From contig JAHEWK010000035.1 of the NCBI GenBank assembly GCA_020740775.1, forward strand, positions 310,001 to 374,000: a DNA stretch of 64,000 nt, in the 5' to 3' direction. Positions 1 to 64,000 of the stretch are shown piece by piece. The stretch is from Ilyonectria destructans (Eukaryota > Ascomycota > Sordariomycetes > Hypocreales > Nectriaceae). Position 1 is the first letter of the stretch. Each line of letters begins with the position of its first letter. Below the pieces are notes generated by a model. It was not told the DNA's origin and did no database searches. It saw only the letters and a list, made by a program, of their open reading frames with translations. Both the position numbers and the translations under genes were made by a program.

Positions 1-34
1 GAGCCACGAAACGATGGGAACGTGAGATGTCAAA

Positions 35-1723
35 ATGGGGGGGGCTGAAGATGGTGTAGCGTCTGACCTCGAGTCTGAACCTGAAAATGTTTGGGAACCT
101 GACTCCAGCTCCGACTCAGACGTCTCAGATTCTCAAAGCGAGATTGACATCGATGACAACGCTACCGGTGCTCCCTTGGAATCAGATGTCTACTCGGCGA
201 AATGTTTCCTGGAAAGAAACTGGGGACGTGCATGCGATTGCGAAGAAGAGGAGGAGGAAAACGAAGTAGGAAACGTCAGCCGGGATGGACAGCCCGGAAT
301 CGGCCTAAGGGATATGGCTGAGTACTGGCGGAGCCTTGCGGTACCAGATTCAATCGGTAATGCGCCACCTCATGGTGAGGCAGAGGAAAGCGACCCTGTT
401 CAGTTGGATTGGTCCTCGGTCTTGAGTGGTGGAGCCAGCCGTCCAAACCTGGACATTCACTTGTCTCAAACAAGCACCCCAAATATTCAACGGACTTGGG
501 ACGTGGACAGCATCATTTCCTGGGCATCGTGCTTATCTGTTAATCGTGGGCTATACGTGTCGTATCATCCACCAATCTCTAGGAATTTCGGAAGCAGCAT
601 GCATGTCTTTCACCAAGGAACAGCTCTGCACGTCATTCCTCACCTTCGACTAGGCAGCGGACGGCAGTCTCCTCAATTCGGCGTATATATCTTCTTTCCT
701 GGAATTTCCCACGTCTGTCGAACAACTACTTATCTTACCAAGAATGAAAGGCGAATGTGGATCAACGAGCTTCTTTTGCCCGCTATTCGCCATTGTTGCC
801 CACCCGACGTGGTTCAACACCACCCTCGTTCCTTCGACGACGTGGAGAGCAAGGCCTACAGTCGTCAAAGGGAAACCTGCGGAGGGATGATCAATCACAA
901 GATGGACATGCATCATTACCTCCCGCAAGAATACCTGCAGCAAATCTGGCATCATATAAATCAGCGCATCGAGCAACCAGAACTTGCCATGTTCCGCGGA
1001 ATGTTCATTGTGCTAAGCGCGAAGAACATTAAATTAGAAGCAAGGTCGCCAACGTTACAGCAATGCCGTGCCAAGATCATTGCCCACCTTCATCAAGTCT
1101 TGGATTGGTCGAAAGCCGATTTGTCCAACACATGGGTAGACGTTGGCATTGAAGATACTGCTGCCTCAGAAAAGTGCACGTTCCTGTTCAAGAGTGGATG
1201 CTTGAAGTCATGGGCCCATTCGATGAGGTATAGTGTTGACAAACCGTTGATGTCGTCGGAATGCTTCAATTAGAATCTTACCGGTCAAGCCGGGAGCGCC
1301 AGAGTGGAGACCCGCCGCTCACACCCGCTGCGCAAGGGAGGCATTGCTTATGCTCAACGGTATAACGTCAACAAGGATCTCTTCTCGACAGCGTCGAAGC
1401 GGGATAGCGGACTGTTCAGTGAGCCGAATCTGGAGGGGCTGACATGCCCGCCTTCGTTACTCGACGCCTGGATCGTAGCTGCTCGACAATACCGTAATGC
1501 TGGATTGGCGACCTCAACTAAATCTGCGCCAAAACTAAAACGGCTTCGTAAAGTTTTTCAAGCTATGAAGGCTCGAATAGGATTTGCATTAGACAGTTCC
1601 ACGAACACAAGCTTCGGTGTACGAGAAGAATATCGAATCTCTTGGGAACTATTCACAACCTTGAATCCGGCCACTTCGAACCTTTATGGCCAACATCGCC
1701 CCTTTTGGGTATTGTCAACTACC
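35..1723 (+). pseudogene. Unknown fungal gene, nonsense-mutated and cut by a hAT insertion
   Basis: The frame opens at ATG 35 and encodes a strongly acidic, Ser/Asp-rich N-terminus, a linker, then a globular-looking region. It meets one TAG at 1271-1273. Past the TAG the same frame continues with normal-looking protein (motifs GGIAYAQRYN, LLDAWIVAARQYRNAG) up to 1723, where the hAT terminal inverted repeat begins. I do not recognise a named domain; proteins of this general look occur in many ascomycete genomes, often in several copies. The TAG could come from CAG by one C-to-T change. No intron with convincing signals removes it without breaking the downstream frame. Immediately right of the hAT (4946-5020) about 25 codons are open in the same phase, so the gene may once have continued there. 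Best read as a broken gene. Confidence 0.6.
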
Positions 1724-2106
1724 CAAGGCTCGGACCCACTACACTGCAAATCCACGTGGACCACATATAAGTGGCCCATCTCTATTACATCCACCTCGTC
1801 GGCCCTCAGATTACGTAATAATCCACTACACTTGGACCTCAAAGTGGATGTAATGGAGTGGATTTAGGTGGATTTAGGTACAGTGGGATATTCCCTGACC
1901 ATGTACGGTCCATAGTACTTATTTTTGTATATAATTGCCTATTAAATCGAGGTACCTGGACCCAAGTTAGACGAGGTCGATCACCCCCATAGCTAATCTT
2001 ATAACATTATTCAGTCCGAAGGACTTTTACGAGAAACTACCCCTATTGAGCGCGTTTTCTCCAGATTTCCTGCTTTGTTTTTGCAAAAAAAAAAAAAAAA
2101 AAGTCG

Positions 2107-4764
2107 ATGTCAGCCAACCAGCCAGGCCAACAGCAGCAGCTCGAAGACCGTCTTTTTCGCCATTTCAGAGGCTGGAATTGGTCAGAACGCGCTCGTGATA
2201 CTAGCTCTTGGCTGTGGGACTTTGGCTATGATATTCAACGTCATGGCTTACGCAAATGGGCTTGCAAGGACTGTATCCTCGGAAATCGTCTCATTATCGC
2301 GAGTTTTACCTCTTCAGGTCTCCAGAACGCGGCAAATCATCTATGGCGTGAACACAAAACACCAGCACCAGAGGGAGAGAAAAAGAGCACAGCAGAGCTC
2401 AAATCCGAAGGCGCACTGAAATCGAACCAGCCGACTATTGCCTCTGTTTTGAAATTGGACGTCAACAAGCCTACGGAACAGAATATCGCGAATAGCTTCA
2501 TCTCACGCTTTGATAAGCAACACTTTCAGCGTATGCTAGTCGAGTTAATCGTCAGTAGCAACCAGTCATTTTCCTTCGCCGAGAACCCCATCCTCCGAGA
2601 AATCTTCGACTATTTGAGTCCCTCCGTTTCGATCCAACACGCCAACTTGAGTGCCAGGGCTGTCCGATATAAGATCATTCAAGAGTATAACCGCCACAAG
2701 CAGACGGTTATCGAGGTACTGAGGAACTCCCCTGGAGCGCTTCACATCTCATTTGATGGCTGGATGATGCGAATATATGGCGGAGGTCACATAAAGTGTG
2801 GTTGTCATGTAGATGTAGAAAGACGGATGACGAGCTAAGACTACAGTTGAGGACGGGAGCATAAGGTCTCCTTCCTCACGTGATGTTACATATAATGCAG
2901 GTCTTAAGCACCAGGCCCAAGACTGGTTCTTCACGTATCACTGGACGTCTCGAAATAAGCTTGCCCTCTACGGCATTGCTTGTTTTTTCAGAGATGAGAA
3001 GAATCGGCCATGCAAAATCATGATTGGGGTTCCAGAGGCTCATCGTCACTTCGGCTCAACGATCGGTGGGGAGGTTCTCGACGTCCTACACACTCTTGGC
3101 GTGAGTCCAGAGAAGATTGGCTATTTCACGCTCGACAATGCTGAAAACAACGATACTGCAATGGAGGTCATTGGTGCTGAACTTGGGTTCGATGGCCGAC
3201 TACGCCGAGGACGCTGTATTGGCCACACAATTAACTTGTCAGCCAAGGCGCTCTTATTTGGCAAAAACGCCGACGCGTTCGAGCAGCAATTATCAGGCGC
3301 AGAAGCGTTATCTGATACTGAATACGCTCGATGGCGCAAAAAAGGACCAGTTGGCAAGTTACACAATATCGTAGTTGATGTGCGTATTAGCCATCGGCTG
3401 ATTTACTTATTCAAGGAGGTTCAGAGGGTAAGCTGGATTTACTAAATCCTATTCGTCTCATACTAATTCGGTATATCTAACAGGACGAAATTAATCGCGC
3501 CACCACCCTCAAACTCCGATCGAAGAAACCACTCAAGCTAATTGTCGATAACGACACGCGTTGGCTGTCACAACTCTACATGATCCGCAGGGCTCTACGG
3601 CTAAAAACCTCTATCGAACTCCTACTGATCAAGTACAAGGCGCAATGGGAGGACGAAAATCGGTCTAAAAAGACTGGCCGAGTGACACAAGCCAAATTGG
3701 CGAAAAAACCACGCATCCTCCGAGACGAGAATCAGCTAACGGACAAAGACTGGGAGGTTCTTTACCATTTGGAGGCCATTCTGACTGTTTTTGAGACTGT
3801 GGTAAAGACGCTTGAGGGCGATGGACACATCCGCAGGCGTAAGCAAGGCTGGACTGGCTCCTACGGCAATATCTGGGACGTGGTGCTTGGCTATGAGTTG
3901 CTGCTTAACACACTGGAAGAATATAAGCGGCTTGCTGCTGATTTTCCTGATCCAGAGCACTTCCGCATCGGAATCAACCTTGCTTGGGGTAAGCTGGATG
4001 AATATTATCAGCGGCTGGACGAGACGCCCATCTACTATACGGCTATGGCGCTCCATCCAGCTTATCGTTGGGACTGGTTTGATGAAACGTGGGCTCATAA
4101 GCCTAGTTGGGTTGAAAAGGCAAAAGAGATGGTTGCCGACGTCTGGCTGTCCGATTACGCTCATCTCGAGGTTAGAACCAGCAGCAGCAGAGGCGACGAC
4201 GAGCCACCAGCAAAAAGACCTCGGTTTTTCCACCCCTTCGAGAAGAACAGTCGTCTGCCAAACTCAATACCAGCCTACGCAGCAGCTATTGCTGGTGACG
4301 AGTACCAAGCGTGGCAGACGGATCGTGACGCCAGCGACGGCAACGTTCGTGATCCAATTGGTTACTGGATCACTAAGCAAGGCAGATATCCTCGGTTATC
4401 CAGGATGGCACTGGACTTCCTGACGATCCAGCCGATGTCAGCCGAGTGTGAGAGGTTATTTTCAGCTGCTGGCAAGATGGTCTCGGGGTTGCGTACGAAC
4501 CTAGATGCTGAGATTATCGCCATTTGTCAGGTTTTACGCTCTTGGTACCGTGCTGGCCTTATCAAGGACCTGGATCCATTGCTTAAGTCACACCTTGAAA
4601 GTAAGCTGGATGCTGGTTGTGGGACTCTAAGCGACGACGAGCTGGTGCTTGCTGAATCAAAATGGCTATTGGAGGGCGAGGACAGCGCCAGGGAGGTTGA
4701 CGATTCATCACAGCAGCAACAGGCTGAAGAATTAGTGTCAACCTCTGAAAGTGAGGCTGAATAG
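2107..4764 (+). pseudogene. hAT transposase, coding sequence interrupted by a 176-bp MITE
   Basis: ATG 2107 opens a transposase with an N-terminal BED-type zinc finger (ACKDC...HLWREH), RNase H-like catalytic blocks (ISFDGW, then YFTLDNAENND) and a C-terminal hATC dimerisation domain (WITKQGRYPRLSRMALDFL, PMSAECERLFSAAGKM). The frame is broken at 2765 by a small inserted element. If that element and one copy of its 5-bp duplication are taken out, 2107-2764 joins 2946-3427 in frame. A 56-nt intron (3428-3483, GTAAGC...CTAACAG) then joins 3484-4764, giving about 806 residues, a normal hAT length. As it stands translation stops at 2838, so this copy should be non-autonomous unless the MITE excises. 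A run of 18 A residues precedes the start. Confidence 0.88.
2765..2940. mobile_element. 176-bp MITE, copy 1, with 5-bp target duplication
   Basis: Starts TGATGCGAATATA and ends TTCACGTATCA. The ends are short inverted repeats (TGATGCG against TGATACG). CTGGA is present on both sides (2760-2764 and 2941-2945). A second copy of exactly the same length lies at 56789-56964. Insertion in the hAT transposase splits the conserved FDGW-T motif. Confidence 0.9.
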
Positions 4765-4945
4765 GCGCCGATGAGGTTGTGAATAGCCTCAAAAATCCAC
4801 TTATAAATCCACTTATAAATCCACGTGTGTACATCCATTCCACTCCGGTCGAATATGTGCTACATCCACTACGTAATTGCCAAAAAACCGTACATCCACT
4901 CTACTTGGTCCCAAAGTGGAGTGGATGTAGTGGTTCCGACCCTTG

Positions 4946-5582
4946 CTAAAGGGTCTGAAGGAGGGGACTGTTCGGGGAAAGAAGATGGTGATCCGGATAG
5001 GTGAGACGGAAGGAGTTTAAGTGTCGGCGTATCTGGACCCTCTACATGGTGGGAATCCATCACGTAAGCTGTTCCATGTATTTCATTAGATGCACATGCC
5101 CTGTTCATATCCTTTAGCTAAATATTGTCATTGTTGCTGGGCATACGGCCCAAGCTAGCGCCGTCCCCACGAAGGACATCGCGGTCGGAGTCAAGCCGGC
5201 CTTGGCACCCAAGGAAGCGGGTCCGACAGGACAGCCGATATCGATAAGGGAATTACCACATAGTAATTAGGGGGCGAGACTCTCCTGGCTAGATTTGCCC
5301 TCCTTACGAGCGTTGAATTGATCTGTGCCGTAACTTCCCCGTGTCCACGCAAGTGACTCATGACGCCCGACTTGTATCGTTACAGTCATTAACAACAGAA
5401 CCTGAAATACCTGAAAGTCAAATGCCCATTATTGTCATGATATCGCCGCATCTCCGACGAAGTTGTTTGATCCATAACTGCTGACATTGTTAGCAGTAAA
5501 CAGGTGTTTAGGTACCAGGTTAGGATAAGGAATTTTAGGCTTAACTTAAGCTCTAGCTATTACTAGTCTAGTTAGTAGTTAG
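4946..5582. other. Gene-free stretch right of the hAT
   Basis: After about 25 open codons possibly left from the interrupted gene at 35-1723 I see no gene, RNA or repeat structure that I can support here. Confidence 0.5.
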
Positions 5583-5824
5583 TGTTGGATACGCAATTTG
5601 CTGTATGCAATAGCAGAAGTAATTGATCAAATGATGTAAATTGAGAAGGTTGTCCCTCCCTTGATTGAGGGCCCTAGGGGCCCTATTTTATCCTCAGAGG
5701 GATCTAGATCAGGGTGTCAAAGGGAGACGGATCCGGCGTTGTTATGATGCGGATCCGGCTTATTACCAGATCCGGCATTCCGGATCAGGCAGGTTATGCC
5801 GCCACACGAGGTCTCAATCTAACA
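5583..5824. repeat. Candidate solo LTR (242 bp)
   Basis: Begins TGTTGGATACG and ends AATCTAACA, giving the TG...CA ends of an LTR, flanked by GTTAG on both sides (5578-5582 and 5825-5829). The right-hand flank then continues TGTTGGAT, so the direct repeat could also be read as a 13-bp duplication. No internal retroelement coding region adjoins it. Confidence 0.5.
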
Positions 5825-6159
5825 GTTAGTGTTGGATCCGTTACGGTCAATTTGATCAAATGGATAGAGTTCAAAGCAGTGATGATGATGTTGATGATTG
5901 CTTGTGCCGGTCATCCCGGACCGGTCAGAAGAGGGGTTATCAGACCCCCCTTCTGACTAAGGTCAGGATATCAATCTATCAGAGGTTTCGTAATACAGGG
6001 TCATCTTCCAACATTAATTTAAAGCCACTACTAGGCTAGTTTAACTACTAACTAAACTACTAGTTACTAATTTACAACCCTGTTGACCCAGAACCAAGGC
6101 CAGCATTGGACCCGCATCCGGATATACACTAGCCGGATATAGTATATACACTAGCCGGA
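5825..6159. other. Gene-free stretch between LTR and piggyBac element
   Basis: No coding region is supported. The last 45 bases are a short tandem array with unit GGATATAGTATATACACTAG plus CC (22 bp), which continues on the far side of the piggyBac element at 8301-8330. The element therefore sits inside the array. Confidence 0.55.
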
Positions 6160-8302
6160 TATCCCTTTGAGTGTCGTAAGACGACACTTAGGTCACGGGA
6201 CCCACCGGACCCCTGCTACAGCCGAGGTACCTAAAGTGACCTAAAGCATCGCCGGAATCAACCCCACCCAATTCACCGTACAATTCATTTTGTGTGCACT
6301 TATGGATTCCCAACAGCTCTCCAGCCAAGCTGTTAATGCGTATGATGACAATAGCTTCATCCGTACTAGTGACAGCCGTCGCGAGCAGCCGACCGATAAC
6401 ACCTGCCGGCCGATACATGATCCGGTTCCGGATCGCGGTTACAACTTCGACCCGATGGTCATTCCAAGCCGGGCCCCTGAGATAACAGCCCTGCCCCCGG
6501 AGCCGCTGTCACTATTCCAGCAATTCCTACCTATTTCCCTAGTGGAAGGCTGGGCTCAGTACACCAATAGCTGGGTCAGTCGCCGGCTCGAGCAGCATGA
6601 AGATGGCAGCTGCAGATTGAAGCCGCAGTCTCGGCTGCTGGCTTGGAAGCCGACCTCTGTTGCAGAAATCTACATATGGCTTGCGATCTTGATGTATATG
6701 AGAATACATATAGAGCCGCAGATCAAGCTTTATTGGAAGACTTCTGGATCCAAGGATCTACGCCCTATCCATCCAGTGATCAAATGGATGCCTTATAACC
6801 GATTCCAGCTGCTATCTCGGCATCTTCATATCTTTGACTTTACAACCATCGATAAGGACCCTGACACAAGCTTCTACGGCCGCACCTTTATCCGGGTCAA
6901 GGCTTGGTCTGACTACCTACAACATACGTCTACAGTCTATTACATTCCGGGCACATCTATTGCTGTAGATGAGTGTATGGTCCGCTTCCTCGGACGATCC
7001 CTTGAGACAACAACAGTCCCTAACAAACCTATCCCCACGGGCTTCAAAGTGTGGGCTGTAGCCCAACAAGGCTATTTCCTGCGGTGGATTTGGCACCGGC
7101 CCGGCCGGAAGTTCGGGCCCGTTGGCATCCGGCCGAGCTACCGGCGCCTGCCGTCACAGCTGCGGCGGGCCCGGCAGCAGCGACAAGAGAGGAAGACGAT
7201 CCATCTGAACCCAACCCAAGCTGTGGTTGTTGCCCTAGTAAATCTGCTGCCGGAGGCCAGATACCACGTATTTCTCGATAACCTATTCTCTTCCTGTGAC
7301 CTCTTTCGCCGGCTCCGGCAATGCGGCCACGGCGCCACAGGCACAGCCCGCAGGAACTGTGGCATCTACAAGCCCCTTGTCAAGCTTAAAGCTACAGATA
7401 ACACAGCTGCCGGCAGCCTCAAATTTAATGATATCAGGGCTTTCCCTACGGCAGATAACCAAGTCAGTCAGAGAGACAAGATTGTGTTGATTTTCCCTAC
7501 TAATTTGTCTTCGGCTAGGTCAATCAGATCGCGTGGAAAGATAACGCCCTCGTGTTATTCCTATCCACTGTGTTCAAGGGCACTGAGAGACTCGAACGTC
7601 AGAGGAAAAGACCGACAACAGACCAAATGCAAGCACGGCCAATACAGCGATTTTTTGGTACTGAGGCTGTCAAGCTGATTTCTATCCCGTCTATCGCTGC
7701 TGTTTACAATGATGAGATGGGTGCTGTAGATCAAGGTGACCAAATGCGGTCATATTGGAGCCCTACCCGCCGTGCCCGTAGGGGCGGCTGGAGGGCCCTA
7801 GCTTGGGACTTCCTGCTAGAAATAGCCCTTATTAACAGCTATATTTTACAGCAGCGAGGGCAGCCGCAGTGGAAGCCGGAGATGTCACAGAGCAATTGGC
7901 GGCAACGCCTTGTCAATGACCTTATCGCGAAGTATTCATCTGACAGTCATGCAAGACAGCGATTTCGGACTGGCGACGAATTTACGCCTGTTGCACAGCA
8001 CAAATGGGTCCGGAATAAGAATTGCTCAGCTTGTCAAGCTTGTAAAGGAATACGCCTTGGGGAGGGCCGGCAGCAGCAGCCGCTGCAAGCCGTCAGCAGC
8101 AATAGGGGGGCCCGGAGACCAAAGCAGTCACGATACCGATGTCAGGAGTGTAATGTAGCTTTATGTAGATCCGGCAATTGTTGGGACTTCTATCACCATA
8201 TAAATTAGGTGGGGTTGAATGTACCTTTAATTTGCTTTACTCTGGTTGGCCAGACCCCCCTGCTCGTGACCTAAGTGTCGTCTTACGACACTCAAAGGGA
8301 TA
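6160..8302 (+). mobile_element. piggyBac-like transposon with 38-bp perfect TIRs
   Basis: A 38-bp inverted repeat starting TATCCCTTTGAGTGTCGTAA occupies 6160-6197 and, inverted, 8265-8302, with no mismatch. Each repeat contains its own hairpin (AGTGTCGT, 3-nt loop, ACGACACT). The canonical piggyBac TTAA target is not present at these borders. The flanking 22-bp tandem array suggests the target read GGATATAGTATG with at most an AT duplication. The single gene inside has an intact frame. Confidence 0.85.
6302..8208 (+). CDS. piggyBac-type transposase (DDE_Tnp_1_7), two exons
   Basis: ATG 6302 to stop 8208, with a 56-nt intron at 7463-7518 (GTCAGT...CTAAT...GGCTAG, phase 0), giving 616 residues. 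The three catalytic aspartates of the family are visible: D223 in SIAVDECMVR, D326 in VFLDNLFSS and D458 in GAVDQGDQMRSYW. The C-terminus carries a cysteine-rich zinc domain (NCSACQACK ... YRCQECNVALC) like the CRD that binds piggyBac ends. The exon junction restores the family motif of a Trp-Lys-Asp block before LVLFLSTVF. No internal stop or frameshift is seen, and the TIRs are perfect, so this copy may still be active. The upstream TTG at 6290 is less likely as start than the ATG. Confidence 0.92.
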
Positions 8303-8694
8303 GTATGTACACTAGCCGGATATAGTATGCTTTGAGCCAGCCAGTCAACATGTCAAGCACTCTTGCTGGGGACGGGAAGGTGGAGAACGGGTGCGAATGG
8401 CAAAAGATGGACATGGATTTGCGCGCCCCTATATATGTTCCACCGTCTCTTCCCCCCAAATAACTTCCTGACATCCGCGAAGCCTGTCTGGGAGACGCCT
8501 GACACCGCGCTTCTGGTGGCTCTGCTGGCCGAATACAACTGTACGCGATGTCCTCTGCTGTACGTTGTGTCCTGTCCCCTGCCGTCCTCGAGCTTTTGCA
8601 GCTGTATCGGATCCTTGAAACTCTGTTGTGAGGCTCGACGCTAGCCGTCGTAGGTATGAGCACACATTAGCTGATCGAAAACTCTCTACAACAG
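8303..8694. other. Upstream region of the septin gene
   Basis: Holds the right end of the 22-bp array, then no recognised element. A donor-like GTAGGTATGAGC near 8649 and a CTCTACAACAG acceptor at 8694 suggest the septin transcript has an upstream exon here, perhaps carrying the true start codon. Confidence 0.45.
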
Positions 8695-10184
8695 ATGATC
8701 CGCCGGAAGAAGAATGTGAAGAAGGGCGTTCAATTCTCCCTCATGGTCTGCGGGGCATCAGGAACTGGTTCGTCAGATGCCGCCCCCTCGGACTGGGACA
8801 GGCTGACTGGTTTGTACAGGCAGAACCACCTTCGTCAACATGCTCTGTGGGAACAGCGTCCTAGCGCACAAGGAATCAGATCATGAGAGTGGCGCTCACG
8901 CGGAGCAAGGGGTTAAGATCAACCCCATTACTGTTGGTACGTCTATCCCAGTCATTCGGCGAGTGATTAACCTTAACCCGCACCCAAGAGATAGAACTGG
9001 AGGATCGTACCTGCATCTCCCTCACCATCGTCGACACGCCCGGCTTCGGAGACGAGATTGATAACGAGGCTAGGTGAGAAGTATTGACTATTGACCTTGT
9101 CGTAGTACGATGCGATCAGCAGCACTGACAGGGCCATTGCAGCTTCTCAAAGATTGTCGGCTACCTTGAACGACAGTACGACGATCATCTCGCGGAGGAG
9201 TCGCGCATCAAGCGCAATCCTCACTTCAGGGATAACAGAGTCCACGCCATGCTCTACTTCATCAGTCCTACCGGCCACGGGTACGTTTCTCATTTACTCA
9301 AGTTGCCAGTTCAGCCGTAGGGCCTTTGACCAAGTCGTCTCGCTGCGTACCTCCGACCACTGACGCTTCCTAGCCTCCGCGAACTTGATATCGAGCTCAT
9401 GAAGCGCCTCGCTCCGCGCGTCAACGTTATTCCAGTCATTGGCCGCGCCGACTCCCTCACCCCCGCTGAGCTAGCCCAAACTAAGAAATTGATTATAGAG
9501 GACATCGAGCACTACCGCATCCCTATCTATAACTTCCCTTACGATCTCGAGGAGGACGATGAAGAGACTGTTGAAGAGAACGCTGAGCTACGGGGTCTGA
9601 TGCCTTTCGCTATCGTTGGGAGCGAAGAAGTCGTTGAAATTGGTGGCCGGAAAGTCCGCGCCCGACAATATCCTTGGGGTATTGTCGAGGTGGATAACCC
9701 ACACCACTCGGATTTTCTGGCTATCCGATCTGCACTACTGCATAGCCACCTGGTGGATCTGAAGGAGATTACTTATGACTTCTTGTACGAGAATTATCGT
9801 ACTGAGAAGCTCTCGAAGACCGTGGAGGGTAGTGACGGAGCGTATGTTATTTTATGTTTTCTTCTTGATAGCGCCTTTATCACAAACTGGCTCTGGCTAA
9901 CGAATATATTTCACAGCAACTCATCCATAACCCCAGAAGATCTGGCTTCCCAGTCACTACGCCTGAAAGAGGAGCAGCTCCGAAAAGAAGAAGAGAAGTT
10001 CCGCGAGATCGAGGTGAGGGTTCAGCGCGAGATCAACGAGAAGCGCCAGGAGCTGCTGGCTCGCGAGGCTCAGCTGCGCGACATCGAGGCCCGACTTCAT
10101 CGGGAGGCTGCAGTCGCCGCGGCTCAGCGGGACGTAGCTGCAAATATTCAGATTCAGGCGAACGGTGATGGCGACGGGAAGTGA
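8695..10184 (+). CDS. Septin, CDC11/AspA type, six exons
   Basis: Exons 8695-8767, 8820-8936, 8989-9073, 9143-9280, 9374-9841 and 9917-10184 join in frame to 382 residues. Motifs in order: polybasic RRKKNVKKG before the GTPase domain (lipid-binding region of septins), P-loop GASGTGRTT (Arg where most P-loops have Lys, as I recall for Cdc11-type septins), switch II DTPGFGDEID, G4-like GRADSLT, the septin unique element around YPWGIVEVDNPHHSDF, and a C-terminal coiled coil rich in KEEQLRKEEEKFREIE. Septins form heteropolymers at septa and hyphal tips. The length fits Cdc11 orthologues. Introns are 52, 52, 69, 93 and 75 nt. ATG 8695 is the first ATG in the frame, but homologues usually have extra N-terminal residues, so an upstream exon is possible. 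Confidence 0.88.
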
Positions 10185-10553
10185 GGCGGCTATCGTTGCT
10201 CATGGATCAATTGTGCCTTTCTAGTCAGAATGCCGGCTTAGCAGAGGCACAGAGGCCGTAGATACACCCCGTGCTTTTAAATCCCAATATCTTCGAGCGA
10301 GGTCCTCGTTCTATCCTGTCAGCTGTGTAGTAATTCCAGCAGAGTAACCTCGGTGGGATTTGGGGTTAGGGTTCCGTCGCTTAGTAGCCCAACGCTGCCT
10401 TGTGTCCAAGCCGACCTTAAAACAAACCAGGTGACGGGACTCTGAATCAACTAACTTCCTGCACAATCCACCACCAATCCCCAAGACCGCAATCTGTTCG
10501 TTCATCTCGCTGTCCGCCTAGCGTGCCTTTCGCATCAAATTACGAACTTCAAA
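10185..10553. other. Septin 3' region and F-box gene 5' region
   Basis: No gene or repeat supported. Confidence 0.4.
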
Positions 10554-11657
10554 ATGCCGCTGCTTGATTTACCAAATGAATTGCTCAATTCTATAGCGCA
10601 GAACCTAGAATCGGAAGGAGACATCAGCGTATTCAGCCAAGCAAATCATTTCCTCCACGAATTTCTGACTCCATATCTCTACTGCCACAACGCACAATAG
10701 TCTGGAAGCTCGGCACTACTGTGGGCTGCGGAAAATGGGCAAGACGCCACAGTACAAAAGTCGGTAGCCCATGGAGGCAATGTTCACGCTGCCAACAACC
10801 ATGGTCAGACACCGCTCTTGCTAGCGGCAAGGAACAGACACCAAGTCACGGTCAGGTTCCTTCTATACAAGAGTGCTGAAAAAGACTCGAAAGATGGTGA
10901 CGGCAGGACACCGCTATCTTGGGCGGCAGCGGGAGGTGATGAGACAGTACTCAAATTATTGCTTGAGAAGGATGCCGACGCCGCCTCGAAAGACGACTAC
11001 GGGCAGGCCCCGCTTTCACGGGCTGTTGCAGCAGGACACGAAGCAGTCGTCAAATTACTTCTGAGGAAAGGGGTTGACTTGGAATCCAGGGACCTTAGCG
11101 GACGGACACCGCTATCATTAGCGGCAGCGGCAGGCCGCGAAGCGGTAGTCAAGCTACTTCTTAGGGAGGGTGTTGATGCGGAGCCTAGGGACCGCAGTGG
11201 ACAAACACCGCTGTCTTGGGCTGCTGCGGGAGGGCATGGGGTGGTGGTTGAGTTATTCGTCGAGAAGGGCGTCGAACTGGGCTCCAAGGACGATTACGGC
11301 CAGACACCGCTGCTGTTAGCCGCGAGGAACGGACACGAGGCGACAGTCAAGCTCCTTGTAGAACAAGGGGCCGATCCAAATTCTCGTGACAACTACGACC
11401 GGACGTCGCTGTCTTGGGCGGTAGAGAACGGGCATGTGGGTATGGTAACGGTACTCTTGGGATATGGAGTCGACCCGTGTTCCAAAAACCGCTACGGATC
11501 GACCATACTAGAGCGGGCGGCGGCAAGAGGCAACGAGGCGGTGATTGGACTCCTCCTAGAATACGGTGCTAACCAGGAGTCTAAGGAATAGAATGGGCGG
11601 ACTGCGTTATCGCTGGCGGCGGAGAATGGGTACAAGGCAGTGGTCTTCAGGTCTTGA
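10554..11657 (+). pseudogene. F-box and ankyrin-repeat gene with two in-frame TAG stops
   Basis: ATG 10554 encodes a short F-box-like start (MPLLDLPNELLNSIAQNL...). TAG at 10698-10700 stops it. The same frame then runs through at least seven ankyrin repeats (repeated G(R/Q)TPLSWAAAGGHE-like segments followed by VVKLLLRKGVD-like helices) to a second TAG at 11589-11591, and then half of another repeat (NGRTALSLAAENGYKAVV) to a TGA at 11657. Fungal F-box/ankyrin proteins are highly expanded, and some act as ubiquitin-ligase adaptors or as NLR-like recognition proteins. Both stops fall where a repeat would continue, so this is a nonsense-mutated gene. An open ankyrin segment alone (10818-11591) could still be translated. 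Confidence 0.8.
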
Positions 11658-11901
11658 CATGAGATCTTATTGAAGGTTTGTCGGACTTTCACCTCTTAGG
11701 AGTGCAGAATACCTTGGAACACCATAGGAAATAAATATTATCTGGATACATATCATCTGGGGATTACTTTCCGGAACATTGGGTTATGCCAGAGGGTCAG
11801 GCATCATGATCGCCCAGCTATCATCTCTGACGGGAAACGTACATATATTAGCCTTTTCAGGTAAGATAGGGAATATTGCAAGCCAAGTTCTCAGTATTTA
11901 A

Positions 11902-12450
11902 TCAATCAGGCGGAAATCCAAATTCAAGACACATAAGAATCCTTTGGAACTCACCTCGTAGCTGGGCTCGGTATTCTGCCGTCTCCGTAACCCCAGCGGC
12001 CTTGAAGAACCTCATCGTCCAAGCATATAAACAAGAGTCTCCGAAAAGAAGCTGTTTCCAAGCTTGGACCCTATGGTAATCTTGGTTTCGTTCTGAGTCG
12101 AAGTATTGCAGTGGATTGGAAAGTTGATCCTCGACGGCCTCGATCTGAGGTAGACGTTCTCCAGTGTCTTCGTTCTACTCCAGTGGTAGATATCTATTCT
12201 CAAGACGTCGAAAGAATCCGTGGATATTTTTCATTGTCAAAGCAGCAGAAGGATGAGCGGCGAGAAAGATATACCATGTGTTAGGGTTGAATAGTGAACG
12301 CCATGACGAAAGTACGTCTTGAGGGTCTGCTTCAGGGCCATACTGCCGCTATAACTCGCGCAAGGCTGCCGCATGCTGAGCGGAGAAACCAGGCGGCCAG
12401 TCCACCCCTGAAAGAGGCTCATTTCCCGGGCGGTCGGATTTGGTAGACAT
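11902..12450 (-). pseudogene. Unknown 182-codon gene with two in-frame TAG stops
   Basis: Read on the minus strand from ATG 12450 (MSTKSDRPGNEPLSGVDW) to TGA at 11902-11904. One frame spans 183 codons and is interrupted only by TAG at 12349-12351 and TAG at 12175-12177. The composition looks like real globular protein (aromatic-rich WRSLFNPNTWYIFLAAHP, then HRVQAWKQLLFGDSCLYAW). Both stops could be former CAG codons. Alternatively the second could lie in an unrecognised intron. I cannot assign a family. Confidence 0.55.
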
Positions 12451-14207
12451 TCTGTGAACGTACTTTGACGATTCCTAGATTGAGAAGCGGGATGTAGAGG
12501 CCAGTGAGGCTGGAATAGAGGCGGGGAAGGCCAGGCATAGCACACTGAGGGAACAAAGGAGGCTAACCCGTCAGCTGATACATAAATAAGCAAGGCGGCA
12601 TGGGGCCTTGTGAGCCCGATGGCACTATATCTTTTGATGCCTAACTACCTGTTGGTGGATCCCGGAGAACACCAAACTACTCGTGCCTTGTAGTCGGGTA
12701 CAAAACTTGTGTCAATCCACAAAACTGGTTGCACCCAAACCACGAAAAACCTCATACTAAATTGGCCTTTTCGATGCAACAGACGGCCACGCCCAACAGT
12801 AGAATTGGCCAATCGACACAACCATGTGCGAAGTGGTAATTTTGCCATTGTAGATTCCATTTTTACTATTAAAAAACACCTACCGGCCGGCCCGCACCCA
12901 GTGCTAGCGAGGCCCAAGAGACGTCCCAAGATATAGATACACTCAAAAGAAGCCATTTTCACAGCAAAGAACGTGGGTCAACGAGTTGCCCGTTATTCTG
13001 GGCACTCTTCCTTGCACCTTGCAACAGCTGTTGAACCCGCTGGTGGCCCGTTCGAGGTGCTGGCGTGGGTGTGATGTCTGGAGGCGACGATGGCATCCCA
13101 TCGTTCCCATCATCCCCATCATCCCAGTCATCCCAGTAATCCCAGTAATTCAGATCTCCCTGGGTCAAGGGCCCTGGGTCAAGGCCCAGGAATTCAACTG
13201 GGGCATTTGCCTAGAGATCGATATCCCATAGAGGCCTGGCGCTACTGTTGATCTGACGCTGTAGCTTATTGTTCAATGGCCTGCCCATGATATTGATGGC
13301 GAAGAGACTGCTATTGGGCTCTCTCCTGGGGTCCCCTTGCATCGCCCACTGGTTGTCTTTGAGGTTAAATGGTAGGTAATTGGTAGCTCTGCCTGTGAGC
13401 TGAAGCCAGCTGCGAAAGGTCCGGTCAATCTTCTTGCCATGGAGCTGGCTGCGAAGGCTATGGCTCTGGGACGGGAGGATGCCTCGTGCGACCGAGGCAT
13501 TGCGCACAATGCTTCCCTTAACATAACTGGACTTTATTTAAACGTGGTCACGAAGCTCAGCGGCTTTGCCATCCGCATCGCCACCTCGGATGATGTGCGC
13601 AGTTTATCGATAAGAGACCCTTTTGTTATGCTGCATATGAATATGGGGCCAGGTAAACTGACAGAACTGGTACACGTGATTATTAGTAGCTGGCATCGTG
13701 ATAGCTTATCGATAACAGTCTGGTGTTATTATTAGCATGCTAAAGTTTCTGCGGTACCTTGAAGGGGGTTGGGTAAATCAAATCTCATTGGTGTCCGTAC
13801 GACGGCAGGGGATTACTCCGTCCTCTCAGCCTGTTTTAAATCTTACAAAATGACGCACTGGGAACCGTTTCCGAGACGTGACAGGCTAGACCGCATTTGG
13901 AGTTGCTCTATTGGGCTCTGATTGGTTAATTGAGCCTAGTTGTAGATTCCTGGCAATGTTGGAGCCAGGTCTGTGAACCAAAATTACACTATGCCCGAAG
14001 AGGTGATGCCTTCACCTCGTCCTCTTGGTCGAGCTTGGTGGGTAACCATTTTGATGGTGGTTGAGGAGGATGAGCTTGATAGTATTTAAACTTGAGAATA
14101 TCCCCTCGAGGAGAGAGTGCACCAATTCTCGTTTTATTTTGCGTAAATACTCATCTTTTTCCTTGCAGACATTTTATCACTGCTTCAATCCATTTCCACT
14201 GCCTCCG
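12451..14207. other. Gene-poor stretch with weak minus-strand ORFs
   Basis: The only coding-like signal is a minus-strand frame at 13211-13507 (contains RTFRSWLQLTGRATNYLPF and LFAINIMGRPLNNKLQRQI), which continues, after frame changes, into 12959-13168. It looks like decayed protein of unknown family, possibly retroelement-derived. A short imperfect CCCATCATC minisatellite lies at 13095-13150. Nothing else is supported. Confidence 0.35.
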
Positions 14208-14948
14208 ATGGAGACCACTTCCAGAATGGCATATCTACCACCGATGACTCCACAATGTCCAACCACAAGCCCTTTCTTCTCACCTTATATGGCTGGAGGG
14301 GACAACTCTACAGTGCCCTTGGAGCTCCTCTACGGATTGGTAAGCTACTCCAGCTGCTCCAGCTGCTCCAGCCCAATATTACAAATCGCAAGCTAACCGA
14401 ATTATGGAAGGATGAATATGCGGGCTATCAAGAGCTCAATCTGAGTGCCATGATGGCGTCTGGTGGTGGTGGACTAGTGGCAAGCCCCACAACTCCGCCA
14501 ACAACTCCGCCAATGGATTTCATCCAGAACAACCGTGTCAAGAATGTACGGACCTTGTCCGTTTGCCGAGGGTCCCATGTCTCCACATGCTAACCCCTGA
14601 TAACAGGTCAGGGAGGCCCAACGCCGATTCCGCGAGCGCAAGGAACAGCGGCAGCAGACGCTGCAGCAGAAGGTCGACGGCCTTCGCGTTATGTACCAGG
14701 CGCTCAGTGAGGAGCACGTCAAGAGCACCATCGAAGTCGCCCGGCTCCAAAAGGAGAATGATACGCTGCGGTCCGAGGTCAAGGACGTCCACCGACAATG
14801 GCGCCTGACGCAGACCGTCCTGCAATGGTCTCAACACAGCGCGCAGTCACCGCTCAGCGCCGGAGGGGATGCAGGGTTCTTTGGCTACGCCCCATACTGT
14901 TTGGGGGACTTAACCGATGATCCCTCGCCTTACCACAGCCCGAGTTAG
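14208..14948 (+). CDS. Short bZIP transcription factor (YAP-like), three exons
   Basis: ATG 14208; exons 14208-14339, 14411-14545 and 14607-14948 join in frame to 202 residues. Intron 1 (71 nt, GTAAGC...GCTAACC...GGAAG) and intron 2 (61 nt, GTACGG...GCTAACC...AACAG) have good fungal signals. The N-terminus is Pro/Thr/Ser-rich. The basic region REAQRRFRERKEQRQQ is followed by a heptad zipper (LQQKVDGLRVMYQAL...ARLQKENDTLRSEV). The nearest known style is the YAP/AP-1 group (Q-R-x-F-R-E-R-K-E), which bind TTAC-type half sites in the nucleus. The position normally held by the invariant Asn of the YAP basic region is Val here. An alternative start at ATG 14255 reads into a different frame and is disfavoured. 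Confidence 0.75.
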
Positions 14949-15600
14949 CTAGCTCCCGGCCTCGTCTACTGGTGTCTTTGGGGTTTCTTGCCTTGGGTTA
15001 AGCGGCGTTATTATTAGCCCTTCCCAGGTCGGATTGTTTTCTGACGCCAATCGTCCCCCTAGCGCAGTGCAGCTTGTCAGCTTCGGAAACAGCGTGGGTG
15101 ATGCGGTGACCGTTGCTCGAGGCGTTCTGTTTTTGGGTTCGAAGGCGCCCACGGAAAAACTTTTCACGCTACCATGCAACATGGGAGAAGGACTGCGCAC
15201 GGCACGACACGAGGCAGCCCACACCCACACGCCGTCCCTACTGATACTGGACAAGACGAGAAGGTCTGCTGCTTTGTCCTCCTGCTCTTTCCTCCTGCTC
15301 TTTCCTCCTGCTCTTTCCTCCTGCTCTTCCCAGCATCATGCCGCGTACCACTAGAACCAACTTGGGTGGCTGCCACACCCATCCATATATTGGCCGCTCC
15401 CCCTGAACCCCCCGTTCTTAGTCATCTTCAGGCATGAGCATGAGCTGCACGCTTCGTCTGAATAGGCAGCTGTCCTTATCACGCGATGGACTCGTTGATA
15501 GACCTCCAATGTCTCAAAATCTCTCATTTCCTCTCTTCTGGCCGGGCACCGCTGTCCTGAGGAATCAAGAACAATCACCACACTCCCGTGCCTCACAGTG
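14949..15600. other. Intergenic region with a 15-bp minisatellite
   Basis: About 3.5 copies of TCCTCCTGCTCTTTC lie at 15279-15332. No gene is supported between the bZIP gene and the next gene. Confidence 0.5.
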
Positions 15601-17497
15601 ATGTCATGGTCACCAAGTTCATCAACCAGCCCGTCATTGGGTCGGTCCCCCCAATCCGAGACCCCGTCTGTGGGCTCCCACGACTCTTCTCCGCCCAAGG
15701 GCCAGATTTTACCTTGCAGAACCGCCCGCCCTAGCGTCCAACCGAAGCAAAAACCTACCTTCCTATTCATTGACTCCCAGGCTGACAATGCAAAGAGCTC
15801 CACGGTTAGCAAGCAAAAACAAGCCTTTCTTCTGAAAAAGTACCACCGAGAGAAGAAGCAAGCCTCCATTGACCGCTTGAAGGCTCTAAAATCATCTTCA
15901 AATCCATATCCATGGCTAGGATACCTCGATTCCAACCTCCCTACGCCAGAAAATGACAAGGAGGACCATGAATCACAGAACCTGCATGCGTGCCCAAAAA
16001 GGGGCGTTACGAGGTCCGAAATGTGGTCATTGAAGGCATATCTGAGCCAGGGCTATGCGGACCCCTTCTCTTCCTACGCAGTGCATATGACGGATTCGAT
16101 GAACATGTACTTCCATCACTGTACGTGGACAACTCAATCCTCTACCTTCATCCTTCTCGCACCAAAAAGGAAGGGCGTCAACTAATTCAAAGAGCAGTTA
16201 GGATTCATACTGTTGCGTCCTGTTATCCCTTAGACTCGACACGAATGAGCATCTGGTGGTGGCAGAAGGCAATCACCCTACCGGCTTTACTCCAGGCCCT
16301 CCTTTTCCTTACCGCAGGACACCATGCAACACTTGAATCCAACAACGGGGTTTCTTCTCTAACAATCCGAAAGACCATCAATGATTCTCTTCATCTCCGA
16401 AGCAATACCCTCAAAACTCTGAATGATCTCCTGCAAGACCCTGCCAAAGCCGTGGCGGAGTCGACAACCCTGATCGTTGCCTCTCTGGTGGCTATTGAGG
16501 TATGCATCTATTCGCTCTCCTTTTACAACTATTGGACCCTTTTCGTTGCTAATTTATTCAATTATAGGCCGTTGATGCCAACTTTGAGGCTCTCCAAGCC
16601 CACCAGAGAGGACTGAAGAGACTTATCGATTTGATGGGTGGCCTTGACGCCTTAGACCACATGACCCTCTCCAAAATCTATCAGTACGCCCGCCCACCTG
16701 TACTTTTTTTTATTTTAAGCCGGTATCAACTAACTATTCTCAGGAGCGATGTCAAGAGTGCCGTTCTTAAGAACTCACGACCAGCCTTTCCCATGTCGGC
16801 CAAATTCCGAAGCGAAATTCTCCAGGAATCCAAGGTGTTCCAACCTGGTCATCGCTTTAAGATCCCCCCCGCTTTAGCCCCTCTCGGAAGGCGCTTCACC
16901 GGCGCTCCTTGGTATGAAGACCTACATCCGACTATGCAAACATTTATCGAGGTGTTCCGACGCCTTATTCTTTATTACGAAATCGCAATGATGCAACCCA
17001 AAGTCGTGATGCCAACAGATAACGACCTTTTCCTCGTTCTCGAGCATCAACTCCTTTCTATCAGCTACACACCGGAAGGAGACGATCTCAACGAGCCACT
17101 CCGTCTCTCCCTCTTGATATACCTAAACCTACGGGTCTGGCACTTCCAAGCCTTCCCATTCATGCGATACATGGTGGAGGCTCTAAAGCGAAGCTTGGCT
17201 CCTAAGCTCCATCACTTCCAGACCGTTGCTCCGGATCTATCGTTCTGGGTTTTGTTTATCGGAGGCATGGCATCCCAGGGATATACTACCCATCCCTGGT
17301 TTGTTACCAGACTAACAGAGACGACTCAAAGTCTGGGGGTAGAGGAATGGGCAAGGGCACGGGTGATACTAGGGGAATATTTCTATACTGATCAACTCGG
17401 GCAAACGGGGGCGGAGGATTTGTGGAATGAGGTGCTTTTAGCGGGATCTTATTCCTACATCGCGCCTAAGCCCACCATGCAGATAGTCAGGATATGA
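15601..17497 (+). CDS. Fungal_trans_2-like (tachykinin-family) regulator, four exons
   Basis: ATG 15601; exons 15601-16120, 16198-16499, 16568-16683 and 16744-17497 join to 563 residues. The introns (77, 68 and 60 nt) have GTACGT/GTATGC/GTACGC donors, CTAAT/CTAAC branch points and CAG/TAG ends; without them the frame breaks. The N-terminus is Ser/Pro-rich, then comes FLFIDSQADNAK and a basic segment KKYHREKKQASIDRLK. The rest is helical (WWWQKAITLPALLQALLFLTAGHHA, YLNLRVWHFQAFPFMRYM), as in the C-terminal domain of Zn2Cys6 regulators (PF11951 type) that often lack the zinc cluster. The target is unknown. It follows the bZIP gene by 650 bp in the same direction, but nothing shows they act together. 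Confidence 0.72.
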
Positions 17498-17551
17498 TTG
17501 TATGAATTGCGTAGTACAGAATCTATTGGAATTTCACTAAACCAGCTATGC

Positions 17552-17960
17552 AGAGGATTGGGATGCATGTCTGGTGACGCTCGAGGGCCATCGCTATCGA
17601 GTCTAGTCGGTGGCCTTGTCGCCCGATGACGAGCGCCTGCATCATCGTCATGGGATAAGACCGTCAAGGTCTGGGATGCCGCGACCGGCCACTGCCAGGC
17701 GACGCTTGACGTCGGTACCTATATCCATAGGATTCATTTCAACGAGACCGGCGCTCGCCTTCTTACAGCTGCTGGCACTTTCGACCTGAGCGTGCCCTCG
17801 CCACCCGCTACAGTGCGTGCATCCGGTCCTCTGCATCACCCACGTCAACATCAAGGCTATGGCTTCAGTGTCTTCTCGGTCCCCACGGCCATAACGAGCC
17901 TGACGCTGAAGCCGCGGGGGAGCATAGAGCGAGCTTGTCTCAATCGCTTCCGATGCTATC
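17552..17960 (+). pseudogene. WD40-repeat remnant of an NLR-like gene
   Basis: Reads W-D-A-C-L-V-T-L-E-G-H-R-Y-R-V, then TAG (17604-17606), then SVALSPDDERL, then after a frameshift SSSWDKTVKVWDAATGHCQATL and a decayed third repeat. This is the usual LEGH...V.SVA.SPD...WD.T.K.WD unit of fungal NACHT-WD40 proteins. No NACHT domain is present upstream. Confidence 0.72.
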
Positions 17961-18101
17961 CCATCAATATCTGTATGGGGATATATACAAGCAATAAGGT
18001 CGGTGTCTTCTATATTGAAGGGCGCCTTTTAGGAAGGTAAGGCTGAGGAGGAAGACCACATTCTGTCAGCCGGAGCAGCGTATCAGCGCATATAAACGAA
18101 T

Positions 18102-18494
18102 GTAGACATAAACGGTGCTCGCCCACGACTAGGCCACTATGAGATTCGCATCGAGACGGCGCGGCGAGAGGGTCAACGCGTTGCAGCCGCTCAACTGGTG
18201 GAGCAGCGCAGGGTGTACGAGGCGGTGCTGAAATCGCTGCGAGAGGCGGTCAAGAAAGGTACTGTTGAGTGTCCCAGTGAAGAGGCCGTGGAGACAGCTA
18301 TCAAGAAACTCGAAGACATGCCTATCTTTGGCAAGTCCCTAAGAGAGTGCATCGAGGAAGATCGAGTCGTGCTGGACGGGGAGAGGCATATGCACGTGTC
18401 GACTGTGCTGTCAAAGATGAGGAGCCGGGCTTTCTTTGACACAGTTACATTGCTGAGCCTAAACAGGCCAACTTTGATGCGGGTACGGGTAAAT
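18102..18494 (+). pseudogene. Coding-like fragment cut by a small palindromic element
   Basis: One frame gives a charged helical peptide (LGHYEIRIETARREGQRVAAAQ ... EEAVETAIKKLEDMP ... LRECIEEDRVVLDGER) without a convincing start. It reaches the 72-bp inverted-repeat insertion at 18495 and is not resumed after it. I do not recognise the family. Confidence 0.4.
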
Positions 18495-18566
18495 ACAATA
18501 CAATACAATACAATACAATTTATTACGCCCGGCGGCACTAAATTGTATTGTATTGTATTGTATTGT
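18495..18566. mobile_element. 72-bp palindromic MITE with 11-bp target duplication
   Basis: A 28-bp inverted repeat made of ACAAT pentamers (ACAATACAATACAATACAAT...) flanks a 16-bp centre. TACGGGTAAAT is present directly on both sides (18484-18494 and 18567-18577). A 9-11-bp duplication is the Mutator-superfamily signature. Confidence 0.75.
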
Positions 18567-18577
18567 TACGGGTAAAT

Positions 18578-19019
18578 ATATGGTATGGAAATTGGGTTCA
18601 GATTTCAATGGACGTTCAGTTGGAAGTTGTTAAGGAGCACGTAAACATTTCGTCTCAGAAAGGATAACTTTGGACATCTTTCACACTAAAAAACTAGACA
18701 CAGCCGAATATATTAGGAACCAAAGTCATTTAAAGCCCTCATTTATCAACGCAACACTTTGAAGGTATCTTATTCGCGTTTCAGACCCCGTCATGTTAAC
18801 AGCTTCGTGACGACGATAAGTTCTGCTTATCAATGCTACTTAAAGAGCATTGACATCCGATACGCAATTCTGCCGTCTTATCATTTTCACCGCCTATCGA
18901 AGTGGGTGATCTGAGAGGCGGCGTGGTTCATCATTGTTCCGGAGTTGCCCCGTTTTTTTTTTGATCCCAACAACATCAATTGAAACAAAGCAAAACTCGG
19001 CATCATAGACCAACTTAAC
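18578..19019. promoter_or_regulatory. Upstream region of the HNH gene
   Basis: No gene. A T-run and a CAA-rich leader (CCCAACAACATCAATTGAAAC) directly precede the start codon, as in many fungal promoters. No specific site is recognised. Confidence 0.35.
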
Positions 19020-20296
19020 ATGATGGCGCCGCCCGCTCTTCCGCTCCATCGTCATCAATCATCTCTCGAAGGCATCATCGACTTTTCATCCTGTCAACCT
19101 TTGTCTGAGTCCCATCGAGCCTCTGCTATCCGTCGGTTTTATCACGTCATCAATCATTTTGACAGTGAAGATGTGAAACGAGGTCAAGACCAATACGACA
19201 GAGTGAAGCTTGTTCGCTTTACTTACGAGTATTCCACCAATCAGGAGTCCAAAGACAACGTGTTGATCGCTGTGTTTGAGTTTTTGAAACTATCTGCATC
19301 ATCAGAAGAGGATATCGACTTTGAAGATGCCACATACCGAGAGCAGCTTAAGGCTCATCTGTATAAGTTCGCAGACTACCTAGTGGACAACTTCTTTCTT
19401 CCACGTATTTCTTCCTTCACGGCGACATCATGTCCGATAGCTAACATTTCAGCAGTCAAAGCATCCACCAAAAAGACACCACAACCCACACCAGCATCTC
19501 ACTCAGCTGTCATGAAAACCCAACGCCAGGGCCATATCTTTTCTGGGACACCGGAGCGTCTAGCCAATCTAAGAGGTGCTTGTCTGATACGAGACCGCTA
19601 TCGCTGTGTCATCTCACGTAGATTCGACTCAGCTGAGGCCTTAAAGCGTTCCCGCCGACCAGGTGGTTGGAATGAGGCTCTTGACCAGGACGGCGCTCCT
19701 CTGCTTGGCCAAAAATTCGCCCGTCTAGAGGTCGCACACATTATTCCACATTCTCTCACACAACTTAATTCCTCTAGAGAGCTAGTACGTGTTCTTGGCT
19801 CGATACCCTGCGCTCGCTAACTCTCCTTTAGAACCCTTCGAAAGTTGCCGCACTGGCGATACTTAATATGTTTGACAGTGGTGTGGCGTTCTTGATCGAG
19901 GGAGTTGGCATTGATCGCCCAGGCAATGCTTTGACGCTGAGCCATGATCTTCATATGTCCTTTGGTGACTTCCAGGTCTATTTCGAGGCTGTCGATGGTC
20001 AGCCACACACGTATCGTATAGATACGTTTCTGCCACCTGGACTAGAAGAAAATGTTCCAGTCACTCGGACACTTTACCTCACTGAGGATAGGACGATTGA
20101 TCCACCATTACCTCGGCTCCTTGCTGTTCATCGTGCCATCGCGCATATCCTACATCTTTCTGCAGCCGGCGAGTACATTGATCACATACTCTGGGATGCG
20201 GATGAGTATGGCATTCGCTCGGATGGCTCAACTGAGCTGGATCGATTGGTGAAACTTCGGCTGGATGATTGGGCCCTTGGAAAAGTTCACGGTTGA
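19020..20296 (+). CDS. HNH nuclease-domain protein (HNH_2 type), two exons
   Basis: ATG 19020; exons 19020-19784 and 19832-20296, separated by a 47-nt intron (GTACGT...GCTAAC...TTTAG), give 409 residues. The first 150 residues are helical with no known domain. The HNH fold follows: RYRCVISRRFDS, then EVAHIIPHSL (first His), then PGNALTLSHDLHMSFGDF (Asn and final His). In fungi this family (PF13391) is widespread and mostly uncharacterised, and a metal-dependent DNase role is inferred from the motif. No signal peptide is seen. The catalytic His, Asn and His are all present, so it looks functional. Confidence 0.85.
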
Positions 20297-20575
20297 ATGA
20301 GCTTTTGAATGGATTCTTGAGACTTTGTAATGATTTATGATTTAGCTGGCGTGTTACACAGATGCCTGAACTAGCAAGCAGTTCGACCTGGACCGCGAAC
20401 GCGCACCTATCTGAACACAGAATTCAGAAAAGAAATACCCAATGGATAGCATGCCGGACACCGATATGGAAATTAGCTGCATCAGGAACCTGATCTGCTG
20501 TCTTTTTCTCCATGCTCAGAACAAGTGGATGAACCTGTAGCCCGGGCGGAAGTTAATATCTATAATAACGTACTC

Positions 20576-20624
20576 CACAAGCGAGTCGGACGCACAAGCG
20601 AGTCGGACGCACAAGCGAGTCGGA
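20576..20624. repeat. 17-bp tandem repeat, 2.9 copies
   Basis: Unit CACAAGCGAGTCGGACG. It begins exactly where the truncated release-factor gene stops resembling its family. Confidence 0.75.
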
Positions 20625-21182
20625 GTCTTGTACATCTTGAAAAGTGTGTCCATAAGTATCGGCCCTCAAGACCACCAGGGCCCTGGCGGAACTCGATCAT
20701 GCAGGGAAAGTCGGCGAAGGGATGGCGGGGCGTCAAGCTGGCGTCAAGCTTGCGGGCGAGGGACTCAAGTTTGCCCGTCTCGGAGCTGAGTTCATCGCGG
20801 GCGATAGCGGCGAGGTCGGCATCTTGATCAGGGTCGTCGAGCATGGACGTCCGCTCGGCGACTGACGACTGGGAAGTTTCCCACTCTTTGGGGGCTTCGG
20901 CGACGCGGGAGAGTTCGCCGACACGCTTGGCTGTGGAGGAGTCGAAGGACGAGTTAAGGGTTTTCTGGAGGCCATCGTGTTCGGTGGTTAGGGACTGGGC
21001 GCGTTGGAGGAGGGCGGGTGCGAGGAGTGGTGAGGCATCTGGAGGATGGTCAGTTGCTTGGAGGGGTTGGTTGAGGAGAGGAGAGCGGACGTACCATTGG
21101 AGGCGAAGCGCACGAATTGGCGCATGTGAGAGCGTGTTAATGCTCGGGTGCAGCTTCGGCATATCCATGGTGCCGGGGACAT
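20625..21182 (-). pseudogene. 5' fragment of mitochondrial release factor 1
   Basis: On the minus strand ATG 21182 starts a mitochondrial targeting-like peptide (MSPAPWICRSCTRALTRSHM). A 56-nt intron (21039-21094, GTACGT...CTCCAG) joins it to the RF1 N-terminal helical domain (LLQRAQSLTTEHDGL ... KRVGELSRVAEA) and the start of the RF-1 core (HPFADFPCMIEFRQGPGG). Right after GGLEGRY one base is missing relative to the expected frame, a few more codons are recognisable in another frame, then the 17-bp repeat begins. The GGQ peptide-release domain is absent. Since mitochondrial RF1 is needed for respiration, this is probably a partial duplicate, with the true gene elsewhere. Confidence 0.8.
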
Positions 21183-21384
21183 GCTTGTGAGGAGGAGGGG
21201 AGGTGGTGATGTGGGTTAGGGAGATGGAGTTTGGTGGTGATGAATTTTAGAGGCCATGATGCCAGGGTCTAACGGGGATACAGTTGGCGCGGGCCGAGAA
21301 GACACAACATGATAATCTAAGTACGCTATGGGCCAAGGTCAATTGATACAAGCAATGGATTATTTATATCTTTAACATTCTAGT

Positions 21385-22801
21385 CTATATCTTTTGTCTA
21401 GCTTCAGCTCTTTTAGCAGCATACAGCAAACACATGCCCAATATCATAGACGAACCGCCCCATCGCTGGGCCGCTAAATAGCTCCCTCCCATGGCCTGCA
21501 TCAACTTTCCTGCCAACGGCGACCCCGTCAACGCGGCAAAACTAATAATCGTAAAGATCATATCAATTCTCGTCCCTGCTTTACTCAAATCTGGAGTCAG
21601 GCTCGCACAACACGAGGGGAACAAGCTTTGGACTGCTGCACAGAAATATCCAAAGACGCTGACCCAGACGAAACCACCTGTTAGTGTGTCCACCTGCGAC
21701 CACATGTAGAGGCACAGCGCAGCGGAGAATATTGTAGGGATGAAGACATTTATGGCGCCGAAGTAGCGGTCGGCCAAGAAGGCTGATATCATTCTGCCTG
21801 GGACGCCCACAGCGTTGATGGCGATGAGCATGAGGAATGAGTCTGAGGCTGAACCGCCCGGTTTGTCGGTTGAGTACTGTCGAGCCTGGAAGTGTCAACT
21901 TACTGTCACAGATGGCCATTGAATGGAGAGTACTCACTTAATTGTACGAGATCCAAGTAGGTCACAAGGTAAAGAACATGGCCACCGCAAACAAGACATA
22001 CGCCGGCTCCTTGAACGCAGCCCATTCAACAAGCGGCCCAGCTTTCCTTGCCTTCACTCTCGTCTTGGCGATTATCATAATAATCATGGACGCCACAGTA
22101 ACTACCAACCCCATCACGCGCACCGTCCATTGGAATCCAATCTTGGGGAGAAGCTGCTGGGCGATCGACGGAAACACAATTCCCCCTGTCGCAGCACCGC
22201 ACGCGGCAGCAGAGATGGCAATGGTCTTCTTCCTGGTAAAGTACGTCGTCATGTTTGCTATTGTCGGCGCAAAGATGATACCATTGCCTAGACCTTGGCA
22301 TATTCCCTGTGCTAGAAGCACCTGCCAGTACGCAGATGCGATGCTCGTCATAAAGATACCCAATATTTGGAGAAACAAACCCACGGCCAGCGCGGTACGG
22401 TAATAGCCTGCGTCAAAGGCTCGACCAGAGAAAGTCCCGATGAAGAAGATGAGACAGACTTCGAGACTGCCAATCCAAGAGACGGTTGAGGGTGGAAGGG
22501 AGAATTGGTCTTCGTAGTAGGGCTGGAAGATGCCGAAGCTGATAAGGTAGCCCCGTGAGTTGAAGGCCACAAGATGACCGGTCAAGACCTGTAACCAGGC
22601 TTGCAGGCCACCATCTGGAGGTTCAACAGATTCATCTATAGAGAAAACCTGGTTCTCTTCATCATTGTCGCCTTGGCTTAGCGATGACGCTGCGTCGTCG
22701 TGGGTCTTTTCGTCATGGAAAGGTTCATCACGGAGCGTTGGACAGACGCTGTCTGAAGCGTCGATGGCGGCCATATTGACCAGGAAGAACAGGATTGACA
22801 A
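21385..22801 (-). pseudogene. MFS monocarboxylate-type transporter with two nonsense codons
   Basis: Minus strand. Exon 1 (22801-21938) encodes an acidic cytosolic N-terminus, the family motif PPDGGLQAWLQVLTGHLV, and six membrane segments. Exon 2 (21885-21385) adds the remaining segments (FLMLIAINAVGVPGRMISAFLADRYFG and on). A 52-nt intron (21886-21937, GTGAGT...CCAG, phase 0) joins them in frame, but the last codons of exon 1 contain TGA (21962-21964) and TAA (21938-21940). Both could be former TGG and CAA codons. The family (MCT-like, PF07690) moves monocarboxylates or small secondary metabolites. An unusual splice that skips the stops cannot be excluded. There is no cluster around it. Confidence 0.75.
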
Positions 22802-23503
22802 TATCCATCATGTAGAAATGGACTATCTCTGGAGTTTATGTAATAGTCAAAGTCTGGGGTTGGTGATGTCCGGCACGCCCTTGGCTTGCCGATTGAGCGC
22901 GGGGTTCCGCCTCCGAAAGGGTAGATCTTCCGGCATCGGTCACTCGGCCGGACGGCGGTAGGGGTTTGTGATTGGAGGGTTCCTGGATAGAATGCCGTTA
23001 TGCTGTGAAGTCAATTGATCGAGTGCTGGTAAATGGACGAGACTGGGTCTTCTGTATGTCTTGTTAATTCTGTCAACTCCAACGTTAACTCTCAATCCTC
23101 ACACAAGAGCGGTCTTCATAATCTATCATCTCAGCCCTGTAAATGACATTTGCGACTCAAAGCGGGGTGATCGACGCCAATTCTGACCGACATCACAATC
23201 TGGCTTAGGAATTGCTCATTTCCAGGATCTCAGTTGTCAGCTTGGAACGGCAATGACGGCAAAGTCAGAAATCTAGGGATTGCCGGGGTCCAAAGGATCT
23301 CAGAATCACACCTAGCGAGTCACTTCAAGCAATTGTTTATCCGGCAATCACTTCTCAGGCACATCAAGTGGCCGGCTAGAGAGCGTGATGTATTGAAAAT
23401 ATTCTAAGTGATGAGTTGCTTTCTTGTCCAAGTCTAATATTGACAGTCGATAATTGCTATGCTAAGTACAAAACCCAGTCTATAATACTTCTCTAAAAAT
23501 GTT
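22802..23503. other. Intergenic region
   Basis: No gene, repeat or RNA supported between the MFS gene and the next plus-strand gene. Confidence 0.4.
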
Positions 23504-24820
23504 TTGCACCTAAGAAAAAAAAGAGTTAAAAAAAAGAGCCTGTTAAGGCCCAGTGGCAGCTTACTGCTGCTTCTTCTTGTTCTTGTTCTTGGGCATGCGA
23601 ACAAGCCAGTACAGGAACAGAGCGCCGACAATGTTGACCAAAATGTACACCATTCCGAGAACGTCAAGAAGCGTTGGATCGAGCAGGGCATCTGGAAAGA
23701 CGAGTGGAACAACGACAACGAGCCTGATGGGCGGTGGAAGCACGAGGAACCGCTCGAGCTCGAGTCCGAATCCGAGACCGATTCGGAGGCAGAACCCGAG
23801 CCTGTTTTCATACTTGGGCTGAGGAAAGCCGATGCGAAACCGAGACGACCGAAGGGCGATGTAGAGATGCGACGGATTGCGGAACGACGACCCATGCGAG
23901 AGCGCGAGCGCGAGGCGTCTCGTCCATATTACCAGTTTTTCTACCAGGTGTTAAAAGCGCGCAAACGAAACCAAGACGAATCGAGAGTTGAAGGAGTTCC
24001 CACCGAGGACTCTGCCGATATCAATACGAAGGCTTACGAGAATGTGAAGAACACCTGGATCAAGAGAGGGATTTGGAACAGGAAATGGGGTGTGCTGCCG
24101 GGCATGTCGTGGAAGCATGAACATCCTCTCGAGGATCTAATGGCTGACGATCCTGTTTTTGCTCAAACAAACGGGCTAGAGGACTGCGGCCATGTAGCGA
24201 GAGAAGCGCCTCCGAGCGCACCTCCGAGCGCGCCTCCGAGAGGGCTATTCGGGTCCCCTTCGCCTATCCAATCGAGTCACAGCCAAGCGTCGGGTGTCCA
24301 GCCAGAACTACCCGTGGCCATTGATCCAGCTGGTTTACAGAATGGCAATGGCAACCACTCGTCTCCAGCACCGCGGACACGACACCGCCTCACACAGAGT
24401 AGACAGGAACCCTCTGCAGCGGCGCAGCGGCCACTACGAGGCGGCGCGAGAGAGACATCCCGCGACGGTCGACCAGAAGCACGCGCATCTTTTGGACCAG
24501 TCAATCCATCCAAAGTCTCCAAGACTCCAAGAAAGAGAGTGCCAGCCCCTCGACGACCACCGAACGCCTCTGGGGAGACGCCGTCTGCTCCAATGCTGCC
24601 GCGAAGGAGCAAACGCTTACAGGAGGCAAAGCCCAGCACAGCTGAAGACCCAAGCGGAATTGCTTCTACGGATTCACTCAAGGGTATGGCCCGAACAAGG
24701 CCGAAGGGCATTATGGCTGGTGGTCCGAAGTCCGCAGGCTCCACGAAGCCTCGCGGAGTATCCAAAAGACGGCGTTTGAGTAAATTTACAACGCGGTATC
24801 GGGCGAAGCAGAGCGACTGA
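23504..24820 (+). CDS. Hypothetical protein with a duplicated WKHE module
   Basis: A long open frame ending at TGA 24820. There is no ATG near its 5' end, so the first exon or start is unresolved and the first coding base shown is only where the frame opens. A hydrophobic run (SLLLLLLVLVLG) may be a real signal segment or intronic. Two copies of one module are visible: ENVKKRWIEQGIWKDEWN...RWKHEEPLE and ENVKNTWIKRGIWNRKWG...SWKHEHPLE. Between them lies an acidic tract and a basic tract (RERERE). The C-terminal half is Pro/Arg/Lys-rich and disordered, with several nuclear-localisation-like clusters (RRSKR, SKRRR). Family unknown to me. Similar fungal proteins of unknown function probably exist. 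Confidence 0.6.
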   Translation: MHLRKKRVKKKSLLRPSGSLLLLLLVLVLGHANKPVQEQSADNVDQNVHHSENVKKRWIEQGIWKDEWNNDNEPDGRWKHEEPLELESESETDSEAEPEPVFILGLRKADAKPRRPKGDVEMRRIAERRPMREREREASRPYYQFFYQVLKARKRNQDESRVEGVPTEDSADINTKAYENVKNTWIKRGIWNRKWGVLPGMSWKHEHPLEDLMADDPVFAQTNGLEDCGHVAREAPPSAPPSAPPRGLFGSPSPIQSSHSQASGVQPELPVAIDPAGLQNGNGNHSSPAPRTRHRLTQSRQEPSAAAQRPLRGGARETSRDGRPEARASFGPVNPSKVSKTPRKRVPAPRRPPNASGETPSAPMLPRRSKRLQEAKPSTAEDPSGIASTDSLKGMARTRPKGIMAGGPKSAGSTKPRGVSKRRRLSKFTTRYRAKQSD

Positions 24821-25197
24821 TTTGATGGCGGCTCTCATGGAATAGCCAGCTTACTCGAGCGCTTGCTCGGCTTGGAACCGTGCCGCTATCTTGGTTCCCT
24901 CCTGTTCAAGCCCTCCATGCCCATCGTTGGCAGCTGAGGAAGGCAGGACATCCCAGGCAACGGTCGCGGCCGCGGTCGCGGTCGCGTTTGGGAACGGAAC
25001 ACGCATGGACGCTAGTCGGGTGACTATTGCCCTTCAGAGCCTGTCAACCAACCATTAGCCGCTTAGACATAGCAGGGTAATGTGAAGACTATGTCTAAAT
25101 CAAGATTGGCGATTCCCTCATTTGGCTGGACGATATACTACAGCCAATCGCATCTCATCTGATGGCATCATGTGCTGCAGGGCAGGGCTGGCAGGCG
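24821..25197. other. Gene-free stretch
   Basis: Only a short GGTCGCGGCCGC-type repeat near 24960-24990. No gene supported. Confidence 0.4.
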
Positions 25198-25500
25198 CTA
25201 ACCCGGGCAGCGATGGCCGCACGGCTCAAGCCGCCGGGTGCACGGGAGGTTGCACCCGCCCTCGGGGCGCTTTCTCTCAAAGTCGTTGGTTCGGAGCAGG
25301 GGATGGCACGTCTGGATGATGGGGACAACACAAGGTGGGCTCAGTGCTGATGGCATCTGCCTGGGTGAGCTGGCCGTGGACATCGACTCACATCGGGACA
25401 TGGAGATAGGTCTCGGCGTTTCCGATCAGGTACATACCGTGCTGGGCCCGGCTGAGCAGCACGTTGGTGCGGTTCTCGGTGCGTAGGAAGCCGACCTTGC
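25198..25500 (-). pseudogene. C-terminal fragment of an NFX1-type zinc-finger helicase
   Basis: The minus strand shows VGFLRTENRTNVLLSRAQHGMYLIGN, the last motif of SF1 (Upf1-like) helicases of the NFX1/ZNFX1 type. After a frame change it gives the first NF-X1-like finger, GGCNLPCTRRLEPCGHRCPG. Sequence on both sides is decayed. The helicase core is missing. Confidence 0.7.
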
Positions 25501-25520
25501 GCAGGCGCCTGAGATGCGTG

Positions 25521-25981
25521 CGGTCTCCCTAACGCGCGACGCGACCAGGATGCGACGAATACGCGGCCTATGCCAGGGTACAGCTCAACACTCGTGCAAG
25601 CGTAGCGAGCTTTTCAGGCACGCAGTTCTCAAACAGTGACTTGGTGATGTCGGCAACTCTGGTATCGTCCGACCGTAATCCATTTTTGCACAATTTCGCT
25701 GGCTGCATGCGCTGCACTACGCCTCCGCCAGCCATGGTCGTCGCAAACCACATTGTAATCGTCCAATTGTGATAATCAAGAGCGAGCGACAGAGCCTCGC
25801 CATCGTTGCTCTCGTCCATATCAAGTATTTTCCTCAGGATCTAAAGGATGAATTTAACATCTGGATAGATCGGATTTCCACACCCCAAGGGTAGGCTAAC
25901 GTTTCCACGCCGCCGAGGTAGAAAAGGTACCGCTGCCTCAACACGGTGAGTGTTAGCGCGCCAATTCAGCGTGACCTATGA
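25521..25981. other. Stretch without a supported gene
   Basis: A minus-strand open frame at 25568-25819 may be more of the decayed helicase, but I cannot match it. Nothing else is seen. Confidence 0.3.
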
Positions 25982-26335
25982 TCAGCAGGCCAAATAGGAA
26001 AATGGCCGAGGTTTTCCCAGTGTACAGATGGCAGTGACCATTTTCATTGGTTCATTTAAGTCAGACAGACCTAATACCCACCTCGCCTCTCCTACGGAGT
26101 ACTTGGATTTGGATTCAAACTTTTTGCATTCCACTGTATATGCTTCTTGAGTTTCATGAAGAATAATAACCCTCTCTCCAGTCCACATCTGGACGAACAC
26201 AGGTACCCGACCAAGGGTCATGACATACGTCCGCCGAGAATCTGGACTCCCATCGGACCAGAAACGGCCCCACCTAACTGAGACATTCTGTGGCTCATGG
26301 TCAACAATATAACAATAGTTAACTTCTACCGCCAA
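25982..26335 (-). CDS. Possible small ORF of unknown function
   Basis: A 117-codon minus-strand frame with mixed composition (NVSVRWGRFWSDGSPDSRRTYVM ... MWTGERVIILHE). It lacks an ATG. A hydrophobic stretch (IVFIVLAVEV) precedes the listed start after a TAA. It could be an internal exon or a remnant. Confidence 0.3.
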   Translation of the reverse strand: MAVEVNYCYIVDHEPQNVSVRWGRFWSDGSPDSRRTYVMTLGRVPVFVQMWTGERVIILHETQEAYTVECKKFESKSKYSVGEARWVLGLSDLNEPMKMVTAICTLGKPRPFSYLAC

Positions 26336-26444
26336 AACGATGAAGACAATGCGTTAGACACCCTACTACAGTGGCCTGTTCCAGATCGCTGCCTTCTGGC
26401 CAGATGTTAACCTCCCTAGTACTGGGAACATCGCGGTCAAGGTT

Positions 26445-27686
26445 CTAGGCGGCATCATCTAAACTGAAGACTGGACTCCATAGAATGAAGTCATCCATAT
26501 CTGTCACTCGGCGGATCGGCGACTGAAGCATATCCCGAACCTTTTTACGGTGGATGCGAAGGTCGGTACTAGTAGAAACGCAAGGAGGGTGGACGAACGG
26601 CTCGATCTTGGCGGTAGGCGTTAATGGTGTGAGCAATTGTTTGTCATGTGCCCGCTGCGACGGCGTGGAGAACGCCCGACTCAAATCAAACGACCAAGTA
26701 GAACCACCTTTAGCAAGGCCGAAAGGAGATAGCTGCCTCAGTCGAGCAATCTCTGCTTCGGCACGTCCACGTTTGATACTGAGACGGTCAGCCTCGGTAG
26801 TCAGCACATGCTTTGGTCGGATCGTAGTAGAGCCATACAAAGAGATGTAACCACTATCCTCCATGGATGCAAACTTCCGTTTGTGGGGTTGGGTAGAAGT
26901 GGATGGAGTCGAGTTGTGCGAGACAGAAGGACCGTTGCTTCCATGTTCGGCATGCCTAGCAACTGTAGGCGATGGGCGGATGCTGGTAGGAAGAGGCGAC
27001 GGGGTGGAAGCATCAAGGGGAAGCTCGCTATCGATAGACTTCTCTAGAAATTCTTCTAGAGCAGGGTTGTCCAAGATAGCAATATGTACATCGGACGACA
27101 ATTCCACGGGCGTTGGTGGAGTAGCCTCGGCTGTAGGAAGCGTCGCAGTCATCGCGGTCGTCGCGGTCGTCGCAGCCTGGCTAATGAGGACTGGCGGAGG
27201 GAGAGTGGGATCATCGATGGGAGCCAGGGTCGGCCGAGGGGATTTGTGGTGAGTGGACTTTATGGTATTCTTGACAGTCCGAGTGGACTTGCGTCCGCGC
27301 TTCGCGTCTAGGAACTGAGACTCGGCTCCTGCCTCGATACCCCAATAGCTGCCCTTTCCTGAATTTGGGTTCTGAATCTTGATAAAGCATTTGTGACGGC
27401 TCAGGTTGTGGCGGATACAGTTTTGCCAGCCAATTTCAGAAGCACTGTAGAAGGAGTAGTTGCCACTAATCCACCTATAGATCTCAGCAAGACCGAGCAT
27501 CTTCTTCGGGGATTGAAGGATGGCCATTACGATCAACTGCGCATAGCTGTGTGGAGGTTTGGTGCCAGTGTCTACGACCGGAGGGGACGAGTTGGACCGA
27601 GCCTTAGTGTTGTGGTCTGCCTTGATCTCCTTTTCAGCGGAGCGACTCGTATCGAGCCCCGCCTGCCATTGGGCTTCCGGTGGCAT
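26445..27686 (-). CDS. Forkhead-box transcription factor
   Basis: Single-exon gene on the minus strand, ATG 27686, 413 residues. The forkhead (winged-helix) domain lies near residues 43-115: KPPHSYAQLIVMAILQSPKKMLGLAEIYRWIS, then WQNCIRHNLSRHKCFIKI and GKGSYWGI. WQNCIRHNLS is the DNA-recognition helix signature. The rest is Ser/Thr/Pro-rich with several S/T-P sites typical of CDK targets, and a basic C-terminal part (RKKVRDML). Fungal relatives include Hcm1/Fkh-type and FhpA-type regulators of the cell cycle or development. The sequence alone does not place it. No FHA domain is present, which argues against Fkh1/2. Confidence 0.88.
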   Translation of the reverse strand: MPPEAQWQAGLDTSRSAEKEIKADHNTKARSNSSPPVVDTGTKPPHSYAQLIVMAILQSPKKMLGLAEIYRWISGNYSFYSASEIGWQNCIRHNLSRHKCFIKIQNPNSGKGSYWGIEAGAESQFLDAKRGRKSTRTVKNTIKSTHHKSPRPTLAPIDDPTLPPPVLISQAATTATTAMTATLPTAEATPPTPVELSSDVHIAILDNPALEEFLEKSIDSELPLDASTPSPLPTSIRPSPTVARHAEHGSNGPSVSHNSTPSTSTQPHKRKFASMEDSGYISLYGSTTIRPKHVLTTEADRLSIKRGRAEAEIARLRQLSPFGLAKGGSTWSFDLSRAFSTPSQRAHDKQLLTPLTPTAKIEPFVHPPCVSTSTDLRIHRKKVRDMLQSPIRRVTDMDDFILWSPVFSLDDAA

Positions 27687-28850
27687 GGTTTGATAGAGAT
27701 ATCGATCGTTGCGGGAGGCGGATATACTGGAGAAAACATGTTCTCCTTTCCATGTGCGGAGCTAGTGTCGATTGATTGCCAGTGAGCACAATTCCAGCGG
27801 CTGCACCAGATGGCTTCTCCAGGAGTATACCAGTGAGCAGGCTCTTGTAGGAGAGGGCCGATAGCAATTATGTTCAGCTTGTGTCCCAAGTGAAGATCTC
27901 AATCGAGGTTGTTCGCGCATCGATGGTCGATGGTTGTCGGGAGCAAAGTCGGGTTGTGTGGTTGCGAGCTTTATCGGCGGGCGTGGATTCGGGTTCGTTG
28001 ACGGTGGGTGTAGTCTGTATAGAGGAAATCTGGTCTTGGAGAGGTTGAATGTAACCGGAGGCTAGTACCTCCAAGGGGATGCTCATAGAAGTCAGGGTGG
28101 GCGATAGCAGGGTCGGAATTTCGCATCGGAAAGGGGTCGAGAGTCGATTCGGTGGCCAAGAAAATCCAGAGGAGCACGTGGCGGACGAATCATGGCCGCT
28201 GTTCTGCCTCGCGCAAGTACGGCTGGCGGGATGTCGAGGATCAAGGTCTCGGTGAGACAAGCCCAAGCAAGCTTGATCTGGGTCAAGGAATCATGCTACC
28301 AAGGCCCGGCTTGAAGGAGAGAGCCCGGGGCGGAGCTTGCAACGGCGCGCGCGCTTATCGCGCAAACGCGTTCGCGTCGAAGGAAGCGTTCAACGGCGCA
28401 CTGTCTGGGGCCGCGGATGAGGGGACGCCGGAATCTAGTTAATCTCCACACATGAGATGCGGGGGAAGGTCAACAGAGACCATTAATATTTAATTAGCTA
28501 GCGCCCTGTCCGACATGGCTCAATCCGCATCCCTGGACTCAAAGAGCATCCGGTACAATTTTAATTGTCAAATATACCTGGCCCACCAAACTAATTACTA
28601 ACATGGACGGCAGATTTGCCCGTGGCTTCAGTTGGCCTGGCAGTATTCTGTCTTGTCTGCGATACCTGTGTTACTGCCGAGAGCCCCCTCGCTCCATGTG
28701 TTGCCGACCCGCACTCTCACGCTCTCTTGGCTCTTGATATCCCTGGCTTGGTTCCGTCCTGCGAATTCTTTTGACCTTCTCCGCCGCACCGTCCGAGAGG
28801 AGTTCGTCCGTGCTGGAAGCGGCGTCTCGCAGGGCGTAGGAAAACAACAT
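27687..28850. other. Stretch without a supported gene, forkhead 5' side
   Basis: Includes the forkhead promoter and leader. Open frames on both strands (27874-28266 minus, 28152-28442 plus) have no recognisable domain and overlap one another. I do not call them. Confidence 0.35.
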
Positions 28851-30098
28851 TTATATTAGATTGCAAACTTGACAAGCAGGTGACTCCCAAACTCGAGCCT
28901 CGTCCCGCGGGCTGCGTACCGCAACGACGGTGCTATCATTGTCACCATCATTGTCACCGTCATTATCATCCGCATTGGCGTCGCCCTCGTTGTCCCGGCC
29001 ACAATGGTCACACGGCACCACCCCGACAACATCTCCGCATGTCTCGCCTGCCTTGCCGTCTATGAATGCTGCAATCACGGCCCGTCGGCACTCCGGCGTC
29101 GACATGAACGCCTCTATCTGTGCCTGGTTGACCTTGTCTACGAAGCTGCTGTGCTGGTCTGCCCACGGCGGCCGCCCATCGTGCACGATGACGGACTGGA
29201 CCACCTCGCCTGCTCGACGCCCGCCTCGCCCGGTCTGCTGCACAAAGTCCACGAGCCCGTACGGCTGCTCCATGTGCACCACTGCCACGATCCCGGCAAT
29301 GTCGTCGCCACGATCCACCGGTGGCTGTGCCCCTGACCCTCGGCCCACGCTGTCCGCACCCGCCGCCGGTCCTCCTCGCTCATGCCGCTGTGGTGGAAGT
29401 CGCACCCGATCTCGTCAGCCATCGCCTCGCACTGCTTCTGGGACCTGCAGTACACCACTCCCTTCTCCCGGACCTGAGCCGCCGCACCATCTCGACCGTG
29501 CGCTCCTCGACCGCCCCACGCCTCGGCGCCACCTGATCGACCTGGTACTGGCAGTTCGCCTTGGTCGTTCGATCCCGTATCGTCCGCGTTGTCGCCCCGG
29601 CACGAGCATCTCCTCCCGGAACCAGTCCTCGAGCACGGACGGCAGCGTCGCTGTCAGCAGCACCAACGGGCACCCGTATCGATGCAAGCTCCGCAGCTCT
29701 GCCAGCTTTGCCCGGTAGCTCGCGTCCATGATGATGGTGTGGCACTCGTCAACGAAGATCCGCTGCACCAAGCCTGCGGCCAGCAGCCCGTCCGCGTATG
29801 CTGTAAACTCCGGGCTCTGGACCACGTCGGCGCTGACGACCACGAGCCGTGCCGCCCGCGGCAAGCTCTCGCGCCCTGCGCTGATAGACGTCTTGAACTC
29901 GACGCAGTCAACCCCCACCTCTCTTGCTCGCGTCATCAAGTCCTCGATGAGCGCGACGAATGGCACTACAACGATGCTCGTGCCCGTATTCTTCATAATG
30001 CCCGGCAGCATGAACAGTATGCTCTTTCCAGCTCCGGTCGGCAGCACGCTGATGACGTTCCGCCCTGATTTAGCATCCAATATCGCATGCTCAAGCTA
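28851..30098 (-). pseudogene. RecQ/TLH-like DEAD-box helicase, frameshifted remnant
   Basis: The minus strand begins inside the gene at HAILDAKSG, then Walker A motif [23 protein letters not shown] (motif Ia), DECHTIIMD (DExH box), LVLLTATLP (motif III) and, after at least three frame changes, [58 protein letters not shown] (helicase C) and an acidic tail. The family resembles the telomere-linked RecQ-like helicases common in fungal subtelomeres and repeats. The frameshifts and missing 5' end make it non-functional. A related helicase C fragment is at 53268-53978. Confidence 0.78.
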
Positions 30099-30117
30099 AC
30101 CAAGTCATGGCATCATA

Positions 30118-31333
30118 CTACTCCAAATGTGACCATTCCGGGATCGTGCGTACCTGCTTCCACATGTACTTCTCTAACTTGTTGGCACACTTCACATACA
30201 GCGAATTCTCGCCATTGAATTGCCGACAGTTGTCGAAGATGAGCTGGGCGTCTTTAATGAAATCCTCAGGTGTCATGTACTGCTCCGCTTCCAGCCGGGC
30301 CTCCATAGTACTCAGGTCCATTGGTTCCTTAATGACTTCATAATAGTCGTTGACGTCGTCCTTGCTGACAGGCTGCCAGAATGGCCACGATGATTGATGG
30401 CTCTGGAGGTCATTTAGGAGATGTAGAAGCTGCTTGTAGTTCGGACCGTGACGCGATTGTCTGGCCAGCTCGTCCATAGCAGGTGACCAACCCGACGCCC
30501 GAATTGCGTCGATGGATAGGGGGTCAATGGGAACAACGCCGTTCTCCCACTGTTTCGGAGGTTGATGGACCACGTGGCTCTTACTAAGAGCCCGTATCTT
30601 GGCATGGACGCATTCCTTCTGCTTGAGGAGCATGCGGCCCAGCTCCAGGTAGCGAATCCTTGGGAGCATAGAGCACTGCATGAGAGTTCCGCCCTCATAG
30701 TCCTTTATACACCCCTTCCAAATCGAGTCATCTAACATGATCTCCTTTGTAAAACCCTGTTTCTTGAAATAGCCGATGGCCAAGTTGTCGGCGTAGGTCA
30801 GGAAATGCATCATGTTCGATGATGCCTTGATGTAGTCCTTCAGATGCGACATGAGGTGCGCCCCGTACCCCTTGACCTGCTCATCTGACAAGACGGCGCA
30901 GAAGACAATCTCGGCGAACTTGCGGTGCTTGAACGGCCGGTACGTGATGCCTCCCACTACTGCCAGCGGCTTCTTCACGATGGCGATGGACATGTGAGCT
31001 CTATCGTAGACGAGACGCGCGATGTAGCTCTTGGGCATCTCCGGCAGCTGCTTTTGGAAGACGCATTTCAACCCGCTCAGGATGATGAGACTCTCCGGCT
31101 CACCGTCATTGTTGACGACACGAAATTCTATCTCGCCGTTGCGTTCCTCAATAACTGCGGGCTACATGGCATGTTAGTCACATACACAGGCAGGGTACAG
31201 CGTTTCAGGACGGCAACACCTTCTCGGGAAGTGGAATGGGCCTCATCACCTGTCCCTCCTCTGCCGGGAGCGATGATGCAAAGTCAATGCGCTTGTCGCA
31301 GCTCGTGGCAGTCGGCGAGGAAGTATCCTCCAT
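30118..31333 (-). CDS. gcn5: GCN5 histone acetyltransferase with bromodomain, two exons
   Basis: Minus strand: exon 1 31333-31220 and exon 2 31161-30118, with a 58-nt intron (GTGTTG...GACTAAC...TGTAG, phase 0), giving 385 residues. The GNAT fold is complete: [22 protein letters not shown] (contains the catalytic Glu), [10 protein letters not shown] (acetyl-CoA pyrophosphate loop), [18 protein letters not shown]. The bromodomain follows ([28 protein letters not shown] ... [14 protein letters not shown]), with the acetyl-lysine-binding Asn. The ending IPEWSHLE is what I recall for fungal Gcn5. The protein is the SAGA/ADA acetyltransferase for histone H3 in the nucleus. A Mutator-like element begins 155 bp upstream of the start codon, so its promoter must be short or include the element. 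Confidence 0.92.
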
Positions 31334-31488
31334 CGTGTTACGTTTCGAGCCTTAACCAATGCCAAAAAATATCAGCAAAAGATCTGCCAAGCGAGAAGGC
31401 AGGCTGTAGAATTACCTCGATAGGCCGGGTTACGTGTACGACAGTTGATTGCGCTGAAACACTGAGCTTGCCTCGTTGGAGTGTACCC

Positions 31489-31571
31489 GGCCAGCAGTAC
31501 CTGCACCGCTAGGGGTGCAGCTACCAACACGTGACTTTTGCACCGCTAGGGGTGCAACCAAGATCCGTTAT
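31489..31571 (+). repeat. MULE left TIR (83 bp)
   Basis: Contains two copies of the near-palindrome TGCACCGCTAGGGGTGCA, with a CACGTG between them. The paired copies look like transposase-binding sites. Confidence 0.95.
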
Positions 31572-31679
31572 CTAAGAGGCATTTTTGGCCTTTGATAACT
31601 ACTGCAAATTGGCACTCAATTCAATGATCAACAGCTTCTACGGTATCAATTCAACTTGCTGTGCCTTTCTCCTGTTACA

Positions 31680-34238
31680 ATGAACCCAATTGAGGCTCCC
31701 CATTCCCTCCCTGCGGCTCCCCATTCCTTCCCTGAGGATGCCCTTCCTCCTGAAGGCGAATATGCCTCACGGGACGAAGTCCGTATCGCAATTAATGCTT
31801 GGGCAGCGCCACGAGGTTATGCCTTCGTGATCGGGAGATCCAGAATGACTGTCAGTAACAGAAGGGTAGTTACCTTTCTCTGTGACCGTGGAGGGCGCGC
31901 TCCTGCCTCTAAGCCTGGAGAGGAACAGCGTAATTCACGTCGTACGGGATGCCGCTTCTCTGTCATAGCAAAGGAAAGCATGTGTAAGACCGTATGGAGT
32001 CTGAAGCATCGTCCTGAGGCTGGCTTTGATCAACACAATCACGAACCAAGTCACTCTCAACGGGAACATCCAATTCATCGTCAGCTATCAGACCGGCAGG
32101 AAGCAACAGTCCAACAACTCGCCAATGCCGGCATTGCGCCAAAGGAGATTAGATCCTTCTTGCATACCAATCTACCTACATTTGCCACACAGCAAGATAT
32201 CTACAACTGCATTGCACGGGGCAAACGGAAGCTCACTCAAGGTCAAAGCAATATACATGCTCTTGCCGAACAGCTCAAATCCGAGGGCTTCTGGAGTCAA
32301 TTTAATCTTGACGAGAGTGGTAGAGTTGTGGCAGTGTTATTTGCACACCCGCAGTCACTGGCATACCTCAAATCATATCCTGAAGTACTTATATTGGACT
32401 GTACCTACAAGACCAATAAGTATAAGATGCCTCTTCTTGATATGGTTGGTGTTGATGCTTGTCAACGATCCTTCTGTATTGCATTTGCATTCCTTAGTGG
32501 CGAGGAAGAAGTTGATTATATATGGGCTCTTGGACAGCTACGGTATATGTATCAGCTTCATGAAGCAGCCCTTCCATCTGTGATACTCACAGATCGCTGT
32601 CTTGCCTGTATGAATGCTATTGCCTCTCCCTCTTGTTTCCCTGAGTCAATTGCAATGTTATGCTTGTGGCATATCAACAGAGCAGTACTAAGCTATTGTC
32701 TGCCTTCATTCACTCAGGGAAATAATCCTCAGGGATACGAAGAGTGGAAGGAGTTCTATAGCCATTGGCATGAGCTTGTAGCCTCAGTAACTGAGGACAT
32801 CTACAACGAGAGGCTTGAGAAGTTCAAGGAGCGTTACGTCCCTGACCATATCAATGAAGTGGGTTATCTTATGGACACCTGGCTTGATCTCTACAAAGAG
32901 AGGTTTGTCAAGGCATGGGTTAACCAATACCTTCACTTTGAGCAATATGTCACGTCACGGGGCGAGGGCATTCATCAGCTTATCAAATCTCACATGAAAT
33001 CCTCACAAGCTGACCTCTTTGCGGCCTGGAGGATTATCAAGCTTGTTCTGCTCAATCAGATTTCCGAACTCAATGCCAACCAAGGCAGGCAGCATATTAG
33101 CACACCTATTCGACTGTCTGGAATGTTATACAGCAATATATGTGGTTGGATCTCACACAAAGCCTTGTATAAGGTTGAGACTCAGCGGGAACGGCTATCA
33201 AAGGACCTATCTGTATGTACAGAGGTCTTCACTAAGACTCTTGGTCTGCCTTGTGCTCATATCCTTCAATCTTTACTGGCGCAGAAGCAGCCCCTTCAAC
33301 TGCATCATTTCCATTCACATTGGTATCTCCAACGCTCAGGAACCCCCCAGCTTATCGTTGAGCCACACAGTCAGTTTGATCGTCTTACAGCTAATTCGAC
33401 GCGGCCACCAACAAGCACACAGCGTGAGCCCTGTGTATTTGAAGCTGTTGAGAAATCAGTACGAACAAGGGCTCCGCCAACATGTTCGAAATGTCATGCA
33501 GAAGGCCACACAATGAGGTCTAAAATATGCCCCTTACGTTACGACCATCTATTGGAGGGTCGGGCTCCGGCTCAAGCTCCGCCTCAGGCTCAGGCTCCGA
33601 CTCAGGCTTCTGCACCAGCACACGCAGGAATGCATTCACACACTCGCTCTGTCACCCGCTCATTATCTCCATTATCTCTGACAGGATGCTCTGTGGTTTC
33701 CGAGACTGTATCCGAGACTATATCCGAGACTGTATCCAAGACTGGGGCCCGCATAAGAACACAGACAAAAACAACAACAACCACAAAAGCTCACCTTCCA
33801 CTTGCTCGAGCAGCTGGATTAGCGTCTCCATTACGAGCTGATGACCCCCGTGCTATCTTCCAAAGGTACAAAGGAGCACAACAAGCCTGGTATACCACAT
33901 TACCTCAGGGGGCCCTCAAGACTAATCAGCAATACCGTAAGGCTATGGGGCTGCCTCTACGTTACAGCAAAGCAGAATATGAATGGTGCCTCAACTACAA
34001 GCAAATGGGGAGTCGTTGTAGGGCGGGAAATAGCATCAGAGACTGGACCAAGGAGGAAATGATGAGTTATCTTGATTGGGATAAAGCTGAGAATGAGCGA
34101 GTTGAACAGAATGTAGGGATTGAGATGGCAGAGCAGCCTTTCTCAGGGCGGCGAGGGATGCGAGATATCTGGGATGCCGCTGAAAGAGATTTCGAAGTAC
34201 AGGCAAGAGTATATGGAGATAAGAATGCCCCCTGCTGA
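31680..34238 (+). CDS. MULE transposase
   Basis: ATG 31680 to TGA 34238, 852 residues in one exon. The N-terminus is a FAR1/WRKY-GCM1-like zinc domain (FLCDRG ... GCRFSVIA ... HNHEPSH). The central MULE catalytic domain has LILDCTYKTNKYKMPLLDMVG (first Asp) and SVILTDRCLACMNAI (second Asp), followed by LCLWHINRAVL. A SWIM-like GLPCAHIL...HFHSHW follows, then a CCHC-type knuckle (CSKCHAEGHTMRSKIC) and a low-complexity Gln/Ala/Pro repeat encoded at 33550-33610. No stop or frameshift is seen, and perfect TIRs suggest a recent insertion. It should cut and rejoin its own 83-bp ends. Confidence 0.93.
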   Translation: MNPIEAPHSLPAAPHSFPEDALPPEGEYASRDEVRIAINAWAAPRGYAFVIGRSRMTVSNRRVVTFLCDRGGRAPASKPGEEQRNSRRTGCRFSVIAKESMCKTVWSLKHRPEAGFDQHNHEPSHSQREHPIHRQLSDRQEATVQQLANAGIAPKEIRSFLHTNLPTFATQQDIYNCIARGKRKLTQGQSNIHALAEQLKSEGFWSQFNLDESGRVVAVLFAHPQSLAYLKSYPEVLILDCTYKTNKYKMPLLDMVGVDACQRSFCIAFAFLSGEEEVDYIWALGQLRYMYQLHEAALPSVILTDRCLACMNAIASPSCFPESIAMLCLWHINRAVLSYCLPSFTQGNNPQGYEEWKEFYSHWHELVASVTEDIYNERLEKFKERYVPDHINEVGYLMDTWLDLYKERFVKAWVNQYLHFEQYVTSRGEGIHQLIKSHMKSSQADLFAAWRIIKLVLLNQISELNANQGRQHISTPIRLSGMLYSNICGWISHKALYKVETQRERLSKDLSVCTEVFTKTLGLPCAHILQSLLAQKQPLQLHHFHSHWYLQRSGTPQLIVEPHSQFDRLTANSTRPPTSTQREPCVFEAVEKSVRTRAPPTCSKCHAEGHTMRSKICPLRYDHLLEGRAPAQAPPQAQAPTQASAPAHAGMHSHTRSVTRSLSPLSLTGCSVVSETVSETISETVSKTGARIRTQTKTTTTTKAHLPLARAAGLASPLRADDPRAIFQRYKGAQQAWYTTLPQGALKTNQQYRKAMGLPLRYSKAEYEWCLNYKQMGSRCRAGNSIRDWTKEEMMSYLDWDKAENERVEQNVGIEMAEQPFSGRRGMRDIWDAAERDFEVQARVYGDKNAPC

Positions 34239-34450
34239 AATTTGCACCAGTAACAGGAGACGCAATTGCTGTATATCATTTGAAAGAAAAAGAAAAGACG
34301 AATCTCCGAGTATAGCTTTGGTAATTCAATGGCTTGATTTGACGAAGTTGTTATTGAGTTCATATGCAGAGTGAAGTAGACTCGGTAGTCACTTATATAA
34401 GAATATGAGATACAGCCATAACGGCATGATATTGTATTAATTGAACTCTT

Positions 34451-35086
34451 CTATGATATCACTGCGTTCCCTGCCATATCCACGTAACATACCCATTCTG
34501 ATCGACATTCCAAATATGCATCCCTGACCTCTCTGCTGCCCGAAGTACTAGTAGGTTGGTGGTTATCCCTACCAGCCGTTGGCCATGTAGTGCCTGGAAA
34601 CGTAATATTCATACCACGATATGAAGTATCGAGAGTTTGAAGCCAATTGTGACTCCACATAGGAGATACATCCAGATTAAGACGCTGCTGCCGTGAATAA
34701 AGAGCATCATTGAGATACCCAACATGCCACTCTCCATTAACCTGGTATCCAAATGGCAGCACCTGTGTAGTAACAGGCTGCCCTTAAGGAGGATATTCAG
34801 TAGTATGAGCTCTTGCATATGCCTGGGGGTCTGCATAGAGCACAGTGGGGGACGTTGGATCCGTTGGCAGGGTTGTATTAGCCCTCCAATACTCAACTGG
34901 GAATGGCATCGTTGTTGGATGAGCAAGTCGGGCTGGGTGCTGCGTTTGTTGGTTATTAGCAATAGGCTGTAGGATAAATGGGTTGTTGCTGTTAATTTGC
35001 AACACCCCAGCTGGTGTTACCGAATGATCCACAAAGATAGGGATATCCTGAGGGTTCTGACGCTGGTTTTGATTGCGGTTGTACAT
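34451..35086 (-). pseudogene. Second MULE gene, Asn/Gln-rich, one in-frame TAA
   Basis: A minus-strand frame of 212 codons starting MYNRNQNQRQNPQDIPIF, interrupted once by TAA (34784-34786) and resuming in the same frame with VTTQVLPFGYQVNGEWHVGYLNDAL. The open frame on both sides of the TAA supports a real gene with one nonsense change (CAA to TAA would do). Composition is Asn/Gln/Pro-rich with no known domain. It is convergent with the transposase and inside the TIRs, so it belongs to the element. It may be the counterpart of accessory genes of other MULEs. Confidence 0.6.
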
Positions 35087-35379
35087 TTTGATAGTATTGC
35101 TTAGCGTAGAAAGAGGGTTTCTTCCAAGAGGAAGAGTCCTGCTTTATATCCTGCACGCGTTGAAGTCATTCACTTATATATAACTGCTGTGGTGTTATGA
35201 CCAAGCATCGTGTGTTATTCACGGCCTTACGCAGCCTGGTACGTTGCCAACGGATCAAATGTGATGCATTGAATAGCTGAATATACACCAAATCATCCTC
35301 TTCATTCAATTGCATTAAGGAATGCCTTGTGGGTGCGTGTAAAAGAGATATTCCTTGCACACACTCACAGGCCTAGTAT

Positions 35380-35462
35380 ATAACGGATCTTGGTTGCACC
35401 CCTAGCGGTGCAAAAGTCACGTGTTGGTAGCTGCACCCCTAGCGGTGCAGGTACTGCTGGCC
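35380..35462 (-). repeat. MULE right TIR (83 bp)
   Basis: Exact inverted copy of 31489-31571. Confidence 0.95.
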
Positions 35463-35471
35463 AGTGTACCC

Positions 35472-36489
35472 GGTGGGTTGACTAAGCAGACTTCGCTAGC
35501 TAGGCTGCCCCTCTCCTCACCGGAAAGGGGGTGACAATACCCGTAACTGCGTAACCGCCTTTTCAACCTTCACTAATACATTTGAATGCTACAGCATTGC
35601 CCAAATCAATTGAAAAGTACATCATCATGTAGCTAGACTTCGAAATAAACACATATCCAAAGGCCAATTATTTTGTTTGACAGGTGATGCCGCCACATGG
35701 CCGCCTTTTCATCCCTCGTCTGACGCTGCGACGCTGACACAGCAAGTTGGCGACCGCGGCACTATGCTTCCTCGCGCATTGGACAGCGATCAGCGAGTAC
35801 CCAGCCGCACCGTCGCCATCAGGAAGGGCAAAAAATACACCGCACAGTGCACGTGTACTCGCAGGCCAGACGCGTCTTGCGCCTTCACGCGCGATGGCCG
35901 TGCTCACCACAATGGTGCTGGAGAACACTACTACGGAGTAGGGTGTCAGAAAATGAACTCTACCCCCGGGAAAGTGGGGCTTGACTCAGAACTCTAGTAG
36001 ATTGATTGATTGATTCATTCATTCATTTCCGTCCTGAGGGCAAGGTACATAAGCCCACTAGACCTCCTCATGGAGTAAAAGGACGTGCTAGGCTAGCTCA
36101 ACATGATTTCCACCCACAGCTTCCACCATCCTTAGCCATCTAGCAATTCAGCGGCTCAAGGCCTGTGATAGTTCGAGCCCGGCCCCCGTCAGCGGGGGCT
36201 AGGGGGCGGCGGCATCCCTCTGCGCTGGCTATACCACATGCCCGCAACAGTACCGCAATTCGGATAAAACGAGCCGAAATTCTCCTGCATCCGCATACCA
36301 GCCAGAGACCCAGAAGATCCTTCTTATATCCCGAAGGGTTGGTCGTCTAGCCTTCCGATCCCCCAGTAACCGAGGAGTCATACATGTAGATCGCAATAGC
36401 GGGAAAAACCACGAGGGGAGAAAAACCGCTATAGCTGGCTGCCATTGATCAGGTTACATCTCGCGAGTCCTGATGCCCTTGATAGCTTG
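35472..36489. other. Gene-free stretch between MULE and solo LTR
   Basis: No supported gene. A GATT/CATT simple repeat lies at about 36001-36029. The rest is unassigned. Confidence 0.4.
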
Positions 36490-36494
36490 GTTCT

Positions 36495-36775
36495 TGTTGA
36501 ATTGGAGGCATGGAACACCATTACCTCAGCAAGCTCAGATTGCGTACGTGCTACCGATTAGGACTAGCGCGCCTTGGCGCCGTACGCTCGGGCCTGAGCT
36601 TGCTGAGGTAAGAACACCAGGGCTCCAGGATGTCACGTGTGGAATAGGGAGGCCTTCGGGCCCCACTTATAGGCCCGGGGTGTAGTCCAAAGCAGACAGC
36701 CCCTGACAACAACAACAGATACACAATACACACACATGTTCAAGGTCATCAAATGGTCACATAAGCAATCCAACA
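36495..36775 (+). repeat. Solo LTR, copy 1 (182 bp plus a nested 91-bp MITE)
   Basis: Begins TGTTGAATTGGAGG, ends GCAATCCAACA, and is flanked by GTTCT on both sides (36490-36494 and 36776-36780). Without the nested insertion and its duplication it is 182 bp and nearly identical to 62924-63105 on the other strand. No internal region, so a solo LTR. Confidence 0.92.
36521..36611. mobile_element. 91-bp MITE with 8-bp TSD inside the solo LTR
   Basis: TIRs TTACCTCAGCAAGCTCAG (18 bp, perfect) and direct duplication GAACACCA (36513-36520 and 36612-36619), as for hAT-type elements. The second LTR copy shows the empty site. Confidence 0.93.
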
Positions 36776-36916
36776 GTTCTGAAGCCATCTTGGGCCTGGC
36801 ACGAGCAACACAAGGTGAGGCCAACTCTCTTAATTCCTCAGATTGTGTGCCTGTTAGTGCCCAGATGGGCGCTAAAGGCTGTTGCAAGTAAAAGTGGCCT
36901 GCGCAAACCCCGCATC

Positions 36917-37440
36917 TTAGCAACGCACTAACAGTGGCTGCCAAGAAAAGATTTTTACAGGAGAGTTGCAGAGCTCTAGTAGAGTTCTGAGGTTATAGCA
37001 TCTGTAGGGTAGCTGGACAAGCTCAAACGGCTTTATATAGGCAGATCGAGGTCGGGTACTCCTAAGCCAGCTGCGCAAGTTACAGCTCATCTTTTCTGCC
37101 GTCTCCTCGCATCGGTCCATTAGAGCATCCACTTGGCTTACTATGCAAGCAATCCTTTCCTCGTCTTCTGGCGGGCTCACCAGGTCCTTTTTAAGCCCAT
37201 CTTACCCCCAGCCACAAACCACAAGGCCTCCGCTGCTATTGCTGGAGTACTCGTAAGGCATCTGGGTAATTACAATTAATGCTTGGCGGCTTTTGTCTCT
37301 GTATGTCTTATCCCAGCCCGTTCTCTTAATCCAGCAGCTTTGTTCCGTGTATGTCAAATTTGCGATCTGCAGTGCTGATACCTCTTGCTGCTCACTCCCG
37401 GCCGCAGCATGGCGGACCTCCTCGCGCTTATATACAGACT
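36917..37440 (-). pseudogene. OrsD-like gene fragment
   Basis: Minus-strand peptide ...SCWIKRTGWDKTYRDKSRQAL..., then CGWG, a TAA, DGLKKDLVSPPEDEE and VDALMDRCEETAEKMSCNLRSWLRSTRPRSA. It aligns by eye with the decayed OrsD-like gene at 54037-58741 (GWDETYKGIS ... GWRGIDGLNKDLISP ... VDDLMD). A short surviving middle piece of a second copy. The LTR insertion lies just downstream. Confidence 0.65.
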
Positions 37441-37774
37441 ACATATAGACATTGGTGCTGTTACAGGCTGGAGCCTGGGGATATGGCTGCGGCTGTGCCG
37501 AAGCCAGGGTCAAGACGCTAGCAACCACTAGTACTAAAACTAACCCAGCCGCCAGGGCCTACAGGAAGAACACGGGAAATCCCCTGGCAACCGGCTGGAA
37601 GACTTCCCGAAGACTTCCCTGGAACTACTATAAGACTGTATAGAGATTCCTGCAGAAGGAAATCCTCTTCTCTTCTTTAGATTTAGATAGACAATTCACA
37701 GCACTCTTTGCACGGAAGATCCTCAAAGGGCCAGCCCTTAACAGGTGCGTTCATTCCTTACTGGCCGGGCTACG
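37441..37774. other. Unassigned stretch
   Basis: A short open frame on the plus strand (37452-37643) has no known domain. Nothing supported. Confidence 0.3.
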
Positions 37775-38166
37775 TGTCACGACCCAAGCTGAGGGCCGTG
37801 GCGAAACCCTTGGATGGATGGATGAGAACCGAACGGTGCGGGGAGGCTGATGAGTCAGCCTCACGGGCGAATCAGGGAAGGAGCGATGGAGCGACAGGAG
37901 CGGTGGGAACGAGGGAGCATCGCTCCTCGCGCTCCATCGCTCCCAGTGAAACCTTAACCTTAAATGGTCGAACGCGCTCTTGTTCGACCTGTTCGACCAC
38001 GATCAACCAAGCAATCCAGAATAGTATATATAGCTTCACTCATTCCCACTCCCCTATGTCTAGATAGCTCTCCAGCTTTCAATACAATTTGATTACTCAA
38101 GAATATTTCTTGACATTATCAGACGTGATACGCAACCCTACGCTCAGCACGCTACGCCCCGTCACA
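37775..38166 (+). repeat. Candidate LTR (about 392 bp)
   Basis: Starts TGTCACGACCCAAG and ends CCCCGTCACA, with a TATA-like AGTATATATAGC near 38020, all usual for Ty3/gypsy LTRs of fungi. No 5-bp duplication is found, so the borders are tentative. Confidence 0.4.
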
Positions 38167-38939
38167 ACTGCCAACATAAACCAATCAGGTTACGGTTTAC
38201 TAAGTTGGGAACCTTGACCGTCACACTACGCTCCCATTTCGCTTGATGATCCAGTACTCCCGCTTTGACCCAGTGACCCATGTTTGTAGGTATACATACC
38301 CAAAGAGGTGGTCAATATTACTGTATCGCACAGCGGCAGTATTGCTTGGGCAATCTATAGCTAAAGGGTCTAAGAAATAACATCTCATAGCCAGAAAATA
38401 GATTGTCCTAGATTTGCATTTGCAACAGGCGAAGCCATCATAGACCTGGAGCTTAGGGTGCTCGGGAGATCCATGTTCAGCGGGGCTGGCATCGTCTGGT
38501 TTGGAGAGAGGAAGGGTCTTGAGTAGTCGAGATAAATCCTTCCTTGCGTTAGTCGAGATCTTATACTTGTCCCGCAGGTGGGATATAACGCAAGATTAAC
38601 CAGTGCTGAGTGGATATTTACACTCTGGCTGGGTATAGATAAGAAGGTTGGTTTTAGGGTCAATCTATAACCCAAGGTGGGTGAGGGCTTCTGGTGTGAT
38701 TGTGGTTGGCGGTAAGATCAGATCAGAGCGAGACAAGTTAGCGGATCGCTACACTACACCCCCTTTTTTTTTAATACAAGTCCTGCTGCTACTACTACTC
38801 ATTCATAACAACGGATAGTAATATAATGGATAGGGTAGTAGTAGTATTATTCCAGTCGGTATAAGTTCAGTTGTTGTTAGATGAACTTGCTTTTTATTAG
38901 GTGGTGCACAGACGAAAATATGGTTTCCTGTCCAGAAAG
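38167..38939. other. Gene-free stretch
   Basis: No supported gene; a T-run at about 38764-38773. Confidence 0.35.
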
Positions 38940-39215
38940 CAGCGCTCCTAATAGTCCAGACCAAAAACTGGACTATTAGTCCAAACTGCAGTCCAGACCA
39001 ATAGTCCGTGGACTATTGGTCCAGTCTGCGTCTCTCGGATTGGACTGACAGTCCAGTCCGCGTCTCTTGGACTAGACTGACGGTCCAGTCTACGTCTCTC
39101 GAACTGGACTGATGGTTCAGTCTGACTTCTACCAGACCGACCAGTAGTCCAGTCCGAGGATCGCAGACTAACAGTCTGACTAATAGTCTGTCCAAGATTC
39201 GGGGTGACTCAGGCA
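38940..39215. repeat. Array of GGACTATTAGTCC palindromes, locus 1
   Basis: Dense imperfect repeats of TAGTCCAGTCTG in both orientations. The left end CAGCGCTCCTAATAGTCCAG matches the left end of locus 3 at 59273. Confidence 0.7.
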
Positions 39216-39220
39216 GCGTC

Positions 39221-39962
39221 TTTCCAAATCTGTGGCCTGCTGCAGAGTGCCAATTTAACAACTACGCGATCCAACGCGTCCAACGCGTGACACGCGTTTG
39301 GTAAAAATTTCGATGCACTGCTAAGATATGTTAGCCGGTACAGCCCAGCACTGCGTTAATCTATGGCAAACCAAGTATCACACAACTGAAACCATCGGCC
39401 TAACAAGATCCCAGAATTACATATTTCGACCTGTTCAACAGCAACCTACTTTATAGCTTTGAATGGGCTACCTGGCCGATTTCCAGGAAGAATATCTGCA
39501 ACGTGAGAGATGATGAAGTGCATGTTATCTGAGCGGCGAAAACCCGCCCAGTGGCATTAAGAGATACCAGCCCCGCCATTATCGGTAGGTGGCATGCACA
39601 GTATCCCCTATCCAGCGCGTGTAGGGTAGGTTCGCTCGCAGTAACACGTACCTCAGCAAGCCCATTGAGATGCTAGTAAACACGCTGGTCTCTGCGTAAA
39701 AATCATATTTCATACTAGTTACGATATAGTCACCTAATCTACCGTGCTGAGAGCTTCCGTCTGGTATCAATTCCATCATGATCAGAGATATATTCCCGAA
39801 TCGTCGAAAGACCGTCGAAAGACCGATATCAGTGACGTGGCGCAGTGAGCCTACGGTTACCGTCAATGCGAGAGAACGACCCAAAGCCCGGATTAAGCCA
39901 AGTCCAGCGTGATGCCTTCAACATTGGAGGCAGGCAGGGAGAAGGGCCACAAGTCACGTGGC
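39221..39962. other. Unassigned stretch between palindromic arrays
   Basis: Three ACGCGT hexamers occur within about 35 bases at 39268-39300. A 101-codon minus-strand frame at 39579-39884 has no known domain. Possibly the interior of a non-autonomous element bounded by the arrays. Confidence 0.3.
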
Positions 39963-40065
39963 TGGACTATTAGTCTAGACCGCAGTTTGCACTGCAGTCT
40001 GGTCTGACGGTGACGGATGGACCGATAGTTCAGTCTGCACATCTCGGTTAGACTGTATCACGGGA
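39963..40065. repeat. GGACTATTAGTCC palindromes, locus 2
   Basis: Shorter array with CTGGACTATTAGTCTAGACC and CAGTCTGGTCTGACGG. It may be the opposite end of the element whose left end is locus 1. Confidence 0.55.
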
Positions 40066-40644
40066 CGGAACTTGGGGTCGACTTAGAATCGTTGTTGTGC
40101 CGTGAAGAGGCAAGAAGCTATGGGTGACGCGAAGCTACTATGTACAGTGGGTGACCCACATCACGTGGTCACGTGATATCCCAGTTCCTAGGACTGGGGC
40201 TGGTACCGTGACACTCACGACACACATCAACCCACGCCGCACTTACACCACTGATATCCAGTGCCTTGAGGAACGAAGTGACGAAAGGTTTTATGCCGCC
40301 ATCTTTTTCCGGGCCTCAAAATCACCTGACTCTTCCAATCAAAAGCCTCGCCCTTAAAACCCGTGCCTTAACGCCTGACCAAACTCGCCGTACTGTTCTT
40401 TTTCCGCAACGCCTTACGTCTCACACGAAAGAGGAAAGATGACTAATTGTAGCAAGTGGCAAGCACGTACCATCTCTTCTAGCTCTGTACTGATAGCCTG
40501 AAAGGGTTAGAAAAACGTCCAAATCAAAAACGATCATCAGCTACATCCTAAACATCAGCTTAAATCTGTAAATGCGTTTTCACCTCATAATCCCCCCTCA
40601 TCTATATCCTACCAACACTTATTGTCTCGCTTCTTGGCCAGTTC
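40066..40644. other. 3' side of the Helitron gene
   Basis: The Helitron 3' terminus should lie here or nearby. A hairpin-capable CCAGTTCCTAGGACTGG sits at about 40181-40197 and a perfect palindrome of two CACGTG boxes at 40160-40177, but no CTRR end can be fixed. Confidence 0.35.
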
Positions 40645-42658
40645 TTATCCCGACCAGTCCCACAGCTCGGCTTCTCTGATCGTTGCGTCGCTCAACCGTT
40701 CCAGCCTCCCCTCCGCCGCAATCATGTTGTCGGGCACCTTGTTGCCTACGAAGTCCCTCTCTCGCGCCTTTGATAGGAGCATGATGCCGTCCAGCGACTT
40801 GCATCGCGATAGCTGCACGTACAGACTGTACGCGTCGCATTGCGTCGGGACCGCCTGACCGTCGATGCTCGTCGTCCTAGTTCCGCGCAGTTCGAGGGCA
40901 ACCCGATCTAACGTTTTGCTTTGGACTTTGTAGTCCGTACAGGCGAAAGCCGCGGCGCATGGCAGCCCCCGCCGACTGACGTTGTTCTTCTGCCACGGCC
41001 GCTTCCTCTGGCACTCTATTTTGATGCTGATAGGCGTCAGGAGGATCGTGCCGGGCGGCATACCGACGAAGTGGAGGTCTCTCGTCGACCCCGACGCGAG
41101 CACGATCCCCGCCGGAGGGCCAAAGTGGAGGATGGTATCGGCGTCGACGCGATAGCCCGGGTGCGCCTTGTCGAGGATGACGTCTAGCGCCGCGTAGCTT
41201 GCTCCGTTGACCAGCTTCAGCCCTTGGTGGGTGTTCTGGTTCACGACGACGGGCATGCCCGGAACAAACATGAGGACGGCAGGCACCGGGATGGCGCTGT
41301 CGTCGCCCTGGTTGAGGATCATGACAGCTTCCTCCTCACTCGGCTCGCCGTCCTTCCATCTGTGCTCGGAGATGAAGATGCGCAGCGGCGCTCTCCGCTC
41401 CTTCTGGAAACAGAGGGACCCCTCGATGTTCAGGTTCCAGCGGTTTCTGTTCAGCGGCGTCACCACCGTGATGCCCGACTCCCATGGGATCTGCCTGTCC
41501 TCCCGGTAGCAGGTGCTATTCAGCAACTCCAGGTCTGACTGGTCCTGCACGCCCTGGCGCACTCGCGTCAGAAGCCGCTGCAGTTGTGCATCGCCGGCGG
41601 CGCGGACTTGTTCGTTCAGCATGACCACCGTTGTGAACTTGTTCCACAGCGCGTGTGCCCTGTCGTGCTGGTACCTCTGCTCGGCAGTGAACGATCGTTC
41701 TTCGTCCCAGGCGATGGCCGTGCTCGGGAGCAGGATCGATCTCTCCTGCACGGGACGGAACTGGTGAAAGTCCCCACAGAAGAGGACGATGGGGATCCCA
41801 CCGAAGTCACGGGCAGATCCTCGGAGCTGGCAGAGCCGTTCGTTTACGGCGTACAGTGTCCTCGACCCTAACATGCTGACCTCGTCTATGATCAGCAACC
41901 ACTTCTCCTGCCACTCGGCGGTGGTCTGCCCGTCGATACGGAGGCCAGACGAGCTGGGCGCCGCAAAGCCGTCCGGCTCCGCTCGGCGGGACCGCGCCGT
42001 TGCATCTTTGGAGAACCCGCACGCGGAGTGGATGGTGATCCCGTCAATGCTCGCGGCGGCCGTTCCCGACGTCGCCGTTAGCAGCAGACGGTGCGACATC
42101 CCCCTGCTCGCGAACAGCTCGGCGACGACCTCAATGACTCGTGATTTCCCCGTGCCGCCCTCGCCGCCGACGAATTGGCAGAGCTGAGGTGTCCCTTGTT
42201 CATCGCGACGTACCCGGTCGAGTTGGCGACATATCAGTCGGAGGGCGATGCTCTGTCTCTCGTTGAGTGTGAACGCCTCGGCCAGTTGCCTCCCTGCCTC
42301 GGAAAACGACGTCGACGGGCCGAAGTGGATGCTCGTCGAAGGACCCGCGCCCTGGACTGAGGACCCCTACGGTCGCACATTACCACATGGGTGACAAAAC
42401 CATGTACGAAAATGACTGGAGCTATTTCGCACATAGGCTTTCGGCGTTTTTATATGGGGCTACAGTATTGATATGATAGCGCACTGTTTTCAATGTAGCA
42501 AAGCTGATGCCATACCAAGCGGTGCTGATGCCATTCCATCGGCGCCGAAGCTCCGATAATGCCGGTTCAGAGGGGGATATTGCAGCTGGAAGCCTTGGAA
42601 GGAGGTATGAATTCCGACCTCTACCACGATCTCGAACCCCTGGTCTGCGTCTCGTACA

Positions 42659-44257
42659 ATGCCGAGGCCCCGTAAAGACTTGGAGGGCGTCAAGGACTGG
42701 ATCCTCGAGCAGCGGCGAGAAGGACTATCCATTGACACTATATGTGCCCATCTCCGCGACGATGGGCACGTACTCGACGCCAGAACCCTGAAAAGGAGGT
42801 TAGCGGAATGGGGTGCACAGGAGTACTCCCCCCTTCACTCAAAGATTGATACCAACACCTTCGTCGAGCTGATCAAAGGCTACTTCTACCGATACGGATA
42901 TAGCGACACTTCCATCGTCCGTGATCTCAAGCGACGCGGCATCGAGATCTCCGAGCGGACTGTACAGGAGTATCGTCTGAAGCATGGCATGAAGCGGCGC
43001 TTCCGAGATCTGACTGAACGACAGGATGCTATTCAAAAAGCAAGAGAGTTCCTCTTCCAAGACGACCGTCAATCTTCAAGCATCAGAGGATTTGGCAGGG
43101 GGTATCTATACCACTACGTCCGCATCCGTGCCGGCGTCCTTGTCGGCCAGAATACCTTATATCGCGAGTACCAAACGAACCCAGAGTGGAAGAAGCGGGC
43201 CGAACAAAGACGCCTTGCTGATTGGAAGCACCGGAAGAACTTCCAGGTTCCTGGGCCTAACTTCATGTGGTCTCTCGATGGGTACGAGAAGCTCAAGAAC
43301 TTCGGCTTCTCTATCTACGCCTGTATCGACACGTACTCGAGAGCCATCATCTGGATATATGTCGGCAGGGGGAACATGACTGCGCTGAGTTCACTCAAAC
43401 AGTTTCTACGGACCGTGTCGTACTCAGGGGTCCGGCCCCTTTTCACCCGCTCGGATCATGGTATCGAGACTCCTCTTTGGGCCGGAGCCCAGGCGATTCT
43501 CGCCGACCTTGATCAGACAGAGTTTCGGTATACCACCGATGATAACGACCAACGAGTCCATAGGCAGGGAGCGAGACTGAGCTCCTGTCATATCTGGGGC
43601 CCAAGCACATCGAACCAACGGATCGAGTCTTGGTGGGAAAAGCTACTTAAAGGTGTCAGTCAGCGCTGGATCGCGTTCTCACACGAGCTGATTGATAGCG
43701 GCCTCTTCCAACCAAACCGTCTTGCTCACCAGATCGCGGTGTATGCTCTCTATGGACCCATGATCCGTCAAGAGGTTGCGGACTTCACGGAGATGTGGAA
43801 CGGCCATCGCATCCGGCCACAGAAGAATAGGGAGCATCTCGTCGCCGGGATCCCAATGGATCTGTATAATACAAGCGAAGTGGAGAACTGGGCAGTCCAT
43901 CTAGGGCCTGCGGCTCGAGATGGGCTTGCCCAGATGATGGCCGCTGTCGATTCTATCGATATAGACGATCTTCTTGACCCAACAACAACAGACTGGTGTG
44001 ATCAACAGCTCCGGGATCTTCAGTTCGGTGGTCAGCTAGATGGGGAGCTTGATCATAAGCGACCACACCTCGCAATCTACTTACGGCTTAGAGACAAGAT
44101 TCAGGTTCATCTCGACTGCGGGGCAAGTCCGGTGCTGAGCATCCCAGAGAGTCCAGTTGGAGGGCAAGAGAGATTCGTACGTAAAAAAGTACTCTATCGC
44201 ACTCAAAAGCTAGCTGACAATGCTTTAGCTTCAGCTCCTCGAGCAGAACTACCTTGA
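42659..44257 (+). CDS. DDE integrase-like transposase, element A
   Basis: ATG 42659, single exon, 532 residues. The N-terminal part (MPRPRKDLEGVKDWILEQRREGL and on) looks like two helix-turn-helix units. The integrase core has D207 in FMWSLDGYEKL, D266 in FTRSDHGIE and E323 in SNQRIESWW, the D,D,E set of retroviral/IS3-type integrases (rve fold). C-terminal to it is a conserved FTEMWNGHRIRPQKNR block. It is homologous along its length to the protein at 61082-62705. The enzyme presumably binds the TIRs and inserts the element with 6-bp staggered cuts. I do not know a named superfamily that fits exactly. Ginger-like or other integrase-derived elements are the nearest idea. The frame is intact. 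Confidence 0.9.
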   Translation: MPRPRKDLEGVKDWILEQRREGLSIDTICAHLRDDGHVLDARTLKRRLAEWGAQEYSPLHSKIDTNTFVELIKGYFYRYGYSDTSIVRDLKRRGIEISERTVQEYRLKHGMKRRFRDLTERQDAIQKAREFLFQDDRQSSSIRGFGRGYLYHYVRIRAGVLVGQNTLYREYQTNPEWKKRAEQRRLADWKHRKNFQVPGPNFMWSLDGYEKLKNFGFSIYACIDTYSRAIIWIYVGRGNMTALSSLKQFLRTVSYSGVRPLFTRSDHGIETPLWAGAQAILADLDQTEFRYTTDDNDQRVHRQGARLSSCHIWGPSTSNQRIESWWEKLLKGVSQRWIAFSHELIDSGLFQPNRLAHQIAVYALYGPMIRQEVADFTEMWNGHRIRPQKNREHLVAGIPMDLYNTSEVENWAVHLGPAARDGLAQMMAAVDSIDIDDLLDPTTTDWCDQQLRDLQFGGQLDGELDHKRPHLAIYLRLRDKIQVHLDCGASPVLSIPESPVGGQERFVRKKVLYRTQKLADNALASAPRAELP

Positions 44258-44360
44258 GCCTATTAACAATAGCCTCTCCGGAACTGGGCTACCTGGCGAT
44301 ATTATCAATAGTGTAGACGAGCTGATGGGGGACCTGGGTCACCTTGAGCTAGAGTAACTA

Positions 44361-45611
44361 CTATTTCCTCGTCTGTTTATGAGGATGCCGACTACTTGGC
44401 CTCCTCGTATTAACTCCTCGGGTTCCAGCAGCGGGACCATGGGCAGTGAAGGCAGGGCCAGCCGAGAGCTCCGTATCCTCTGCCTCTACCGAGAGTGCTG
44501 AGCTTATAGAGTCTCGAGCTCGTTTCTGACCCGCGCGGGTCTCGTCCACGTCGCTAGTAATAACCTCGATCTGGTCTTCTGCGCTAGCTCTCGAAGGGGG
44601 TAGAACTGGGCTCAGAGAGGGGCTCAAGGAGGGCGAGTTGAACTCGCTCCCGATTAACAAGGCTGGTTGTACCTTCACTTCGGCCTTGACTAGCTCTTTC
44701 TTGATTCCTTTCTCCTTTTTGAACGGCTTTACGGCTGACCTCGGTGCCTTGATATGACGAGGGGCCGGGAATTGTGGTCGAGGAGGCAATGGCTCATAGA
44801 AGACAAGGAAAAGGAGATATCTGCCCTCTGTTTTGCTGAAACGAAAAGGGCAGTCCTCGCCGAAAAGCTCTGCGACTGTCTGTCTCTCCCAGTCGAGGTC
44901 GCTCAGCTCCGTGATACCCTCTTTAATATGGGCGTTCTGAACGAGTCTCTTGTCGAATTGAAGAACAGAAGAGAGGGCAGGCTTGTCCTTGAACTGAGGG
45001 AAGAAGATGCTGTCGAACCAGAAGTGGACAGGTAAAGATGGTTCCTCGTCGACGAAGGGGCGCAAAGCGACCTTCAGCAGCTCTCTAGCCAAAGACCACT
45101 GGGGCTCCTCGTCTTCGTCTAGTATTTCCCATGGGCCAGGCCTCGCAAGGAAGACGGTGAGGCGCATCGAGATCTTCCGTCTGCTCTTGTTTTGGCTCTG
45201 TTTAGCCACAGCCTCACTGAGTTGCAACGAGCTCGCCCCCATGCCCCTCGCGATCCGACTCTGCGTAAGTTTGGCATCTCGATACACGGCGGAGGGCCGC
45301 GATGCTGCGAGGATACGGCCAGGGCCGTCTCCAGAGCCGGTGAAGATCGTCTGTGAGGGCGTGGAACGATCAGAGGCTGTTAGGTCGATAGACTGTATAG
45401 CGGAGGAGGTGGAAGCTGTCTCAACGTCTCGAAACGGGACTGGCGAGCTGTCGAGGATGGAGATACTCGTGGGCCAACGTCTCCCGCAATATGGACACAG
45501 ATTCGACCCTGGGTAGCTATCGCGGATGAAATCGTGGCTCCGTTGGTACGATTTAGGGGCCACGGTCTTCGGAACATCGGGACATGTCTGCGATAGGACG
45601 TGATCGGGCAT
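44361..45611 (-). CDS. Partner protein of element A: CHCC cluster and SIM-like motif
   Basis: Minus strand, ATG 45611 (TTG 45623 upstream less likely), 416 residues. The N-terminus has C10, H26, C39 and C42 in a pattern matching the partner of element B: C-P ... H-x2-I-R-x3-P-G-x3-C-P-x-C. Residues 74-78 are SIDLT, like a SUMO-interaction motif. A central domain (about 150-300) shares weak similarity with element B, best at VAELFGEDCPFRFSK ... LVFYEPLPPRPQ. The C-terminus is charged and disordered, with IKKE and VKAE (SUMO-acceptor consensus) and a basic GQKRARD cluster. No known family recognised. It ends about 100 bp from the end of the integrase gene, tail to tail. Confidence 0.75.
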   Translation of the reverse strand: MPDHVLSQTCPDVPKTVAPKSYQRSHDFIRDSYPGSNLCPYCGRRWPTSISILDSSPVPFRDVETASTSSAIQSIDLTASDRSTPSQTIFTGSGDGPGRILAASRPSAVYRDAKLTQSRIARGMGASSLQLSEAVAKQSQNKSRRKISMRLTVFLARPGPWEILDEDEEPQWSLARELLKVALRPFVDEEPSLPVHFWFDSIFFPQFKDKPALSSVLQFDKRLVQNAHIKEGITELSDLDWERQTVAELFGEDCPFRFSKTEGRYLLFLVFYEPLPPRPQFPAPRHIKAPRSAVKPFKKEKGIKKELVKAEVKVQPALLIGSEFNSPSLSPSLSPVLPPSRASAEDQIEVITSDVDETRAGQKRARDSISSALSVEAEDTELSAGPAFTAHGPAAGTRGVNTRRPSSRHPHKQTRK

Positions 45612-48600
45612 ATCTACGTACAAGACAAGGTCAGTCGCACAATCTCATGATGGATAGACCCGAGCTTACTTAGGGAATCGATGGGGATAGCCCATAACAG
45701 CTATGGGGTGGCGATGGGCTGGGTATTGATGCTGGTGTGGATGTGCGAGTGGAAGAATTGTGACGCGTCACCAGGAATTATCACGACATATTTCCTGGTG
45801 GACATGCCATCTAAATGAAGAGATACCTTCCGGATAGTGTGCGATACTGTAGTCTTGCAAGGGTCCACAAAATTACTAAGTATTTCCACATGGTTGAGGC
45901 TTCCCAAAAGGGTTATGTCACCCATGTGGTAATGTGCGACCGTAGACCCCGGTTCGGCACTCGTGAGACCCACGCCCTGCTCGCCGAACCCGATCGGCTC
46001 ACAGTGCACAGCTGAACCGTGACCTGTCGTGTCGTTGTCAGGCCGGCTTTGTATTCCTTGGATCATCCTTTCTCTGTCTTTCGAGACATTCCTTTGCTGC
46101 GACTTGATGGACCTGATCAACCCCTGTCCTGGTACGTCTGCCCCCTGAAACGGTCCTTCTGGGGCGTCCGGTACCTTCTTCGGCCCCTGCTCGTTAAATA
46201 TCTCACCACACGGCTCGTCCATTGAACGCAAGGCCACTTGGTGGAATTGACTCAGCTGCCGTATCATTCTCGAGATCTCCTTCGAGCCGGCCGTGACCTG
46301 GTCGGCTCCCATCGTCGTCCTCAAGACGTCGATGAGGCGTATTGCGTTGGCGACGCCGTTTGACCGGAACGCCCGACCCGGCCCCTCATCACCGTCGCCC
46401 ATTCCCGGGCCGATCGCCTCAGAGGCGGGATCGCCGTCCCCGGACTGGGCGGCCCACTGCTTCGCATCGCGTTTCGCGTCTTCAGCCGACCGGTGAAGGA
46501 GTTGGATGTTATCCGCGAGGAAGGATATCCTCCGAGGCAGCGCCTGTTTCTGTCTTTCCCAGATGGTGTTGATATCGCCTGATGTCTCGGACGAGAACAT
46601 TTCCCACGGCACGAATATTGCGAGATGCTGGACTGCCGCCCTACCATAGCAACGTCAGCTTTTGGGCAGATATGTCAAGCTATTCGCGTGCTTGCTACGT
46701 ACCTCTTATGGTAGACTTCGCCTTCGTCGCTAAAGTCCGTGCTCAGGTAACCATCGAAACAGACGACAGCGTGCTCGCCGGGCTTTCGCAGCGCTTGCAC
46801 CCACGTCTGCGAGAGGGGCCACGAGCTGTCGAATTGCACCTGCCCCCAGGCGCCTGCGCCCTTGCTCTTTCGTTTCAGCTTGACTACGGACATGTAGTCG
46901 TATAGCGACAGTCCTTGCAGTAGTCCGCCGCGGTGCGGGTATGCTTGCAGGAAAGAGATCCTTTGTCCGGCCTCTTCCAGGAGTACCGTCTCCTCAACCT
47001 GCTCGTCCGTCATCTCCATGCCGCTTTGGCGTCGCAGGTGCCACCACCGTCGAAAGATATGCCAGTAAAGGGAAGATGCGTTTAGGAATGTCCAGCCGTG
47101 GTTGCTCGCAAACTCGTTAGGATACCCCAGCAGATGAGCAACGACTTCGACCTGCGACAGCGGCCGGTCTGTGAAGATGCGGTTCGCGACCCTCATCAGG
47201 AACTGCCGCGTTCTGTTCTGGCCTCGCTCCGCCTCCTCCGTCTGGCTCTCGACGACCGACTCGTCCACAACGGGGAACAGTTCTGCTGCCGCGGCCACCC
47301 GTTTCCATACCGGATCCTCGACCTTGGTGGCGTAATTCGTCACATAAAACACAATAGCCATGGTCTTGCACTGCGTTGCGATGAACGAGATGTCGTGGTT
47401 ATGTCGCAGTCCGACCGCCATGGCCTTGTTCCATCGGTTCACCATGCTGTGATTCCGCCGGATCTGCAGTACTCCGTCGTCCGTAAACGCCGTCCTTTCC
47501 ACCAACCTCCACGGCGCCTTGAACCGGCACGGATCTCGATTCTTACCCTGTCCCCTAATGGAGTATTTCACGCACGTAGGGCTGTGGGTGTGGATCTGGG
47601 TGGCACCTGCGCAAAAGTTGGCTTCCTCGTCGAACGAGGAGGCGAACTGCTGGCTGGTCCGCAGCAGGGACGATATGTCTGACGACACGGACCTGTCCGC
47701 CTGCACCGCCGAAAAAGCCTCCTGGTCGAGATCCTGCATTATCGACTCTCATGTTAGGCAACGCGTTCCTGAGTCGCTCTTGCACGCGGGGAACAAACCT
47801 CCTCGAAGACGCTGTCCACGTACTGGATGACCCTGTCCCGGTACTCCGCTTGATCCTCCCCCGCGACATCTCCGAGTATGGAGCTGAGGTGCATGTTTCC
47901 CCGGAGCCAGAGCAATCCATGAACGTGGAGCGCCCCGCGCTCGTTAGTCTCCACGGCCCCAAAGTACCTGCTGATGCGCCCAAACACAGAATCCTCTCCA
48001 GTCTTCACGTAGTGTTCGAAGAACATGGACACCTCCCGGTGAAAGAAGACTGCCGAGCTGAGGGGATCCGAGACCGCCAGCCGTGCCCGCTTGTATGCCA
48101 GGTCGAGGCTCGTCAGGAAGGCCTCGGCCTCGTCCGGATCCCGCATCCGATATGCGGCGAGCCTCAGCTTGACCGGGTTAGTGATGTCGTTCGGGTTCAG
48201 CGTGAACCAGATCGCGGGGACGCCGTCCCGAATGATGAGGGACTTGATCTTCCGCCGCATGCTCAAACGACTCTCCCTCGACATCGGCTGGCGGAAGCCG
48301 TACAGCGACAAGCTCTTCATCAGCTGGTTGACGCCCTCGTCACCGGTCTTCCCGGTCGCCTCCAGGTCGACCTTGGCTGCCTCCAGCCTCTCCGCGCTGA
48401 GCGAGCGTACGATGCGCTCCACCTCCGGGAAGTTCTTCCTCGTCACGCTCAGCATGCTGACTCGACGATTTCTCGACCTCACTCCCATGTTGAAGACGAG
48501 GAACGCGAAGACATGATGCGTCGCGAACCGGCCGCCGTGGCGCTGGAGCACCACTGTGGCCCACGTCTCCAGGGTCATGTTCCGCGACGAAACGAGACCC

Positions 48601-50780
48601 CGTGCCCTGGCCTCCGCATCGACACCTCCATGCACCTCTTGGGCCGCGTCTTCGATGCTTTCCTCCGCCTGTCGTGGGCCCCCGCTACCGACTGGAAACA
48701 GCGTCGGGAAAGTCTTTGCGAAGAACGGTGCGTCGAAGGGATCGGCGAAGTCTTCGCCCCTTGACACGAGAATGTAAGGTTCACGCGTGTCTCCAGGCCG
48801 CACCTCAGCCGATCCCAACCCCGTCCCGGGCCGCATTTCATCACGGGCATCATCTTGGAGCAGAGCGTCACGGACATATCGCAACTTCTCCGCGTCCGCG
48901 ACGTCAGGTCGCCCATCGAGGTCAAACATGCCAGAAGAGCTGATCTCGTGAACCGGCGCGGCGGCAACGCCACCGTCCCCATCACCGTCCCCATCTTCGC
49001 CATCTGCATCACCAGGCTCCACCGCCACGTCGCCGCTGACCTCTAAATCGCGCCCCTGGCTCAGCGTTGCCAGGAGCTCTCGGATATCCACACTTCCCTC
49101 GTCTTCCAGGCCACGCTCTGTGGGTGGGACGACTTGTGCTGTTCGTGCCTTCTCCCACGCCGACGGCTCGTCCCGTTCCAAACGCTCATAGGCTTGGTAT
49201 GGCACACCATGCGACCGTGCGTCCCAGCTATCCAGTTCCGCCCTGTCAATGTCGATGTCGGCATACAAGGGATTGTGCCTCTTCAGCCACACCAGCGCCT
49301 TTTCCACAACTCGGCGCCGCACCGAGAGCAGTGCCGAGAGATCGCTCGGTGCCGGCTTCTCGGGCCCCTGCCACGACACGTGGATGTCATCCATAACCTT
49401 CAGGAGCGGATGCGGAAGCACCCTTGTCGCCAGCTCCTGCACGTTGTTAGGGAATACCGTGATGTGCCCCTTAACGTGCCTCGGATACCTCACGTTCTGC
49501 CGGTGCCCCTCTGGGATGCTATATTTGGTGATGAAGCCGTAACATGAGTTCAGCGCGATGAGCTTCTCCTCGACCGGCGTAAGGTCCTTCAGCTCGTCGG
49601 GAAACATGTGCTCGCATCCTAGCTTAGTGTGCAGCTGTGCAGCTGGAGACAAGCCGCCTCTCCTTAGCTGTCTCACGCAATCCGCACACCCACGAATCTT
49701 CTCCCCCACAGGGAAGCACCGGAGGCACTTAAAGGGTGATCCATCGCGCTTCTCGACAGGACTTGCCATCCACCGGTCCCACTCAACATCCTCTAGCTCT
49801 GCCCTGCTGTACTTACGGTAGCAGAACATGCAGGTGAGGATCGGTAACGTCCTCGTCTCATGAAACGCCTTGTAAAAGTCCTGGACCGTCTTCACCTTCC
49901 TCTCGTGGGGCACAGGCGCACACCATTCCTGTCCGTGCGAGAGTCGCTCCTTCTCCGCAAACTCTTCATCGAGCGCCACTAAGACGCTGGCGAGATCCCC
50001 CGCCTGTTCTTCCTCGTCCCTCTCTCGGCGGACCGCGGCCCTCATGCGCTTTGGCGCTGGCTGATCAGTGCGGCCAGAACCCGCTCTCTTCCTTCCCGGC
50101 TGCCGACTCGGCCCCGCAGGAGGAGCACCGTCCGCCGCATTCTCGGCCTCGCCGGCGACTTGGCCGAACGACTCCAATGTCCTCGTCCGTCTCCGTTGCC
50201 GAAAATTTTCGTTTCTCGACTCCTCGGAAATGTCAGCCACCGTCCGAAGCCCCAGACCTGCGATCAGAGACCTTCGCCCAGCTTCCAGCATTTCCGCCGA
50301 TGGATGGAAATCTGGTCCCGCGAGTATCGCCGTATTCGGCTGATTGTGCGTTTTCTCCTCGCTGGCCGGCCGTGGGGCTAACGGCACCCTGCTGCCTCCG
50401 TCCATCTGAACGGACCAGAACAAGGCAGGCCTTGCGGGCTGGTTGTTTTCCAGCCTTGCAAGCTCGTTGTTTCCCGGTCTGCCTTCTGGGCTCCTTGGCT
50501 GCCTCTCGACGCTGCCAGACTCCCTCGGGTGTTCGTACTCTCTTTGCTTCGCCTTTAAAATCCCGGCCGACGTCCGGATGCCGAGACCCGCCAGCCCCGG
50601 AGCGTCGACCGCTCCTAGCGGCACTGAGTTGCTCTCTGCCCTAGCCGCCTCCTGGAACTGCCGCCGCGCAGCCTCGAAGATGTCCGCCGATGTACGGATT
50701 CCCAGACCGGCAAGCGCTACGTTTTCGCGATTGCGCGCATCTCGTCGATGGAACTGGTCGGCTAGACTCTCCTTCTCCAT

Positions 50781-51253
50781 AACGAATCGCCTTCACTAGC
50801 TCTCCTATGTCAGTATTTCTGCCACGCTGCACAAAACACGACGCAGGGCCCCAGATAAATAATCCTGCCACCTTCTCCATAACCTCCTACCACCCGACCC
50901 CGGGCCTTGCTCCTGCCCAGTCTGAGAATCCGTTCTCTACATCTCACCCCGGGTCTCCCCTGATCCTTTGCTCCGGTAGAAGCTCAGAAACCATTCCACC
51001 CTGAGATGCAGAGACAGGCGCCGTCTTGCCTTGAAACCGTAGTGGCTTGACAATGTCAGCCGCGTTCTGTTCTTCGCCAATCGCTTTGCGAATATATCAA
51101 GGTTTCTTCCTCTAACACCACATCCGTCACAGCCCCTGAAGGCTCGACGAAGGTGGTGTATCAAGGATTTGGAATTACTCCTCTATATAAGCCGCCTATA
51201 CCACCCCCCGACTTCCTGCCCCTTTCCGCGACTTGCTTCAACCTCTATTCGTC
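50781..51253. promoter_or_regulatory. Divergent promoter region of RepHel and RPA-like genes
   Basis: The 473 bp between two divergent starts. A TATA-like CTATATAAGCC at 51182-51192 lies about 65 bp upstream of the RPA-like ATG. No other site is recognised. Confidence 0.45.
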
Positions 51254-52322
51254 ATGTCTCGGCAGGCAACCTTCTCGAATACTATCCACTTGCGAGACTT
51301 TGTCGACAGCGTTACGGACGACCCGGGTCGGGAAAACGCACCCAACTACGTGGAAATCCAGACTGATGTTAACATCTTCCATGAGGACGGCTTCCATAGT
51401 TCTCGCATCGACATTAACCCCATCCGCACCCGCATTCATGCCTATCTGACGCGAGAAGAGCGGGAGCTCTACACCCCTAACATGTTCTTCTATGCTGACG
51501 GCCGCTTCTCCGCCGCCCAGTCTGCGGGCGGCACGCTAGAGATCAGCGTCCAGGCCCTCAGTTTGTCGAGGTACGTCACGACTCACACTCGGCCTCACAC
51601 GGACTGACCTTCCTAGACACCCTGGTGACGTCTCTGACTTCGACGAGTATCGCCGCTACTTACCAGGACAGTGGTGCCCGATGGTGACCATCATCGGATC
51701 CGTGCCATCGCCCAGAGACAACACCAGCGACCCTTCTGAACCTCGCCGCTTCACCGTTGAAACATCCGTGTACAACGCCTCAAAGGCATCTCCAGTCCCG
51801 TTCTCCGTGGCTTGTTTCTTTGAAAATATGAAGCGGTGGCAAAAAGTCAGAACACCATCACCGGGAGCTCTCCTAAGCATCACCGCCAAGGTAGCTGGTC
51901 GCACCACTGACACCAATCAACTGGCCCTCCGTGTCCTTGACTTGGCCTACCTGCCGAGGCCTGCCCAAGCCCCCGCGGCCACGCCGACCCCGACTGCTAC
52001 TCCGCCTTCAAAGCGGTCCGCTCGCTGGGAGGGCCGGGCCACTCCATCCACACCTTCAAAGAGGCGGCGCGTCTCGGAGGGCGCCAGCGACGTTGCGGAG
52101 CCATCCTATCGGAATCCAACTTCGCAAGAAGCGACAGGAGGCCGCCTCCATCTGCCGCACATAGCGGACAGTGCAAAAGCCTCACCCAATCCCCCATCTC
52201 CGTTGACTATAGCTGATGCTGAGGAATCCTCCATCACATTAGCCCCTTCCCCCAGCCTTGATGGTGGAACACGGCCGCATCGCAGCCGGCACCCCCCCAA
52301 GAAATATGCCGATGGAGAGTAG
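51254..52322 (+). CDS. OB-fold/RPA-like protein next to the Helitron gene, two exons
   Basis: ATG 51254; exons 51254-51570 and 51617-52322 with a 46-nt intron (GTACGT...CTGAC...CCTAG) give 340 residues. The first 230 residues look like two beta-rich domains (NYVEIQTDVNIFHEDGFH ... MFFYADGRFS; GQWCPMVTIIGSVPS ... SFTVET-type strands ... LLSITAKVAGRTTDTNQLALRVLDLAYLP). This is reminiscent of single-strand DNA-binding OB folds. The tail is Pro/Ser/Arg-rich. Plant and some other Helitrons carry RPA-like genes beside RepHel, and the divergent arrangement fits a Helitron accessory. The fold assignment is inference from sequence style, not a motif match. Confidence 0.55.
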
Positions 52323-52450
52323 ACAGTGGTCACTACCATCGTGTCTGGCGCCTCTGCATTTGAATTTATTTCTCCCTTTCACCCTACTGTCCTGTACCTA
52401 GCCATAACGCTCGATCTTGCAAGGCGACTCTTGCAAGGTGACTCCCCTGC

Positions 52451-53002
52451 TCAGTCGCTTTCTTCGTCCCGAGATACACACGCTCCCCTGTGTGTCTTCC
52501 AGTCTGCCTTCTGGTGGTCTTTGTCACAGTATGCCACAGCCTTGCACCGCCCGCACTTCCTGATCCCTTCCATCTTTCCGCACACCGCGCAAACTATGGC
52601 TCCCACCCGAGCCTCGGCCCCTGCCCCAACTTCAAGCATCTCCTCCTGGATGGCTTGTCGCGTCTGGCTTTCGCATTCGCCTTTCCCACACACGCTGCTG
52701 ACAAGAACCCCAACGTAGGGATCACCCTCTTTGTGAAGAAAGGACATTGGCGTCTGCAGAACGGTCGCAATAGGTGATCTGCAAATTCCGCAAAAAGGAT
52801 TGGATGCTGCGCGACAAGCCGGTTCGTGTTCTTTCAAAAAAGGCAGCACTGCACGTTGAAAACGATAGGCGTATGAATCATCTTGCCGGGCATGGGATAG
52901 GGGCCTGACGAGACTCTTTGAAATCTCGTGCGTAAAATTCAGACCTTCGGGGATATTGTTGCAGGAAAATTGGAACCGAACCGGGCACGTCGCCATGTTC
53001 AC
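52451..53002 (-). CDS. MYND-type zinc finger protein
   Basis: Minus strand, first ATG of the frame at 53002, 183 residues. The C-terminal MYND finger is complete: CAVCGKMEGIRKCGRCKAVAYCDKDHQKADWKTHRGAC. Upstream lies an unassigned region with another Cys pair (FCGICRSP). MYND fingers mediate protein contacts, often in transcriptional repressors. It ends 129 bp from the RPA-like gene, convergent, and could be host sequence carried by the Helitron or simply its neighbour. Confidence 0.75.
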   Translation of the reverse strand: MNMATCPVRFQFSCNNIPEGLNFTHEISKSLVRPLSHARQDDSYAYRFQRAVLPFLKEHEPACRAASNPFCGICRSPIATVLQTPMSFLHKEGDPYVGVLVSSVCGKGECESQTRQAIQEEMLEVGAGAEARVGAIVCAVCGKMEGIRKCGRCKAVAYCDKDHQKADWKTHRGACVSRDEESD

Positions 53003-53267
53003 GATGAGGGAGAGGACAATAGATGCTGTATCTTCATTGCAATCAAATTAATTGACCACAATGCTTCTAATCGTGAGCTTTTGGGAGAGTGAGTGCCGGG
53101 ACATGATTCCGCCCGGGTTGCTATTAAGGTTTCCATAAGGTTTTATAGAGAGCCGGGGATATGTTTCATGATCTCGACATGCCAATCACACACCACCCAC
53201 AGTCGAGCCTGTAACGACGCCACAATAGCCGAGCTGCCGATCTTGCTTCAACTAAATTCATGTCAGC

Positions 53268-53978
53268 TCAAAATAATAAAATTTGCTCAAGATACGTCGG
53301 CCGATTTTCGTCTCTAACTTCGTTCCTCAAGGCTCTTCTGGGCAAACCGCCTGCGGTTTGCGTCTCCTGTATTCTAGTACACTGAACCCCAGAATGCGCC
53401 CGATCCCCAATCCCTCTAGACCAACAAAAGATACAGCCGTCAAGGCCTCGCTCCTGTAGCCTCTGCCTGAACTCTCTGAACTCCTCCTGTTCCTTCATAC
53501 CATGGGTGATCGCTCGATCTCTAGCCGCCTGTACCACCAACTCTCGCACCCGCATGCCTGTCTCCTCCTCGTCTTCGGAGATGCCTAATTCCTCCAAGTC
53601 GACGACTTCGCTTCGGACTTAGCATATATCGCATAGCTCCTCCCCTTCTTCGCAGCCATCCCGATCTGTCCGTCCATCCATAACGGAATCCATAATTATA
53701 CGGCGGCATACTCGTCTACTAATGTAATCCTCAGTGGCAGTATTTTCTGCCACAAAATTCCGCGCCCTTTTTGGTATATCTTTTGTATCCACTCGGATGA
53801 CAATGGCCTCACTCTGCAGCCCGTCTCGACCAGCTTGTCCACTCTGCTGTGCATAATCGGCCATCTCAAATGGCATCTCAATATGCAGCACTACACAGAT
53901 ATCAGGGACGTCGATCCTGAGACCGAGAGCATTCGTCGAACGCTCTTGTGCCCTCGAGAATCGTGTGACCCTCATCAA
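53268..53978 (-). pseudogene. RecQ-like helicase C-terminal fragment
   Basis: Minus-strand frame LGLRIDVPDICVVLHIEMPFEMADYAQQSGQAGRDG (helicase motifs V-VI), a Cys/acidic tail EEGEELCDIC, a TAA (53619-53621), then in the same frame EEETGMRVRELVVQAARD ... CIFCWSRG. It resembles the C-terminal half of the family seen at 28851-30098. The ATPase half is missing. Confidence 0.7.
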
Positions 53979-54036
53979 CTACAAACCGGTCTAGCCGTGC
54001 TGTAACACTGGGTAGGAGTTATATTTTGATATCATT

Positions 54037-57000
54037 CTAAATCCCATACCAGATGATCTTCGTCAGCGCTGCTATTTGCCGTAGTATCTCTAAACCTTCA
54101 ACTCCTTGAATAGCTATCGATCGAGTGAGATATCTTGCAACCGTATTATCGTCAAAGGCTGCCTCTACTCCTCTTCCCACACAGTACTGTTCGACTGAGT
54201 CAAGCACCACCTCCTCAAGCTTTTCCCGTCCGCATTGAAAGAGACCAATGATCGTATCACGTAGTAGGAAGCGGCTATATTGGCAAATCCAACGCAACGG
54301 ATCCCGTTCAATCTACTCCCCGTTGTAGTCTCTCATCCATCTTGAACAGAATTGCCGAGGGAGATGGCAATGGTTGCAGACTTTGCGTGGTGCCTTCCAG
54401 TTCTGATAAAGAATACAGCCCAGTCTTTCTGTTAGTTGTTTTGCTCCCCCTTTTTTGCACTCTCGGAGGGTATGAAGAATGCTTGGCCCTTGCAACCTAC
54501 GACCAGCACAAAAACTGCACTTTCCTATCCACCAGTCCACTATCACTTTCCATCTCTTAACTTCCTTATTGCTTCCCCAGCCCCCAACAGAATCTGTTTC
54601 TAAAGAGGTGATGAGTGTCCCAGCTGGGCGATGGGGGAACCCTTCGAGTGGGGGAAGTCCCGCTTGGCGGTTTTGGCGATAGTAAAACGCCAGAACAAGC
54701 GTTTCGAATACGAACAGAAGGTTTGGAATCCAGCTGTCATCGAATGGTACCCGCTTCTCAAACCACGCCCGGGCGTGGTGCTCAACACTAAGGTCCGCGC
54801 TATCGTCATCGGAAGCCATCTTCGCGATTAATTTCCCGAGAAACTGGCTATCGTATGCACAAAGCGCGGCAATGACCCTCCTTATTACTGGTTTCTGCTC
54901 ACAGTGACCATTAGGATTCGACTTAGACCGGAGCTTTTTTACCCAGGTCGCTTTATCCTCTCCAGCATCTGCCGTATCAATCCGACAGGCGATGCGGATC
55001 TCTCCACAGGGACGAAATGTATGGGTGCACATGCTGCAGGTGCCCTGACCCCGTACAGACCGCGGAATAGTCAGACTCTCCAGCCATCGATGAATCGACC
55101 TTGCCCTATTGCCTTCATCAGACCTACATGTGTTCATATCGTGGCCAAGTTGCTGCTTTCCTGTGGCAATGAAGCATACTTCGCACCTGATAGATGTCCA
55201 CCATTCAGTGGTCTTGTGTATATTATCCAGGCGATAGGCCAGCGATAATCCCTCAACTCTGTTCTCTATGCACCCATTTAGGAAATGGATAGTTGCATGA
55301 CGCTCTGTAGCTGCTTGAAGGCTGCTGTGCTCAGTGAGGCAGCCAAATAAAGGGCCAGTACTCCAAGGGGTTGACTCGAGATCTTTATTGTTGGTGGATG
55401 GCATTATCCTCAGATACAAAGGGCAAGCAGCCGTATTCGTTTTCGCAGACGGTAGATTCTCCTCTCTGGTAAAGCGTCTCCTCTTTGGGGGCGATGGTGA
55501 AGATGATGACACACTCCGCCTATAGATCACCTGGCTTGAGAGTTCAGATAAGTAGGAACATAACGGAGATACATAAGTTGCGAAATATTCCTGAGTTGCA
55601 TGCTGGCTTTCAACGGGCTCGGCTGTGTATTGGAGCGGAATGACTAAAGTAGTGAGACTCTGGGTTTTCCTAGCGGCTGAACTGTTCCGTGGGGATTGTA
55701 TATGCTGAGCTGGTGAAAGGTGCAGGGTATCATTAGGGTTTGATAAGGCCGTCTTGCTCGGCATTTGAAGAAACTCATGCCATCGAGTAGATGCCCACTC
55801 GTAAAGGTGTAACAGCTGTGGCTGTAACTCTGTGGGAAATGCCCCGTCTAGGCTATATGTCGTTCCTCGCTGAAGTGGGCGATGTCCGCTCTGCTATGCA
55901 AAGACAACATTGCGATCTGCATTCTCGCTTTTGTCATCAAACCGGTTGAATGGTTTATGCACTTTCCGGACATGCTTCTCTGTGATGCCGATGTATAGAT
56001 GGCGAAATAGCTGTAAATTGACAGGCTTATCCCACACTTTCGATATGGCGTCCTTTAAAGCTGTAGTAAAACAGCCAGAAGGCTAAGGTTTGCTTCCGGA
56101 AGTCGTTTGGGCGCCAAAGAGGAGGGGTGAGGTTGCTTCTTTATGTCTTGAATCTGGGCGATTCTCTTGATGCAATAGGTTAATAAGTCGTTAAATGTAA
56201 ACAAGACGCTTATAGAGTACCCTTCCGAATGGGGCTGGTAAGAAACGGGCGACAATAAATTCCCGGTTTGTTGACGCTTTTGCTTTGTGATGACGCACCA
56301 CAAAGACCATCAATTTATTATAGACATAGATACCTCTCAGAGTGAATTCTCTATTTACGCACTACAGACTCAAGAGGTCAGGCCACCTTAGCGTTTATCC
56401 ACCTAAGCTAGACATCCCCAATAACAAGAAGTTGCACATCGCTTCTTCTTTCCGGAGATACCAGAAGACTGCTTTCCAGTTCCAATTGCCGCCTCGGGAG
56501 AGACTGTTGCGCCGAGTAGTACATACTCTTTCGCATAACGCAAGGTGTGCATCCTCAAGGTGATTATCTGAATAGAGCATAAATAAGAAGCTCTTTTCAG
56601 TATTCGTTATGTCGTTCTTAATTTTAGCTAGATTAATAACGGGATCCCAGTTGTATATCAGCTCTGTATAGAGGGTTTCAGCTTGCTGGGTAATATAGTT
56701 GCCCAGGAGTCGGAATTCCGTTATAGAAACCCGAAAGGAATCCCCGTAGGAGACTGTCTGCCTATTATCGCTCCAGCGCAAGAGGAAGTGATGCGAATAT
56801 ACCGCGGAGGTCACATAAAGTGAGGTTGTCATGTAGATGTAGAAAGATGGATGACGAGCTAAGACTACAGTTGAGGACGGGAGAATAAGGTCTCCTTCCT
56901 CACGTGATGTTACATATAATGCCAGTCTTAAGCACCAGGCCCAAGACTGGTTTTTCACGTATCAGGAAGGCTGGTATATCCAAACGCACTATAACCCGAC

Positions 57001-58741
57001 CGTAATTACAAAGGCTAATCATCTCCTCAAAGGCTGACTGAGATCCAACGACTATATACCGCTTCCGTATTAGCTCGAGCCTCTCTAGCTGTTCGGTCTG
57101 TAGACGGCGGAAGATACTGAGGAAAGAATATACTTATAGCGGGATAGCTATCTCTAGGAAGAGTAGGCATTGAATATAAATCAGACCTAATAGGTGAGGC
57201 GTATAAGATCTAGCCGGAAGAAAAGCGCAGGAAAGTCGCGAGAACCCTAGGATGCCACTGAAGTAAATAAGCAGAGCAGAGCTAGGCCGGGAATCAGTAA
57301 GAGTCTCAGTGCATAAGGACAGGCTCAACCCAAGGACGAATTCTATAAGCTGCTCAGCAGATCTCGCAGGAAGTGAACTCTAGACCTTTCCAAACACATG
57401 CAGTTCATCATTTCCCTCCAAATCATCCTCGGCATTCTCAGCCGCCCCATCACTCATTTCCCTGGCTTCTTCCTCTCTCCAATCCTCATCAATTTCCACA
57501 TCACTATCCTCCTCATCTTCAATTTCGCCCTTATCTTTCTCCTTTTGATTATCTAGCGCCCACTCTTCGACCGCATTTAAGGCGCCTGCATTACCACCAT
57601 TCTCAGCAATTAGGATACTGGAGTATTTAGAGTCGGAACTAAGTAATAAGTTGTAGTTCCAGATCAACTCCAGAAAGCGCACTTATTTCTTCTTCAACCG
57701 AATTCCCATAATATTCTCCTGAATATCTGCATCTATTCGGTATAACCGAAAGACCAGCATTAGGCAGCACTTAAAGAGCAGCCGGTATTTTTTCGTGCTA
57801 GAGGGTTGGCGTACAAGAGCAAACAGTTTTGGATAACTCAATACGGCTTGAGTGCTCCTCAGCCAACAAAGAATGCTACGACTCGTCTTTCGCGCCGTAT
57901 CTTCACATCAATCCATCAAATCGTCCACTAAGTTGGCGATAGCGGCGAGTTTAAGCTTATCTCCAGCAGGGCTTATAAGATCCTTATTAAGACCGTCTAT
58001 GCCGCGCCAGCCGAGGATGTGAGGTCGCTTGCCGGGATGAGACAAAGGTAAATCTGTCAGAGCTAAAAGGACGTCACAACTTATGCCCTTGTATGTTTCG
58101 TCCCATCCCGTCCTTTCTATCCAAGGCCGCTGCTCCGCGAATGTTAAGGATGTTGTTGCGTTTTCTTAAATGATGCCCTGGTTGGTCGTATCATCATTTT
58201 AGCTTCGTTCACACTCCTCGACGGACTGGAGATGGGCTTGGATGTCGTCATTGACACGAAGCAAGCTTCCTTTATGTTTGATAATCCAATACTTCCGGGT
58301 TCGATTCGAGCCGGCAGTCCAAGTCTGCAGCCATATATCGTCGTAAAGCTCATCCAGTTCGCGCCGGGTGCTATGCTTGTCATAGAGATGTGTGCTAGAA
58401 ATGTGACGGCGTAGGAGTGAGAAGTTGGTGGTGCGGGTGTTGTATGTTCTGCAGACGAAACCTTTATATACTCGCAAATGAGGGTGTTCCGGGGAACCGT
58501 CGTCTAGGGGTTGCGCCTCGGTGGGATCATGAAAATAAGACTCTCCAAGGTCTTTCAGAACTCGAGTTAACCCTTTTCGCTCATCTTCATGGACCTGGTG
58601 CTTGTCTTTCAGATGTGTCGTAGCACGCGAGCGTGCAACGGAGAGGGCGAATCGACACTCTTGTCGACAACAGATCAAAAGCCTTGCTTCTGGATCAATA
58701 CATAACTCGAGTCGAGCCAGGAAGGCAGTAGAATCAGACAT
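54037..58741 (-). pseudogene. Large OrsD-like (PF12013-type) gene, heavily decayed
   Basis: Minus strand. 58741-58199 carries the OrsD-type N-terminus with C2H2-like pairs (CCRQECRFALSV ... HLKDKH; FVCRTYNTRTTNFSLLRRHISSTH). Then 58150-57690 gives GWDETYKGIS ... GWRGIDGLNKDLISP ... VDDLMD, TGA (57908-57910), CEDTARK. Next come an acidic tract (57682-57380), SLCTETLTDSRPSSALLIYFSGILGFS (57330-57130), FLLRWSDNRQTVSYGDSFRV (from 56788), a piece at 56303-56055, and VNLQLFRHLYIGITEKHV ... VFA, TAG (55894-55896), QSGHRPLQRGTTYSL. A long open part follows (55764-54313) with Cys-rich blocks, then TAG (54313-54315) and an in-frame tail to 54037. A 176-bp MITE splits codons at 56789-56964. Function unknown; the family is widely expanded in repeat-rich fungal DNA. 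Confidence 0.7.
56789..56964. mobile_element. 176-bp MITE, copy 2, with 5-bp target duplication
   Basis: Same ends and length as 2765-2940. Duplication GGAAG at 56784-56788 and 56965-56969. Its exact removal rejoins the OrsD-like frame (PAF-LLRW). Confidence 0.92.
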
Positions 58742-59038
58742 GGTTTGTCCTCACTATTGGCGTATCCTTGATCTGGTGACAAGAGGAGAAGGGGCTACGG
58801 AGAAGTGGCGGAAATGGCCTCCTCATTTAGGTTCAGGCAAGTGAAGAGTCATCCATTGCATCCAACGCCACCTCATTTTAAATCTTGGAGAACTATACCA
58901 GGTGTCGCAGCCCCTGAATACGTGCACGGACGGAAATTAGTATTTACTGCGTATCTATTTTACAGGACCTGAGGCGTGCACGGGCCAGAATGTCGGTATT
59001 ACTGCGTATTACCAGTGGTACTAGTACAGTAGGGTTAT

Positions 59039-59272
59039 TTTTGTTGGTGATCCCAACAAATTGACCCTCGTCGAGAAGCGGCTTCAGGGGGAAGACTACC
59101 TTGTGCTCTCGCACTGCTGGGGCCGTCCAACAGAGGAACAAAAGAAGCGCTTTTGCACCACCCGAGAAAACTACCAAGATCGATTGCAGGACTTCAGCTA
59201 CGATGAGCTGCCCAGGACATTTCAAGATGCGGTTCGGGTGACTTAACAACTTGGGAAGCAATACCTCTGGAT
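59039..59272 (+). pseudogene. HET-domain (heterokaryon incompatibility) fragment
   Basis: DYLVLSHCWGRPTEEQ, then LPRTFQDAVRVT, TAA (59244-59246), then QLGKQYLWI in the same frame: the LSHCWG, LP.TF.DA and LG..YLWID signatures of PF06985. The frame ends exactly where the palindromic array begins (CAGCGCTC at 59273). HET proteins control self/non-self cell death in filamentous fungi; this is a stub. Confidence 0.8.
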
Positions 59273-59530
59273 CAGCGCTCGCAATAGTCCAGACCATTAG
59301 GCGGACTATTAGTCCAGACCATTAGGCGGACTATTAGTCCAGACCATTAGGCGGACTATTAGTCCAGACCATTAGGCGGACTATTAGTCTAGTCTGTATG
59401 TCTCGGACCAGACCGATAGTCCAGTCTGACTCGTCCAGACTGAGCAGTGGTCCCAGTCTGAGAATTCCAGACTGACCAGTGGTCCTAGTCTGAGAATTCC
59501 AGACTAATAGTCAGACTATTGGTCTGACTG
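59273..59530. repeat. GGACTATTAGTCC palindromic array, locus 3, with 25-bp tandem repeat
   Basis: Four exact copies of a 25-bp unit (AGTCCAGACCATTAGGCGGA plus CTATT) at 59286-59385, then degenerate palindromes with CCAGTCTG. The left end CAGCGCTC is shared with locus 1. Confidence 0.85.
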
Positions 59531-59899
59531 TAGGGTAGTTTCGTGGCTGAGGGTGCAATCACCAGCCACTATCAACCTAATTATTCTCTCTAATTTGGTA
59601 ACGCCACCTCACCCTAACTACGGAAGTCCATAGGGGGCACAGTTCCAAAACCCCCGGCCCTCTTTTTTTTCATCACTAGACTAACCCCAATGTGTATTTA
59701 TCCTTCTGTTTAGCCGCATACGAGCCCGTATCGTAATTTCAATGAGAAAATTGCTTTACCGGTGTACAAGGGACCATCCATTTCCCATTGCCGGGCCAAT
59801 TTAGTATATGGTGAAAGGGGTATAAGGTTGCGTACGAGTTCGTACGAACTCGTACGCACACTTTCGCTGCTCTCTATCAACTTTCCACCTTCTTTCAGT
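59531..59899 (+). promoter_or_regulatory. Leader of element B partner gene with TACGAG motifs
   Basis: Contains TACGAGCCCGTA at 59713 and, at 59833-59855, a run of TACGAGTTCGTACGAACTCG-type palindromes. Presumably the left end of element B lies here, but no TIR could be paired. Confidence 0.5.
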
Positions 59900-61036
59900 A
59901 TGGAGCCCGCTTCACCTCCTCAAACAGAGTACTGTCCATCAGCGCAACAACGTACTCGTCATGTGGATATCCGTACGAAATTTCCGGGGGCTGTTTATTG
60001 CCCGCATTGCGCTCAACGACTCCCTACGGCTCTACACAATGCAGCCCCTATTTCGATCGACCTGACCGTTGATTCACCTTTAACCCAACGGACCTCTACG
60101 ACAAAGAACATTGCCTCACGGGGCATAATCACTACTTCCTCTACAACTGTGCCAATGCCTGACACCTATCAGGCTTCGACTATGATGGCCGTACAGAACC
60201 GTCAGAGCAGTATCGCAGCCACACGGATCCGAAAGGACCCAGTCGTTGTCGAACTATCAGCAATCTTCTGGATTGGTGACGGCTATATCGATGATAGCAT
60301 CCCAGGCATCACGATTCCAGTGTACAAGGGAATTCGGCACGCTGGAAAGCGTACTGGATCTGTTGAAGTCGTACTAGGGCGTAAGTTTTCATCCCATAGC
60401 TCAATGATCAGATTCATCGTCGAGCAATGCGATGAACGCCTCAAGGAGAAAGAGTGGCAAGTCGTTCATTCCGTATCAACAGTTGGCGCTACTTCTGGAC
60501 CCGTATACTTCCCTAGTGGAGCGTACAATACCGTTACGCTAGGAGATCTATTCAGCCAGGGGAATATCACCGTTACAAAGCAACGTGATACAGCCAATCT
60601 CACTTTTTGGCTCTTCAACGAGGGACCCCGACCTGATGACGACTGTCAGAGGCCGTTGAGAGCCGCACGTGGCCGCAAAAGGGCTATTGATCACGGGCCT
60701 TCTGATATGGACTCGGATATGTCAACGCCAAGTCCTATCAAGCCCAAGGTTCCACGTACGGCAAAGTCAGGGCGCGTATCAACCAGTAAGGACGAATTCA
60801 AAGCCCTAGTGCTATCTCTGGTACCAATGAAGCTCGAAGCTCGAAGCCCCATCAAGACTGAAGTCAAGGATGAGGTTATCGCGGGGTGTATTACAGTCAC
60901 AGATACAGCTTCGAACGATGCCGCACTGAGTGATCCTTTTACGAGCGATATCGAACAGTCAGAAACACAGGGGGGTTCACCTGAGAAGAAGCTTCCTTTT
61001 CGAGCTGGGAGGGGGAAGAATAAGAATATAGATTAA
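59900..61036 (+). CDS. Partner protein of element B: CHCC cluster and SIM-like motif
   Basis: ATG 59900, 378 residues, single exon. The N-terminus has C12, H21, C34 and C37 with the same spacing from His to CPxC as in element A (12 residues) and shared I-R and P-G positions. ISIDLTVDSP at 51-60 is a strong match to a SUMO-interaction motif (hydrophobic-D-L-T followed by acidic/Ser). The central region contains LGDLFSQGNITVTKQ ... WLFNEGPRPDDD, matching the element A block. The C-terminal part has nuclear-localisation-like RGRKRAI and an IKTE site in SPIKTEVKDE. It ends 45 bp from the convergent transposase. No known family. The frame could be extended upstream to 59762, but ATG 59900 fits the partner of element A. 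Confidence 0.75.
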   Translation: MEPASPPQTEYCPSAQQRTRHVDIRTKFPGAVYCPHCAQRLPTALHNAAPISIDLTVDSPLTQRTSTTKNIASRGIITTSSTTVPMPDTYQASTMMAVQNRQSSIAATRIRKDPVVVELSAIFWIGDGYIDDSIPGITIPVYKGIRHAGKRTGSVEVVLGRKFSSHSSMIRFIVEQCDERLKEKEWQVVHSVSTVGATSGPVYFPSGAYNTVTLGDLFSQGNITVTKQRDTANLTFWLFNEGPRPDDDCQRPLRAARGRKRAIDHGPSDMDSDMSTPSPIKPKVPRTAKSGRVSTSKDEFKALVLSLVPMKLEARSPIKTEVKDEVIAGCITVTDTASNDAALSDPFTSDIEQSETQGGSPEKKLPFRAGRGKNKNID

Positions 61037-61081
61037 TTTGAGTGCGAAATGCTTCAATCATGTACGTATTTGGTTATATGG

Positions 61082-62705
61082 TTAGTCCTCCTGCTCGTCA
61101 ACATCATCAATCTCCTCTCCAATCTCATTTTTGAGCCTATCAAGCGTAGTGGCATCAATATCATTCGCTGCCAAATGATCTCGTACGCGGTCCAGTCCAC
61201 CAGTAGGTGTTGATAGTAGCTCTAGAGCAGGTGATTCTTGATTGATAATATACTGCTGCAAATGCTGCCGTAAGAAGAGATATGTAGAAAGATGTGGCCG
61301 TTCTACTGGATCTTGCGGGTAGTCTTGACGGCTTTGGAGTATGCGATCGCAAATAGCTATCGTATGCTCAGGTAAGTAAGCGTCAAGGTCAATATGGTCT
61401 TCTGCGAAGATATTCTGAAGTGTATCTAGTCGTCCCTGAGGGATGACCTCTGCCCAGCTTCTGACTTGTCGGGCCTCGGGCTGAAAGTAAAGGTTCCATG
61501 GTTGCCCGGGAACAACATGTGGCCTATTGCGCTGTTTACGAATGTAATGCACATTCCACATGTGTACGAAGTCGGCGAATTCCTCTCTCAAAATTGGCAT
61601 AAAGATATAAAGCATCGCAATACGGTCGGGTACGGAATCATCCGAGAAATATGAAAGTCCCGTGATTTCAGAGAAATACTCCTAAGAATACATCAATACG
61701 CCATCATAAATAAAGATATCAGTCTATACTTACCCGCCAGAACTTAGCCCTGCCTCGACTTAGCCGAAGCCACCAGCTTTCAATCTTCTGATTATTCGTG
61801 CTCTTGCCGTAGGCCCAACAGTCTTGGAAGCGCACGTCTTGCCGAATACTATCCCGTACACGCACGCGTTCTTTCGAAAGGTAGAAATGTGCTCCAGCCA
61901 TTAGAATTGTCTCTCGGCCGCGGTCTGAACGGATGATATTGGGCATTGTTTGGCGTTCTGAAAGTACGTGAAGGTATTGCGCAACAACACTCCGTGACGT
62001 ATTGGCTGATATGCCAATATAAAACCACGTAATAAACCGTGAGTATACGTCAATTGAAGCGTAAATCTCAAAGCCCCAAGCCTTCAATTTATCATAGGCA
62101 TCAAGAGACCACATGAAGTCAGGGCCAGGTGCTGTCCATCCACCTCGGCGATATCGCATCGTATTCCAACGTTCGGTAATACTTCCAGGATAAAACTCAC
62201 GAAAGCCTTCGTACAGCGCCCGGCGACTGAGTACGAGTCCAGCTCGACGGACCTTTGCGTAGAGATACGTACGGCCAAAGTCTTTAAGCTTAGTGCTCTG
62301 TTCGGACTCGCTTTCAAAGAAACGGCGCAATTCGCGTAGGCTTTCTGATATCTGCTCGGGGTCTTGACGGCGCCAAAGCCCAAGGTCCCGGCGTATGCGT
62401 TCAAGTCCAGTCTTCGTGATAATAAAGCCGTCAGAATGAAGCTTCAGAAGCATAAAGTGATCATTCAAGACCTTATTAAAGAATAAATCTTTAATATGCT
62501 GACGAAGGTGTTCTGAGTCTTTGGTGTATTGTTTGACCGAGATATTCCAACTTTTGAGGCTGCGATACACGGTCGTACGTCCCACTATGACGTGGAAATG
62601 CTCATTAAGGCGCGTGACGATTTGATCGTATGTGAGATGGTCATCATTCTTCCATTGTTGAATTTGTATGCGAAATGAAGATAAGTCAATCGAAGGGCGG
62701 CCCAT
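61082..62705 (-). CDS. DDE integrase-like transposase, element B, two exons
   Basis: Minus strand: exon 1 62705-61734 and exon 2 61681-61082, with a 52-nt intron (GTAAGT...TTCTTAG, phase 0), giving 523 residues. ATG 62705 (MGRPSIDL) is chosen because it aligns with MPRPRKDL of element A; an upstream ATG at 62789 exists. Catalytic residues are D202 in FMWSLDAYDKL, D261 in IIRSDRGRE and E309 in NNQKIESWW. The N-terminal HTH-like region and the C-terminal FVHMWNVHYIRKQRNRPH block match element A. No stop or frameshift, so it may be active. Element A has no intron at this position. Confidence 0.88.
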
Positions 62706-62923
62706 TGCGTTGACTTGCGGGCTCGTATGAGGCCGTGACGAGAAGTACGGGCTCGTACTAAAAATCGAAAATTCGAGCTTTGGATTCAATCGGGGGCTGG
62801 AAATCTTTTTCGCATGGCCGCGTACGTGGCCGTACGAGAGCGTAATCTTAATTTTTGAGCTAGAGCCTGATTAGGCAATTCAGGGGCAAAGCTACTGGTG
62901 GTCGTTAGTAATCATACAATATA

Positions 62924-63105
62924 TGTTGGATTGCTTATGTGACCATTTGATGACCTTGAACCTGTGTGTGTATTCTGTATCTGTTGTTGTTGTAAGGGGC
63001 TGTCTGCTTTGGACTACACCCCGGGCCTATAAGTGGGGCCCGAAGGCCTCCCTATTCCACACGTGACATCCTGGAGCCCTGGTGTTCCATGCCTCCAATT
63101 CAACA
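62924..63105 (-). repeat. Solo LTR, copy 2 (182 bp)
   Basis: Reverse orientation to copy 1. ATATA duplicated at 62919-62923 and 63106-63110; TG...CA ends. It lacks the 91-bp MITE and so shows the ancestral LTR. Confidence 0.93.
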
Positions 63106-63410
63106 ATATACAACCAGACTCTACCCAGCAATACTCCCCAGATTTTAAGGCAAATACATTACATCTTCCTCACATTAAAAACAATTAAAGACTAAAGTAA
63201 ATTTCATTTCAGGCCCTAGCTAGCAATTAGGTATTATAATGCTCTGTATGCCTCTTGCAGTCGTACGCAAAAGTTTCGTTTATATTTTGGCTTAGATTAC
63301 AAAAAGAAATTTTGCCTTAGAATCTCAGAACAGGGGTGGTAGGAAATGACTAAGTAGACTAGGAAAAGGGTCGGTACGAGCTCGTATTCTCATGTAAAGG
63401 GTGATATACC
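63106..63410. other. Stretch without gene, 3' of the DUF3716 gene
   Basis: One TACGAGCTCGTA palindrome at 63374-63385. Nothing else supported. Confidence 0.4.
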
Positions 63411-64000
63411 TCAGTCTTTCCTCAAAGGGGTGGCCCCCTTCTTTCTCTTCTTCTTGTCAGCAGCATCCTTAAAGAACTTAGACATCTTCAAGAGCGTCTT
63501 GCGGTCAAAGTCCTCCATCGGGTCCGTACTGTCACTATCAGAGTCGAAGTCATCGGCCTTGCGCTTGGTGCTTTGCTTGCCTACTACTAATTAGTACTGT
63601 ATATAGGTGCGTAAGTGTAAGTACTCACCGAGAGAACATGCCTGGCTAGAACGGTTCCAGTCGCAATTGGCACAAGCATGCAGGTGAGTGTCAGAGACAA
63701 TACACTTGTTGAAGGAGCCGTTTTGGCCCGTACACTTGTTGCAGCGCTCCGTATCCTCACGTTCGTCACCGTACAGGTGGCGGAGCATAGTATCACAATT
63801 CTGACTGCCGCGAAAGTTGAGGACAGGGGCGGTCTTCTTCATAGACTTGCTGTCGGTCTTGTAGTTGAGCTCAAGCGGACGTACTTCCTGATACGAGTTA
63901 GTACGAACTAGTACGCTGATCTGCGGGTACAAACCTTGGTGGAGTCAATGGCAGCAAAACCCTTCTTGCTGCTACCCTTCAGAGCATTCATCAGAGCCCA
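63411..64000 (-). CDS. DUF3716-type zinc protein, 5' end beyond the window
   Basis: Minus strand, partial: exon 64000-63935 (continues past the edge), 63887-63629 and 63580-63411. Introns of 47 nt (GTTTGT...ACTAAC...TCAG) and 48 nt (GTGAGT...AGTAG) keep the frame. The middle exon has the Cys pattern CNKCTGQNGSFNKCIV ... HACANCDWNRSSQACS, as in PF12511 (DUF3716), a fungal cysteine domain of unknown function. The C-terminus is DFDSDSDSTD followed by a lysine-rich tail (DKKKRKKG), likely nuclear. The first intron is nearly all made of TACTAGTTCGTACTAACTCG-type palindrome, the same motif found in the leader of element B, so the gene may be linked to that element. Confidence 0.75.

Follow-up and report, generated by a model that had tools for sequence, protein, structure and literature searches.

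The window analysed here, a stretch of 64,000 nucleotides (C29:310001-374000; the assembly comprises 71.7 Mb on 74 contigs; positions below are those of the window unless a contig is named), contains two strongly diverged transposons, A and B, each of which carries an integrase-type DDE transposase gene and, tail to tail with it, a gene for a second protein, the partner. We consider it probable that these are IS3EU transposons whose constrained convergent partner acts as an accessory protein, with a third gene in B and with short forms that are non-autonomous. We place element A in the IS3EU superfamily, and B less fully, its repeat being 5 bp; the class is not new, and the elements are new members of it.

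Structure of the two elements

Element A is a complete IS3EU-type transposon of 3577 bp (42368-45944, plus strand), as judged from its terminal inverted repeats (TIRs), from other copies with the same length and ends, and from the open frame across its joined flanks. Comparison of the flanks identified a 6-bp target-site duplication (TSD), GACCCC, on the left (42362-42367) and on the right (45945-45950). The TIRs found by repeat search are 34 bp long with one mismatch (left, TACGG..., 42368-42401, plus strand; right, ...CCGTA, 45911-45944, minus strand); the inverted arms that the search returned are 35 nt long and 97% complementary, and 34 nt of them lie inside the element. The long frames within the 3577 bp are those of the integrase and the partner only. 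The former encodes an integrase-type DDE transposase of 532 aa with D207/D266/E323 and a PF24764 domain (42659-44257, plus strand; open reading frame and domain match), and the latter (44361-45623, minus strand; listed from a TTG, with an ATG at 45611) bears an H-x12-C-x2-C zinc signature, an SIDLT motif and a basic tail. When A and one GACCCC were removed in silico, an 808-aa frame on the minus strand was open across the junction, and the remaining five frames over the joined flanks were 23 to 83 aa. The target of A is a Helitron, because matches to PIF1 helicase (44.4 bits) and Helitron_like_N (143.2 bits) lie on its two sides.

Element B occupies 59619-64000 on the plus strand and continues beyond the window to 64759, giving 5141 bp in total; CTAAC is found at both edges as a 5-bp direct repeat, and the left end of B was set by comparison with three further copies. 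The 35-bp left TIR (59619-59653, plus strand) has an exact inverted copy at 64725-64759, outside the window, and the termini TACGG..CCGTA are a motif common to A and B. The partner gene (59900-61036, plus strand, from an ATG at 59900) encodes the H-x12-C-x2-C signature, SIDLTVDS, a beta-grasp-like core drawn at low confidence and a basic tail. The integrase-type DDE transposase, with D202/D261/E309, is read from a spliced frame on the minus strand (61082-62705): exons 62705-61734 and 61681-61082 are separated by a 52-bp intron (61733-61682, GTAAGT..TTAG) and join to exactly 523 aa. A third gene, with approximate limits 63430-64000 on the minus strand, runs past the window and matches DUF3716 at about 63630-63785 (43.5 bits, cut-off 22). 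This DUF3716 zinc-type gene was also seen as the third gene of B at locus L078; the name DUF3716 was not found in the largely open-access literature searched.

The terminal pattern TACGGAAGTCCATA occurs at 48 sites in the genome, versus 1 for the reversed control, and 22 of the 48 pair into 11 B elements of 4945-5141 bp. Nine of these measure 4945-4968 bp and two, the window copy and that at C29:156034, measure 5141 bp. The window copy contains a 182-bp solo-LTR-like insert (62924-63105, TGTTGG..CAACA) with a 5-bp repeat, ATATA; the start of the insert is present in both 5141-bp copies, whose extra length agrees with the insert plus its repeat, and the copies on C13 and C18 lack it. To the left of element B, at 59285-59384, lies a 25-bp tandem repeat, TAGTCCAGACCATTAGGCGGACTAT.

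A preliminary description of this DNA, made from the sequence, had reported an integrase and a partner tail to tail at both loci, with 532 and 523 residues, the catalytic positions given above and an intron in one copy, and the frames at A and B, including the 52-bp intron of integrase B, bear out each of these statements. The span that it gave, 42368-62855, takes in A whole but B only in part, 759 bp of the element lying past the window. Its view that the loci are strongly diverged was also correct: integrase A and exon 1 of integrase B share 33% identity across 342 residues (158 bits), and recent duplication of one locus is thereby excluded.

Placement in the IS3EU superfamily

Element A is assigned to IS3EU because its transposase domain, termini, TIR and TSD match published ones. 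PF24764 was matched with 99.2 bits by integrase A and 46.6 bits by exon 1 of integrase B; the NCBIfam IS3 match of integrase A (32.7 bits) is below its cut-off of 160. In the excerpts of the published accounts used for these comparisons, IS3EU, grouped with GingerRoot, has TA..TA ends and a TSD usually of 6 bp and has been a Repbase entry since 2013 (PMC10045372), and rust IS3EU elements have 6-bp TSDs, TIRs of >30 bp and the ends TAYGG..CCRTA (PMC12730594). An integrase-type DDE transposase and TA..TA ends are common to IS3EU and to A and B; beside the rust elements, the ends here are TACGG..CCGTA, the TIRs are 34 bp (A) and 35 bp (B), and the TSD is 6 bp in A (11 of 21 copies), whereas B has a 5-bp repeat. 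The suggestion that this kind of element is undescribed is not supported, since PF24764, the termini and the 6-bp TSD are those of IS3EU in these excerpts.

The idea that the elements are instead Ginger-type or retroelement integrases seems to us scarcely credible. It could draw on rve matches, which are weak (16.8 and 24.3 bits, below the cut-off of 32.6), and on the 5-bp repeat of B, which taken alone would fit Ginger2; against this, A has a 6-bp TSD and TA..TA ends, compared with TSDs of 4-5 bp for Ginger1/2 in the excerpt (PMC10045372), the 3577-bp element has the integrase and the partner as its only long frames, and hmmscan up to E 0.1 gave no match for A or for exon 1 of B to the integrase zinc (HHCC) domain, which IS3EU lacks ahead of its catalytic core. 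PMC4920403, which had seemed relevant, was dropped, as it describes a retroelement in the excerpt.

Second genes are known from some related systems, which can be set beside the present elements by their excerpted descriptions. In rust TET+ IS3EU elements a transposase and an alpha-kinase are encoded in opposite directions (PMC12730594), whereas the present partner lacks a kinase match; an alpha-kinase partner of the rust kind was rejected because the partners scanned gave no such match and the whole genome has one. Styx of Zymoseptoria is IS3EU-related, has a 36-bp TIR, was sought with a 6-bp TSD and contains several genes, but it is 7.9 kb long with four frames, namely the transposase, two frames with GATA and CCHC motifs, and DUF3577; a figure legend derives it from an "IS3EU element encoding two proteins", and one of its frames, or the second protein of its ancestor, may correspond to the partner (PMC10853768). 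IS481EU has a related DDE transposase, which the published tree does not resolve from that of IS3EU, but it encodes a single protein and has TSDs of about 4, 15 or 25 bp (PMC10045372). Harbinger/Nuwa elements likewise combine a transposase with a second, DNA-binding protein, but the partner there is Myb/SANT, the TSD is 3 bp (PMC12730594) and the transposase comes from another superfamily.

The integrases have 34 protein relatives, compared as proteins only and including those of Verticillium, Xylariales, Usnea and Oryzias; a sequence search at E 0.01 found no relative among solved structures. One relative of integrase A, P0014, is a partial record named Verticillium dahliae with 95% identity over 69% of the query. 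Horizontal transfer would be possible on this resemblance, if the record is right.

Pairing of the two genes across the genome

Merging of the genome matches gave 123 loci for the integrase and 103 for the partner, one input search contributing part of its matches. Among the 79 rows of one partner search, 43 were dropped because they matched the query's first ~50-70 residues, a region with hits to dispersed sequence; another 13, which matched the tail, were also removed. Further removals comprised 14 of the 49 partner B rows (12 of the short type, tallied apart, and 2 fragments), 5 of the 19 rows of another search and, in two more searches, rows repeating places already listed.

An integrase lies within 2.5 kb of 94 of the 103 partner loci found, and 93 of these 94 pairs are convergent, the other being tandem. 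By type, the integrase is this close at 42/45 loci for A, 25/27 for B, 12/12 for L070 and 15/19 for L069. An integrase is absent within the tested distance at 22 of 116 partner-type loci (9/103 at 2.5 kb and, for the short type described below, 13/13 at 6 kb). The proposal that the partner occurs only beside an integrase, in convergent order, was checked in this one genome; it stands for most of the loci but not for these 22. Conversely, a partner match is absent at 29 of the 123 integrase loci. The one of these that was opened (L079, C12:611811, 42% to B) proved to have a convergent partner, overlooked by the searches, and three further loci of the L079 lineage, with the same 42% match, probably have one too. 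Each of the five integrase lineages that were read (A, B, L070, L079 and L069) has a partner. That the convergent pair has been kept through deep divergence is supported, and the two-gene DNA transposon of the preliminary description holds in this respect, although its kind bears the name IS3EU.

Both genes of the A lineage have dN/dS values that are safely well below 1. Against the relatives L036, L037 and L038, to which integrase A is 73, 73 and 76% identical, the integrase values are 0.10, 0.10 and 0.07; those of the partner core are 0.21 (L036) and 0.20 (L037), and that of the partner start is 0.23 (L036, one stop skipped), all of them rough because dS is 1.5-2.4 and near saturation.

Copy number, ends and decay

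Counts of genome matches are lower bounds: at least 86 for integrase A and at least 69 for partner A. Full-length matches with 100% identity number 15 for each gene, and both genes are found together at 14 places. Among the loci in hand, 21 A copies have both ends readable; TACGG..CCGTA is present in 21/21, which are not independent cases because the copies were chosen by that TIR. The TSD matches at 6/6 positions in 11 of the 21 and is not perfect in 10. The genome has 80 listed exact A-type ends, so that further pairs exist beyond the 21 whose flanks were read.

Three of the ten copies that lack a perfect TSD, all of them full-length (C30:325830-329406, C15:53776-57352 and C18:137783-141359), have swapped TSDs in a closed three-way cycle: every one of the six hexamers that border them has its match at a different copy of the trio. 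Such a closed exchange is as expected from recombination between dispersed A copies, or from misassembly.

RIP-type decay is evident in L068 on C4 (C>T plus G>A, 569 versus 7 reverse transitions) and in L034 on C8 (205 versus 22), and the signal is weak or absent in L029, L065 and L036. This decay and the 14 places at which both A genes are 100% identical co-occur in one genome.

The partner protein and its putative role

Judged by their sequences, partners A and B are homologous: their zinc knuckles align in BLASTP (35 bits; E 2e-6 for a single comparison), and a separate profile match covers the core (probability 92, E 6.5e-7). Both carry the H-x12-C-x2-C signature, which could not be found in L069. 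Partners often have an (I/V)DLT motif of SUMO-interacting-like type, its strict form being absent from L079 and L036, and the basic tail is lysine-rich. No named family in Pfam or NCBIfam and no enzyme domain was matched by the partners scanned, and a partner family under any name was not found in the literature searched (largely open-access, with Repbase outside the search). Two homologue searches gave 5 proteins each, that for partner A scoring the best 7997 candidates; the named ones are from Fusarium or Ilyonectria, and the rest are unnamed. The closest named relatives among these matches are from Fusarium for A and from Ilyonectria robusta (97%) for B. As I. robusta is one of the Nectriaceae, the host fungus probably belongs there as well. 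The predicted models have mean pLDDT values of 45.6 and, for partner A, 36.6. The low-confidence model of partner B draws its core, residues 109-242, as a ubiquitin-like (beta-grasp) fold; Foldseek with this model gave no significant match, the model of A being left out as too poor, and the best E of the partner profile against solved structures, by sequence search, was 0.49. The partner looks like a zinc-binding helper encoded by a little-known second gene, going by these motifs.

The likeliest role is that of an accessory transposition or regulatory protein. The partner may also be needed for transposition, as the preliminary description suggested. We propose that the transposase would cut at the TACGG..CCGTA ends and insert with a 6-bp duplication, as the anatomy of A suggests, and that each element carries a fast-evolving yet constrained convergent partner, which might bind element DNA or the transposase and couple them to host nuclear factors, thereby promoting or tuning transposition. 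Element B has gained a third gene, DUF3716, and short derivatives keeping just the start of the partner gene would be non-autonomous and moved in trans.

The partner could instead be dispensable for movement and protect the element, for example from silencing by the host, a role that others have argued for in the case of the TET/JBP genes of other fungal transposons; we regard this as unlikely, if worth keeping in mind. Other fungal IS3EU elements do carry extra genes, TET/JBP and alpha-kinase, according to the excerpt (PMC12730594), and the RIP-type mutation in L068 and L034 indicates that silencing pressure is real. On the other hand, the lack of an enzyme domain in the partners scanned, the single alpha-kinase match in the whole genome (C74:1381071) and the presence of the pair in every lineage read, where cargo would tend to vary, all speak against protection.

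A bolder reading would make the partner the founding member of a group of transposon-borne SUMO/ubiquitin adaptors that connect the transpososome of IS3EU with the SUMO machinery of the host, the short form, released by the abundant partner-only elements, regulating transposition in trans. Its architecture of zinc knuckle, SUMO-interacting motif and predicted ubiquitin-like domain would recall that of Rad60-Esc2-Nip45 proteins. We hold this joint reading to be very improbable; if the core is truly ubiquitin-like, transposition would be tied to the SUMO/ubiquitin pathway in a new way.

The convergent partner of several lineages and the 14 places with both genes at 100% make the requirements of IS3EU movement directly testable in yeast. 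Studies on the function of IS3EU second genes were not found in the largely open-access literature searched. Transposons of IS3EU or related to it matter in plant pathogens: Styx is reported to have been active recently in one (PMC10853768), and in Colletotrichum lupini such elements reportedly outnumber all other DNA transposons (PMC11645255).

Short partner-only elements

Thirteen loci are of a short type. L071, the one locus of the type that was read, encodes a 196-aa partner start in which the zinc signature and PIDLTADS are kept; its right end was located by the end pattern. The 196-aa frame is open in 11 full-length copies that are 98-100% identical. None of the 13 loci has an integrase match within 6 kb. 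An IS3EU-type end lies beside 12 of the 13: B-type ends flank both sides in nine, 1613-2045 bp apart (exactly 1616 in five), three have one B-type end, and C24:5505 has none within 5 kb. With these ends, the short elements look like non-autonomous IS3EU members, which would be moved in trans.

By analogy with KP, which the P elements of Drosophila encode, the 196-aa protein might be a repressor that acts in trans. The intact, nearly identical frames, the B-type ends around nine loci that have no integrase nearby and the retention of both the IDLT motif and the zinc signature in L071, the one locus read, would all suit such a repressor; a recent burst alone would, however, keep the frames open by descent, and we judge repression improbable. 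A-type ends also occur paired 235 bp apart, at C16:744061-744295, and this pair is likely a miniature non-autonomous element.
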